DNA of 64,000 bases. It comes from Temnopleurus reevesii. Taxonomy: Eukaryota; Echinodermata; Echinoidea; Temnopleuroida; Temnopleuridae. The notes under the pieces are model-generated. The model was not told the origin of the DNA, did not search any database, and worked only from the letters and a program-made list of their open reading frames with translations. The stretch is taken from positions 6,950 to 70,949 of the forward strand of contig BQKZ01000743.1 in NCBI GenBank assembly GCA_036244855.1, written 5' to 3'. Positions 1 to 64,000 of this stretch are shown here, in pieces (positions within the stretch are counted from its first letter, which is position 1; each line of letters starts with the position of its first letter). The position numbers and the translations under genes were made by a program.

Positions 1-10
1 CCCCCCCCCC

Positions 11-74
<64 letters not shown>
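1..74. repeat. Poly-C run followed by a CT microsatellite
   Basis: The window opens with about 20 C residues and then a nearly pure CT dinucleotide run to about position 74. It is a simple-sequence tract with no coding content. Confidence 0.95.
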
Positions 75-357
75 TATTCTTCCTCTTCAATATTTGGATT
101 TTGGTTCAGAGTCTATATGATAGGAATTCCGGTCCGTGATGTCCTAAATAGCAACATGACTTCATGTCAAACGATAAACACGTGAAAGTAGTTTTTATCA
201 CAAAAAAAAATACAGAAAAATTGAAGTGAAAAAGGAACGAAATCCTTGGATGTATGAACACGCAAAACGAAATCTTTGAGACATTGGAACATATATTTCG
301 GGTACTTTCTTTCATGCCTTTGGACTCGATGAGTTTTTAGATGTGTGGCCGAATGTT

Positions 358-491
358 CGAAATGGTCTTAGCTATCCTCTTCTTGATTAGACTTTTTGTT
401 CCACCCTCTTTGTGTCTGTGTGAAGCGGGTGGCACAAGAAGTCAAGACGTCATAACAAGTACATGAGAAGATGATAACTGAGGCCATTTCG
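358..491. mobile_element. Small foldback MITE (family F, copy 1)
   Basis: The left end reads CGAAATGGTCTTAGCTATCC, and the right end, read on the opposite strand, is a close imperfect match (CGAAATGGCCTCAGTTATC). The element is about 134 bp and has no coding capacity. A second copy with the same ends lies at 7670-7744. The inverted termini and the second copy make a non-autonomous DNA element likely; I see no clear target-site duplication. Confidence 0.6.
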
Positions 492-861
492 TGCAATCGG
501 AGTATGGGTATATGTATATATTGTGTGTGTAAACTCAGTAGAATTTATATGATGTGACTTAGAAGTATTTTATGCATGTACAGGGGCTGTGGAACTTGGG
601 CATGTCGGGGGCTGTAAAATTAATAAAACACAGCCTCCGCTGTCGCAGCCCCCACTACTCAAAACGTTCCGCGGTCCCTGATGCAATATGTTTTATTGGA
701 ATTTCTTATTAGTTATACAACGGTCTGACATTATGTTGATTGTTTTGCTATGATATTATAAACGAATCTAAATATTGTAGATGTAGCCTATGGGGGGGGG
801 GCAAGATATTATGATGTAAAACTTGTAAACTTGTTTTATTACATTTTCGTGACAATGTTAC

Positions 862-3800
862 CTGGTATCATTCCATTTCTGTTGCTTTTTGATGAGTTAG
901 ATGCTGCATTTCCCCCTGGTATCTGTAAAGTGGTATCCCCTGGTAAGAGAGGTGTAGGTGGCAATGTGATACGTGTTCCCTCTCCGGGTTGACGGGGCGT
1001 TGGAATGCTCGTTGTCAAATCACTCGATCTGTAGAATGATATTGAGAAAATAATATTTTGAAATAACATATCCAATCGTTAACGTGATGCAACCGGATGA
1101 ATAATTGTGGTACAGAATACGACTTCCCCTTGCGAGGGCGTGTCGGATATTTAGAGAAGCCAAGAATGTCACTCTGAACGGGGTGAATACAGAACTCACC
1201 ACTGAGGGAGGGGCGGCGATATTTCTAATCATATTTCTGTTGGAAATTTAAAAAAGATTGTATTTAAAACTTGAAATATTGATCTACTCGCCGCTTGACT
1301 GACAAGCCGTGAATAAAAGCACATACAATTTCGTCATTCTTCATGTTTTCATGAGGGCCTATATCGATATTTTGTGTTCTCATGCATTGATTAGATGAAA
1401 AAAAGACTGTATTAAGATAGAGTTTTTAAAAAAATGTGTAGGTTGTGTAATATACCTCAAGCAAAGACTGCAGCTATCTTTTGGAGGTGCAGAACTGCAT
1501 AACTCGGAGACATTGAGAGATTGGTCCTCTGTTAGCCAGACCCTCCAGTAAAGTCCATTACTCCCGTTCTGAGCACGTTCCAGTGTTGTGCTCGCCATTG
1601 CGGAAGGTTTACAAGACAGCCCTTTTTCGTCCGCACCTCTTCCAACGTTAGGCCACCATCTGAAATACACTTGATCTGGTATCGGATCGCAATCTGTGTA
1701 ATCTGGTGGTATAGTAATATGAATAATTACGATCATAAATATCGTTACAGAAAATAGTTTCAAGGGGTATTTACGGGAAGCCGAGTAAATTAGAATGGGT
1801 ATGGGCAAGGTAAGGGTTAACATTTATCGATAATCCTTACTCAATTCTTCAGTATATTTCCTTTAGAAGTAATAGTCGTTATAATAAGGATGTACCATCT
1901 GCAAACGGAAGAACACTTAGATTTGAAACAGATTTATGGCGCAGAATTGAGTTCAAACAATTTGAATAAAAGGTACTTTTCCCTTTTTAAAGGGTAACTT
2001 CAACCAGACATTGATCAGTGGATGGAGAAAGATACAAGCTGTGAAAATTTGAGCAAAATCGGACAATCCATTAAAAAGTTAGGAATTTTCAAAATTTTCA
2101 TTTACATCCCGCATAGGTTAGGGAAAAAAATTGTATAACGGACCCCTTATTTATTTCTACAACCTTTCCACTGTACAGGCCTGAAACTTCCTTTTGANTG
2201 GAAGATTCGAGAAAAGCCATGGAAATGTCGTGCCTAGTAACTCTCGTGCTACATGTAGCTGTGTGTGGTTTTGAAATCCATGCCAGAAATTTAAGGAAGT
2301 GATGAAAAACAGCCATTTAGTAATGAAATATTCTTAGAATTCTTTAAACAAATTTCTGTGGGTACCATGGATGTGATACGATATATGTACATTTCACTAC
2401 ATGTACATGACGTAAGCCCATACCATGACACAATTAATTGTTTTAAAAATATTTCCTAACCTTCATAACGAGAAATTAGAGGGAAATACAAACTACATAT
2501 TGAATATGTTTTACCAGATTTAACGACTTATTTTTTTTTCATGTTAGACAAAAATTATCCAACATAGTGCAACATATGAAGCTGCGAAGCTATCGGGAAC
2601 TAATTTGCCATTAAGAGTAAATTGGGAACATGATCTAGTACAATTTTTTTGACAGTGGTTCTTAAAACACTATCTGGAAGTTTATTTTATTTTATCTACT
2701 ATTTTGATGACAGTATATTGTCCATTATTCATATGGTTCTCATTTTCTTTTGAGGGAGGTGGTTCTATCGGCCATTTCAAAGCGTTCAACGTCACACATC
2801 TCTCTTCGCTTCATGAAGATTATCATTGTCCACTTGACACAAGACTTGATACTCATTAACGTCATTCCATCTGCTATGGACACCTTGAAGAAACCGTTTT
2901 TAGAACTTATCATAAATATAGGTTGCTGGTGACGTTCAAAGGGTGTCAATATTTATAGCGAAGCGATCGGAGTATGAAGGGATCTCGTATTAATTATTAT
3001 GATATTTAGTCACTATTAACAATGACGTCGGAAGTGTAAGGTCATTCAGGAAACTTTTTGTTTTTAAATTTGTCGATTCGTGTAGGTTGTAGCACTCCAA
3101 TATTGTGTGAAAGGTCTACCATTTTCTATACCTATTGTCATGTAGAGAGGAGGAAACGGATGTGACGGATATCGAGTAATAATGAATTATAAAAAAAAAT
3201 CCATGCACACGAGAGGGGCACATTAACACGCTTGTATTTTATGGGGGTGTTTTTTTTGTTCTTAAATCATGTAACCAATTAATTTGTTCTTTCAAATATG
3301 AAAAACATACTCAAAGTTATTAACAATAAAGTGGTACGAAGACGTAAGGGTGTCCTTTTCGGTGTGTTTAAAACGATGACATTGTAGTCAACGCTTTGTG
3401 TTGAAAGGATCGATCGAAATAGCCTAACTTCTTTACTTAGATATGACATTTAAAGTACTTCATCATCTGGTCACATCGCGGATTGTTTTAGAAACTTTGG
3501 CAATCACGTCATTGTGTGGTGTTTGTGGGTATATGTCGAGTAGCTGAAACGATGGAATGAGATAGAGGCCAGGACGTGATTCATATGCAGCTAATCATCA
3601 GCCGAATTAGATCTCCCATCATCCAAAATTCTCGTCGATGTGACTTTTATTTTCATGGTCGCTATGGTCGACCTGATTTTGTTTGGTTGGTGTTGTAGTC
3701 ACGCGAAGGTGAAATATGCCAAAGTGATTTTACCTTTACTGTGTTTACTCTAGCTAGGGAGGTGGAATGAGCCAACAAACTACGAAAACTAAACAAAACA

Positions 3801-4575
3801 AAACAAAACAAAGTAACAATGTTATGTTTTGTTTTGACAAGCGCATCAACGAGTTTAGTGGCTTCACATTTTACACAATTATTGCTACAGTAATCAAAGT
3901 AATTTATTAGTCCCTAAAGGCATGTAACTTTTGAGCAATTTAGATAACAAATTTGCAGTATGAGCTGATGAAATAAGCTTACGTTAGAAATTACGAATTT
4001 TATTTAGACCAAGAGCTGCGAGAAAGAAATAAATATTTAAACTTTTCAAAAAATTGGAGAAGTGGTAACCTTTATAAACGGTAGATTTAAACGTAAAAAT
4101 TGCTTGATTTAACACTTTAACGGTTGGATGCAGCATTTGTAAAATTAAAGTTTACCATTTTAAATTGGTTAATTGTTTGCCAACTTTATAAAAAAAAATG
4201 AGGTTATATAAGGGCATGGGAACACATGTATAAACACAGTATAAACACAGTATAAAATAAAGTGCGTCATGAACAATAAAGCCGTACGCCATGTATTGAA
4301 CTGTGAGGACACAACAATAACAAGCCGGTTCCGATTTGAATAGCATAACAAAGATGCATTGAATTGGCGATCGACTTGATTTTCAGAAATAGATTATATC
4401 GTGTTATATATACTTACAGGGGACAGAGATGGGTTGATACGATATTCTGCCATACTGGATCGATACCATTTACAGGAGTACCGCCATCTTGGGCTGTCAA
4501 ACCAAACTCCATCATCAACATAAGTTGAATCAACACCAACAAACTACAACCCAGTGACATCTTCATCTTAAACAT
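862..4575 (-). CDS. R0: partial receptor-like gene with signal peptide, extracellular exon and stalk, truncated at the left window edge
   Basis: Three exons are visible on the minus strand. Exon 1 (4575-4418) begins ATG and encodes a signal peptide (MFKMKMSLGCSLLVLIQLML, then MMEFGLTAQ); it ends in phase 2 at a strong GTAAGT donor. A phase 1-2 exon (1702-1456) encodes 81 residues with two NxS glycosylation sites and ends CSLCLR. A phase 2-1 exon (1028-862) is a Pro/Thr/Ser-rich stalk ending GMIPG at a GTAACA donor. The junction of the last two exons keeps the frame. Exon 1 (out phase 2) cannot join the 1702 exon (in phase 1), so at least one 2-1 exon is missing from the model. If the last donor is not used, the frame stops at 839-841 and the product would be secreted. 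By analogy with R1 the next exon should be the membrane exon, beyond the left edge. Function unknown; R1 is the closest relative in this window. Confidence 0.6.
1456..1702 (-). CDS. R0 extracellular exon (phase 1-2)
   Basis: The exon is bounded by an acceptor ending CACCAG and a GTATAT donor. It encodes 81 full codons starting DYTDCDPIPDQ and containing NGLYWRVWLTED near the middle-to-end. It resembles the fifth exon of R1 in three places: DCDPIP against GCYPIA near the start, SNGLYWRVW against ANGLWGSC, and CSLCLR against CGECKR at the very end. Both exons are phase 1-2 and directly precede a phase 2-1 stalk exon. This is the main evidence that R0 and R1 are paralogues. No known domain is recognised by eye. 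Confidence 0.65.
2799..2870 (-). CDS. Possible missing 2-1 exon of R0 (unresolved)
   Basis: After an acceptor ending ATAGCAG, an open stretch in phase 2 reads WNDVNEYQVLCQVDNDNLHE and then AKRDV before a TGA. It resembles the fourth exon of R1 (DVECKYERGNEESL), and its entry phase fits the R0 signal exon. I find no acceptable donor that would leave it in phase 1, so it stays a candidate. It could be a decayed exon or a chance open stretch. Confidence 0.2.
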
Positions 4576-5099
4576 GTTAAAGCAGTCTGATCACACAACT
4601 TCTCAAGAACGACGAAAATGGCGGGAATCAGATACGCGTTGGTATATCGGGAATACCCATGTTAGTGTGAAAGAAAAAAAAGGTATAACTTATACGACAA
4701 ACTCTTGCGATTATGTATGTCACTTTATGCTATTCAAAACGTCACTGTGAAGAAGAGATGTATTCCAAAGTATCCTGTTTGGCGCGTTAAAGATATGTCA
4801 CTTGAAATCCCACTTGAACGAATTGCTCTCACCGAATGTTGGTGATTTTGCATGACACAAATGTAAAACAGAATTAAAATTTGATGTAAACAGTAGCAAA
4901 AAATCCCACTATGTTGCAATGCTGCTTCCCGTATACCAGCACGGTTAACTAGCTCATGTTTTTCAGTAACACTTCCATTATCAGAGTCCTGCAGAAGAAC
5001 AATAGGTGAACTAGATCCGTTATAAAGTAAGTTTAGCAACACCCATCGGTTTGATAATGAGTTTTCGATCACAGTTCACATCCAATAGTCTCTCGATTC

Positions 5100-6200
5100 C
5101 GGTGGTTAGGAAGTCCTATCGGCCATCAGAATCGCACCGCAGCCTAATTTTCTCACCTCGCTTTATTTTCAGAGCATTTTTCAATGGTTGCCACTAAACA
5201 TGTCAAAACGAGTTTCATGTTAGACTTGTAGCGCCAACATCGCGTTAAGCACAAGTTACAGTCCTAAACAATCAGAAGAATGTCAAATGGCATACATCGA
5301 TGATCACTGCTTCAGATCCAATCATTGTAAAGGCACTTCACATGTAGCAAAAAGTTATCAAAAAAACAGTCCAGCAAAGCTGAATGTCAAGACGTACTGG
5401 TAGGGAGGATGCAATCAATCATGACATTATATGGCAAGTTTTTAATTTGTATCTTAGAACGATTCCCTCGAAACTGGTTGATTCTGAGTCACTTTTCGCA
5501 GGTGCAAGATATAGAATACTCCAATCGTTGAGAACCTTTAAAAGTATCCATCTGACAGTACTTCTTCCTTTGAGATCTGGGTCGCCCATGTACACGTCGT
5601 TAGTAGGTGTTCACTGAATGGCAATGACAGGGTCAGTGAAAGTTGATAATAGAGACAACTCAACTCTGCTCCAATCAACGGAGAGGCCTTCACTTCACAT
5701 CCAGGGGTGTTATACGGCGTCATAAATAAATGGAGGAGTGCAACGCTGCAACGGTTTTGTTTTTAAAAATTGGATGGGCAATATTTTGTTCTCAAATAAT
5801 AGCTTGCCCCAATGATAAAACGCTTACATCATTAAACATCTTCGTAATCTCATAATTTAGGGAAATTAATTTGAATGGGAGCATTTATCGTGATCGCTCA
5901 TTTAGTAAGAGCAAGGTACTATTCTTTTTAAGCCCCGGACATAAACGATCGGTGCCTACCCAAACGTGAATGAAAATTAATTTGATATATCACACCCTGG
6001 AGTATTATATAAACAAGGAAAAATATTCATAAAACCTAAACATGTAGCTGAATTTTTGACGGAGGATCGGGTAAAGTGTTTACCGATTCACCCTGTACAA
6101 GCTACTATCGAGCGTTTATTACAATGTCTTTATTAGTAAATGGCTCTAAAACATAAAATAATTGACATTCTGCGACAGGAAAAAATCGATGAAATTGAGA
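5100..6200. other. Non-coding stretch upstream of R0
   Basis: This stretch lies 5' of the R0 signal exon. Open stretches on both strands are short, with no splice sites in compatible phase and no recognisable protein. I see no clear promoter element. Confidence 0.5.
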
Positions 6201-6211
6201 GAGAAAAATTG

Positions 6212-6246
6212 GGGAGAGAGAGAGAGAGAGAAAGAGAGAGGAGGGG
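6212..6246. repeat. GA microsatellite
   Basis: A purine-rich GAGA tract that grades into G-rich sequence to about 6290. Confidence 0.85.
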
Positions 6247-6305
6247 GTGGAGAGATATAGGGGCTGGATCATGATGGGGGCGGGGGAGGGGGTCGGCCGG
6301 CAAGC

Positions 6306-6460
6306 GGGTATTGTATTGTATTGAATTGTATTTATCTAATTACGGTAAAAAGCCTGCTATCAGCTAAAAGTTGCTTTTCAGCAAGGCCGTTAACATAGTA
6401 AAACATACAAGTACAACAAAATGTATAATGGAAACGTAAAAAACAAGAGACAATTCGAAC
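6306..6460 (-). mobile_element. Probable 3' end of a retroposon, minus orientation
   Basis: Read on the minus strand, this ends in a degenerate ACAAT/AATTC tail typical of non-LTR retroposons. It is preceded by a unique body of about 120 bp. No reverse transcriptase remains. The call rests on the tail pattern only. Confidence 0.3.
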
Positions 6461-6497
6461 CTGTATTCATTTTGTAGATGTTCTGGCCTATGACGTA

Positions 6498-7252
6498 TTA
6501 ACCCTAATCCCACTGGGATAATTCAATCACCTTAGTCCATGGGGGGCTTCTTTGCCCCCTTTCCGCTTCTGATCTTCGCCGTTGATCGCGCGATCGCGCC
6601 GAAAAGTGGCATTTACATGGCCTGCGATGTAAATTGCAAGAATGCATCTATCATTATTATAAAAAAAAAAAAAGTCTGCACACTTGTCTAATTATGCTAA
6701 TTTATGCATAAAAAAATGAAGATAAAATAAATTCATAAACCATTAAATAGAGCTGTTTTTTAATTGAATTGTTTCTATTTATCTCTCATGTTGCATGAGA
6801 GATATCATGCAAGATGTTGCATGGGAGATATCATGCAAGATATATCAACCTTATAATTTCTATGGGTTTTTTTTTTCGATGGACATTGTTCGGGACATCA
6901 TAAGAGTCATATACAGTCAATGTTTCAATTATTTCGGCCAATGGATGGAAAAGTAGAGCAGAATTTATGAATATTTACTGAATACACAATTTCCATCGAC
7001 TTTGTACATGAAATCACGTTTAACCATTTTCGGCTCGACGAATATTTTTCGAATGCGCGTATAGCGCCGGAACCGCACACCTGGTCAGCGCAAATTTGGT
7101 CTAAAAAGTTGCGCGAGACTTGAAACAAAATTAAAAAAAGTCACATAAAATTATGACACGAGCTTTTCGCGTTTCGGGTTTCTCGCGAAAAATGTTGAAA
7201 AAGGGGGCTAAAAGCCCCCCCCCCCCTCCCCCCTCCATGGGATTAGGGTTAA
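6498..7252. mobile_element. piggyBac-like non-autonomous element (MITE) with TTAA target sites
   Basis: The left boundary is TTAA (6498-6501) followed by CCCTAATCCCA. The right boundary is TGGGATTAGGG followed by TTAA (7249-7252), an exact 11-bp inverted match. Both ends continue into G-rich or C-rich subterminal sequence. TTAA duplication with a CCCTA-type terminus is the hallmark of the piggyBac superfamily. The 747-bp interior has no transposase frame, contains a GATCGCGCGATCGCGCC palindromic core near 6585, and is otherwise AT-rich. It would need transposase supplied from elsewhere. Confidence 0.75.
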
Positions 7253-7669
7253 GGTTCGAAGCCACAGAACTCTGCATACATACTGTGGGTCACAGCGTTA
7301 GGGACAACGAGAATAATGACTAATTTTGAATTGTATAGTAATGATATTAATAAATTTAAAAGAAAATGGATAACACCTCTACCAAATAGGTTGATGAGCT
7401 AGGGGGGCGACCAAGAAAAATGTAATTTTTACACCGACATTTAGGAAAACACACTATTATGTTGATTTGTCACTTGTCATTTCAAAGCACGAAAGTAAAA
7501 AGTTTTATGCGAGAGCGAAGTGGGCGAGGAAAAATATGCCAAGCAAAATATATTTTCACCATGCGGCGTGACTTCTAAGAATTTTTAATCCTAACAATCT
7601 TCCCCCCAAAATTAGGAGACCATCTTAATTGTAAGTATATTCCCCAGGGGCCAGTTTAGAAAAAATGGT

Positions 7670-7744
7670 CCCAGCTATCCTCTCACCGTGATGGCACAAG
7701 AAGTAAACATAATCATAAGAAAAGGATAGCTAAGACCATTTCGA
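7670..7744. mobile_element. Small foldback MITE (family F, copy 2)
   Basis: The ends AATGGTCCCAGCTATCCTC and AGGATAGCTAAGACCATT are inverted relative to each other and match the ends of the element at 358-491. This copy has a shorter interior. Confidence 0.5.
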
Positions 7745-7759
7745 ACAGTAGACATGGTT

Positions 7760-10700
7760 GACCCCAGGTCTGCTCCACACCATTCTCACATACAATGCCC
7801 CTGTGGTGTTCGGGGACAAGTATTTTTGGCATAAATAATAAGGGGCCGTGCGCCGGGTCCGCCCCTCCCCTCATGTATCCTCACCTTCAAGCTTCTATAT
7901 CTTCAGCGGAGGTTGTTGACCATATAACCCAGACTAAACTGTTGGTAATAGTATTCATATGAGTATTGTGGGAGTCATCTTTGTATTGTTCTTCAGAATA
8001 CGTTGTCCTACAGGATTTCCACTGAAAAACAAACCTGTTTTAGTTAGCTGCCGTAGTCATTTGATGTGAAACTAGAATGTTTTGAATCCATGGATCACAT
8101 TCTGCCACAATGGAGCTCAATGGATAGACATTTACAATTTAAAACAAATGAAAGTTCACAGCCTATACATAACATATATGTTAGCAGTCACGGGTGGCTT
8201 ATGATCCTCTTTTAGAATTATAAAAGATAATAGGATATCATTACAGTTATGATATAGTGACAATAATAACAATGACAATAATGAAAAAAAAACGTTGACA
8301 GTTTGATGTTTGTGGAGCAGAATCGCAGACGCTACCCATGAAACTAGCTCCAACAAAAAGAAAAAGGTACCACATTTGACAATTAGGATTTTTTTTATGA
8401 TAACATCAATAAAAAAAATAATTACTTCCACTCCTCAAAAGTAAGACGAGATTTATCAACTATCAGACTATGAAAGACACGATCCTAAATATCATGCTCT
8501 TAGTCAATGAACAAAAAAAATGTCACAGTAGACCTATCGTGATGTATGTTACAAAACAAAAAGAATAGCTAAAAGGAAATAAATTTAAGAGTGGAATTTG
8601 AAGAAGCTTCTCTTAATCATAATTCAAGCAAAAGGAGAAAGGGTTTTACGGAATTCTAGCAACACTAACAAAAAACTTCGCCTCACATTAGGGGGGAGGG
8701 GTGATGATGATGACGACGGGGATGGAACGTTCATCACTCTATTATATATGGATTTGGGTATAAATAATAGATATTTGACCATGGTTATCCATGAGCCGGA
8801 ATACAATGACAGGAGAGAAATTTAGCTCCCAGTACCGCCTGTGTAACTAACTTATTGAGTGAAATGCTAGTAATCTGTTGATAGAGAACCCGCAAAGGAA
8901 AGCATCGTTCAATCTTCCTTCCTCTTGGCCTTCTAACCCTTTAAAACCTTCCTAACCGTGATAATAAACAAGGTTGTCTATTGTACAGACAACATCAAAC
9001 TTCAGAATTCAGCGATATGTTTTGAAAGTTAAAGTGATTAAGGGATGATTAGGAAATAACTCTTTGTATAGGGCCTAGGAAAAACAGAAGCGCCATACCT
9101 GGTGGGTGGTTGCAGCTCGAGTCCCATCCGTGGCGTTAAATTTTCCTCAATGAGAAAGTCACCCAAGTTTAGTTGTGCTGAACTCAAACCAGGGATCTGT
9201 ACCCTAAATGTTTGCAATTAATCGCTAACTTGGAAGACTACGTCTAATTGGTCACTGGTCAGATTTTGAACAAAAATTAGTGTGCATGCATCGAATATCT
9301 TGAATGCATCACTTTTATTAATAAACGATTGATCGCAAACATTTATGTTGTTGGGGCCCAACTGACACTGCAGGAAATGCAGAAATGTGTGACAGTCACA
9401 CAACTAAAGCCAGGGTAAAAATGCTACGTTATTTGTAGATTTTCTCTGACTCTTCTTTAATAGTGATAATAAAGACGTTGCTTATATAGCGCATATCACT
9501 GCCATTGCGTCTCTATGCGCTTAAGAAATGAAAAATAGGAAATTAAAGATGCCATTCGATTGGGACAAAGTCATTTATAGTGCTTTTTGAATAGATAGTT
9601 TTTTTACGGAGGATTTAAACTGCGATATTGTGGGTGAGTTTTTTAAATGAGATGGGATATTGTTCCAGAGTGATGGAGCAGCATGAGAGAATGACCGCTC
9701 TCTATTCGTTCCTTAAAGTCCTCAGCTTGACCGAATTCTCACATGTCTACATTATGCCTCAATCGAGAACTAAGTTGATGGAGAATACAGGTATAGATGA
9801 TTGAAAATTACATTCAACTTCGCAATTGCACAAATTCATGTTAAAACCTTTTTGCCACCCCTCCCAAACACGGCCGGGATCAATAACTTTGCGGGGGAGG
9901 AAAAACTTGATGACGACATGTTGTGTGCCGCTGTCTTGATTCACTTCAGTGATTAACACAGTTTACTTACGTATATGACTAAACTATTCCCCACATTGAC
10001 ACACAAAATCGCCAAGAACACAAAAATTAAAGCTCGTATGTGTCTGCAAATTGAAGAAGGATGGCTCAGATAGTGAAAAAGTTGGTATAATTAACAATTA
10101 TGATACTCTGTCAATTTGTAAATTTGATTTTCACTCTTGAAACGAGCCGTCGTAATTTATTCAGGGCAGAAATGACAGAGCAAGATAATCTGTCAAGAAT
10201 GTATAAAGTAGATAATGAAGCGATCGTGATGAATAGCGCGTTTAAGCATGAAAAGCAGTGAATTCCTAGAATTCCTAGGAAGCGCAGATTAAATGAACAA
10301 CGGTAGTGCTGATCGGGGAATAAATTAGCGATACCGGCAATTTCTGTTGAAAATTGGTCGCACTATTTAGTGTTTGCGGCCCGATTTATGCAATATAATT
10401 GATAGGATGTGCATAAAAATATACCCAGGTCTATCTTTCATTAGTTATCTAAGCACATCATATATATTTTTTAACAGGATACAGGTTCTTGATAACTTAT
10501 AGGCGATTTTATGCATCGATGTAGGATCTATTTTTGTCAGGTACATAAGTAAACTGTGTAAATCAATGAAGTGAAACGAGGCAACCGCACACAACATGTC
10601 GTCATCACCATTGTGAACACATTTCCACTACCATCTTGGGAGGGGGCGGACAAATAATGTTTGGTGTTCTTTATTATGGTAACGAGAGAGAATTCGACAT

Positions 10701-10990
10701 TCAGTGATCTGTATTTATGCTATATGTATATCAAGCCCTCGATTGACGCATGGTTGATTTTGCTCAACCTCTGGTCTTTAAGTCCAAAATATATTGCCTG
10801 CTTGTTCAAACTTTGACTTTATCACAAAGTCCAAATATTTGTTTTCTTTGATTTTCAATCTGAAACTGAAATGTTATTCATCAGATCAATATGACTTACA
10901 AAAATCCATTTTTATTCATTTTAAACTACATAAAGATAATTACAACAATGGAGAAGTTTGTGGCGTTTTTTTTTTTTTTTTTGGGGGGGG
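7760..10990. other. Non-coding AT-rich stretch
   Basis: Short low-complexity tracts occur (GATGAT near 8703, poly-A runs), with the repeat fragment listed at 9458-9705. Open stretches are below about 90 codons, lack splice context and have no recognisable product. Confidence 0.5.
9458..9705 (+). mobile_element. Dispersed repeat, copy 1
   Basis: The motif order TATATAGCGCA, then ATGCGCTTAAGAA, then TTTGAATAG, then TGTTCCAGAGTGATGG, with a closing stretch rich in gagcagcatgagag, parallels the stretch at 30733-30945. It looks like one short interspersed family in two diverged copies. Its class is not certain. Confidence 0.4.
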
Positions 10991-11025
10991 GTATTTTTGT
11001 GCTTTTCACTTCTTTAATTGCAACA

Positions 11026-11150
11026 CAATGTAGCTGAATTTCTTCCCGAAGGAAATAAACGCCAATGTTTGTGGATTCGAACCGCGACACTCTAGTTGAA
11101 AGTTGAGAGTCAGAACCACTACCCCACTGCGCTGCCAAATACACCAGGGG
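11026..11150 (-). mobile_element. tRNA-derived SINE head, minus orientation
   Basis: Read on the minus strand, it has an A-box-like GCAGTGGGGTAGTGG and a B-box-like GCGGTTCGAATCC about 45 bases later, followed by a body fragment. The arms do not fold as a functional tRNA. It matches the head of the SINE at 33164-33435 in layout. Confidence 0.55.
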
Positions 11151-11323
11151 AATTTTAACTCAGTGATCCCTTTGTGGATTTAAAATTTCAAGAGAAAAAT
11201 TAGGCCTCTCGACCAGAAGATCGCGGTCTAAAACCCATCCATTGCATTAACTTCTTGCATTAAGAATTTTATCCACGTTGTGCTACAATCAACGGAGGTG
11301 AGATAAATGAATATCTGGCAGCA

Positions 11324-11576
11324 GGGCCTGCTCACACCTTTGCGTTTCTAGTCTACATCGGTCCAGCGTTTTTGAAGATTAAAATCGCCCCGAGCGCATA
11401 GTATACGCATATCAGACGGTGGACTAACGTTCGGCTTGCGCTATAGGAGCGTAAGCCGAACGCCAGTCAACCATATGGCCTGCGTCGTTGTGTGTATCGG
11501 GAGCGTTTTTTTATTTTAAAAAAACGCTTTGGCCAACGCTGGCTAAAATCGAAAAGATGTGACTGAGTCGGCTTTA
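11324..11576. mobile_element. Palindromic MITE (family P, copy 1)
   Basis: An imperfect inverted repeat of about 250 bp. Outer ends are CTGCTCACACCTTTGCG and GTGACTGAGTCGGCTTT. The inner arms carry GGACTAACGTTCGGCTTGCG and its near-complement CGTAAGCCGAACGCCAGTC. The same arrangement recurs at 38102, 47754, 50247 and 62819, so this is a non-autonomous DNA element family. Confidence 0.7.
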
Positions 11577-11637
11577 AGAATGTTTTGTGCACTGATTTAT
11601 ACCGGGCTGAAGCCTGGGTAATAATACTGAAACACTG

Positions 11638-12199
11638 TAAAAGGAGAGTCTACCCAACAAATAATATTTCTTCAACAGGAGCAGAAAAATTAGATGAAGA
11701 GAACAAAAAAGTTTTGAGAACAATTGGACAACTGCTAAGAAAGTTATGAATGTTTATATATCTAGACAAATTGGCAACTGATGGCGTCATAGATGCACAA
11801 CTGACCATTTATTACATTCATATCAATGTCGTAAAATGTTACTTTTTCACCAAGAATATGATTTCCTCAAAACTTTAACCGTAGGATATCTTTATGATAG
11901 ATATATAGATCCATTATATGCATGTTTGCATCCACACAAACTTTGCAGCTTTCTGTAAAAATTATGAATTTTCCACCATATTTGTAATGAAAACTTTGGT
12001 AGTTGTGCTCCCATGATGTCATCAAATTGGCAACATAACTGGAAATTTCCACTGATTTGCCCATTTTTTCAAATCTATAAAAATTCATAACTTTTTTATT
12101 TATACTTGTCCGATTTTCTTCAAACTTTTTTGTTTTACTAACCAAATTTTTCTGCTTCTGTTAAAAAAATTATTATTTTGGGGTAGACTCTTCTTTTAA
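11638..12199. mobile_element. Long inverted-repeat element, about 560 bp
   Basis: The left end AAAGGAGAGTCTACCCAACA and the right end, on the opposite strand AAAAGAAGAGTCTACCCCAA, are inverted copies. The similarity extends inward through a motif CAACAGGAGCAGAAAAATT on the left and AACAGAAGCAGAAAAATTT on the right. The interior is AT-rich with no transposase. A MITE-like foldback element is the likely identity. Confidence 0.6.
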
Positions 12200-12209
12200 G
12201 CCCCTTGAG

Positions 12210-13250
12210 GGAAAATATGTGTACTCTGTATATCGCATGTACATTGTGTTATCATTACTTTAAGCAAGCTCGAGAAAATCTTTGATTCTATAATGGCAAA
12301 TATATAAAAATGAAAACTGTGGGGATTTGATGATAAATGAATTGTTGTTAGGTGATATACATAACTTTTAATCATCGTTATTATGCCCTCGGGAAGGTAA
12401 CGGCAGCGACCATGACGATGACGATGACTATGATAATAATGATGGTGACGATCCTAATTACATCAAGGTATGCTTTCAGATGATTAATGATGGGCGTTCT
12501 ACTCATCATGTCTCTGACTCGTACCTTCATGAACATGAATGTAAAGCATCGCTCACCGGATAAAGTAGGTGTGTATATCATCAAACTAGGCGGCTCTCAA
12601 ACACAAGTGGTTTGGACATTTTCTTGGCTCTTCATATCCTGATCTGGTAATGTTTTTGTTATGTTAATCCTGAAGTTTGGCGCGGATACAGGCGAGACAG
12701 CCTTGACCCTGGAACATGTGTGTGCACCGCTGATCGGAGCATCAGGGAAGATGAAACATAATTGAAAGTGATATGACAGCATTTTATTTATCATATTCCC
12801 AGACCACACCGAGCGCTTGTAATGTTCCGTAGTCATCGATGTTTATTATATTTTCTAGTTCGAGAGGAAAGCTGATGATCAACCATTATCCATCATCGGT
12901 TAGAACCACGCCCTATAGGTTAAATACTGATTTTAGGCCGAGGTGAACAGCGACAAAACCTTTAAAAAAATGTATTTACATCTGGTTATATCATATTCGC
13001 TTTCACTTCTTGTTCATTCTTCCCCACAGATCTATACCAGAGCAGGGTCCATTTAGTGCTACCCATTTCGAAAGAAAGAATTGTTCAATTCGCTCACCGC
13101 CTCACTAAGTTCTGACAGCTCCATTTTATGCCAACAAGCAGTATTTAGGTACGGCAGCTATATAGGCACATTGTGAAAAGGTTACTTATCAATTTGTTTC
13201 AAAATGCTCTTCGAATGTTCCATTTTTTTTAATATCCCCTGAGTTTTTTG
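12210..13250. other. Non-coding stretch with a short ATC/GAT tract
   Basis: A CGATGACGATGAC-type tract near 12412-12450 gives an artificially hydrophobic minus-strand translation. A G|GTGAGC donor-like site occurs near 12555 on the minus strand, but no coherent exon model could be built. Confidence 0.45.
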
Positions 13251-13279
13251 TTATACTTCTTTGCCCGTGTTTAGTGTGA

Positions 13280-14060
13280 ACAAGGGCGGCGGAACCGGGG
13301 GAGGGGGCAGGGGGCACTTGCCCCCCAAAATAGTCCAGCATGAAAAAATGTGCCCTTTTTCTGGGTCAAAATGCCCTTTTTCCTTTGTCAAACAAAACTT
13401 CCTTTTCCCACTTACCAAATTAATAGCACCTAATTCTTTTGTAAAGTTGTATTGCCATACTTGAAAGGGGCATTTTGCCCCCAATCTAACATTCTGTTTG
13501 CACCCTTTCAACTAACTTACTCGCCCCCTATGAAATGACCCTTGAACATGGCACGACACATATGCCCTTATTAATTACGTACGCGTATATTTGCCATGAT
13601 AATTTGTACCAATTCACAAGAAATAAATTAATCGACTCTCAGGAAATGGACTATTTTCATGCCCAAGGGGCGGCATACAGAGGGGGGGGGGGGGGAGGCA
13701 GGAGTTCGTTCCCCAAAAATAATACCGTTAGAAAATGTGCCCCTTTTCTGTGTCAATGTTGCTCTTTACTTAATCAAAAGAAACAACACAAATTATGTTT
13801 TCTTATTCACAAGACCGTAATTTAACAAGATAAACAATATACTTTCTCATTCCGAGGGGGCATCATACGGGAGGGGAATGGTGGGAGTGGGGACAAATGC
13901 CCCGGTTATTCTCATCCCTATGGAGGAGGCAGCATACCATGGGCGGGGGCTGGGGCAGGGTGCAAATGCCTCCCAAAAATTCTAACATGAGGAAATGTGC
14001 CCTTTTCCTGAATCAAAGTAGCCTTTGTTTCAGAGTCAAAAGAAACGGAACACATGCAAA
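13280..14060. repeat. Diverged tandem repeats with G-rich and GTGCCC motifs
   Basis: Four diverged units carry a G-rich tract, then CAAATGCCCCC-like, then AAATGTGCCC(C)TTTTC. They begin near 13290, 13664, 13855 and 13922. Short open stretches across them follow from repeat composition and are not genes. Confidence 0.55.
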
Positions 14061-14095
14061 TGCTTCCTACATGTATCTCATAGCCGGGCCCTGTG

Positions 14096-14515
14096 TGCAC
14101 CTATAGCCCCTACAGATGCGAGGAAAACACATTTTAGAATCGTAAAAATTAAAAAAAAAATATGGGGCAGCTCTCAAAACTTCCAACTGGGACTTCGGAC
14201 CTGGTGTGCGCCTTGCCCCTACAGATGCCAGTAAAACACATTTTTAGAATAGTAAAAATCAAAAATGTTCTGGGGCAGCTCCCAAAACTTCACACTGGTG
14301 TTTTGGACCTGGCCTGCACCTTGCCCCTACAGATGCCAGTAAAACATATTTTTAGAATAGTAAAAATCAAAAATGTTCTGGGGCAGCTCCCAAAACTTCC
14401 CACTGGGGCTTTGGACCCGCTGGCCTGCGCCTTGCCCCTACAGATGCCAGTAAAACATATTTTTAGAATAGTAAAAATCAAAAATGTTCTGGGGCAGCTC
14501 CCAAAACTTCCAATT
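14096..14515 (+). repeat. Tandem repeat, unit about 108-111 bp
   Basis: Unit starts (TGGGGCAGCT) fall at about 14164, 14272, 14380 and 14491, and a decayed unit lies just upstream. Each unit contains GCCTTGCCCCTACAGATGCC, which looks like a 3' splice site followed by ATG, and ends AAAATCAAAAATGTTCT. Since 108 and 111 are multiples of three, long open frames run through on both strands. I treat those frames as by-products of the repeat. Confidence 0.85.
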
Positions 14516-14719
14516 GCACTTCCCACTGCATTTAAATGGCATTTAAAGAAAAATGTGATAAAATTGAGGGGATATTCGTTATACCCGCTTCCAACTTTCT
14601 GTATTGCAAAAGCTGTTTGCTCTGTAATTTGTAAAGGGTGACCGATTATTGCATTGATGAGGATTCCCTCGTTTCCCTTTATCAGATTGTCCATTATAAA
14701 CTCCATATCACGGTAAAAC

Positions 14720-17250
14720 GGGGCGAATTAGGACATTGGGGTTGAACAGAGTCAGAACACTTTCCTTAAAGAATCATTTCCCCTAATAATGGCACAGTCT
14801 TAAACTTTGGAACATGTTCTCTGGTAGGCTTTTGAATCCGTGGGGAAATGAACAAAATTCTGAAAGCAAATATGATACGAGGAAAAAAAATTGTGGGGGG
14901 TTGTCCCTGTTCACCCAGTTTAAGATGATACTTTGTAATGTCTCATTTTTTAATCGAGAGCCTCTTTCGGAAGTAAAACGTCAGACACAATTTCCGATGC
15001 ACCAAGCGGTTTATGAAGAATTCAAAACCACTTTCCTCCCTTGGAAACTAAGAGTCTGATGGTCTGACCAAGACATATGATAATAATCTGATAATGTTAA
15101 TATCTTCTGAAGTTGGTCCTCTTGGGGAAAAGATTCTTGGAAATCAAATGTTGTGGCCTATAAGAGATCTAACATGAATTGAATAAGTTTGCCACAAAAG
15201 AATAAAGACCTGAAATTGATTTGGACTGGTCCATTTTGTGTCGAGATGAAAGCCAGGTGATTCTTTTTCATTGTTGTAGAAAATTTGTAATTGCATGGCT
15301 TTATTATCATTTATTTGTTGTTTTATAGGGGAGAGTTAAGAAAAGTGTAAGAACGCCGTGAGACCCGTTGTATAAAACCCCTTTTTGACATTTCCTTTTC
15401 TGAACATCTATGGAAACAAGTGCTTTATGCCAGAATCATTTGATTGCAAAACCTTTCATCCGACGAGGCCCCGTTGATTTATTTTAATTTATAAAGTGAC
15501 GTGAATATTGGCATACATTGTTACATCTTTTTTTTATAGAAAATATCGTTCCTTTTTTTCAGAAAACGATATCAACAAGTTCTTCCTTTGCACATATATA
15601 GAGCTTAAATATCCCGATGTTTTTTAAAGGATGTCTTGCAATCTTCAAGCCACTTCCACGGTGTGTGAGGATATTGATGGCAATGTTCGATGTGTAGGAC
15701 CAACCAAGATTCACAGTTCATGATAATGATCTAATTTGGAAACCTTCCTTTATTTTCACTCGCAAATCAAACAAGACAGAAATGGACGAGCTAAAACTAT
15801 TATGACCAATATCATGCAGTGTTATAGAAATTCAATCAAATAGAGGCCTATTAATATAAATAGCTTTTGGGGACGCCGACGTTTTAAAAGTCAATTTAAT
15901 AAGGAAACTATTTCATTAAAAGTGTGAGCTATTTGAATGAGCATGAATATAGAAATAAAATCACCCAACTTGTATCAACAAATCGTGTGCTGGAACTTAT
16001 TATATGCCACACTAATTCATTAATTATTCGAGGTTTCTGCAGAAATTCTTGATGCATTTTTCTATCTTCCCCATATCTTGAAAGAGTACGGAATTTATGT
16101 GATTTCTCATTCAGGCATAATTATTTCCTCAAAATAATGTATTCATTTCTAATCGCATTAAGGTTATGATTGGTAGTGGTGACATTTATTATTTAAATAA
16201 ATACTCCTGTGGCATGTTTATCATGACGTGGTAAACGGATATAATCCAATGGATATCTGCCAGTTAAAACGTAAAGCTTACGTTTTGAACTTGTTCCGGT
16301 AATAACAAGTTTGACATTACTCAAAACAGACATTTTTCAATATCAACAAAAATAAATTGACATTGTAACAGTCCCCAAACATCCGTGTGTACACAGGAAT
16401 TTGTAATCTTCCTGTATTTTACACTCGCATCACGAGTTTGTAATGTCTCTCTTTTTATAGGAAATTATTAAACAATGAAATCAAATGCCGAATATTGACC
16501 ATACAACATATATAGAGTCTTTTATATTCTCAACAATTTAAACTTTACATAATTATGGATAAATACATTTGTAACTTGAATGGTTTGAATAAAGCAGAAC
16601 TATTGTCATGTTGCATTTCACAATAAGTTATGTTTAAACATTTGAAACATTTGTGAAGTAATGAATAATTCAAAATGATTAGTTCGATTAAAGTGCATGT
16701 GACTCCCATTTTCGTTTTTTATAGCACGATATCTAACATTAAATGTAAAAATCCTTTCGACATAACGAATCAATTGACACAGAGTAATAAACTGATTTCG
16801 ATTGTTTTCTTATCATTCTTATTATCCTACCATACTTGCCCAAAGTTACCAAAACAAATACATTGGTCTAATCATTAACATATTCTATGGGTGATGTCAC
16901 CACTATTCACCAGTATGTAATTATTGCTACAAAGTATTTAATATTTCGATGCACAAGTATCTAAAACATTTGGTCGTCAAGTATTGACCGGCCATTGATC
17001 TTTTTTCCCCTCAGATACCTCGATCATGATTGCATCAGGGTATTTTGCGGTTAAAGTTCACAAAAATTATTTCTCCCAATATTAGTTAGTTAATATATGT
17101 TGAAGGACACCATTCGATTTTCTTAATGCACTGTGTATTGTTTGACGTCGATGTCATTACTCTCGTTTCGGGAAACTCCAGAGGATGTGGGAAATACGTA
17201 TATAAGTGAAATCCTCATACTATATTATTGCATTTCATAAATAGGAAGTG
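14720..17250. other. AT-rich non-coding stretch downstream of R1
   Basis: This includes the 3' flank of R1. Open stretches are short (under about 85 codons) with no splice context. AATAAA-type signals on the minus strand, for example at TTTATT near 16187, could serve R1 but none is decisive. Confidence 0.45.
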
Positions 17251-17258
17251 TCTGTAGT

Positions 17259-18064
17259 CTAGAGAGTCCCATACACTTCCTCACTGCTTGGAGGCATATA
17301 ATCGGGTTCTTTCGCTCGAGTATTGTCTGTCGTTTCATTGGAATGTTTGAGATCTGTGCCGCTAGGTGGCGCTGTGTGCTGTTCAGCGTCAGTCATATCA
17401 AGCTGTCCGTACTGGGCACTATCATCATCCTTCTGCTCCGTCTTCATAGGACCCCTGTCCAGAGATTGATATGTCTGTACCTCTGTGCGACAGTCAACTT
17501 GCTCTCCAGGAACAGCCTGCGCTGGTTCGAGCCTTCCGTATTCATTGTCCTCTGGAGAATTTACATGACTCTGGAGATGTCCAGATTTATTGAGACTCCG
17601 GTCAAGTTTCCCGTACTGACCACCATCTTCGATGACGTCATCCGTCCGGCTACTCTGGCTCTCTACTTCACCCCGTCTCTCTTCAATTACATCATCGTTG
17701 GGTACTGTTGTTTCTGGGTTTTCATCCACACCAAATTCGAGATACTCCGGTTGTTCATCGGTCTTTGGACTGTTCTTCTCATTGGGGTCTTCAAGCTCAT
17801 AATACACCAAGCCATCACCTGGGTCCTTCCTGTTTTGTTCGATTGTCGTTGGCTCGTTTCGGGACGAACCTCCCTCTCCTCCTCCTCTGTACCAAAGATA
17901 CCCATTGGAGTCTTCCGTAGCATTGGTCAGTGGTCCTTCTTGTTGTGATCTATTAGATGTTCCTAGATGTTCGACTCCTGCATAGAAGTGTAAATCTTCG
18001 TTGGCTTCGATCTCGTACGCGTTTTCTTCGTCTGTACGACTCGGCGCTCGCTTCACCGAAAGCT
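17259..18064 (-). CDS. R1 exon 9: cytoplasmic tail with ITIM-like motifs
   Basis: A phase-1 terminal exon of 267 codons plus TAG. Tyrosine motifs in order are YAGV, YYEL, YGKL, YGRL, YQSL, YGQL and YGTL; YLEF and YMPP also occur. LVYYEL fits the classic ITIM consensus (hydrophobic or Ser at -2, L/I/V at +3). Others keep YxxL but lack the -2 residue. The motifs from YGKL on are spaced roughly 16-30 residues apart in Asp/Glu/Ser/Asn-rich linkers, and the last sits exactly at the C-terminus. No kinase, TIR or death domain is present, so any signalling must be by recruitment. Confidence 0.85.
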
Positions 18065-21000
18065 CTAAGAAAACGTAAATCAAGTAAGAAAAATCGAGAT
18101 GGTTAGTGAAGTGAAGCCAAGTCACATTATGATTAAGTTCTCATGCCAGGGTCGGATCCAGCTTTTTCCCAAAAGGGGTTTTGGATGCCAATTTAGACAT
18201 TGGTCAGGGGGAGGGTATTGGAGATGGTTCCCCCTCCCACAGTATGGAGGGTTTTTTTTTTCATTTTTAGAGTTGCCAGCTATCTTTTTGTAATTTGGAT
18301 CCGCCACTGCATACATGTAAGCACTTAATATATGGATAGAACGTTCTTACAAAGTGTAAATTATATAAGTGTGTATGGACATGCTCTTTTTAATTTTCAC
18401 ATTTATGCTGAGCAATCAAAGGTTTGTACTCTCCAAAAAAACATAGAAAGTTGCTATTGTTCTTGGTTGGCTTCATGCCTTCACGAATGAGAACTAAAAT
18501 TTATATAATAATGGAAGATTAATGGTTTGCCGTAGAAATTGTATTTCTATACGAACCTGCCAAGGAGCCAGTGTCTTTGCAACTACATCCTTTCCTCATC
18601 CTGCAGTGCGTGGGAAGAAGCAAAAATTAAATTCTGAATGTTCAAAATGTTGAATTCATTGCAATAACAATTCTTTTATCCCTCATCCCTCTCTCGTTTA
18701 AGATGAAGCAGTACGTGCGTTTGTCTCCTTTAAACTTCTGAAAACGCTCCACACACCATGTCTTTTCGTGCACACATCAGCACATTCCTTCACTTAAACA
18801 AAATTTAAACAACAGTTAACCCAACAATGTGCCGTTAAAATAGACTCAATACCTCAATAGCTTTTTTGTTTTGTTTGATACACATTTAAACTTTTTTATA
18901 TGATTAAATCATTCTGGAACACTTTCCATTCAAATTGTAATCTTACCATTGTGGAACACCTCCGTTCCGCCAAATGAAAACCACACCGACAGCGATAAGG
19001 ATAATGATGATGACGATAGGTACCACGATACCAGCGACGTTTGCCTGGTTTGTATTTGATCCTTCAAAGCCACCCATATTTCCTCCTCCACCTGCATTTT
19101 ATTCCAATAAATGAAAAAAATGTTATGGCATTTCCTTATGGCTCATGGTTTGTAAACGATTTCATAACTTATTTCGAACATCAATATCTGATCTTTGATT
19201 ACTTGCGCTAGGATAGAGGACTTACAGACAGGAGGACATTTTTTCTTGTGAATGTATCTTAAAAGGAATTGATTCCATCTACGACATTCCGGCAAGCTAG
19301 AGACCTATATCTCAGAATGAGCTGTGTCAAACAGTAATGACTGAATTTAGCATGCCAACTTCATTATAATACCACAACATTCTCGAGATAAATATAATTA
19401 TCATTATCTTTTTTAAAGATATTTTCTTATTTTATAGTTTTCAATGAGGCAAACTAATAAAAATGACATATTTTGGTGTTATGAAAATATTCTATGATAA
19501 ATGTCAAATGATTTCGCTTTGTAGATCTTACCAGCTTGAGTTGTACTTGACCCATTGTCCGTTCCGTCTAGAGGGCTGTAAAGAGAAAAAATATTAAAAC
19601 TAATTCAGGGTCCTTGTGAGTGTTCCTTACTTGCTAACTCATGTGTATATCGAGCGCGAGTCAAACAATTTAGCCAAGCTGCGAATAGAGGCAGTAAAAT
19701 AATCAATAGAGCATATTTTGGATTTCGTCTTCCTTAAATATTAACTTGTAACATTATTTGTTTATTTATTTATTATCATTTATTGAATTCATTCACTCAT
19801 TCATTACAATTTTCTTTTAATCCTTTATTGTTTCATGTTTTAATTCTTTATACTTCATTCTTTTTTTTTTTTTTAGTTTTTTACTATTTTGTTTGATTGA
19901 TTGATTAATTTCTTTCTTTCTTTTCTTTTTTTAGAGGGGGAAGGGTAGTCTTGTCCTCAAGCAATGAATTCTCAGGCCTTGTCCTCACGCGGTTGGGTTT
20001 GGGTGGTGTCGCCCTTACTCTGGGAGGTCGTCCTCGTGAACTTGTTTTCAGGTCTTGTCCTCACCAATTGTTGTTTGGGTCTTGTCCTCACACAGTGGTT
20101 TTTCAGGTCTTGTCCTCACCAATGGTTGTTCGGGTATTGTCCTCACGCAGTGGTTGTTCGGGTCTTGTCCTCACGCAGTGGTTGTTCGGGTTTTGTCCTC
20201 ATGTTGTGGTTTTAAAATCTTGTCCTCACACAGTGTTTTTTCATGTCTTGTCCTCACCAATGGTTGTTTGGGTCTTGTCCTCACACAGTGTTTTTTCAGG
20301 TCTTGTCCTCACGCAATGGTTTTTCAGGTCTTGTACTCACGAAGTGGTTTTTCGGGTCTTGTCCTCACCAATGGGTTTTCAGGTCTTGTCCTCACCAAAG
20401 TCTTTTTTTAGGTCTTATCCTCACAAATAGTGTTCAGGTCTTGTCCTCACACAGTGGTTTTTCATGTCTTGTCCTCACCAATGGTTGTTCGGGTCTTGTC
20501 CTCACACAGTGTTTTTCAGGTCTTGTCCTCACGCAGTGGTTTTCAGGTCTTGTACTCACGAAGTGGTTTTTCGGGTCTTATCCTCACCAATGGTTTTCAG
20601 GTCTTGTCCTCACACAGTAGTTTATCAGGTCTTCTCCTCACCAATTGTTTCTCGTGTCTTGTCCTCACACAGTGGTTTCCAGGTATTGTCCTCGCGTAGT
20701 GGTTTTGGGGTATTGTCAAGGGGGGAGGGGCTATATTTCTTATGGGGTTTAGGTTGTCACACTGTTGGAAGACCAAAATTGCTCATGGAAGAGACCAAAG
20801 TTTGACATGTCATTTGTTTAAAAAAATTGAACTTTTGACTAAAACATGAAGAGATATATTGACTGCTTACCTTTTACATTCACCACACGCCCCACAAACC
20901 GGTGGACTATTACGTGTCGGTGTTTCGCATGAGCATGAGCCCCATAAGCCATTAGCAATCGACCTTTGCAGACAAATATCTGAACTTGGTGAGAAGATGT

Positions 21001-24000
21001 CAGCTAGACAGTTACAATCCTGAGCCCTTTCACAGCAAACACCAGAACTGTCGGGACATGACGAAGCTATCGGGTAGCAACCATCGACTAACGACCCTGC
21101 AAACAAAAAATTTAGATACGGATTAGTTTATTATATTTTGTTTACAAATAGTTTCATGCAAAGTACATGGTCTGGATCAGAATACCTTTCACCGTATATT
21201 AATTGAAAGCCTTTTCCTTGAACATCCCACGAAACACTGGCAACGTATCAATTAACATACATGCCAAGTGAGATAAAGTGACAAGTGGGTGTATAGCAAT
21301 ACCTTTGGCTATCAGTAATATATAACAAAATATGTTCAGAAAGCTCTTCGAATTTGATTTAACCACTACATCGTCCAGATTTCTCCTGAATAATGGGGTT
21401 ATATTCATTCAAGGAAAGTTACATTTGAATAACATTTAAAGAATAATTGGAATAATTCTTGCCTTATCCTAACATAGATAAACACTTACTGGCATTGCTT
21501 TACCGAGGAGCTGTGAAAAAAAAAGTTGACATGCCTATTCTGGTAGGAATTGAACCCATGATATCCTGATGACTAGACAGGTGTCTTACCACTGCACCGA
21601 GAGCCGATGGTAGTGTGGGCTCGATTCGTGTTATAGCAGCAGGTACTGCGTAAATATCAATTGAATTGAACACGAACTGATCGCAAGCTTACCACTATCA
21701 TCGGTTCCCGGTGGTCTTGTGGTAAGACATTTCGTCTGCTTATCAGGAAATCGTGGGTTCGATTCCTACCCGAGAATGCTTGTGATTTTTCTTCACAACA
21801 ATGTCAATCAGTGTATATCTATGTTGGGATAAGGCAATAATTATTTGGAATCATTTATCTACTCAACACAAAAATCATTCAGTTTGTTTGCATGTTATCT
21901 AGATCAACTTACTCGATGGTGATGTGAATGTACAAAGCGACTCTTCATTCCCTCGTTCATATTTACATTCCACGTCTCGGCTCCCTCTAAAAGCGAAGAA
22001 AATACAATTAAGAGGTTGTAGTTGTAAAATGAAATCGAGATACAGAAGAAAATGAATGGAGCAATAACATTACTACTTCAAATAAGTCACACCTTTGTAA
22101 TGTTAAGTCTTGCTCGTTAAAAGCTGCAATGTTACAACGTGATTTCTCTTTAGAGGCTTATAAAGATGGTGCAAAAGCGTTGCAGCAATTTGCAGACACA
22201 TACGATTCGGGCGAAGGCGAGACACATTGCGAGGTCGATTAAATTTGACAAACATTTGCGTCATGAGTTGTAATTGTGATTGTGACGATTTACGAATTAT
22301 AAAACGCAATGATTCGTGAGCATTATAGTTGAGAAATTAATCAATTTGTGAATACTTGAAACTACTTAGTAACGAAGATATAGCGAATGTGTTACAAGAT
22401 CATGCAATGTGCATACGATTTTATACTTTTCGACCAATTATGAATTATCAAACGTAATGATTCATGAACATTAGATTAGTTTTGGAATTTAGAATCTACA
22501 AAAAAACTGCGCATCTGTTACGATTTTGTTTACGATGAAGTTACGACACATCACATAGTCGTCAGGTCGTTGAAACAAGTTATGACTGCTTGACAACGTT
22601 TTGCGACTTGTTTTGCGAACTTTTGCGAGGAAATTCGCGCTGCCCTCCCTGCCAGATCCTTCTTATCCAAGTTGTGATCTTATCGAAAACCCTTGCATAC
22701 CTTCGTAATTATTCGGTACGTCTTGTAAAAAAAAAAATACAATTGTAAACTGTTGCAAGTTCGCAAAGGTTTAGAGTACTTGCGACTAATAAACAGGTAA
22801 CTGCGATGATTTGCGATTTGTAAAGCTCTCGTAATATTCTGTTTTTTACTTGGCGAAGATTTAGGAACTTTACAATTGACTTTTGAACAATTCAATACAG
22901 TTCCATTCAAAGTAATATGAAGTACTATGAATGCCTACAAAATCATAATAGATTGTTTGCAAATATGTTACGAGTATATACAATTTCAAATCGCAATGGA
23001 AAATCACAATGATTCGCCAATAGGCAGATAGGACTTCAGCTTTAATTACGGGCTTGAGAGATGGGAAGAACTCACGACTTTTCGCAAATGAAGTAAGGTA
23101 TAGGCAGATTGTGAAGACACATTGCTGTATCGTCTTGTTGGTTTGCAAGACAGACATACATCCCATACTCCTGGTTCCCTTCACTGTCAGTATGAACATA
23201 AACACACACATCGTAATCGGTCGGAGCACACTGGATGCAGCCAAACGATTGACATGGAAAGAACCCTGAGAGGAAAGGAGGAAAGGAGGTGGTAATACGA
23301 TCTCATGATTAGTTATGAAAAATGATGAGGAATTACTCTAATCAGATCGACCGGTTTTTTAGGCATATGTCAATATGTTAAGCATGCTAAGGCCCCAGTC
23401 ACATAGAAGCCCGGAAGCAACACGATTCAATACGACTCTTTGTTTACTTCACAATTAGCTGCCTGCGAACAAAGAGTGGTGTTGAAACGTGTTCCTTCTG
23501 AGGTCCTATAAAGACCCGATTGAAAACAATCAAACACGACTCTTTCTTCAGTTAATAGTTGACTGCCCCTGAACAAAGAGTCGTGTTAAATCGTTATCAG
23601 TCGGGGTTCCGATGTGACTAAGCCTTTGATATTTTATTCACAAGTTCTGTGATCACTGGTGATGAAAATGTAATTTGTCATTCTTGGCATTACATGTGGA
23701 ACCACCATAGCACGCACTCAACGATATTTTCATAATATCATCTAATTATCTTCATTTAAACGAGCACTCTGAATTGGTAATATCTGATGGGTTCCCTAAC
23801 AATATAATGATAAACTTACCAATATTTGACAATTCGTCACCATTGTTTGTGGTACAGTTACAGTGACAGCCAGTCACATAAGCTGATGAGCGTTGAATGG
23901 CACCAGGATACGAGTATAATCTGCAGAACGAGAAATGAAATTTTATCAAGAGATTTTCTCATTTCTGGTGGATTTTTTTTTCTTGGAAGAGGGGGGGGGG

Positions 24001-24837
24001 GGGGGGAAGGGGTAGGGCTTCTCGAGTGTTATAATTATTGTTCACATAATATCGATCCTTTGATTCTTTTGTTTAGGATAAACTTTACGTTACAGAGTTT
24101 GTTATATGTTAATTGGCATGATAGGTACGGATGTCAGTTTATGTTTTCGAAATTTAAAGACACTGATGAACTCAATCAGTATTTTCATTTGTTATTCTTT
24201 GATATGTGTATATCTTTTAAACACTTTCATTTATATTGAAACATATTTCCCCATATCAACAAATGTGTTTTATACCATTCCTGTCTTTAATACAATCTCA
24301 AATGTATGCCTATCCATTTACACTAATAGAACGTTTACCCAATACTATTATATGCAATATACCATTCACATAACTAAATCTACTCGTGTTGGTAACTGTT
24401 GATGAAATATGTCGTAATGGTGTAACTTTGTTCATATTGGTTAAAATATGTGGACAGTCATGACAGTGCGTTTTTGACTATTGCCCACCTTTAATAAGAA
24501 CATGAAGAACAGACTGATAAATATAAACGGAAACCTTGTAAGATATTATAATGTAAATGCCCCCAGATTTAGAAGAATGTACATACCTGTATAATATGAA
24601 ATAAAACAATCATATCAATGAAAAATGATAATTTTGTTTGCATTTTAGTGATTTCAGATCGCACTTACTGGCGACTTTTCAGTGTCCTAAAATTGAATTT
24701 GTTGGATTTACTTACGAATCACTTGCATGTTCTTCAGAATCAGCCAAGACGTAATTAGTGACGCAAGAGGAAAGAATGACTAAATAGCACACCACACAAG
24801 CGATATGATGGCTTGACAATGTTACAATCGACATCAT
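17259..24837 (-). CDS. R1: complete nine-exon receptor-like gene, 583 aa, multi-YxxL cytoplasmic tail
   Basis: Minus-strand exons: 24837-24716, 23920-23820, 23265-23076, 21986-21913, 21096-20871, 19575-19532, 19091-18947, 18600-18557, 18064-17259. Every intron is GT-AG, all phases agree, and the total is 1752 nt. Exon 1 begins ATG-ATG and encodes a signal peptide with likely cleavage after VLA. Exons 2-3 and 4-5 form two successive 2-1/1-2 pairs encoding a cysteine-rich ectodomain. Exon 6 is a Gly/Ser/Thr stalk with an NGS site. Exon 7 holds the membrane segment, exon 8 a short basic, cysteine-containing juxtamembrane piece, and exon 9 a 267-residue acidic, disordered tail with seven YxxL/V motifs. 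The likely role is a surface receptor whose tyrosines are phosphorylated to recruit SH2 proteins; endocytic sorting through YxxPhi is an alternative. I recognise no named ectodomain. The weakest splice site is the exon 8 donor (GTTCGT). Confidence 0.85.
18122..18310. repeat. Small interspersed fragment in R1 intron 8
   Basis: G-rich and pyrimidine-rich blocks (CAGGGTCGGATCCAGC near the left, GGATCCGCCACTGC near the right) form a weak inverted pair. This may be a short interspersed element; no coding content. Confidence 0.3.
18947..19091 (-). CDS. R1 exon 7: transmembrane exon
   Basis: A phase 1-2 exon of 145 nt. A Gly/Asn-rich linker (GGGNMGGFEGSNTNQANVAG) leads into a hydrophobic stretch IVVPIVIIIILIAVGVVFIW of about 20 residues, followed by RNGG as a short cytoplasmic flank. 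This gives the type I orientation together with the N-terminal signal peptide. Confidence 0.88.
19958..20714 (+). repeat. Minisatellite of about 28 bp units in R1 intron 5
   Basis: Roughly 27 units of the type GGTCTTGTCCTCAC followed by a variable half (CAATGGTTGTTC, ACAGTGGTTTTTCA, GCAGTGGTTGTTC). Unit length varies by one or two bases, so all three plus-strand frames stay open for long distances. It lies between R1 exons 5 and 6, on the strand opposite the gene. I treat the open frames as artefacts. Confidence 0.92.
20871..23920 (-). CDS. R1 exons 2-5: duplicated two-exon cysteine-rich module
   Basis: Exon 2 (23920-23820, phase 2-1) contains GCHCNCTTN with an NCT glycosylation site. Exon 3 (23265-23076, 1-2) has seven cysteines and the motif EYGMYVCLAN. 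Exon 4 (21986-21913, 2-1) contains DVECKYERGNEESLC. Exon 5 (21096-20871, 1-2) has 13 cysteines among 74 residues, with NGLWGSCSC and CGACGEC at the end. The repeated 2-1/1-2 phase pattern and the G(M/L)-aromatic-x-C motifs in exons 3 and 5 suggest an exon-pair duplication. A very divergent Ig-like fold is possible for exon 3 (GMYVCLAN resembles the end of an Ig domain), but the cysteine content argues for a disulfide-rich module. Confidence 0.6.
21444..21868. mobile_element. Head-to-head pair of tRNA-derived SINEs forming an inverted repeat in R1 intron 4
   Basis: The right copy (about 21690-21868, plus) has GGTGGTCTTGTGGTAAGAC and GTGGGTTCGATTCC, then TATCTATGTTGGGATAAGG. The left copy (about 21444-21640, minus) carries the same head and the same 3' block in opposite orientation. 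The anticodon arm does not fold, so neither is a tRNA gene. In the R1 pre-mRNA the two copies could pair into a hairpin of about 150 bp per arm. Confidence 0.75.
22260..23020. repeat. Degenerate repeat-rich stretch in R1 intron 3
   Basis: Related motifs recur: ACGAATTATAAAACGCAATG near 22290, then TTATGAATTATCAAACGTAATG near 22440, and TTGCGA-rich blocks at 22590-22830. This looks like a decayed element or satellite; no terminal repeats could be fixed. Confidence 0.4.
23388..23627. mobile_element. MITE with AGTCACAT termini in R1 intron 2
   Basis: Left end TAAGGCCCCAGTCACAT and right end ATGTGACTAAGCCTTTG are inverted. Subterminal blocks GATTCAATACGACTCTTTG (left) and its counterpart CAAAGAGTCGTGTTAAATCG (right) extend the pairing. 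About 240 bp, no coding frame. Confidence 0.65.
24716..24837 (-). CDS. R1 exon 1: signal peptide
   Basis: Encodes 40 full codons beginning MMSIVTLSS with a hydrophobic core ACVVCYLVILSSC and a likely cleavage site after VLA. The exon ends in phase 2 at a GTAAG donor, the same phase as the signal exons of R0 and R2. The upstream ATG of the pair is taken as start; either would serve. Confidence 0.8.
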
Positions 24838-26269
24838 CCTAAACTCATTCAATAACGACAGACAATTCAAAAGAGTTGAACGAATATCTCGGAGATTTCC
24901 TGACTTGTATCTAAGCGATGATTGATCCCGGGCGATCTGCCGAAGTAGATCTCTTCCAATCTTTCATTGTCTGGTGAGAACTGGAGCTGGAAATGGAATG
25001 ATATCACAGTCAGACGATGAGATTAAGCTAGATCATCATGAGAAAAGAACATTTAGATTATTCAGTACATTCATGCTGTCTGCAAAGACTTCAAAACGAC
25101 ATGCGAACTTGAAGATTCTTCAAAGTCTGTTCCAAGCGCAATAGTGACAAAAATCAATCAAAAGTTTATATTTTTTCCCTTTAGATGTTTCTTCTTTCGT
25201 CAGCGATCAAATTTGAATTTCATCACTTTACAAGCTCAAGATTAATGTGTATCACCCATCAGATTCATAAACGCAATTATGTGCCCTCTTTCTATCATAC
25301 GGAAATATAGGTTGTTAATTCGAAATCTTAAGTTGCAGTTATTTCCGCATTCCAGGGTCTCTCCTTCAACGAATGACAATAAAACACTCAACAAATAACA
25401 ACAACAAAACCCACTGACTTGTTAAGCGTCAAGATTTGTCCCTATTGCTGTGTATGCTTTATCAAGAAATAAATCAAGATGTATATTTGGGAATCGAGGG
25501 GTGTGCTTTTCAGTTTCTATAATCTCCTAGGATTATGCAAGAACGAGATGACAAGAGATAAATTAATCCATTAAACCATTACGATGTGATTATCTCCGAT
25601 CAAACACATATAAATGTTTATTTGGGTGACATCTCAAATACGACACTTGGAAGGGGAATTTCTAGTCCTTGTTTCAGTGTGCAAAGAACAAGATTGTCAG
25701 GAAAATATCACACATCTCCCTATTTACACCTGTTTCATTCAGCAGTTTTCTTAAAAGGAAACAAACCCCAGGAATTATCCTAGTCTCATTGAATGAAGAA
25801 AATGTCAGACCTTTATAGTAACGACCATACTCTAATGTGAGCAAGTTTATAAGGCGCATATTTTACCGAGTTGCGAAGTCATGTTTTTAATGATTAAATA
25901 TGTTGAACAAAAATCTTATCCATATCACTATACATGGGAAACAATAGATAACATGAAAACGCCTGACTTGACGTAATAAAAAAAAAGATGTTTTTGTTCT
26001 TCAAACTTACAGCATATATTAGTTCAATTTCCTCCGATTCAACTAATATCTATGCGCTAAATATTGGGGATGGCTGAGATTTTTCAGTTTCAGTTCAGTT
26101 TCAGTTTAGTTTAGATTGTGATTAATCTATGTAAAACTGAATAATTCTAGTCTAATCCAAACATAGTCCGTGTTTATCCATTTTGGGATGTGGCAAGAAT
26201 TATTCTATTGTTTTCTCCCCAATGTTAGAACCATCAATCTGAAGTAAAAATCAGTATGCCTACAGCTGT

Positions 26270-26440
26270 TATGTGGGAGTGAGCTCAACATAGTGGTCCA
26301 GTGGCAAACAGCTGTAACCAGAAGATCATGAGTTCGATTCTTATCCAAGTTTGAGAGTGACTTTTTTGTAAGGATTAAACACGTTGTTAATCATTTTTTT
26401 TTCTTATCGACGTTGTAATTTGGCAATAATTTATTATCAT
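26270..26440 (+). mobile_element. tRNA-derived SINE related to the intron 4 pair of R1
   Basis: The head AGTGGTCCAGTGGCAAACAG and B-box-like ATGAGTTCGATTCTTATCC are followed by a TTTTTTTTCTTATCGACG-type body. The spacing matches the SINE at 21690-21868 but the sequence is diverged. Confidence 0.45.
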
Positions 26441-27130
26441 GAACCTAAAATAAAATTCGTTCATTTTATGCAAATACTGATTAAGTAGTCCTGCTAATCT
26501 ATATGAATGGCACATTATTTAATAAAGTTCATTTAAGTGATAATCATATTCCATGTAACTATAAGTTTAAGAAAAATTAACCTGTAAAAGAACTTCTCAA
26601 GTAAACATAAACTGTCCAATTAATTATAACTTATGATAAATTCCCGCAGTCACACAATGTAGTTAACAAAAATCTCCTTGGTATACTGGTACCCAGCGTA
26701 AATAGAATTCTATGTTGTGTTCCTTATATCTAGAAATTCACAGGAAACAAACTTGGCTAACCCTGATAAGTGCGTATGAGTTGAGGACATGCCGAATGAA
26801 TTAAGAGTCACAATTTAATTGTGCGTATTTTTGCGCACGGTGACCATAAAACATTTGGTTTATACTATACTCAGTTATACTACTCAGTTAGATAAATATA
26901 TACATGTACCTCGAAACACTGGAAGTATCCTTACGGGGCCCAATAATCATTATTCTAAAATTGCCCCGAGCAGTTAAATTTGTAGTACATTTTTGGAGGC
27001 GTACACCAAGTTAATTTATAATTAAGTATTGTGTTTTCTATTAATTATGTACTATTTTACCGGTATTATGATTAGACAGACCACCTGTGCGCTTTGAAAC
27101 ACCTGTATAAAGCGCCTTGTAAATGTAACT

Positions 27131-27131
27131 C

Positions 27132-27183
<52 letters not shown>
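27131..27183. repeat. TTA microsatellite
   Basis: About 17 nearly perfect TTA units. It follows AAGCGCCTTGTAAATG, a motif also seen at the ends of SINEs in this window, so it may be a SINE tail. Confidence 0.9.
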
Positions 27184-27184
<1 letters not shown>

Positions 27185-28156
27185 AATTTCAGAATGGTGC
27201 GATATTGCTCCTTTTCCTCAGTGTGCGAGATTTTACAAAATATTACAGCAGCTGCGTTGTTTGAGCCCAGCTCCACCGACTGAGCCTAAATAGTTGCCAA
27301 ATCAATAATTAATGGTGAAAATGAAACTTTGAAAATTAACAAGTTTTGAACGGATAATCTGATTTGCTTTTCACAGTTTGTTCAGTTTGGGGGACGTTCC
27401 CCTTTATGTTTGATATAGCTTCTTGTCGAGGCCCTCGTCTCTGCACTTCCTCATTGATGTCGTGTCTGATGATCGACGTCAACATAGGAATTACAAAAAC
27501 GATAGCACGCTCAGGCGCTTAATTCTGTGAGTTATTGTGTGTTCAATGCCGACATGGTCGCTGAGGGGTCGAGAGCCTTTTGAGCCTTTTGAGCATGAGT
27601 TGTCTGTGCATGAGTTGTCTATGCATGTTTAAATAACTTTGCACGATATTTTTGCCGATCTGATACACATATGGATATTCAAGAGAGTTGGTTCCCATGG
27701 AAATCGACGCATCACCTCAACGTGCGATTACGACTAATTAATAAGTTGACGTCATTGGCTAGAAATGACGAGGTCGATACAGTGACGTAATGCGTGTATA
27801 CATAGTAAGGGCTTGCACGTAATCATTATTCTGATTTCCCCTCTATGACTAGATTGACTGGATTGCAGCTTGCAAAGTCTACGTTGATCCCCCCCCCCCC
27901 AAACACACACCCATACACACAAACACACTCACACACACCGTCTCCCTTTCCCAGTAAAAAAAGTGTGATAATGGAAAATAAAGATCTGAGTTATTCATGT
28001 CATGAATGAACATTCACATTATTCAAATTTCTTCATTTATCTATAAAATAATAAATAATGGTCATTTATCTTAATCTATTTTCAGTTACTAATAAATCTT
28101 AGGCTTACATAAATTGTAACTGGCAGTTAATAAAAATGAGGAAGAGAAAACGAGCT

Positions 28157-28172
28157 AGTGATGATGTTGATA

Positions 28173-28204
<32 letters not shown>

Positions 28205-28332
28205 AATTGTGGTGATAATGATGATGACGATGACGATGGCGATGATGATGGTGATGATGGTGATGATGATGATGATGATGAGGAGGAGGAGTAGGAGGAG
28301 GATGGGGATGATGATGATGATGATGATGATGG
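28157..28332. repeat. GAT microsatellite
   Basis: An imperfect GAT/GGT/GAG trinucleotide tract. Its translations (poly-Asp, poly-Met, poly-Ser, poly-His) are artefacts. Confidence 0.92.
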
Positions 28333-28799
28333 AGAAAGAGACATGTACAATCCGAGAAGTTGAGAGATACGGATAGTCCATTGAAGATTATTCCGATTGT
28401 TGGGATTACCGGTATTCCCCAATGAAATATCTCCCACCCCATGGTCATGTTATTTATTAAGTGTTCGATTCCCTTTTTACATCCATGAGATAGTGAATAA
28501 TAATTTTATGTCTATCTGGTCATCCAAAATAGGAAAGAGGATTGACGATGACACTTTTTCCTTGTCATTTTCGACATTTCTTTTGTAAAGTCTACCCCAT
28601 TCTTAGATCATTTTAATTGACCATATTTACGTTGTAATTCGGACTTCCTTTAACCTCGTTTGTTTTCTGGGGTACAGGAAACTAAAATTGAGGATCTCCC
28701 CTGTAAATTTATTTGTATGATGTACAGGGTAAATGTACTTATACGCTGCGTGTGTGCTTGCTAGTGTTCGTATATATGTGAGTGTGTGTGCGCGCGGAT

Positions 28800-29148
28800 G
28801 TGTGTGTGTGTGTGTGTGTGNNNNNNNNNNNNNNNNNNNNNNNNNNNNNNNNNNNNNNNNNNNNNNNNNNNNNNNNNNNNNNNNNNNNNNNNNNNNNNNN
28901 NNNNNNNNNNNNNNNNNNNNNNNNNNNNNNNNNNNNNNNNNNNNNNNNNNNNNNNNNNNNNNNNNNNNNNNNNNNNNNNNNNNNNNNNNNNNNNNNNNNN
29001 NNNNNNNNNNNNNNNNNNNNNNNNNNNNNNNNNNNNNNNNNNNNNNNNNNNNNNNNNNNNNNNNNNNNNNNNNNNNNNNNNNNNNNNNNNNNNNNNNNNN
29101 NNNNNNNNNNNNNNNNNNNNNNNNNNNNNNNNNNNNNNNNNNNNNNNN
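28800..29148. other. GT microsatellite running into an assembly gap
   Basis: A TG dinucleotide run (28799-28820) leads directly into 328 N (28821-29148). The gap probably exists because the assembler could not cross the repeat. Confidence 0.95.
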
Positions 29149-29990
29149 CCCCCCTCCGCCCTTCGAAGCACCTGCCAAGCCAAATAAGGGGGTCTTTTGA
29201 AAGTGTTGCTTCCGGCGGGTACGATGATGCGAGGTAGTATATATAATTTATGGTAAAGCTAATGGCTGTCAACGTTTACTGTAAAAAGAAAAAAAAATCG
29301 GCAATATACTCCGCTTATGTTGTCTTTTTCATTCATACTTAATGAATGATAACATATAGTGTATGAGTCGGCGTTTATTGCATACCCTCACAAAGTATCA
29401 CTCCTTCTGCTGACCGTCTAAAATTCTTGTGACGAAAAAAAAGAGGAAATGATAGAATAAACCATCCAAATAGATATTCGAACATAGTTTGTTGTTGATC
29501 ATAAAGCGTGCCTGGAACGAGACCAATGAATGGGCATGGGGGAGTTGAGGGGAGGGGGCAGAGAGGGTACACAGGGGATGACATGACACAGTGTTGGTGT
29601 AGGAAAATTGGCGTCCTACGTGTTTCCGCAATTCAGTTGCGTCCTCTCACAACTCGACGATCTAGCTCAACTCATTTTTAGTTCACAGACTCGATTGAGC
29701 ATCATTTCCTATTCCATGGACATATCTCCACAAGCCTCGAGTGGCGGGACAGTGTTCTGGACATATCTCTCGAGATCTAAAATCGGAAAGTGACTCCCGT
29801 TGATGTTTATCATTCATCTCGTGTGCTTATCTAATCAATTTGTTTTGAAATCGTAGACATTTTTTTTAATTGATATCAGATAATGAATCGAAGAAAGAAA
29901 ATATTTTGAATAATTCACATCTTACTACAACGCGTTAGATTGCTACCTTGAATGATGATTTTTGGAGACTTTTGGAGTACGTCGACTACA

Positions 29991-30067
29991 ATGACACGGA
30001 TATTTTTTCTTTGGTTTCTTGCTTTAATCACAGTACAATATGCATCGAGCAATCCGGTAAATTGTAT
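29991..30067 (+). CDS. R2 exon 1: signal peptide
   Basis: Twenty-five codons from ATG, with a hydrophobic core IFFLWFLALITV and small residues (YASS) for cleavage. It ends in phase 2 at a GTAAGT donor. The next codons in genomic frame are a stop, so the exon must be spliced. Its start is chosen because it is the ATG that places the hydrophobic core at the N-terminus. Confidence 0.65.
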
Positions 30068-32381
30068 GTAAGTATTATGACTTTCTTTTGATACATTTTC
30101 ATACAGTTTCATTTAAAGGTAAATCGAATAAACATACGCTAATAACAGGTGGGCTGTCTGCATGGAGGATCCATGTTAGGTTTCGTCTGAGGCAGTCTAT
30201 TCCTCAAGCAGAGTCGTTCAGCTATCAACAGTTAATGTCTGGTAAATGGGGATGTTGAACAACGACACTCCAGACATGAGCAAATCTTTGCGTTTTGTAA
30301 GATTATTTCAATGCATGCATAGTGATGCTTCGAGTAAACTATTATCCCCCTATCATATTATGTTATATTGTATATTAATGATTATCATGTTGTTCATTGA
30401 CAACAAGAAGACCCCTCTTTCAGTCCTAGAGCATCTTATCCACAGGAAATTTTCTATGGCCGAGCTCAATTATAATCATAAGATGGTTCAATTTTCAAAG
30501 TCATTTCGACTTGATAATATTCATGCCCTAATATGGAATAGTAAAAGAAATAGTCCAAAATTTTAAACCTTAGCATCCTTCATACCCGTTCAAAAGGAAG
30601 GTGATATTAATAATGATGACAATAATAATGATAATCATAATGATAATAATGATAATGATAATAATAATAATAATGATAGTAATATTATGATATTATTAAT
30701 GATAGTAATAGTAATGATAATATATGAAACTATATAGCGCACTTTCTATTCTAATTAGATGCTCAATGCGTTCAGAGCAAATTAATTGAGTTGGTGAAAT
30801 TCAAGGTAATGAAAGTCAAAAGACTTAATAAATAAGTCTTAAGTCTGCACTTGGAGGAGAATAGTAATGTTGACATTTTTAGACTCTGTGGAAGGGAATT
30901 CCACAAAGTTGGTCATGAGGGTGCAAACGCTCGTTCCCCCAACACCATCAAATTGCATTACTTAATATCATTATCAATGCTTCTTAATAGGGTCATCTCA
31001 TACATTTTATTTTATTTCATTTGTTTTTCATTCATGTCATTTCCAACAAAATACAAATCAATACGAGAGAACAATCTGAAAATTAAGATATTAAAGATAA
31101 TACACATTATTACAGCATCATCCAACATAAACTGTTTTTTAATTATACGTGAGTGTAAAATCTAAAGTACGAGAGTAAATGAAAGCTGCAGTAGAAAATT
31201 ATGTTTAGTGGAACAGAGAGACCAGCCATACTTGTAAACTACTCTAGTTAAATCATATTTAGAAATAACAATTTTGAATATACAATGCGTTGATCCAATA
31301 TTGAGAAAATAATCAAAGTTACTTTGCAAAAGTGCGACCTTCTTCACCTCAAATTCTTAAATTGAAAAGGAAAATAAAAAAAAGTAATTAAGTTTTGCAA
31401 GAAATCTGGAGGGATGAATGAATATACGAATTTATCAAAGGGAAAGCTTTATTTCGTAAAGCGATATGGCACTTCGTATAACATTTTTATTATCATCATC
31501 ATTATTATTACTATTGTTATTGTTATGATCATCATCATCATCATCATCATAATTATTACAAGTGATTTAAGATCTAATTAAGACCTTTTAAAACCTATGT
31601 AGCACATATTGCGAGATAATTTAGCACATTTTGTGAGATTGTCTACTGGGGTCTCCACGGCCCCTACAAAAATGTTTACTAAAAAAAATGGCCATTTCAA
31701 CAGTGAAGATAATCTTTGTACGATCGGTGCGATCAAAAGGGTTAACTTCGTTCCATTGTACACCCCGCAAAATCATAATTCGGCGCCTTGAAAGCTTAGT
31801 CGGATTTTATTGCATTCTTTAATTGTGCTACATATTTTTTTAAGAATATCTATTTCAAGTAAAATTATTTATAGAAAGGGCTCCCGATGGTCAAAGACTC
31901 GGCTTCCGACAATTTATTTCATTGCATTTGATAGACGTATCCTGTTACTGCCCTGGATTATTGTGCATATATAAAATAATCAAATATCTGAATAATCTAC
32001 AAGGGTATAATCCATTGAGAAAATATGAAAATATCCATTTTAAGAACATTGGATAATTCAATATTTTTTCCAAATACCCAGTTTTTGCCTCATCACGTGA
32101 TCACGTTCTCATCGCTTTGTAATTGAGCGCCGGAAACCGAGATGTGTCAGAAAGAAGATCTTTCGCTCAGTTACAAAGAGAATGGATGGGAGGCGGAACA
32201 AAACTAGTGGATCGCTATTGTTTTTAAAAGTCTTCGTAACAATGTATAGTATCATCAATGGTAGACGATGATAATAATGATGATGATGATGATAATAATA
32301 TCAATAATAATGATAATAATAATGATACTACTACTAATAATACTACTAATAATAATAATAATAATAATAATAGTAATAATG

Positions 32382-32418
<37 letters not shown>

Positions 32419-35400
32419 TATTAATGATAATAAATGATAATAGAAATAACAACAATGGTAATTGCAATACTAACTATAGCAATCTATGATTACATCCGAG
32501 CAGGCCAATCCAAATCCCATTTACATTATTATTACCGTGTATTTCGCCCGGTCGCCTTCAGGTGAGTAAGCTGGGTTTGAAAAGGTTGATGCTGTAGGAA
32601 ACGCCATGACATGAATTCGAACCCATGACTCTATATGACCCACGACGCTTCTTGGTCAATACTAATTCTAAATTCATTCCCACACCCTTAATGTATTTCC
32701 ATAGCTATCAATATCGGTGGTCAGAATTAATTTCGAATAATCGTGAGTAGCTATTTTGGTGAACCCTCATGGGAAATGAGTTTTTTTTTGCCTGAATACG
32801 TGATCTTGGAAGTTAACCAACTTTGTCTGTTTGTATACTATTACTCATGATATAGATAAAGTGTGCCATCGCTTTAATAGTATATCAGTATCAGTAATTG
32901 TGATAATATGACGTGATATGATGTCAGTGTTTATAAGTTAAAGTTGTTTTGTTCAATGTACAATCATATGATAAAGTATTTCTTTGTAAATACACTGTAG
33001 CATACAGCATTCAACATGGTTAATGATAAAAACGTAACCCACTTTTCTATAATGCATGACATTACAGTAATAGAGAAGAGGGCGAACAAGAGATCTTACA
33101 ACACTGAGAGAACCTCTATTTGTTTTAAAACGGATCAGGTAGTATATGATATTCTATAAATATATGCAATTTATATAGCGTGCATATCCACTCTGCTGAG
33201 TGCCCAGACACTTTGCATTATTATTACCCTGGCTTTAACCCGGCGTATACCAGCCGACATGGCATTTCAAGGAATACATATTCCTGCCAGGTACTCGTTC
33301 ACCTCGACTGGGTTGAGTTCAGCACAATGGGGATGAATTTCTTGCTGAAGGATATTAATGCCATGGGTGGTACTCGAACCGCGGACTTCTGCGTGAAAGG
33401 CAGGAGTCTAAACCACTACGCCACAACGCTTCCACGCTTCTATGAATTTTTTTCCCAATGACTCTTATATCAATTGAAACTAATTAAATGTTTCTATATA
33501 TTTTGTTCATGTTGACAGCAGCCGTGATCAAGGTATAGGAACTATATTGGAATGTTTGCCAATAGGTAAGATCACTTTTATATATCAGTTTTCCTCTACG
33601 TAAATTTAAGGAACAAGTAAAAGATAGTCGTTGTGTTAACACTTTAAAGTGATATTGTGGGGATATGATCGTCAAATTGATAAAGTTGGTCTACTTTCAT
33701 TCACAAAAGCATGCACATAACTGCACATACCCACAATACACACATTGTCGATTTTGTCCATTAGTCCCCGATACAAATTGTTGTCTTTATTTTTATCAAG
33801 ATGCGCATTTGATCATTCATCTATTCCTCGATTGCTTTCTCTTCAATCAAACACATAATTTTAACACAAAAAGTTAAGTCAAATACCAATTCAATGCACC
33901 TTTAATTCTATTGAAACCGGCTGGCAATTGTGATGTCCGCACAGTTCAATGCATGACGTCAGGATCTATGACACACTTAATTCTCCGAAAGTGCTTGTAT
34001 TGTTTTGCTCAAAGTTGCAACAATTAAAACACAAGTCAAATGTACTTTAAATATTGTTTTTTTTTTCAATAATTGTTATAACATACTCACTTCTGATGTT
34101 TGTTTAGGACCCCAAGAAAAGCGAGAGAAACCGGAGTTACCCGAGAAACCTGAGAGACCAGAGTTCCCTGAATCTGAGCTGTATGAACCAGAAGAACCGG
34201 ACCATGAGGAACCAGACTATCGAGACCTGGGATGGGGAACCCCAAGACCATGTCCTCCAGGGAATAAGAACTGTCATCGTGGAGGAGGTGGAGGTAAAAT
34301 TGATGAAGTTTGAAAATTTTGCTGATTTTTTTTTTATGTTCGTCAACACCAATTATGTCACTCAGACATGTCAGAGAACGAATGAATATTAAAAAAAAAT
34401 CAATGCTGTATTCCGTGATTTAAATTGTTTTTCGATCAGTATGCTTCAAAGCAGAAAAGATTTTACAATAATAACATTTGAGGATCATAAATTGTATATA
34501 AAAACAATATAATGTTCAGAACTTTGGCGATTAAAACAAGTACCTCTAGGTTAGTGCATAAATCATGTGGCAATATTTCTTAGCATAACACGATTGGTCA
34601 GAAGCACAAATCCATTGCCGATAACAATAAGATTTCTTTGCATGCCATTGATTGAACTGTAGTTGATGTTTCAACTCTCATCCTTCCAAAGTGAAAAATT
34701 GTACAATATTTCACAACTATTTCACAGCTTGTCACGTAGACGCATATTGTAACCAATGAAAATCCATTCTTATACGACACTAGACATCCTAGATGACAAG
34801 ATCCCCTAGCTTGTCAAATACTCGACAAGCCAAGAAGCAATAACAATCCACCAACCACAGTTTTTAAATGTTTCACTTTAGTTTAAAACCATCTCCGATG
34901 AAACCTCTTGTGGTAACTGCAACAATTGTGAACTAAGTTTTTAAGATTCTCCTAGAATCGAAAGCTCTTTAACTTCATTTTACTCCACAGCTCTCCATAA
35001 TTGGATAAACAGTTTCAGAAATTACTTTTTTTTATTTATGTTAAGAACATAACAATGAAAGGAAAGAAATCATTTTTAAAAAGTGAATAACAAAATTGTT
35101 TCGTTTGTATTATAATGTTAAGTGATTGAGTGAAAGCAAATCGTTTACCCATAATTTCTTACATCATTTTGCAGGGTCGCATGGAGTAATGGGAGTTTAC
35201 AAAGCAGCAACATTTATTGGTGTAGCCATCCTGATAGCCATCATGGTAACCGTTCTCAGTCTGGTCATATACTGTGTTTGGAAACGAAGACGAGATAGAC
35301 ATCCCGGTCATAACAGGTATTAATTGAACAAGTTGTGATAGAATTAAAAAAAGTATACGCATGTCGCTGTTGTACAAACACTGCACAAACGCTAGTGCTA

Positions 35401-38400
35401 GATTTAGCATCGACCGAAATATATATAGGACCACACCAGAAAGGTGGTAAAATAACATCCTTTTGGAATCAAAGAAAGATATTTAAACAACGACTGATGT
35501 TGTTCATGTGATAAAAAAAACAATGAGTGTTTAACTAGATTAGATTGACTCCAACTGGTGACCTTTTAACATTTTACTGGTGTGGTCCTATATACATTTT
35601 TGCAGTGCGTCTTCTTTGTGGCATAGAGCGCTAAATACAAATTTGAAATTAAATGGGTTTTACTCTAATTTACGCATATAAGATCATTATAATTTAGCAG
35701 AGGCTATACTGCATTAGTCATTATAGTTACAATCTCATAGTCACGACAAGGGTTCTGCTCTGATTTGCCATATTTGATTATTCACTATTATTTTGTTTCT
35801 GTTTATAACACGATACTACTTCTCAATCAGAAGGGTTTTACACGAATTTTCACATGAGCGGTATTGGAATTACATACCATTTTGTGCTGAATTTGACCAG
35901 TTACAGCTTAGTGAAAGATTCTCAGAGACCGATAAAGCTCTTAAAATGTAGTATATGTAATATAAAGTAATGGGGAGAAAGAAACATTTACATTGACCAT
36001 GAATAGCTCCAAGGTATGAAGTATTTACGCTCCAGAATTACAATACAGAATTTGCTCGTTTTGGTCTGTCACATGTGAAAATCATATCTAGCATATTTCT
36101 AAATAGAGATAAAAAAAAAAAACATGCCATACCGTATGCTTCACAGATTCCATGCAAATTGTCCACACCATACTCTCTCCGATATAAAATTAGAGTCATT
36201 TAAAAAAAAATATTGACGGATTTTCTCACAGCAGTCGTTCGATGTGGTTTCGGGTGGTGAGATGATGTATGAGTTAAATAGATCGTCACCCCACATATTC
36301 GTATGAGTGAAAGTCTAAGATTTAATACTCCCTATTATTGTAGTATTAGAGAGTAGTGACTTCATTCACAAGTGTTCATAGTCGTTAGTCACAAATGTCA
36401 GCATTAAGAATTACCATGGTTATTATGATGGATATCAAATTTTCAGGTCAGAAACTATGGAATCTTGTTTTCATTTATTTGCATATAATGGAGTGCATTA
36501 TCCTGTTGCATAATTAACTTGTTGGAGGAGTAGCAGGGTTGTATTCACAAATTCACTCGTTGGCCACTGTACATTTCGAAACAAATTAATTATTTCAAAC
36601 AATTCTATGTCTACCTGCAATGACGGACTTTTGTTTTGGGTAGTTGGCATAACCTTTGTAAGATTCGAGCCATTTGATCTATTCCATTTAAAAAAAGGAG
36701 AAAAGCCGGTATAAGAGGGAACGAAATGCGTTATATCTATTTTAAGCATTTTCAACATTGCTTTTTTAAAGAATTTTACCCATCTTCTTCATCAAACACC
36801 AGATCTATACATATCACTCGTTGGCCACTGTACATTTCGAGACAAATTAATTATTTCAAACAATTCTATGTCTACCTGCAATGACGAACTATAGGCCTAT
36901 ATTTGTAGCTGAGACCAATCAAAAAATCCCCCCTAAAATTTCAATTTAGCCAGGGAAGATTTACAAACAGGTATTTATGTCAATTTCGGGTTCCAATTTT
37001 CTCTATAACAGTATGAAGCTACCGAATGCACACAACGGATACGCTACCCCTGGCGGAAAGTGCCCCACGGGCGGGTCTGGTAAGAATACCAATTTTCAGT
37101 TGTTTTATGGAATACCTCACCCTCAGCTCATTCATTGTATCACACCATCCATTCTCATTCAACGGGAATTCCCCTAACCACATCCATAGGTGCCCCCACC
37201 CCCACTTCCATTCTAGTCAAAAGGAATCCACTCCAGTCATTCCCTCAAGTGTAGTTCGAGATCCCCCCCCCCCCCCCCCCCCTCAGCATTACCCCTGCTA
37301 TTCCGCTCTCAATTCCAGTTTAACGCGAATCCTCCTATATTCACACCACAGTCATGTAATCCTATCCTCCATTCTATTTTAGCAGGAACCCCATAGCCCC
37401 CCACTCTTCCCAATCATGCTGTGAGCCCTAATGAGAACTCTCTGCCAACATCAAACTAAATGAAACCTATCGTCATTTCTACTTCAACATAAATGCTCCT
37501 ACACCGGCCCAGTCAGTCATTTCCTCTACCGTCCAGTTCAACGGGAATCCTTTAGCCCCACCCCAATCATTTTTCCCTACTCTCCATTTTCGTTCAATCG
37601 GGAATCTCCAAACCCCACCTTAGTCATTTTCACTTCTTTTCAGTGTAGTTAAAGTGACTTTAGTATCTAGCCCCACCCCAGCAGTAGTCTGGATTACCTC
37701 CATTCTGATACAAATACTGTGCTTAAAAGCTTGTTCATGTTTACACATTCATCTTGCATTTAAACTTGCACATGAGTCCAAAGATAAGTGGTATCCCTCT
37801 CCCCTTTACCCATCTTTATTTCGCACCACATCTTTATACTTTGAAGATTTATTGTTTAAAATGAATGTATGTGTAACTGTCCACGTGAGTCACACTAATA
37901 ATCGGATTTAGAAAACTGTCAATCAAAGTATGTCACTTATCCACATTATTAACCCTTTACGTCAGTCCACGCAACAACTCTTAACTTACCAGATTTGATC
38001 CCATCCGCGTGAACTCTCGTCATAGCTACTGTCTAATCATCTCAAAACTGGATTTTATCAATCTGTCATTCTAGCGCGATCCTCGGATGGCATGTATGGT
38101 TGAAGGCTGACTCACACCTTTGCATGTTTAGTCTGCATCAACCCAGCGTTTTTGAAAATTGAAGACGCCCCCCCCCCCTCCCCCGGACGCGCAAAGACGC
38201 AGGTCAGATGGTGGACTGACGTTCGGCGTAAGCTTTTTGAGCGCAAACCAAACGTCAGTCCATAGTCTGATCAATGTATGCCGTGCAATCGGGGAACGTT
38301 TTCAATCTTAAAAAAAAACCCGCTGGGTTGGCGCAGGCTATAAACACAAAGGTATGGGTCGTCCTTTATATTGAATGACTGTTGTCGTAGGGTGATGGTA

Positions 38401-39110
38401 CCGCTAGTAACAGTTAATGATCATTGAGTCAAACAATTAAATGCACTTACAGCATGCAAATTGAATGAACTTCATGACTTTCCATACTTTTCAAGCATCC
38501 TTTGGTTGAGTTGACGAACAAAATGTATTTTTTTAAGTGTTATATGATAGTTTGTCGCTTGTTTTAAGTTTCTTAATATTTTATTTTCATTTGGATAATT
38601 TCCCCTTTTCAATTTTGATATCTGTGTGTTTGTCATGCCTGTGTGAATGTGGGGCAAATTGATAGCAATGCACATGCCCTAAAACTTTCTCCGTGGACAG
38701 AATACACATGCCCCCTATTCTAACATGTCCAAAAAGGACGTTATTTTATGAGAATATCGACCGCTCTAAGAGGATTAATACAAAAATGATTCATGCCATT
38801 CCATTTATAGCCAGCTTACAGGATGCAAGTCATTATGATGTGTGGCTTGCCATCACAGAAACAATAGAGAGAGAAAGAAGGAAAAAATAAGGACAATCTT
38901 GCGGGTTTGTGAACTTTAGTTGTTCAAAATCGGGAGAATGGTTTTTCGGAGTAGTCAACCTAGTGGATAACCTCGTATAGTAGTAATGATAGCGGTAGTA
39001 GTATCAGAAGGAAGGAGAGGGAGGAGTGGTTATGATAGAAACCGTAGTAGTGATAATATTAATAACAGTTGTAGCAATTAGTAATAGTAGTGAGATTAGC
39101 AGTGATGGTT

Positions 39111-39162
<52 letters not shown>

Positions 39163-42100
39163 AAGCAGCAGTAGTAGTAGTAGTAGTAGTAGTAGGAGTA
39201 GGATCAGCCGCAGTAGTATAAGTAGTAGTACAAGTATTAGTAATAGTAGAAGTAGTAGCAATAGTAGTAGCAGTAGTAGTATAGGTAGTAGTAGTAGTGT
39301 GTGTTGCTAAACTTCGAGTTTCGAGTTTCGAGTTTCGAGTTTCGAGTTTCGAGTTTCGAGTTTCGAGTTTCGAGTTTCGAGTTTCGAGTTTCGAGTTTTG
39401 AGTTTTGAATTTTGACTTTCGACTTTCGACTTTTTAGATGTTTGCAGATAACATTTTCTTTCACTTCCTGTCCGGAATAAGGATTCTCGCTTTGAAACAC
39501 ACAAACATAATTGTATTATTCATTTTAATGGTATGATGACCTCTAAGTGATACAAGTATTAATTCTACTATGTGTTTTATTCAAACAATTCTATACGTTT
39601 GGCAGAAATTTTCTAACTCGAAGTTGCAGCCAAAAGCACCAACTTCGAGTTTGAAAATGAAAATAAGGATTTTCGCTTTAAAACACACACAATTAATTGT
39701 ATTATTTATTTTAACGGTGTGATGAACTCTAAGTGAAACAACTATTAATTCTATTATGTGTTTAAATCAAAGTATGAAATATGTTGTGCAAAACCGTTCT
39801 AACTCGAAGTTGCAGCCAAAATGCACCAACTTCGAGTTTGAAAATGAAAACATGGATTTTCGCTTTAAAACACACAAAATTAATTGTATTATTAATTTTA
39901 ACGGTATGATGAAGTCTAAGTGATACAACTATTCATTCTACTATGTGTTTTAATCAAAATATTAAATATGTTATACAAAAGCGTTCAGTGAAACAATTAT
40001 TAATTCTATTATATGTTTTAATCAAAATATTTATTATGTTGTGCAAAATCGTTCTACATTCCCATCATTTTTATCGTCTTCATCATCACCACCCCCATCA
40101 TGATCATCATCATCATCATCATCATCATCACCAATATAACCATCACCATTATCATCACGAATTCCCCCACTATCATCATCATTACCATCATAAGATCATC
40201 ATATTCACCATTATAACATCATCATCACCATCATCATCATTACCACCATTTTCATCACCATCACCAACATTATCTTAACACCATATTCATAATCACCACT
40301 TTAATAACCATGACCATGTTCATCAATATAACTATCATCACACACAAAAAAAAATTACAGTCTGGATTAAGAAGACCAAGAACTGAAAATATACTTATCA
40401 TGGGAAGAAATCAATTTATTAAATGTGACACAAGAAGATAAATGCACATTGTACGCTGCTGAAATGGTACAAGTATTACGTAAGGGTCCATGAACGCATT
40501 ATCTTTTAATTGTGAGCATGAATTGAATTGGCAGATATGATAAAAGTAAAAGCATAATTTTGAAAGTGAAAGTATAATTTTGAATGTAAATACATTCTTG
40601 AAATTACATTTAACATAAACCAGCGTTAAATATATCAACACAATAATGATAATAATAACAATAATAATAATGACTAGACATTTAATTCGTCATGTAGACG
40701 AATTAGGTGGTCTGTCTTTACATTCTATGTTATAATTGGTGAGGTACTTAGATAATTTACCAGGCTACATCAACATTTTCCAAGAGCTGCGATTTTGGGG
40801 CAGGATTAGGGAAAATGTTACAAAAATGCAGAATTAATTAGCTTTGGATCAAAACTCGTTTTCCATAGAGATTATGTGTAAAAGAAGAAAATGTCATGCC
40901 TTTTATATTAAATGAAAACCGATTATGTAAATCTTCCTAACGTGGTTAGACTTATAAAAGTGAAAACAAATTTGTATAGAATTGCATCAACTAGAACATA
41001 TCAAAATCTGCACGCATGACGATCACTAATTGACGGAGTAATCGATGATTTTCATAAAATTGTAACACCATGTAGAGAAATGTGAAACTCTTATATTACG
41101 CGCCGTTTTGATGATTAAAAAATGATTATAAAGGGTAAATGGCACATGAGATGACATCTGAAACTAGTAGCTAACATTTGTGCGCGCACAAATTAAATTC
41201 CCTGACTCTCACTCCCTCTAAAGTTTAGTTTGTTATGTTTTATTTTAATTGTACACTGACCTGCGCCTTTGAACCAGTAATGCCTTGAACATATGGATTT
41301 CCATTTCTGATTGGAAAGTTGAATTTTACCTGGCTCACGCCATTTTTGTGATTATACTATTTAATATTTGAATAAATAAGTAAATAAATATTAGTGACCT
41401 ACCATAGTTACTTTAGTAATGAAGTTAAGAATGAATTGTTTTACTGAACCTAATGTTAGTTTGTTAAACATGACTATAAATTGACCTACAGTTCTTTTCA
41501 TTGTGATTTCATGTGGTAATTACTGGATCTGGGTGAACCTTAGTGGAAATTAGGAGAGAATAATTTGAAATATGATTTAGAAACTTGGTTGAGTGATATT
41601 TGTCACTGAGACATGCAATGAAAATGTAGGAATATTTGCCAGCTCGATACGAGCAGGCGTAATGTGGAGAAAGATGGAGGAGATACCGGAAAAGGAGAGA
41701 GGGAATACGAATAGGGATAATAATGAGAGAGATGGGGAGAGGGGAGAGAGGGAATACGAGCAGGGATAATATGGAGAGAGAAGACGGAGGTAATACGAGC
41801 AGGGATAGTGATAAGAGAGATGGAGGAGAGGTGGAGAGAGAAGATAGATAGATGAGAGAGCTGGGGGACAGATCGAGAAAGAATAGAGAGTGAATACGAG
41901 TAGGGATAAAGATGAGAGAGATGGGAAGAGAGGAGGAAGAGAATACGAGCAGAGATAATATGTAGAGAGAGGAGAGGTGGAATATGAGCAGGAATAGTGA
42001 GAAGAGAGATTGAAAAAAAGTTGGGGAGAGAAGAGATGTGAAATACGAGCAGGGATAGTGAGGAGAGATAAGGAGAGGACTCGAAGTTGGTGCTTTTGGC

Positions 42101-45100
42101 TCCAACTTCGAGTTAGAACGGTTTTGCACAACATATTTAATATTTTGATTAAAACACATAATATAATTAATAGTTGTTTCACTTAGAGGTCATCACACCG
42201 TTAAAATTAATAATACAATTAATTTTGTGTGTTTTAAAGCGGAAATCCTCATTTTCATTTTCAAACTCGAAGTTGGTGCTTTTGGCTCCAACTTCGAGTT
42301 ACAAAATTTCTGTCAAACGTATAGAATTGTTTGACTAAAACACATAGTAGAATTAATAGTTGTATCACTTAGAGTTCATCACACCGTTAAAATTAATAAT
42401 ACAATTAATTTTGNNNNNNNNNNNNNNNNNNNNNNNNNNNNNNNNNNNNNNNNNNNNNNNNNNNNNNNNNNNNNNNNNNNNNNNNNNNNNNNNNNNNNNN
42501 NNNNNNNNNNNNNNNNNNNNNNNNNNNNNNNNNNNNNNNNNNNNNNNNNNNNNNNNNNNNNNNNNNNNNNNNNNNNNNNNNNNNNNNNNNNNNNNNNNNN
42601 NNNNNNNNNNNNNNNNNNNNNNNNNNNNNNNNNNNNNNNNNNNNNNNNNNNNNNNNNNNNNNNNNNNNNNNNNNNNNNNNNNNNNNNNNNNNNNNNNNNN
42701 NNNNNNNNNNNNNNNNNNNNNNNNNNNNNNNNNNNNNNNNNNNNNNNNNNNNNNNNNNNNNNNNNNNNNNNNNNNNNNNNNNNNNNNNNNNNNNNNNNNN
42801 NNNNNNNNNNNNNNNNNNNNNNNNNNNNNNNNNNNNNNNNNNNNNNNNNNNNNNNNNNNNNNNNNNNNNNNNNNNNNNNNNNNNNNNNNNNNNNNNNNNN
42901 NNNNNNNNNNNNNNNNNNNNNNNNNNNNNNNNNNNNNNNNNNNNNNNNNNNNNNNNNNNNNNNNNNNNNNNNNNNNNNNNNNNNNNNNNNNNNNNNNNNN
43001 NNNNNNNNNNNNNNNNNNNNNNNNNNNNNNNNNNNNNNNNNNNNNNNNNNNNNNNNNNNNNNNNNNNNNNNNNNNNNNNNNNNNNNNNNNNNNNNNNNNN
43101 NNNNNNNNNNNNNNNNNNNNNNNNNNNNNNNNNNNNNNNNNNNNNNNNNNNNNNNNNNNNNNNNNNNNNNNNNNNNNNNNNNNNNNNNNNNNNNNNNNNN
43201 NNNNNNNNNNNNNNNNNNNNNNNNNNNNNNNNNNNNNNNNNNNNNNNNTCGACCGCTCTAAGAGGATTAATACAAAAATGATTCATGCCATTCCATTTAT
43301 AGCCAGCTTACAGGATGCAAGTCATTATGATGTGTGGCTTGCCATCACAGAAACAATAGAGAGAGAAAGAAGGAAAAAATAAGGACAATCTTGCGGGTTT
43401 GTGAACTTTAGTTGTTCAAAATCGGGAGAATGGTTTTCGGAGTAGTCAACGTAGTGGATAACCTCGTATAGTAGTAATGATAGCAGTAGTAGTATCAGGA
43501 GGAAGGAGAGGGAGAGTGGTTATGATAGAAACCGTAGTAGTGATAATATTAATAACAGTTGTAGTAATTTTTTTTGTTTTTTTGTTTTACCTATGTAATT
43601 TCGATTGTTTTTAAGGGGGTGCTTACTTAGAAGTTCTCAACTTTCTTAGCAGCCCCGGCATGCCTTTTAACATTATAATTGTTTGTTTAACCTGTTTGAT
43701 TTTTATTTTGCCAAATAAATGTGCGAATTGAATTGAAATTGAATTGAAAAAGTAGTGAGATTAGCAGTGATGGTTGTAGTAGTAGTAGTAGTAGTAGTAG
43801 TAGAAGTAGTAGTAGTAGTAGCAGCAGTAATTTGAGTTTTCCATTAGAACCCCTGAATACAATTCAAGAAACACTAAAAATGATACCCAGGTAGGTCTCC
43901 TCAAAATAATGTACCGCATCTTTGGGTCATATCGAAGCCGGTCAAATATATACTCTCCATTGAAAATATATCCTTCCTTTTTAAGCTTTATGATGTAATT
44001 AATTCATTTTGCTCATATTTTAATCATAGCCTTGACAGAGTGAGGAAACTCCTAACCTAAAAGATCAGAATCAGAGACCATTGACGTTGGCTCTGACTAC
44101 TTCTAGTGACGTCACGTGTGTGTTTGAATGATTCTTCAAAATAGACCTGTCATGTGACGTCTAGATATAAATATGTAATAATGTAAGCGCTATATTTGTA
44201 TGATAATTCTAAAATTGTAATATTAAATAAATGCTGATGAAGCAATATTAGAAGCACAACTTCATAATTACATATACAAATAGCATGTTTAAGCATAGCA
44301 ATATGTAGGCTATGATTGAACTCGTTTGCATCTAACATACTATTTGTGCCATTTCATGTTAAAAACATCTAGAATATGTATATTCTTAAATATAGATAAA
44401 CATTGATGGAGCAGGTGAGGTGAATGGGTACCTGGCAAGAATATTTATTCTTTGAAATGCCAAGTGCGCCGTGAATGGCTGCCGGGCTAAAGCCAGGGTA
44501 ATAATAATGTAAAGCGGCTTGAGCACTCAGCAGAGTGGATACGTGCGCTATATAAATTGCATCTATTATTATTATTATTATTATTACAAGTTGTCTCATT
44601 AAAACAAAGTTTCATGAAACAAAAAAGTGGTCAAAAATATGTAGCATAATTGACTGCACGAACCTTATAAACCATTTTTTTCTTCAAAATTCAAAACATT
44701 ATAAAAGCATGTTAAGGCATGACCTCTATCTTTTTTTTAGGGGGTGAGAAAGTTCAACAATTATGACTCGTGTTTGGTCCTGAATTGAACCCCGAGGCAT
44801 TGATTGGCAAATGTTCCTATAATGTTGTATCGAGATAACATTCATCAACTCTGCAGTAGGAAATTTCAATTATACAAACTCCATTTTTACGATTTAAATA
44901 TTTTTCGTCATCCGTTTGTCATGTTCAATTTAAATGTAATACAATTCGACATCATTCTTTTTTAAATTAGTTTTATCGCTTATCAAAACTAGCTACAACC
45001 TGAAACCAAAACAGAAAGTTCACGATTGAAAAAAAAAATGTTGACTGCACATCCCCCTTTTAATGTCGAGTATCGCGAAACATGTAAAAGACGAGGGATT

Positions 45101-46407
45101 GAATTAATGGTTATTTCCTGGGCTGTACTTAGGGTATAATTACACTTGATCTGCCGTTTTAAGTAATGCGATCATATTCTGCAACCTGATTCGATGATAG
45201 GGATTAATGGGTCTTAAACTCTCACAAGTTGGTTAAGTTACAGTGTCAGTTTGTGCTTCAGTTTCCTCTGATATCTGCTTCCCTCGGTATGCAGATATAG
45301 CTTGCTAAAAATGTCATAATTCTAAATCAGCCAATGCTTTATCCTCTGTGTACTTAACGTTCGTTTTGATCGAGTAAGTGGTCAGAGAAACCCATCTCCC
45401 TCGATGGATTCTAGGATGAATATGAAGATAAATATCAAAATAGAATAGAAGCTGGAAGCTGGCTCATTTCCAAAATTGATAATGGGCTTCGTACTTAATC
45501 AATCAAAACTGAAACCAAATAAGATACAAGTTTGCATAGACTGGCATCACACAAGGATCATATCATTACCAAACTATGATTTATTATCAATATTGGAGAA
45601 CTATTTTTTTCTGTCCTCATTACAGACGCTATATGTACATGCACGAGCAACAGCCACCAGTGTTGCGACCAAGGTAAACTACAAGACAACAGTCGCCACT
45701 ATGCTGGGCCTTCCCACAACACGCCGCCACTGAACACCCGGACACATCATGTCATTCCTTACGCACAGTCCCATGCTTACCCCACCAGGAGTGAGCAGTC
45801 TTCAAGAAGTGAGGATAACATCAAAGGCTACATGGGCCTCATCAAAAGTCGACCTGAGGGTGACCCGAAGCATCCCAACCCACCAAACGCCTCTCGACCA
45901 ATCATGACACAAGCAGTGAACCACGAGTATCACATGCCCCATCACGGCTCAGCTATCAGAGGAACACAGAGAGAGCTCAATCAGCCACAGGAACTGCAAC
46001 AGACACACGCCCTCAGCGGTGGGCGAGCACCAGCCCGTCATGTCGTTGATAGTGATCCGTACTACTTCAAACTGAATGATAGCCAAGAGTCAGGGCAGGC
46101 GACATCGATGATGTCCAATAGGAATGTGCCCGATGTCGTCGCAAACCGACCGCTTCCACCAACAGACCTGATGCAACAGAGCAGCTCGGCCGATGAAAGG
46201 GTGGATAAAAAAGATCGTGAACAACAACGGGACGGGTATGACGCCATCTTTGTCGTACAAGATAGTGCTGGTTCGAGCCCTACATCACATGGTCTTATCA
46301 CTCGAGAAGAAAGCTATGATAAACTAGATCGATCAAGGAAATCGTTCAGACCAAGGAATCAGGACAATGATTATAATACTATTTCCCTAGACGTACTCAA
46401 GATGTAG
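29991..46407 (+). CDS. R2: complete six-exon receptor-like gene, 433 aa
   Basis: Plus-strand exons: 29991-30067, 33519-33565, 34108-34293, 35175-35316, 37012-37079, 45626-46407. All introns are GT-AG, phases are 2, 1, 1, 2 and 1 in order, and the total is 1302 nt. Exon 1 encodes a signal peptide (MTRIFFLWFLALITVQYASS). Exon 2 is a 2-1 exon (SRDQGIGTILECLPI). Exon 3 is a Pro/Glu-rich stalk ending in five glycines. Exon 4 is the membrane exon, exon 5 a short Gly/Pro piece, and exon 6 a 259-residue tail. The ectodomain is very short, so either R2 is a signalling stub or extra 2-1/1-2 exon pairs in the 3.4-kb first intron were missed; such pairs would not change the frame. The likely role is a tyrosine-motif surface receptor like R1. 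The last intron is 8.5 kb and holds a gap and a duplicated block. Confidence 0.75.
30598..30722. repeat. AATGAT microsatellite in R2 intron 1
   Basis: An imperfect ATAATGATAATAATG tract. Confidence 0.9.
30733..30945 (+). mobile_element. Dispersed repeat, copy 2
   Basis: TATATAGCGCACTTTCTATT, ATGCGTTCAGAGCAAATTA and GGGAATTCCACAAAGTTGG follow in the same order as the corresponding blocks at 9458-9705. It lies directly after a microsatellite. Confidence 0.4.
31487..31558. repeat. ATT/ATC microsatellite in R2 intron 1
   Basis: A mixed TTATTATC and ATCATC trinucleotide tract. Confidence 0.88.
32262..32445. repeat. AAT/GAT microsatellite in R2 intron 1
   Basis: A long imperfect trinucleotide tract. 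Poly-Leu, poly-Ile and poly-Ser frames on both strands are artefacts. Confidence 0.92.
32540..32660 (-). mobile_element. SINE fragment, minus orientation
   Basis: Contains the reverse of a B-box-like motif (GAATTCGAACCCATGACTC) and a body fragment (GTGAGTAAGCTGGGTTTGAA). Partial and diverged. Confidence 0.35.
33164..33435 (-). mobile_element. Full-length tRNA-derived SINE (family S), in R2 intron 1
   Basis: Read on the minus strand it starts with a tRNA-like head: GTTGTGGCGTAGTGGTTTAG (A box) and CGCGGTTCGAGTACC (B box). It continues through a body containing GTGCTGAACTCAACCC and CAGGAATATGTATTCC and ends GCTATATAAATTGCAT. 5'-truncated copies lie at 44400-44586 and 63480-63688, both ending in TATT repeats. 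Confidence 0.75.
34108..34293 (+). CDS. R2 exon 3: proline/glutamate-rich stalk
   Basis: A phase 1-1 exon of 61 full codons. Short repeats of the type (E)KPE-(R)PE (EKPELPEKPERPEFPESELY) run into EEPDHEEPD and a Cys-containing end (PCPPGNKNCHRGGGGG). The strongly acidic, proline-rich composition fits an extended extracellular stem. R1 has a different, Ser/Thr-rich stalk in the same position. Confidence 0.75.
35175..35316 (+). CDS. R2 exon 4: transmembrane exon
   Basis: A phase 1-2 exon. GSHGVMGVYKA leads into ATFIGVAILIAIMVTVLSLV and then IYCVWKRRRDR. The basic stop-transfer cluster KRRRDR puts the C-terminal side in the cytoplasm. Phase and position match the membrane exons of R1 and R3. 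Confidence 0.85.
36553..36890 (+). repeat. 77-bp direct duplication in R2 intron 4
   Basis: TCACTCGTTGGCCACTGTAC and the following 57 bases at 36553-36629 recur at 36814-36890 with about two changes, 261 bp apart. The sequence between is unique. It is a recent local duplication. Confidence 0.85.
37012..37079 (+). CDS. R2 exon 5: juxtamembrane exon
   Basis: A phase 2-1 exon of 22 full codons (MKLPNAHNGYATPGGKCPTG, then GS) between AACAG and GTAAGA. Phase and size class match exon 8 of R1 and the second R3 exon shown here. Confidence 0.7.
38102..38368. mobile_element. Palindromic MITE (family P, copy 2), in R2 intron 5
   Basis: Outer ends AAGGCTGACTCACACCTTTG and the complementary CAAAGGTATGGGTCGTCCTT. 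Inner arms GGACTGACGTTCGGCGTAAG and AAACCAAACGTCAGTCCATA. A C-rich expansion sits in the left arm. Confidence 0.65.
38757..39068 (+). repeat. Duplicated block, copy 1
   Basis: About 310 bp beginning ATCGACCGCTCTAAGAGG, nearly identical (about 98%) to 43249-43566 and in the same orientation. Differences are a few substitutions and one- or two-base indels. Both copies run into a TAG trinucleotide tract. Confidence 0.92.
39105..39300. repeat. AGT/TAG microsatellite
   Basis: A long trinucleotide tract giving poly-Ser and poly-Leu frames, which are artefacts. Confidence 0.93.
39308..39412. repeat. Heptamer tandem array TTTCGAG
   Basis: Roughly 14 copies of the 7-bp unit TTTCGAG, decaying at the right end to TTTTGA and TTTCGAC. 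The unit shares TTCGAG with the arms of the hairpins in the neighbouring 186-bp array. Confidence 0.93.
39520..40060 (+). repeat. 186-bp tandem array with an embedded hairpin
   Basis: Three diverged units. The first two contain the hairpin AACTCGAAGTTG, a 13-base loop, then CAACTTCGAGTT, with arms starting near 39615 and 39801. Units also share TTTTCGCTTTAAAACACAC and TTAACGG. The third unit lacks the hairpin. The same array recurs in inverted orientation at 42072-42413. Confidence 0.85.
40082..40276. repeat. ATC microsatellite
   Basis: An imperfect CATCAT tract with CACCATTATC interruptions. Confidence 0.92.
40300..41640. other. Non-coding stretch in R2 intron 5
   Basis: AT-rich, between two repeat arrays. 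No exon or transposon terminus was found. Confidence 0.45.
41641..42071. repeat. Purine-rich minisatellite
   Basis: About seven irregular units of 45-65 bp built on GAATACGAGCAGGGATAATA plus GAGAGA runs. The strand bias keeps frames open on the minus strand (Ser/Leu/Pro-rich), which I reject as coding. Confidence 0.85.
42072..42413 (-). repeat. 186-bp tandem array, inverted copy
   Basis: Two units in the opposite orientation to 39520-40060, with hairpin arms starting near 42079 and 42264 (AACTCGAAGTTGG ... CCAACTTCGAGTT). The array is cut by the gap at 42414. Confidence 0.85.
42414..43248. other. Assembly gap (835 N)
   Basis: The run of N separates an inverted repeat array from a duplicated block, so the local order in R2 intron 5 may be wrong. 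Confidence 0.99.
43249..43566 (+). repeat. Duplicated block, copy 2
   Basis: Matches 38757-39068 at about 98%. It starts exactly at the gap edge. At 43567 its continuation is interrupted by a retroposon, after which the match to copy 1 resumes (GTAGTGAGATTAGCAGTG). Confidence 0.92.
43567..43752 (+). mobile_element. Short retroposon inserted in copy 2 of the duplicated block
   Basis: About 185 bp present here but absent from copy 1. It begins in a T-rich stretch and ends with CCAAATAAATGTGCG and an ATTGAA repeat tail, typical of the 3' end of a non-LTR retroposon. It has no coding capacity. Confidence 0.7.
43770..43828. repeat. TAG microsatellite, copy 2
   Basis: A shorter version of the tract at 39105-39300, in the same position relative to the duplicated block. 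Confidence 0.9.
44400..44586 (+). mobile_element. Family S SINE, 5'-truncated, in R2 intron 5
   Basis: Contains GGTGAGGTGAATGGGTACC, AGCCAGGGTAATAATAATG and GCGCTATATAAATTGCATC, then TATT repeats. It lacks the tRNA head seen at 33164-33435. Confidence 0.75.
45626..46407 (+). CDS. R2 exon 6: cytoplasmic tail
   Basis: A phase-1 terminal exon of 259 full codons plus TAG. It starts with a cysteine cluster (DAICTCTSNSHQCCDQ), which could be palmitoylated near the membrane. It then carries five YxxL/I motifs: YMGL, YFKL, YDAI, YDKL and YNTI. The segment SYDKLDRSRKS resembles QYGKLDRSLNKS in the R1 tail. A short proline stretch (NRPLPPTDL) could bind an SH3 domain. Composition is Ser/Asn/Gln/Asp-rich and probably disordered. 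Confidence 0.82.
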
Positions 46408-47189
46408 TTTTATCTCCTTAGCCTCATAAAATTATGCAACTAAATTCGAGGCTATACTATTGCCCTAATAGCGAATTGTAAATATACCATGGACTATTTG
46501 CAAATCAAGATTCTGAATAATGTAACAATATCAATATGATCTAATTGCTTAAACAACGTATGCTAAACTAAAAATGAAAACATATATTTCATATTAGCGA
46601 CTGCTCGATGACTAAAAAACAATTCCATTTAGGTGCAGAAAATGTAATCTTCGCGATAAAGCCCTATTTCTGTACTGAAAGAAATCGCTTAAAGATTAGA
46701 AAAGTGGATGGACTGTGTACTAGTTTCTTACACTGCCAAATGTTTGCCCACATATACTGAAAAAAGAAAGGTCTGCATCTCCCGTAGGCACCCCATGTGT
46801 ATCTCTATCTAGTTCCATTGCTCCAGTCATGTATACAGAAGGTATGTCTAAAGATAGCAATGAACTGATAATCTATCGACATATCATCTAAGTAGCCAAG
46901 TTTCATTGGCAGACAATTCCCATAATGACATCAGTGACATTTCTCATGTAGAAGTATTTTATTTTTGGTTTATGCCCGACTAAGCGTTCCGCATATGAAT
47001 CTCAACGTATCATGTATTATGAGCATATTCTTAATCAGATTTATAGCTGTGGGTTTTACCGTAATTTGAAGTGGCAAACATGCCCCGGGTAGTTCATTAA
47101 TTTGCAAAAGAATGGGTGCCAACTTTTGAGTAAAATGTTGCCCGTCGCGATCCAATATTTCTTAGCATATAATAGGGAAACTGATGTAC

Positions 47190-47206
47190 ACCTTCCCCCC
47201 CCCCCC

Positions 47207-47245
<39 letters not shown>
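47190..47245. repeat. Poly-C and CT microsatellite
   Basis: About 22 C residues followed by CT repeats, the same architecture as the left end of the window. Confidence 0.93.
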
Positions 47246-47249
<4 letters not shown>

Positions 47250-47753
47250 CTCCTACTGCCTGAGATGGATTTAGATAACTTACAAATAAATTGAATTACG
47301 TTTTGTTATTTTTTCCATCGTAAGCCTATTATGTCTAATGTCTTCAAAGCCGTTTAGTTGACTAAAACAAAATCATTGATCATATTTTATTTGTACATAA
47401 ATCCTGATCTGAATTAATCTCCTTGTAAATATCAATTATTTAATATCAATACTTAATTATATGGGGCTGTGTTTTGAAAAACTTTACAGGGCAAGCAAGA
47501 AATGTTATTATTATTTTTCCATACTGATATTTGTGCAATAAAAATTACAATCGGACTTCCAGCATTGATAACTTTAAAATAGCCAATCAATATAGCTTTT
47601 ATATTGTGGTAATATGATAATGTAGTCGATATCGTTCATGTGGCAAAAAGTTACTTTCTATTTGCTCTAGTAATCCTGTATAGATAGGGAGAAAGGGGGA
47701 TCTTTGTGAAGCATGTTGAATGCCCCTTCCTTCCACTTCTTGTAACATGTTGC

Positions 47754-48010
47754 AAAGGTGGACTCACACCTTTGCGTTTTTATCCTGCTTCGGCCCAGCA
47801 TTTTTGAAAATTAAAAACGCCCTCTGGACACATAAATACGCCGGTCATACGATGGACCAACGTTAGGCGTTCGCTCCTCGATAACAATTAAGCCGAAAGT
47901 CAGTCCACCGTTCGATCTGCGTATACTCTTTTCTCGGGAAACGTTTCTATGTGGTTTTTTTTTCAAAACGCAGGGGAGATGCTAAAACGCAAAGGTGTAA
48001 GTTAGCCTTA
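47754..48010. mobile_element. Palindromic MITE (family P, copy 3)
   Basis: Ends AAGGTGGACTCACACCTTTG and the complementary CAAAGGTGTAAGTTAGCCTT, with inner arms GGACCAACGTTAGGCG and GCCGAAAGTCAGTCC. The ends are imperfect but clearly paired. Confidence 0.7.
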
Positions 48011-48777
48011 AGAAAACTAGTGTAGGTATCCAACGACGTGCTTTACAAAAAATCCCTTTTCTCCGATAGCCACTTCAGCAAAATAAAAGGCTTTCCTGTG
48101 AAATATATATCTAACAAATTATAGCTTTATATTTACATATTTTCTCCAAGATATCAATAACAAAATTCTGATTATATTATTTTTGGAGCACACATTAGTA
48201 CGCTACATAAATGGTCGGTTTCCGTCAAATTGAACAATGAGGGAATTTCCAGAAAACATTTTCGATTTTGCAAGGATTTTGTTACAAGTTTCATTTTGTT
48301 CTTATCTGATTGTTAGTCTTCGGAATATCAGTTTCCTTGTTTCAATATTATTGCCTTACAACCTCTGAGAAAATTAAGATAACACTTTTTTGTCAATTGA
48401 CTCCAACTATACTGCCAATGTGTACTCATTGAAATGAAATATGTTCCTAAAGACTCAGTCAACTATTTGCGTTTACAGCTGACATAATTATTTTGGGTTT
48501 ATTTCATGGTATGTATGCGCGGGAGGCACGTTTGCCAACGATTGAGTGCAAGACAAACGTGTTCGAGGTCGGCCACGCGTCTTCCCTGCGAATTCAATTG
48601 ACACTAAACATACATTGTCTTTAAGACGGAAATGTGGATGTGCCCGCATGTGTGTGTCTGAACGTATGCCCAGCAATTTGAATTTATTTTTGTTACGCCC
48701 TGAAATTCACAGGAGATACAGATGACATGTTTGATAAGTTATTGAAAAAATATGATCATGCCAAGATGTGTGATATG

Positions 48778-48903
48778 GGGCCTGTAACATAAAAGATGCA
48801 ATTAAACTTACGATAAATATTAATTGCAAGTCTATGGCAAAATGTGTACCAAGGAGATGCAATTAATTGCAAAATTAATTGTATCTCTTTATGTTACAGG
48901 CCC
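48778..48903. mobile_element. Short foldback MITE (family G)
   Basis: GGGCCTGTAACATAAA at the left and TTTATGTTACAGGCCC at the right are perfect 16-bp inverted repeats, with inner pairing of AGATGCAATTAA. A related, decayed copy lies near 61366-61460. Confidence 0.8.
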
Positions 48904-50246
48904 ATGTGTCTTACACTGTAAACTGCAATAGGCTTTCGTGGTAATAATTATACCATCAATTAAAACAATCACAGGAATAAAAAAGAATGAAAATGAGAAA
49001 CCTCATACGTTGCTCAATAAACGATCAATAAGTTTACTCAAATTTACGAGAGTATTAGAAAAAAACTTTGGCTCGATCTCTCGTCAGAACGCCTGAAGTA
49101 AACATAAGATAACAAATGGATTCTCATTTGGAACAATCATACGGGCCTTCAAAATTCGTCACCTACACCAGTAAAAAATGAATATTGTTTTATCAACTAC
49201 CAAGGATAATTATTAATAACTTATTTCAAACATTTTTGCATATACATACGATTTCAATAAGGCGATAGTCTGTATATACAGGAGCATGACCATGATGCCA
49301 ATGTATGTGCAATATTTGCGATTGCTCTAAAAGCTTACAGCAACTTAAATTAACACGTAATGTGATCGTAAATCGTCAAAAAGAAAAACTCGAAGTGTAT
49401 ACATGATAGCGGGCTTTTAATACTCAATAGGAATCGATATTTTCTCCATGCAGAGCATGTGTCATAATTACAACATTTGATTAGCACCATTATCACGAGT
49501 ACAATTGCCCAACGATTGCGTATGCTAGTTTGAAGGACATTTTAGAATAATTTATTTTTTCCGATGTTGTATTTTCTTTTGGGGATGAGGTAGTGTAAGA
49601 TCGGTCATGCACCAAATGTACAAACTTTATATTTTTGTCACAGTCATGGTTGACATAAGACCTTGAAAAGTACTGTGAAATTAGTTTAAAATACGAGATG
49701 ATTCATTTAGCTAGATCTGATACATGAACATGTTTTCCTAACAATTTCATGACGAATCGTGTAATCATAACTATAACTGAATACCACTCTGATTCGAGGG
49801 GTTCACTTCTTTTAAATGAATTGATGAGACAAATATTGGTTATTTAGATTTTGTTGGAATTCCCCACATACAGACATAACAAAAAATTGAATTTGTATCC
49901 TTTTGTTAATAAAGATCTATAAAATAAATTATATTCTGTGATTCTGAGTCTTACCCCATTTTATTTTTACTTGAGACACATGTTTGCTGAATCAACTTTT
50001 AGATTTCAAGACCCTTCCCATTCTCACTCCCGCCCCTCTGAATTTCCTGCTTGTAATCAAAGCAAGAATTCTTTCTGGGCCAGACCCAGTCTTAACACGT
50101 TGGGCAAAAAGTTTCCCCAAGCACTGCGCAAATACTGTCTACACAACTACTGGTTAAAATGGTTCTACTTATGGTGGAATTTTGAAATAAACACCATACA
50201 TTGGACATACTCTGACAAATATTTGTGTCAAATATGTCCAACTAAA

Positions 50247-50501
50247 TAAAGGCCGACTCACTTAATTGCGTTTTTAGCCTGCGTCGCGGTCCAGCGTTTT
50301 GACAATCATTGAAAATGCTTCCTGGACACTAAAGGACGCAGGTCATAAGGTGGATTAACATTCGCGTGCGCTCCTTCTGCGCAAGCCGAACGTCAGTCTA
50401 CCGTCTGATCAACGTGTACTATGCGATCGGAGAGCATTTTTTATTTTCAAAAACGTTGAGCCGACGCAGGCTAAACCACAAAGGGGTGACTCGGCCTTTA
50501 T
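50247..50501. mobile_element. Palindromic MITE (family P, copy 4)
   Basis: The best-preserved copy. Left end AAAGGCCGACTCAC and right end GTGACTCGGCCTTT are near-perfect inverted repeats. GCGTTTTTAGCCTGCGTCG is mirrored by CGACGCAGGCTAAACCAC. Confidence 0.8.
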
Positions 50502-51443
50502 GCGGAATTTTGCGATTTTACAATAAATGGGGCATGTATTAACCAAAAACTGTATGTCTATTGCTATTGCCCAGTGTTGGACGAACTTTAATTTGCCCAA
50601 CTTTTTAGGAGTGTAAATGTATCATCCCGATCATCCTCCGTGTCTTATACTCCAATCATCCTTGATTAGAAAATACATGGCAAATACATTTAACAGTCGC
50701 GATGCCAAAATACTTCATGTGAGATATTTGGAAACGATAAAATAAGATTTTTAGAAAGTATAATTTCTTTAACCAATTGATTTTACAATATATTTTATGA
50801 ATCAATTATGATACAACAATCAAAACATAATTTTTCACGTATTTCTAACAATATATACAACAATTTACTTAATTGTACATCATAGTACAGCTCGATAAAA
50901 ACAAAGTTTGATTCATTGTGATTTATTCAATAAATGGATATTTCAACTTTTTAAAGAGAACCAATTGTAAGATATATGAAACCTGTTTTGCATTTGGAGA
51001 TATTGAAGAATAATGGGTAATGACAAATCGTAATAATCATGAGAGGGGCCTCGCATATAGCACATTTTCTAATCTCAACAAAATATGTATGTTCTGCCAT
51101 GCTGTGATTTTTATTTAATCGGGCAGTGTTTACGTCATGTTACGCCAACAAGGTATACAGGTTTGTCTTTGAAATTGTTCGTCAAAATGAGATTAAATTG
51201 TAAAATTCATTTGCAATCCACAACTAAGCCCATATCTTCTGCTAATTGGAGTTGTTTATATCACAATGCGCACTTCATGGTCCTAAATGTTGACCGATAA
51301 TGGGCAACGCAGAATCAAGGCTATACGAATAAGAAGTGAATATTTACAATATCAGGGTCATACAGCGATTGGTGTTCAACTGTATGTGGTCTATTAATAT
51401 ACATTTTTATAAACATTAAAAAGTCTTTTAAACATTCAAATCT

Positions 51444-51468
51444 TTAAAAAAAAAAAAAAAAAAAAAAG
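51444..51468. repeat. Poly-A run
   Basis: About 24 A residues just downstream of the R3 stop, on the strand opposite the gene. Simple sequence. Confidence 0.9.
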
Positions 51469-51715
51469 ATATATACACATCACGAACACAAGACGAGAAG
51501 TAACAAATGTGTGAGGGAGGGAATGTGTGTGAGTGTTTGTAATATTTACAGACAAACAAGAGTCGGTTTGACCAAAAAGTGAAAACGGATATTATTTTTT
51601 TTATTCCGATTTCACCTGTTCACTAGCAATACAAAAAACATCTAATGTCTAATTGATTAGATAATTAGATAACTAGTCCTTTACTGCACAGCAAGGTTTT
51701 AATGGCGGTACTTTT

Positions 51716-52771
51716 CTAAACGCCTATCATAAGTTTATTATAGGATCGATCATTGCTCCTCCCTGAAACATCTGATGATCCAATGGATGATGCACGTCTT
51801 CTGCCATCGTGTGGTCGAATCATCTTTGAATAGCATCCTACTTCTTCAGCACATGTTACCGACCGAGTTGAAGGAGCCTCCACCAGCTCGTATGGTGAAG
51901 GTGCGCGCTCTCGAAGCGATCCAGCTCGGATTCTCCCTTCGAGGCATCGTTCTCCTGGGGCACCCAGTATCATCCGGTGTTTCTCCAGGGTTTTAGGTGA
52001 CCATGTCCCACCGCGTAGAATCCCAACGCTTGATGACTTCTCCAGAACTGGTCGGGCCTTCGTTGCTGGTGGTTTCAAAGCCACTTTTTGTTTGAAGTTT
52101 ATATTATTGTCATTGGTAATCCTGGATGACGGGCCATCCTTATTTGGAGACACAGGACACGTATTATCATTCTCATCACAAGACTTCAACACTTTATTCC
52201 TATCCGTTACAATCGGTAGTACCTGTCGCCATCGTTTACCCACATCACGATTCTCCAGAGGACTCGGAGTACGGTCTTCTTTTTGTTTCATTTTGTTTGG
52301 CATCGTCTTTTCGAGACCGAAGTAAAAGGGCTCTGGTTTTTCAAGCTGCTTTTGGATTTTCTTTGAAAGACTCCTTTTCGGTCGACTCTCTCGAAGTCGA
52401 ATACTCGGTCGCTTCTTTGTGTCTGTGGCATCTACAATTTCTGTTACGACATACGCTATCGGGGTTTTGCAGGGTGACCCGCTAGAGCCGGGAGTGCCCA
52501 CGGGGGACTCGGACTCAGACCTTCCAGATGGTGTTGGTGCAAAATCTGAACCCGTCAAACAATTACTAGTCTGTGCCCGTGGTCTCATGGTCGTACTCAT
52601 CTGAGACTGGTTATTTGTTGGCGTCCGTATACGACTGTCTAAAGTACAACTCCTATCAAATACCTTCTTGAGAGGAAGCTCTAGACTGTTCTTCAGCTCA
52701 GCTACTGTCGGAGAAAGCATCGTGTGTCCTTGAGAAGGGGAGTCGTCTAGAAAACTCTCCAGCGAGTTCAA
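51716..52771 (-). CDS. R3 last exon: long basic cytoplasmic tail
   Basis: An open frame of 351 codons plus stop, entered at TTG (Leu) directly after a CACAG acceptor. It is rich in Ser, Pro, Arg and Lys, with many Ser-Pro and Arg-x-x-Ser sites. Tyrosine motifs include SPYELV (fits the ITIM consensus), YSKM (the YxxM class bound by PI3-kinase p85), YFGL and SYNKL near the C-terminus. Codon-level coherence over 1 kb makes coding status very likely even though an in-frame stop lies just upstream. It could belong to a separate protein, but membrane and juxtamembrane exons line up with it in phase. Confidence 0.75.
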   Translation of the reverse strand: MNSLESFLDDSPSQGHTMLSPTVAELKNSLELPLKKVFDRSCTLDSRIRTPTNNQSQMSTTMRPRAQTSNCLTGSDFAPTPSGRSESESPVGTPGSSGSPCKTPIAYVVTEIVDATDTKKRPSIRLRESRPKRSLSKKIQKQLEKPEPFYFGLEKTMPNKMKQKEDRTPSPLENRDVGKRWRQVLPIVTDRNKVLKSCDENDNTCPVSPNKDGPSSRITNDNNINFKQKVALKPPATKARPVLEKSSSVGILRGGTWSPKTLEKHRMILGAPGERCLEGRIRAGSLRERAPSPYELVEAPSTRSVTCAEEVGCYSKMIRPHDGRRRASSIGSSDVSGRSNDRSYNKLMIGV

Positions 52772-55700
52772 CTGTGAGGATTGGTAGGACGGTTATTGTT
52801 GATGCCGCTGTAAGGGTTGCATTACCATAGTGGGAACTATGACGTCGTCATATTCTTCAGATACTAGGGCAACGCCTTCTGTGTCATCTTCACTCTCCGC
52901 TGAATAGAAATCGAAAGATAAGAATTAATCTTAATTCATTGATATATATATTACTTTCGATTATTCTTTGCTTTATTGAAACCAGATCAAAAGTCTTCAT
53001 GAGATGCTCTTCATACCAATTGAGAGTTGATTCTTATCTTCATTATGAAAACTCCCTCAAACAAAGAATTGAAATTATGCAAGATTAAAGTGTATACAAT
53101 AAGGAAATACATAGTACATGAATCATGTAAATGAACAACTTAGATAAACGTATGTAATTGCCATTTTAATGATAGATATCGTTTGCTTTTTAAACTCAGT
53201 TACTCATTTATATATATTTCTATACAATTCTAAGCAGTTCTTGTGATATATTATTAAGACGTTGAAAACCATCATAATGAGTTCTGATGTGTCAATGGCA
53301 ACGAATTTTGTCAGAAAAAAAGTTGAAAAATCAAAACGCCCCGATCATACTAAATGATTTTCATTTGTATGATTAACCGTGCCCAAAACTGCTTACCTAA
53401 GAATTCTTACAGAAATGACATCGTGTTAGCCAATTACGCATCTAGCAGATTTGTGCTATTTTTAAATTTGTTTCCGAACCACTATAAATTCTATTAAAAT
53501 ACAAAAGAGTTTGTGTCATTATAAATTGTTTTATATTATACAATTGTGTTGCTCCCCATCATCTTCTAAGAACTTACCCTCATTATTGTCTGTTCTATCA
53601 GGAACATCTTTTACGACGCTCTGCTTTAACGATCTGCAATGGAATTATGTGCAAGTGGTTGATAATATTATTAAGAAGTTTTAAGAACATATCATTTACA
53701 TGCCTCGATTAATATTTCTGCGTTGAATATAATTATATTCAGAAAAAAGGAATCGAAAACTGCTTGGATATACAATTATGCTACATCTTGAAATGCATCA
53801 GTCAAACCATTAACAGCTGTTCTTCCTGAGTGCTTCTCAATATTTTCAACTCACCAATGACGAAGAGACTATTCTTTCATCGACTGATTCATTGAATAAA
53901 CAACACAGTGGAAACAAGAAATGATTTGTTCTTTAGTCATATTAATCGAAGATGTTGGATCTCTTATGCTTGATTGTTGCAGGAAAGGGTTTGGATTGAA
54001 CCTTTGCCTGTGCAAATTTACTTTACGTTAATTCTGATATAATTAAAACATTCCAATCTGTTTGTAATGTATACTTTAAAACATTATAACGTACTAAGTC
54101 TCGTTTAGGATTCTGTGACCTAATATTGTCCACCCATGAACAGAGTAGGAGTCATAACCAAAACGACTCAACCCCACAGAATCCATCTTCAGGATCTTGC
54201 CACAATATTTGGGCTTCCCCAGGACTCTGTGACCTCATGTTATGGAAGTCCTCTGTGACCTGATACTATCTACCCTTGAACACGCAACCACGTAGAATCT
54301 GTCATACCCCAAGGTTGATTTCTTGGGTGAGACCATAGATATTTTTGGGCTCTTTGGGAAGACGTATTCTGTTAGCCTAGTCAGACAGAGCGTTCTGCTT
54401 TATGCGTCCCTCTATGTTCAGATGTAGAAAATATTAGGTCACATAGTCCTAAACTGAACAACAGCGTACCTTGTATTGTGTTCTATGCTGAGGCAGGAAA
54501 TATTCTTGAATAGTCTTGCTATGATGATTGCTTGGATGATACAGAATATTAATGAGATGCTTCCAAGGCCAACACCTACGGCGCCCAACATCAGTGTCAC
54601 ATCTATAGATACATACATGAAAAAAAGGAATATTAAAGGCGTAATAATATTTAAGGCACATTCATGCGTTTATGTTTATAACCAGCGTATGCATAGCTAG
54701 GCGTTGATTTAAAGTAGACCCATGGAAAACGCTTGAATGACGTTGAATACATTCGGCTAGTGCTCGACGTCAGTCAACGCAGTTAAAAAAGGTGCAATGT
54801 TTCACCTTGCAACACCAGGAGCACATTTTTTTCAAGGTGCAAATGTATCACTTCATTCCAAGGTAAACGTTATACCGACTGAGCTGCTACCTGCTTTCAA
54901 CCGATTGACGAATTTATCACATGAAATATATACTTTATACGTGAACAGTGACAATCCATTTCGCGTGGAAAATATGCAAAAGTATCCGCTAGTTTAACAA
55001 CACTTCCGAAGGGCGTTTCATAAAGATTCTCGCCAGCGACAAGTAGTCAGCGTTGACTAATCTACTAATCCAATGAAATACCTATTTTTTATTTGAAGAA
55101 AATCTCTCTCGCTAACTGCTGCTATTGTAATTTTCGGAAAATGAATGTTTATTGCTGGCGACAAGCTTCATGGAACACACTTCTGGTCCGTGTTTCACCA
55201 AGTTACGAAAGACTTTGAGAACGACTTTATGTACGACTGGTATCAGTTCTTGTGCCAAATTACACTCGTTAACGTACTTCAGTCTTTTCGTGCGTAACTT
55301 TAAGAACGATTAGGTGAAACAACGCACTGATGTCTTAATGTCCACCACTCAATGCGAGTGGATGCACAGCTCAGTCGAGAGATCGTCTGACTTAGAATGA
55401 AGAGATCCTTCATTGTGCGGATTTGGACCCCATAACTTTCTCATTTTAATGCATGTATCTTTTTTTTAAATATTGCATCTTTATCAAGAAGGCACAATAA
55501 TGCACCCATAAAGTTGAAATGTTGACCCCTGCGCAAACGTCTTTCTGTGTGCGTAGGAAGACGCAGGGAACACACTCTGCTGACGTTGAAGACTTTAGGC
55601 TCACATTCGACTGTAACCTACCTCTTACGCACAGGGACAGTCAAACAAGTTGGCTATTAACGAAAATGTGTGACTGCGACGAAAATTAAAAGCTAAGTTC

Positions 55701-56564
55701 TTGTTTTTTATATAGAAATGAATTTTTATAGGAATTTCTGAAGCTGATTATCTTCCAGAAATTTTTGTTTAAAAAAAATCAAATAATAAATGCTTAGTGA
55801 ATTTCATAAGTACTTGTTTTTTTTCTGGAACAGCTTACACAGGAGACCAGTTTGCAGGGAAAAACCCGATAAATTCAGTGGGGAATTTGATATATTCTTA
55901 CTCTCACGGACATCCTGGACAAGCATTTTGGACATTATTGTTTATTCATCATTCTATTAAACATGTATGTGTCATTTTTCTTTGTTTTTGCCAGTTTATG
56001 CTTTACATTTGAAAAAGTGTCAATAAGGATAATACAAACATTGGAATCTTTCTTTAATCTGAGTGTATGCCACATTTTAAATAGCAGTATATGCAATAAT
56101 CGAATTCGCTGAAGTTTGTGCCTGTATAGATATGTTTGAATGAAGAAATAAATAAATGAATAAATAAATCACTCTGTACGACTATTGAAATTGCATGCAT
56201 GCAAGAATCATGGGGGGGGGGGGGCTTTAGTTGCTTAAGGGGCGCAAAATTTGAGATAAAAATGCCGCCGAAATCGCAGAGAGGGAAGCCAAATCAGGTG
56301 ATGACGTTCCCCCATTTTTTTTTTACTTGACAGCCTCTGGCGGGGGGGGGGGCAAATTTCGTTTGAGGAGCGCCAACAGTCGAGTCCACCCCCCTCCCCC
56401 TCCGTCTCAAAATCCTGGGTTCGCGCATGTAGATATTTATAGCATCGACTTGATTTACCGCTTGTCTATTTACGTACCTCGATCTTTAACACTCGGTTTC
56501 ATAATGGTTGATCCTTCTTCTACAACGACAAGACAAAAGATATTGTATAACCATTGCACCGATA
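51716..56564 (-). CDS. R3: receptor-like gene, membrane and tail exons; 5' end not identified
   Basis: Minus-strand exons: 56564-56478 (phase 1-1), 54602-54470 (1-2, membrane), 53633-53578 (2-1), 52899-52826 (1-0) and 52771-51716 (0 to stop). The first four junctions are standard GT-AG. The last pair is separated by 54 nt that carry an in-frame TAA, best read as a very short intron (donor GTAATG, acceptor CCTCACAG). The 54602 exon encodes LGAVGVGLGSISLIFCIIQA and then IIIARLFKN. The tail is about 380 residues, basic and Ser/Pro/Arg-rich. The exon at 56478-56564 is the least certain. No signal peptide was found; candidate ectodomain exons near 60.9-61.1 kb are listed separately. The role is presumably a tyrosine-motif surface protein like R1 and R2, but the tail differs in charge and composition. 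Confidence 0.65.
52772..52825 (-). other. 54-nt mini-intron with an in-frame stop (R3)
   Basis: On the minus strand the segment begins GTAATG and ends CCAATCCTCACAG. It contains TAA at 52795-52793 and a branch-point-like ATAAC about 25 nt before its end. Its length is a multiple of three, so retention leaves the frame unchanged but stops translation after 34 tail residues. The alternatives are a nonsense mutation (CAA to TAA) or a sequencing error. Confidence 0.55.
54470..54602 (-). CDS. R3 transmembrane exon
   Basis: A phase 1-2 exon with acceptor TCTATAG and donor GTACGC. It encodes DVTLMLGAVGVGLGSISLIF, then CIIQAIIIARLFKNISCLS: about 24 hydrophobic residues followed by an Arg/Lys flank. 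Same phase class as the R1 and R2 membrane exons. Confidence 0.78.
55011..55180. mobile_element. Foldback MITE in R3 intron 1
   Basis: GCGTTTCATAAAGATTCTCG and CCAGCGACAAG at the left mirror TGCTGGCGACAAGCTTCATG and GAACAC at the right. About 170 bp, no coding frame. Confidence 0.65.
55190..55326. mobile_element. Second foldback MITE, ten bases from the first
   Basis: Left GTGTTTCACCAAGTTACG and right AACGATTAGGTGAAACAACGC pair as inverted ends. GTTACGAAAGACTTTGAG is matched by AGTCTTTTCGTGCGTAAC on the other side. It belongs to a different family from its neighbour. Confidence 0.65.
56210..56420. other. G-rich and C-rich low-complexity stretch
   Basis: Several runs of 8-11 G or C residues. 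The plus-strand open stretch over it is compositional. Confidence 0.6.
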
Positions 56565-56599
56565 CTGAAAGCAGCGTGTTGTTTATAAATTCACAACAA

Positions 56600-59500
56600 A
56601 CCAGTCATCAAAATTGAATTTGATTGTCATGCTATTGTTGGGACACCAAGAACTGGTCGACTGTTACATCTCAATGTGTTAAATCGACACATTAATATGC
56701 TGGTTTACTAATAGATTCAAATTTATGCACGTTTCTTGCGAAAAAAAATAAAATTACGTGGTATGCCCTATAATCCAATAGGTGGGTTTACTAAAAGATG
56801 CAAATTTTATGTTACCTTTAACACAAAGGTTGTTATTGACAAGCCTAAAGCTTGACCGAGGCTTGCCCGACATAGCAAAGTGATGTATGCAAAATGGATT
56901 CCAATTATTGTAGTCTTATTGTTATCAAACGGTTTAAAGAATACCACGTTACTACGTTCAGTAGCAAGAAAAGCAAGTAGCAAGAGCAACCTTTGTGAGC
57001 GCATGATATTTGCATCAATAAGTAAACCCTCCTATATTGATATCATACACAGTGAATTTAGTTTCCTTTCTATTGATTTGCTGACGCATTGGGTGCGTCC
57101 ATATAACGCAAGCCATATCAATTCAGCGTTAGCTAATTAAGTGTCTCCCTGAGTAATCTCCGCGCATAGTGTCCATTGAAATGAATTCAATACATCCTAT
57201 ACATACATTAATATCTACGGTAATATGTGAATGACTTTTTCGTCGTAATGACAGTCTTATCACGTTTGTGTGAGAATCAAAGTGAAATTAACATAATTAT
57301 AGCCAAATTGATTTGTATTGTTTTATATGCAACTGTTGTTATATTTTTTGCTGTATTTGTACTTTGCGTATTCGACAGGGCTCTCTTGCAAAGCTAGGCT
57401 TGAACGGGCCGGGGTGTCATGTATTTCATAAAGAAAACTTGAATAATTATTTTAAAAAAATAATAAAAAAGAAAGAAATGGGTCTACCTGCCGCATGTAT
57501 ATGCTTGTGTGTAAGTATTTTGTTATCAAAGTGTTCAATCGGAAAGGCATGTTATAGTGTTATGTGTGTCTTTTGGTGATATGTATTGACAACAGTTCAT
57601 TCGATTCTTATGTCCCAAGATGCCTATAGGCAAATGCGGTTCTTTCCTAGATTTTCCCAAGTTAATACAACAGCAATCATGGCAATGTAGTTAATGTAGA
57701 ATAACCTCACAACCAATTTAGTTTTCAGTTTGAAATAAAGTACTGAGCTGTGACCGCGTGTATTTTTTTTATTTAGCAGATGTAACAATACGTTACGCGA
57801 CGGTGTGTACATTAGCATTGGGCTCACATACTTGTTTACTTGTTTTATAATAATTGTTTAGACCATCAACACTTCATCGTCCATTCATTAATCAATTTTT
57901 TTCATTCTGAAACGTTTTGAACTTGAAAAAAAGAAACCATACATGTGTGTTTTGTACTGTACACCAAAGATCCAAGATGCAAAATTTATTTCCTTAAACA
58001 GTCGAAATACATTTTTCATATCAGGAACATTAATATTGATGGCATAGGTATAGATTGTAGTTTCGACATGATTGTTTTGACCATTTTAAAGAAGGAAATC
58101 AAGAAGTGGACAGGATTTATATCCAACTACCAGAACAATTTGAATGTCTTTGTAATATAATCTTCCATATCCTCTGACATCATTGACTTTCGACTCGACC
58201 AAAGTATATGATTTTATATTGCAAAGAGGAATAGAAATCGGTTGACCAAGAAAATAAATCATAACAATTTAAAGAGACTTAAATCAGACGGAATTGATTG
58301 CGAACCTGTCCAACATTCTAATCATCGTACGGTGTAATTAGTTTTTTTTTCTTTACACATATTTTTTTTTGTATATCCTGTGTATAAAATGTTTTTTCTT
58401 TCATGTTTTCATGTTTTGTGGCAGTAATGACGCTAAACAATGAAACCGCGTTAATACCCCAACCACACCTAGTACCCCATTGCGTAAATTCTGTAGATCG
58501 ATATGATATGATGAATCATAAGCTGAATTATTTGTTGAATATTCTGTTGACTGTATATATAATTATAAATGTAAATCAACTTTTTTTATCTGCCCCTATG
58601 TGATTTCAAACTGTTTTCATTATATTTGCCTAATAATATTTCCAGGGCCTGCCTAGACCATAATTATGACTTCTAAAATCAGTTGGATTATGGAAATTTC
58701 CATTCGGCAAGTGAACATGTTTTGATCATCATTCCTGAATGATAAAAGATTCTGAATGGTTTCATTGCTGTTGTTATGAGAAATGAGTTAGATACGTGAC
58801 GTGAGCTGTAGAACATTATTGTTCATCTACTTCCCGATTATGATATGAACACATAATACTGCAATGCTACGGTATATACGATACCGCATGCGAATTTAAA
58901 TGCCCCCTCGGAGTAATACGGTAATTTATTTAGGCTTCTTAATTAGTGTAATATTTTTATGTCCGAATTTTGTTGGTTTTGATTAATTTGCTTAAGTTCC
59001 TCGGTTAATGAAAAAGAAGGGTAAATATGTCAATCAAATTGCAGTGTTAGGTCATTCCCCGTTTGATATACAGATATATGGAAAACATCGATGTATGCTA
59101 TTAATATGCATCATGATGCTTTTATAATTTAAGAATGTTTGGCTGTTTGGATGAATCGGAGATGATAAGACTCAGCGAACACTGAGGCATCGTGTATAAT
59201 CATAACACACACCAATCTTAATTTTTGGAATATTTCAGGAGGCTTTAAAAAAAACAAGCACATCCCTCCTATTTTGGCAAAATCTATTAAACTATATCTA
59301 CCAATTACAAAGGTCGAAGGTTCATTACTGATTTTCAAGCTTTTATTGTTGTTCATGACATTTTGGAACTCAAGCGAAAGAAGCATGATTTACTGGTATT
59401 TTTTTAAATAAGATTTTATGTTTCAAACACAGCCCCTCTCTACTCTTCCTTTTCGTTCGTTTTTTTTTAAGTGTAGATGAATCTAATCCCAAATGATGCT

Positions 59501-60860
59501 CTCGCTCTTTAGGAAACTGACATCTGGGCAGGATTAGACAAATAGTTGTGACTTGATTTTGCTGCCCAACAAAAATACAAGGGCATTTTTAATGACATTT
59601 ATACGAGCTGCTAAAACAGAGTAAGACCAAAGGAAATATCAAACTATTTGTAAAAGTGCAAACAATTATATGTCATTGTTACGCTCGAGTGCAAATTTCT
59701 TGTTGAATGAGAAAACTATTTGATGTTATAAAAAAGTTATATATGGTGACATCACACACTTATGCTATAACAGGCCGACATAAACTCTATCAAAAAGTAC
59801 AGTTGAAGAAACTTTCTCATTTTTCTCAAACTTTTAAAGTTGATTATTTTTGTAACTCTCCATTCATTTGATCGAATGAACGTCCAATGAGAGAATATAT
59901 AAGTCCTCATATTTTTCAATCTATATAATCATTATAATTATTGCTAGAATCAAAATTTCGTATGAGCTATCATATAGGGGATTCAAAAGTAAGTTACCTA
60001 ATGGAACAACGATATTTACTCAAAAGAGTAAGAAAAAATAATATGAGAAATACATTTGAGACCAAAAAAAATCAAGGTGAAAGTACGGAGGAAGTGATCG
60101 AGTAAGAAAGGAATTAAGAACGGGCGCAAGGGGGGGGGGGTCATATCTTTTTTATTTACTCTTTTTGTCGCTGGCTGGGGGCGATTTTATTTGGGCTTAT
60201 TTCCCTCTCTATCTCTTTATTTTTGGCCCTTGGAAAATGAACGCAGCAAATAATTTTGAAGATTAACAATTGTTTTAATCTGCAATCGGAGGGATAAGGA
60301 CCTTTTATCTTCTTTTTTTCGGGGAGAGGGAACTATTGATATAACACAAAGGAATTCGACATTATCGCCTCCTCAATGAAAAATGGTGGACTCTTAAAAG
60401 ATAATTGCATACCATGTGACCAATATGGGATTTTCGATTTTCATTTGATAAAGTAAGGATTGTTTGTCTTCCGTACATTAAGTATTTCTATTATCTAAGT
60501 TTCTGTCATTTATTTTGTCTTAAACTATTTTATTATAGGATGGGAATAAATGGGAATTAAAGGCAGAAATAACGTCATAATGACATTAGGTCAGACTGGC
60601 TATAGGCTTTATAATATAGTTTGCCCTTCACAGGGTTGTATCATTCATATTATGTTGGAAAACCAATCTAAACAATAGTATATAGCCTTGGGCAAATCCA
60701 AATAGGATTGAAATTTTCAAGATAACACATTTTGTTTTAATTTTTATGTATATTATTGACATTTTCAATTCTATTTGTTTGATATGTCAGTCCAAGGAAT
60801 TGAGAGAGAACGGTATCGTCATCAATGAAATTATGCCTAAATCTTTGAAATATAATTTAA
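56600..60860. other. Non-coding AT-rich stretch upstream of the known R3 exons
   Basis: If R3 has more 5' exons they should lie here or further right. I found no 2-1 or 1-2 exon with good splice sites. A minus-strand start near 57004 (MRSQRLLLLLAFLATERS) looks like a signal peptide but has no donor in phase 2. Confidence 0.4.
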
Positions 60861-60875
60861 CACAACAGAACTCAC

Positions 60876-60922
60876 CATTCGCCATCAGTATCCAATATAG
60901 CTAATCCAAATTCAGAAGAGGA
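60876..60922 (-). CDS. Candidate R3 ectodomain exon
   Basis: Acceptor TACTTAACAG and donor GTGAGT bound a 47-nt open stretch encoding SSSEFGLAILDTDGE, phase 0-2. EFGLAILD recalls EYGMYVCLAN in R1 exon 3. The splice sites are good; the entry phase 0 does not match the family pattern. Confidence 0.3.
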
Positions 60923-60999
60923 CTGTTAAGTATGTATCCTTTCTCGCTCTCGGCTTGTCTTTCCAAATGAAGTTTTGATAGGTAAGCAATTGTTTTTTA

Positions 61000-61101
61000 A
61001 CACCAACACAACCAGAAAGATCTTGAACCGACATCCGGGGTTGTGGTGTACATGAAGAGTCGTTATCTACGCATAGGAAATTGGTTTCCTGATCTGTCAG
61101 A
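61000..61101 (-). CDS. Candidate R3 ectodomain exon with unclear donor
   Basis: After an acceptor CTACACATTCAG the phase-2 frame reads LTDQETNFLCVDNDSSCTPQ, then PRMSVQDLSG. Cysteine spacing and entry phase resemble the 2-1 exons of R1. No good donor follows; the open frame runs on to a TGA near 60914. Confidence 0.25.
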
Positions 61102-61365
61102 CTGAATGTGTAGGAGATAATTCATTTCTAATGCTTTTATACTTTTTTGAGAATTATATATAATTGTCTTGTGGTATAGGCATTTTTCAGTTACATGAGT
61201 AGTGTAAATATGACTCAATTAGATCGTTGGAATGAATATTATGATTTGGTACAATAATCGATACATCGAAAAAAATGGTGCAAAAAGGAACCATTCAATG
61301 CTGTATTAAGACGAACCGTCTTGATTTGAACCCTCCCTAAATGTTCTTTACAAACTCCTGGCCCT

Positions 61366-61460
61366 GTTACATAAAGACCTCTAATCAATCATACGACTGA
61401 TATCAATCGTAAGTCTATGGCAAATCATGTACTGAATGAAGTTTACGATTGATTGCAAAC
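61366..61460. mobile_element. Decayed family G MITE
   Basis: CCTGTTACATAAAGACCTC and AAGTCTATGGCAAATCATG match parts of the element at 48778-48903 (CCTGTAACATAAAAGATGC, AAGTCTATGGCAAAATGTG). The right end is lost. Confidence 0.45.
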
Positions 61461-61822
61461 TGTGCTGTAGCAGTCACACCTACAGGGTTGATCCTTCTTT
61501 GCCGCCAAACTGAATTATCCTACATTTAAACTATGAGCTGTAAATTAATGTTTTGTTTAATCATTGCATTTGTATAATGGATATTGAAAAATTAACCTTC
61601 AAACATCAAATTTCAAAAGGAATAATACAGTAATAATTAAAAATGTATTAATGCAGTTTGACAACAGTGTGGGATCAGTCTGAAGGTGTGATTGCTCCAT
61701 AGCAGGCCAAATAACCTTAAGTGTTTCTATGAAGAAAATATATTCTTTACGAACTCAAGATTGACATTCAGTGGCTCTATGAAGGTTTCCAAAGTAGTTG
61801 CTAAAGGTCATCTATTATTTTG

Positions 61823-62068
61823 TTATGGATGTTTCAACAAATACGTGACTTTGATCATAACGAATTGGGCCTTGTCTATGCCTTGTCGAACATGTCGGAT
61901 GGCGATGACCAAACCTATACCCACGTGGGCGAGTCGAGACGTTTGAATGTCCTGTTACTGCAAGCAAGTAGATCAGCGGAACAAAATAATGAAATCTTGA
62001 AGCAAAATCATGAAACGTTCGTCAAGATTGGCGTCTATTACCGGAATTCGTCATCTCCCCCCCCCCCT
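61823..62068 (+). CDS. Unassigned open stretch, possible exon or gene fragment
   Basis: An open frame with protein-like composition (FDHNELGLVYALSNMSDGDD, then QTYTHVGESRRL, then HETFVKIGVYYRN) ends in a C-rich tract. It has no good 3' splice site upstream and a stop at 61802. It contains YTHV and might be a stray receptor-tail exon or a pseudogene. I cannot assign a function. Confidence 0.25.
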
Positions 62069-62818
62069 AATTTCATGTCATTTTCACCCCAACCCCCAAA
62101 GAATTTTTTTCTGAATTAATATTTGTTCCAAACTTCGAAACTTAATAAAGAAAAAAAGTTGGACGCCAAAATGATTATTGAGAACGTGAAAATGGGAGGA
62201 TAAACTTTTTTCTGACTAAAATGGTTGTTAAATGTCACCATAATTACCGTCTCCGAATTATTTCTAATGGGGCAGTCTGAAGATCACATAACTAAGAATA
62301 GTTTGATAGAAAAGTCGTCTCTGTTTCCTTATTTTTCTTTGATCAAAATCCACAAAGTAATTTTCCGTTTTTCACATGAACTGTTGTATTGGTCCCGGAA
62401 TGATGTGAAATAATTTCAACCCAATCTGAGTTAATTAGGAAATCATAAGATGGGTTCAAGATAGTAAGCAATGTGACTGGCCATCTGAAATCACGTGGCA
62501 AAACAGTTACTGGTAACAACCACAGAAATATCGTAAACAACTCATAATTACGATATGGGTCTATCGTTGTAACGCGGTTATTTTGCGCGCAGCAAAATTG
62601 TTGCAATTACATGAGAATATCAATAGGAAATTAGATTAAATTAAATATGCTCTAAAATGTGTGGAAATATTTTGTAAAAGAACTGATTGCCGACCCATGA
62701 TGCGCTGTTTTCCCTGGTCCGAAGGTTTTGGACTCATTTGTGGGGACGGTTTTTTTTTATTGTCATTTGTTTAGGGGTCAACAAGAATCTAAAATGATAA
62801 CAAACAGACCCCACAAGC

Positions 62819-62955
62819 AAAGGCCGACGAGCACACCTACGAGTTTTTAGCCTGAGCTGCGTTGGCCCATCGCTCGCTGGACGCACAACAGACGGTGGAC
62901 TGACGTTCGGTTTGCGCACCCCTGCGTCTATGTGCGTCCAGGGAGCGTGCGTTAT
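62819..62955. mobile_element. Palindromic MITE (family P, truncated copy 5)
   Basis: AAAGGCCGACGAGCACACC, TTTTTAGCCTGAGCTGCG and GGTGGACTGACGTTCGG match the left half of family P. The right half is shortened. Confidence 0.6.
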
Positions 62956-63479
62956 CAGAGTACAGATGAGACTCGTGCAAATTCTCATTGATAACACACC
63001 TTCAAAAAGTGCATCGAAATGTATACTAGAATACGCGTCATCTTGAACAGGATGGAGATGACTCCATTTTGAATTCAAACCCAAAGATTATAAGTGTGTA
63101 TAAGCAAAAATGATGTATTACAGTAAACAAATGATGTCATTGGTGATTGTAAAAATGCAAAATTTATTTACAGTAACCATAGTAACGATTCGGGTCACAC
63201 GTCACACATCATGCTGTGGTACATACTATAAAGATAATCGTACACATTTATGAGACAATAAGAAATTTTGAAAATACACGAAATATCATCGTTGTAACGA
63301 TACTGTATAATGGTGAATAGATTACACATCACAAATAATGCATTGATCAATGAACACTGCTCAGACTATTCAGATATTAGTAAAAAGAAAAACAAACTTT
63401 AACGAAATACATTGGAATATGGGACCTGTTTCTAAAATAGGACCAACTTTAACAACGATACATGTAGTCAATTTCCTTC

Positions 63480-63688
63480 AGCAAGAAATTCATCCACATT
63501 GTGCTGAACTCAACCCAGGTGAGGTGAATGGGTACCGGGCAGGAATATGTATTCCTTGAAATGCCAAGTGCGCCGTCAATGTCTGCCGGGCTAAAGCCAG
63601 GGTAATAATAATGTAAAGCGCCTTGAGCACTCAGCAGAGTGGATACGTACGCTATATAAATTGCATCTATTATTATTATTATTAATTC
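63480..63688 (+). mobile_element. Family S SINE, 5'-truncated
   Basis: GTGCTGAACTCAACCCAGG, AGCCAGGGTAATAATAATG and GCTATATAAATTGCATC, then a TATT tail. Close to the copy at 44400-44586. Confidence 0.78.
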
Positions 63689-64000
63689 AAATTGGTAAGA
63701 GTATGTAGAAAATTTAATCTGAGATTGAAATGATCTTCAGGTTGTCCTTCCATATCCTTGTACTGTATCCATGGTGATTTGATCATAGTAGTACTGATCA
63801 TTCATTCTTAGAAAATAAAGTTGGTTTCGGTTTACAGGTAAATCTGTATCAAAGTCCATCGGGTGATAAGCAAAGTTTTGATTCAGGAACTGAAAAGTTC
63901 TTTCGAATTGTCTGATTCCTATAACTTGAACTTGTCATCTTCAGATTTATACCTCAATATTGATCAACAGTTCTCTTTTTTTAGCATCAAACATAATCTA

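What the first reader, a model, noticed from the sequence alone, without database searches (positions are those of the whole stretch)
862..56564. A cluster of four diverged tyrosine-motif receptor genes held together by shared exon phases
R0, R1, R2 and R3 encode type I membrane proteins without a recognisable ectodomain family. They share a phase grammar: signal exon out in phase 2 (R0, R1, R2), membrane exon 1-2 (R1, R2, R3), next exon 2-1 (R1, R2, R3), tail exon in at phase 1 (R1, R2, R3). Sequence identity is low but specific short matches exist (R0/R1 ectodomain end; R1/R2 YxKLDRS). Exon phase outlasts sequence, so common descent is likely. A rapidly diverging cluster of phosphotyrosine-tailed receptors would fit an innate-immune or allorecognition locus; that role is inference.
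Basis: partly seen in the sequence, partly recalled or inferred. Interest (0 to 1): 0.78.

Follow-up and report, generated by a model that had tools for sequence, protein, structure and literature searches.

The report
Old sea-urchin tyrosine-tail membrane gene trio
Three neighbouring, unnamed sea-urchin genes encode single-pass membrane proteins; two of them have long tails whose tyrosines are mostly unchanged between distant sea urchins, which makes them look like old signalling proteins and not like a fast-changing immune gene cluster.

Summary
The window is sea-urchin DNA. R1, R2 and R3 are real genes. Their best named matches are L. pictus LOC129257097 (R1, 69% identity), S. purpuratus LOC105439613 (R2, 60%) and L. 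pictus LOC129256259 (R3, 57%); Diadema antillarum has a match to each. R1 (6 exons) and R2 (9 exons) are open, GT/AG-spliced and co-linear with the annotated proteins.

The phase claim largely holds. In R1, R2 and R3 the membrane exon leaves in phase 2, a 44-68 nt mini-exon runs 2 to 1, and one long last exon enters in phase 1. R1 and R2 signal exons leave in phase 2. R1 shares one tail motif with R2 and another with R3, but profile comparison of R1 with R2 aligns only the membrane helix. Common descent is likely, not proven.

Three parts fail. R0 lacks membrane and tail exons in the window and is unconfirmed. R3 has no evident ectodomain, fewer tail tyrosines and one in-frame TAA. "Rapidly diverging" is contradicted: 12 of 13 R2 tail tyrosines are invariant in 4 aligned sequences, and the part before the helix changes no faster than the rest. 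I read R1 and R2 as phosphotyrosine docking proteins (inferred). Immune or allorecognition function has no support here.

The parts
29991..30067 (+). R1 exon 1, signal peptide, phase out 2
   Evidence: aligns with the start of L. pictus P0004
33519..33565 (+). R1 exon 2, phases 2-1
   Evidence: aligned with P0004
34108..34293 (+). R1 exon 3, proline/glutamate-rich stem, phases 1-1
   Evidence: aligned with P0004, P0005
35175..35316 (+). R1 exon 4, membrane helix, phases 1-2
   Evidence: window scan for membrane exons
37012..37079 (+). R1 exon 5, juxtamembrane mini-exon, phases 2-1
   Evidence: aligned
45626..46407 (+). R1 exon 6, whole tail: 10 Tyr, 8 invariant in 4 aligned sequences, 5 YxxPhi
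24716..24837 (-). R2 exon 1, signal peptide, phase out 2
   Evidence: aligned with P0001
23820..23920 (-). R2 exon 2, Cys-rich ectodomain, phases 2-1
23076..23265 (-). R2 exon 3, Cys-rich ectodomain, phases 1-2
21913..21986 (-). R2 exon 4, ectodomain, phases 2-1
20871..21096 (-). R2 exon 5, Cys-rich ectodomain, phases 1-2
19532..19575 (-). R2 exon 6, stem, phases 2-1
18947..19091 (-). R2 exon 7, membrane helix, phases 1-2
18557..18600 (-). R2 exon 8, juxtamembrane mini-exon, phases 2-1
17259..18064 (-). R2 exon 9, whole tail: 13 Tyr (12 invariant in 4 aligned sequences), 8 YxxPhi
54470..54618 (-). R3 first recognised coding exon: Met then membrane helix, phase out 2 (an acceptor in phase 1 at about 54602, with an upstream exon, is not excluded)
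53578..53633 (-). R3 juxtamembrane mini-exon, phases 2-1
51716..52899 (-). R3 tail exon, in at phase 1, with basic and serine-rich conserved blocks and 1 in-frame TAA
52793..52795 (-). in-frame TAA in the R3 tail exon of this assembly; the frame stays open for 358 codons after it
4418..4566 (-). R0 candidate signal exon, phase out 2 (unconfirmed)
   Evidence: coding score reached by 13% of open null segments
1456..1702 (-). R0 candidate ectodomain exon, phases 1-2 (unconfirmed)
   Evidence: coding score reached by 1.5% of 205 overlapping open null segments
862..1028 (-). R0 candidate stem exon, phases 2-1 (unconfirmed; a membrane exon would lie beyond it, none seen in the window)
   Evidence: coding score reached by 2.2% of 695 overlapping open null segments

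Best explanation
R1 and R2 are old, echinoid-conserved single-pass (type I) membrane proteins whose single-exon tails act as multi-site phosphotyrosine docking platforms. Shown by sequence: signal peptide, membrane helix, exon structure, full-length relatives in other urchins, and selective conservation of tail tyrosines. Inferred: a kinase phosphorylates the conserved sites (in R2 GYLWY, VYYEL, EYLEF, YGKLDRS, EYGRL, TYQSLDR, YGQL, YGTL), which then recruit SH2-domain proteins; the Cys-rich R2 ectodomain binds an unknown ligand, while R1, with a short acidic proline-rich ectodomain, acts more like an adaptor or co-receptor. R1, R2 and R3 probably arose from one ancestral gene by local duplication before the Diadema/other-euechinoid split, since they keep the same membrane-exon / mini-exon / single-tail-exon layout and phases. 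R3 has since become, or always was, a membrane-anchored protein with no evident ectodomain and a basic, serine-rich tail. R0 is unassigned.
For: Relatives: R2 P0001 E 3.3e-119, R1 P0004 E 2.7e-177, R3 P0008 E 1.2e-123, plus D. antillarum matches for each. Exon tables and phases: the post-membrane layout is the same in 3 of 3 genes, with mini-exons of 68, 44 and 56 nt and tail exons of 782, 806 and 1184 nt (R1, R2, R3). Tail Tyr invariant in R2 12/13 against 73/255 other residues (p 6e-6) and in R1 8/10 against 80/250 (p 0.003). YxxPhi in the R2 tail 8 against a shuffle mean of 1.8 (0 of 2000 reach it), in R1 5 against 1.6 (1.1%). Motif sharing R1-R2 (YxKLDRS) and R1-R3 (DPYYFKL/EPFYFGL) is reached by 0 or 1 of 1000 flank shuffles. 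In D. antillarum the R2 and R3 relatives are both listed on a contig of length 310277, which suggests an old linkage.
Against: Profile comparison R1 vs R2 gives one match, over the membrane helix (64.5% probability). Motif order is not significantly collinear (14%, 8% and 17% of permutations reach it). R2-R3 share no significant motif. The best pairwise R1-R2 match (E 0.08) would put the R1 and R2 introns at different places. Motifs could be shared by convergence on the same kinase or adaptor. R3 tail Tyr conservation is not significant (4/6, p 0.07), yet its window tail has 5 YxxPhi against 1.3 in shuffles (0.1%; 1.7-13% in its relatives), so a tyrosine role for R3 is not excluded. The D. antillarum R1 relative is listed on a contig of another length (1511862), although R1 lies between R2 and R3 here. 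No phosphorylation or expression data were seen. Orthology rests on best matches; no reciprocal search was run.
Confidence: 0.57

Rival explanations
1. R1, R2 and R3 are unrelated neighbours; equal phases and a few YxxL motifs are coincidence plus convergence.
For: Profile comparison R1-R2 finds only the membrane helix; motif order not significant and R2-R3 nothing; the parts before the helix differ wholly in length and make-up; R1's Diadema relative is on a contig of another length than R2's and R3's.
Against: Same phases at the two post-membrane introns plus the same exon layout in 3 of 3 adjacent genes, and a phase-2 signal exon in both R1 and R2; specific motif matches beyond shuffles.
Confidence: 0.33
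2. The tail motifs are YxxPhi endocytic or lysosomal sorting signals (AP-complex binding), not phosphotyrosine docking sites; R2 would be a scavenger-type or recycling receptor.
For: 8 of 13 R2 tail tyrosines and 5 of 10 in R1 fit YxxPhi in the window proteins; the R2 tail ends in YGTL/YGSL.
Against: Conservation extends past YxxL (YGKLDRS, YYELE, GPLTNAxEDxxGYLWY) in all 4 aligned R2 sequences, and acidic residues flank many sites; a few sites would serve sorting (recalled). Both uses can coexist.
Confidence: 0.25
3. A rapidly diverging innate-immune or allorecognition receptor cluster.
For: Overall identity to relatives is only moderate (42-69%), and R2's ectodomain is Cys-rich with no Pfam family.
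Against: Few relatives and no expansion seen (3, 3 and 4 clusters among 5.77 billion proteins, in a search that needs shared 5-residue words); identity before the helix at or above identity of the rest (R2 64% vs 57% and 47% vs 44%, R1 72% vs 68% and 56% vs 54%); 22 of 24 R2 ectodomain Cys invariant in 4 sequences.
Confidence: 0.07

Closest known systems
S. purpuratus LOC105439613 / L. pictus LOC129257097 / L. pictus LOC129256259 (annotated, uncharacterized)
   Same: Best named matches of R2, R1 and R3: same layout, same tail tyrosines for the most part.
   Different: They carry no function or family name; one literature search for the three locus names found 0 papers in the held library.
ITIM/ITSM receptors, e.g. 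amphioxus BbLcLRR (PMC8211107, abstract read)
   Same: Membrane receptor with several ITIM or ITIM-like tail tyrosines, phosphorylated by Lck in that work.
   Different: No LRR ectodomain by Pfam; only 1 of 8 R2 YxxPhi sites fits the strict ITIM in all 4 aligned sequences and none in R1.
Transmembrane adaptors such as LAT, NTAL, PAG (recalled)
   Same: Short ectodomain, one helix, Cys in the near part of the tail, many tail tyrosines: like R1 in layout.
   Different: Not compared by sequence beyond Pfam; the R1 CTC cluster lies about 37 residues after the helix; no YxN (Grb2-type) sites in R1 or R2.
MEGF10/Draper/CED-1-type engulfment receptors (recalled)
   Same: Cys-rich ectodomain and tail tyrosines, as in R2.
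   Different: No EGF/EMI domains by Pfam in P0001 or P0002, no NPxY, no ITAM spacing in R2.

Membership tests
ITIM inhibitory receptor | [ILVS]xYxx[ILV] sites, usually two or more (recalled) | tested here: not met
   R1 0 in 4 of 4 sequences; R2 one site common to 4 of 4 (L[VL]YYEL), a second only in the two Diadema proteins; R3 0 or 1
ITAM receptor | YxxL/I-x6-12-YxxL/I (recalled) | tested here: not met
   0 in R2 (4 sequences) and R3 (5); 1 in one of 4 R1 sequences (P0005 only)
Known ectodomain family (Ig, LRR, SRCR, EGF, lectin etc.) | Pfam match | tested here: not met
   nothing above a curated cut-off in 10 window pieces and 6 relatives; the weak matches lie mostly over membrane helices
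Type I membrane protein (R1, R2) | signal peptide and one helix | tested here: met
   (by hydrophobicity and relatives; no topology experiment)
Type I membrane protein (R3) | signal peptide and ectodomain before the helix | tested here: inconclusive
   L. pictus and Diadema proteins begin roughly 5-13 residues before the helix; upstream one search lists one signal-like candidate (57004), whose donor is in phase 0, not 1
One gene family R1/R2/R3 | significant sequence homology | tested here: inconclusive
   membrane helix and single motifs only
One gene family R1/R2/R3 | shared intron phases and exon layout | tested here: met
   two post-membrane introns, phases 2 then 1, in 3 of 3; intron structure of relatives not tested
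Phosphotyrosine docking protein | tail tyrosines phosphorylated and bound by SH2 proteins | not testable with these tools
   only conservation of Tyr tested
Immune or allorecognition locus | fast-changing ectodomain, copy-number variation | tested here: not met
   polymorphism not testable

The most novel reading that the evidence does not exclude
R1, R2 and R3 are the founding members of an echinoid family in which one ancestral membrane-helix / mini-exon / single-exon-tail cassette was duplicated locally before the euechinoid split (around the Permian-Triassic boundary) and joined to wholly different ectodomains (24-Cys in R2, proline-rich stalk in R1, none in R3), giving a phosphotyrosine docking system with a previously undescribed Cys-rich receptor ectodomain.
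Probability: 0.3. Interest if true: 0.55.

Novelty: new member of a known kind. Interest (0 to 1): 0.38.

Why it matters
Here two neighbouring uncharacterized sea-urchin proteins have tails in which tyrosines are far more conserved than other residues between Diadema and the lineage of Strongylocentrotus and Lytechinus, so a specific docking function can be tested directly. The case also shows how far exon phase can go as evidence of descent: it agrees with weak motif evidence, but sequence profiles do not settle it. The result corrects a tempting reading: a Cys-rich receptor next to other tyrosine-tailed proteins is not by itself an immune or allorecognition cluster.

Tried and rejected
R2's ectodomain as two tandem copies of one domain: exon pairs 2/3 and 4/5 have the same phases, but alignment scores do not exceed shuffles and profile comparison finds nothing. 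R0 as a one-domain relative of R2: no similarity. Structure prediction: the R2 relative P0001 with 3 sequences gave mean pLDDT 32.2 and the R0 exon alone 45.5, so no fold search was run. Solved structures: 3 matches over the membrane helix for the R2 profile and 6 at E 0.99 or worse for the R0 exon. Literature (listings only, titles and abstract starts): searches listed 12, 6, 8 and 7 papers, none seen to be on these genes; two searches returned 0; one search was for divergence dates. My first splice model of R3 assumed a short intron around the in-frame TAA; relatives show the stretch is colinear, so it is one exon with a stop. First offsets for two R1 donors were wrong by one base (that R1 output is void), corrected; the R3 translation printed was in a wrong frame.

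Rows dropped: P0003 (95% identical to P0002) and P0009 (fragment) were left out; P0009 was left out of the R3 conservation count. P0006 is partial: its first part does not match R1.
Full report
WHAT THE WINDOW IS. The protein search with a partial R2 model returned 3 clusters at E up to 10, all sea urchin: S. purpuratus LOC105439613 (P0001, E 3.3e-119), Diadema antillarum (P0002) and D. setosum (P0003). R1 returned L. pictus LOC129257097 (P0004, E 2.7e-177), D. antillarum (P0005) and an unnamed entry (P0006). R3 returned L. pictus LOC129256259 (P0008, E 1.2e-123), D. antillarum (P0010) and two unnamed entries (P0007, P0009). Of the species named, only D. antillarum showed all three. The window is sea-urchin DNA, closer to Strongylocentrotus and Lytechinus than to Diadema: R2 0.60 vs 0.46 and 0.47, R3 0.57 vs 0.42, R1 0.69 vs 0.55. 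The species was not determined. The named matches are labelled only as uncharacterized. I treat best matches as orthologues; no reciprocal search was run.

CHECK OF THE EXONS. R1: six exons, 29991-30067, 33519-33565, 34108-34293, 35175-35316, 37012-37079, 45626-46407, intron phases 2,1,1,2,1, each intron GT/AG, open frame of 433 codons, aligned end to end with P0004. R2: nine exons between 24837 and 17259 on the minus strand, intron phases 2,1,2,1,2,1,2,1, each intron GT/AG, open frame of 583 codons, aligned end to end with P0001. The first three R2 exons became clear only from the S. purpuratus protein. R3: 54470-54618, 53578-53633, 51716-52899. Its tail frame holds one TAA at 52793-52795, after which 358 codons stay open; over the whole protein R3 is 57%, 60% and 42% identical to P0008, P0007 and P0010. 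Whether the TAA is an allele, an assembly error or readthrough cannot be told.

R0. Three candidate exons exist. Their codon scores are reached by 1.5% (ectodomain), 2.2% (stem) and 13% (signal) of open null segments, which overlap one another. The signal exon leaves in phase 2 and the next enters in phase 1, so at least one exon is missing; the scan for it gave one weak candidate. A membrane exon and tail would lie beyond the window start. No homologue search was left for R0. It should not be counted as a tyrosine-motif receptor.

THE PHASE GRAMMAR. After the membrane exon, R1, R2 and R3 have the same plan: membrane exon out in phase 2, a mini-exon of 68, 44 and 56 nt running 2 to 1, then one exon (782, 806, 1184 nt) in at phase 1 that carries the rest of the protein. 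R1 and R2 also share signal exon out 2, second exon 2-1 and membrane exon in 1. A filtered scan of the window for spliceable membrane-helix exons gave 4 candidates; the two in phase 1-2 are R1 and R3, and R2's fell below the acceptor threshold. The grammar was noticed after the fact and phase statistics of sea-urchin genes could not be measured here, so I give no probability. For R3, phase-1 entry into the membrane exon is uncertain, because two relatives begin roughly 5 to 13 residues before the helix.

SEQUENCE EVIDENCE FOR COMMON DESCENT. Profile comparison of the R1 and R2 families finds one match, over the membrane helix (64.5%). BLASTP of P0001 and P0004 gives at best E 0.08, for a Cys-rich juxtamembrane match that would put the introns at different places. 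At the level of conserved tyrosines, R1-R2 share YxKLDRS and YAG, and R1-R3 share [DE]P[FY]YFxL. The summed and best scores are reached by 0 or 1 of 1000 flank shuffles, for R2-R3 by 15% and 60%; order along the tail is not significant for any pair (14%, 8%, 17%). I take common descent of R1 and R2 as likely, of R3 as plausible.

SELECTION. Tail tyrosines are invariant in 12 of 13 positions in R2 against 73 of 255 other residues (p 6e-6), 8 of 10 against 80 of 250 in R1 (p 0.003), and 4 of 6 against 114 of 389 in R3 (p 0.07); each set has four aligned sequences, and the R2 set holds two near-identical Diadema proteins. YxxPhi sites: R2 8 against a shuffle mean of 1.8 (0 of 2000), R1 5 against 1.6 (1.1%), R3 window tail 5 against 1.3 (0.1%), R3 relatives 1.7-13%. 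Counting everything before the helix (signal included) against helix plus tail, identity is 64% vs 57% (R2-P0001), 47% vs 44% (R2-P0002), 72% vs 68% (R1-P0004) and 56% vs 54% (R1-P0005); 22 of 24 R2 ectodomain cysteines are invariant in 4 sequences. The age of crown Euechinoidea spans the Permian-Triassic boundary, and Aulodonta and Carinacea arise in the Triassic; diadematoids are Aulodonta (PMC8940180, passages seen; that Strongylocentrotus and Lytechinus belong to Carinacea is recalled). Each gene thus has its own relative across that split. A rapidly diverging cluster is not what the data show.

MECHANISM. R1 and R2 most likely work as membrane-bound phosphotyrosine platforms. Several sites with conserved flanks beyond the four-residue core speak for specific docking rather than only endocytic sorting, but both remain open. 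Consensus sites were counted (consensus patterns recalled). R2: one ITIM-type site common to four sequences, a second in the two Diadema proteins, no ITAM, ITSM, NPxY, YxN or YxxM. R1: none of these, except an ITAM-spaced pair in one of four sequences. R3: an ITIM-type site in 4 of 5 sequences (not all the same site), two ITSM-type in P0008, a YxxM in 4 of 5, one YxN in P0007. They are not filed under ITIM or ITAM receptors. R3's conserved blocks are basic and serine-rich (RPRAQTS, KKRPSVRLRES, GRRRASS in the consensus), which by recalled kinase preferences suits basophilic Ser/Thr kinases better than tyrosine docking.

LINKAGE. The D. antillarum relatives of R2 and R3 are each listed on a contig of length 310277, that of R1 on one of 1511862. 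Equal lengths suggest, but do not prove, one contig. If so, R2 and R3 have been linked since the euechinoid split, while R1 is not between them there or the assembly is broken.

LIMITS. The own-genome search did not complete (12 calls), so paralogues elsewhere in the genome and R0 beyond the window were not examined. The homologue search needs shared 5-residue words and similar length, so absence outside echinoids is weak evidence. AlphaFold models were too poor to use.

Noticed in passing
window 52793-52795 (-): Single in-frame TAA inside the otherwise open tail exon of R3; the aligned relatives have no stop there.
   Followed up: partly
window 38757-39023 and 43249-43514: Two nearly identical stretches (189 nt at 100% and 81 nt at 96%); the second starts right after the 835-base N gap (42414-43248) in the last intron of R1, which suggests a false or haplotype duplication that lengthens this intron by about 4.5 kb.
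   Followed up: partly
window 20045-20706: Minisatellite of about 24 copies of a 28-base unit in the R2 intron between exons 5 and 6.
   Followed up: no
window 39502-39821 and 42094-42413: Inverted repeat, 320-nt arms 93% complementary, inside the last intron of R1, overlapping direct repeats of about 187 bases.
   Followed up: no
window 21705-21777 (+): tRNA-like match (Rfam RF00005, 34.6 bits), not found by ARAGORN; perhaps a tRNA-derived repeat in an R2 intron.
   Followed up: no
window 33150-33458 (+) and 63449-63736 (-): Two open stretches with similar peptides (YYYPGF...GISRNTYSC...WVEFSTM.MNFLLK), apparently copies of one interspersed repeat.
   Followed up: no
R2 tail, residues 466-534 of the predicted protein: Four YxxL units spaced 25, 23 and 20 residues (25, 22, 24 in P0001); number and order are kept in the two Diadema proteins, but there one gap is only 9 residues.
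   Followed up: partly
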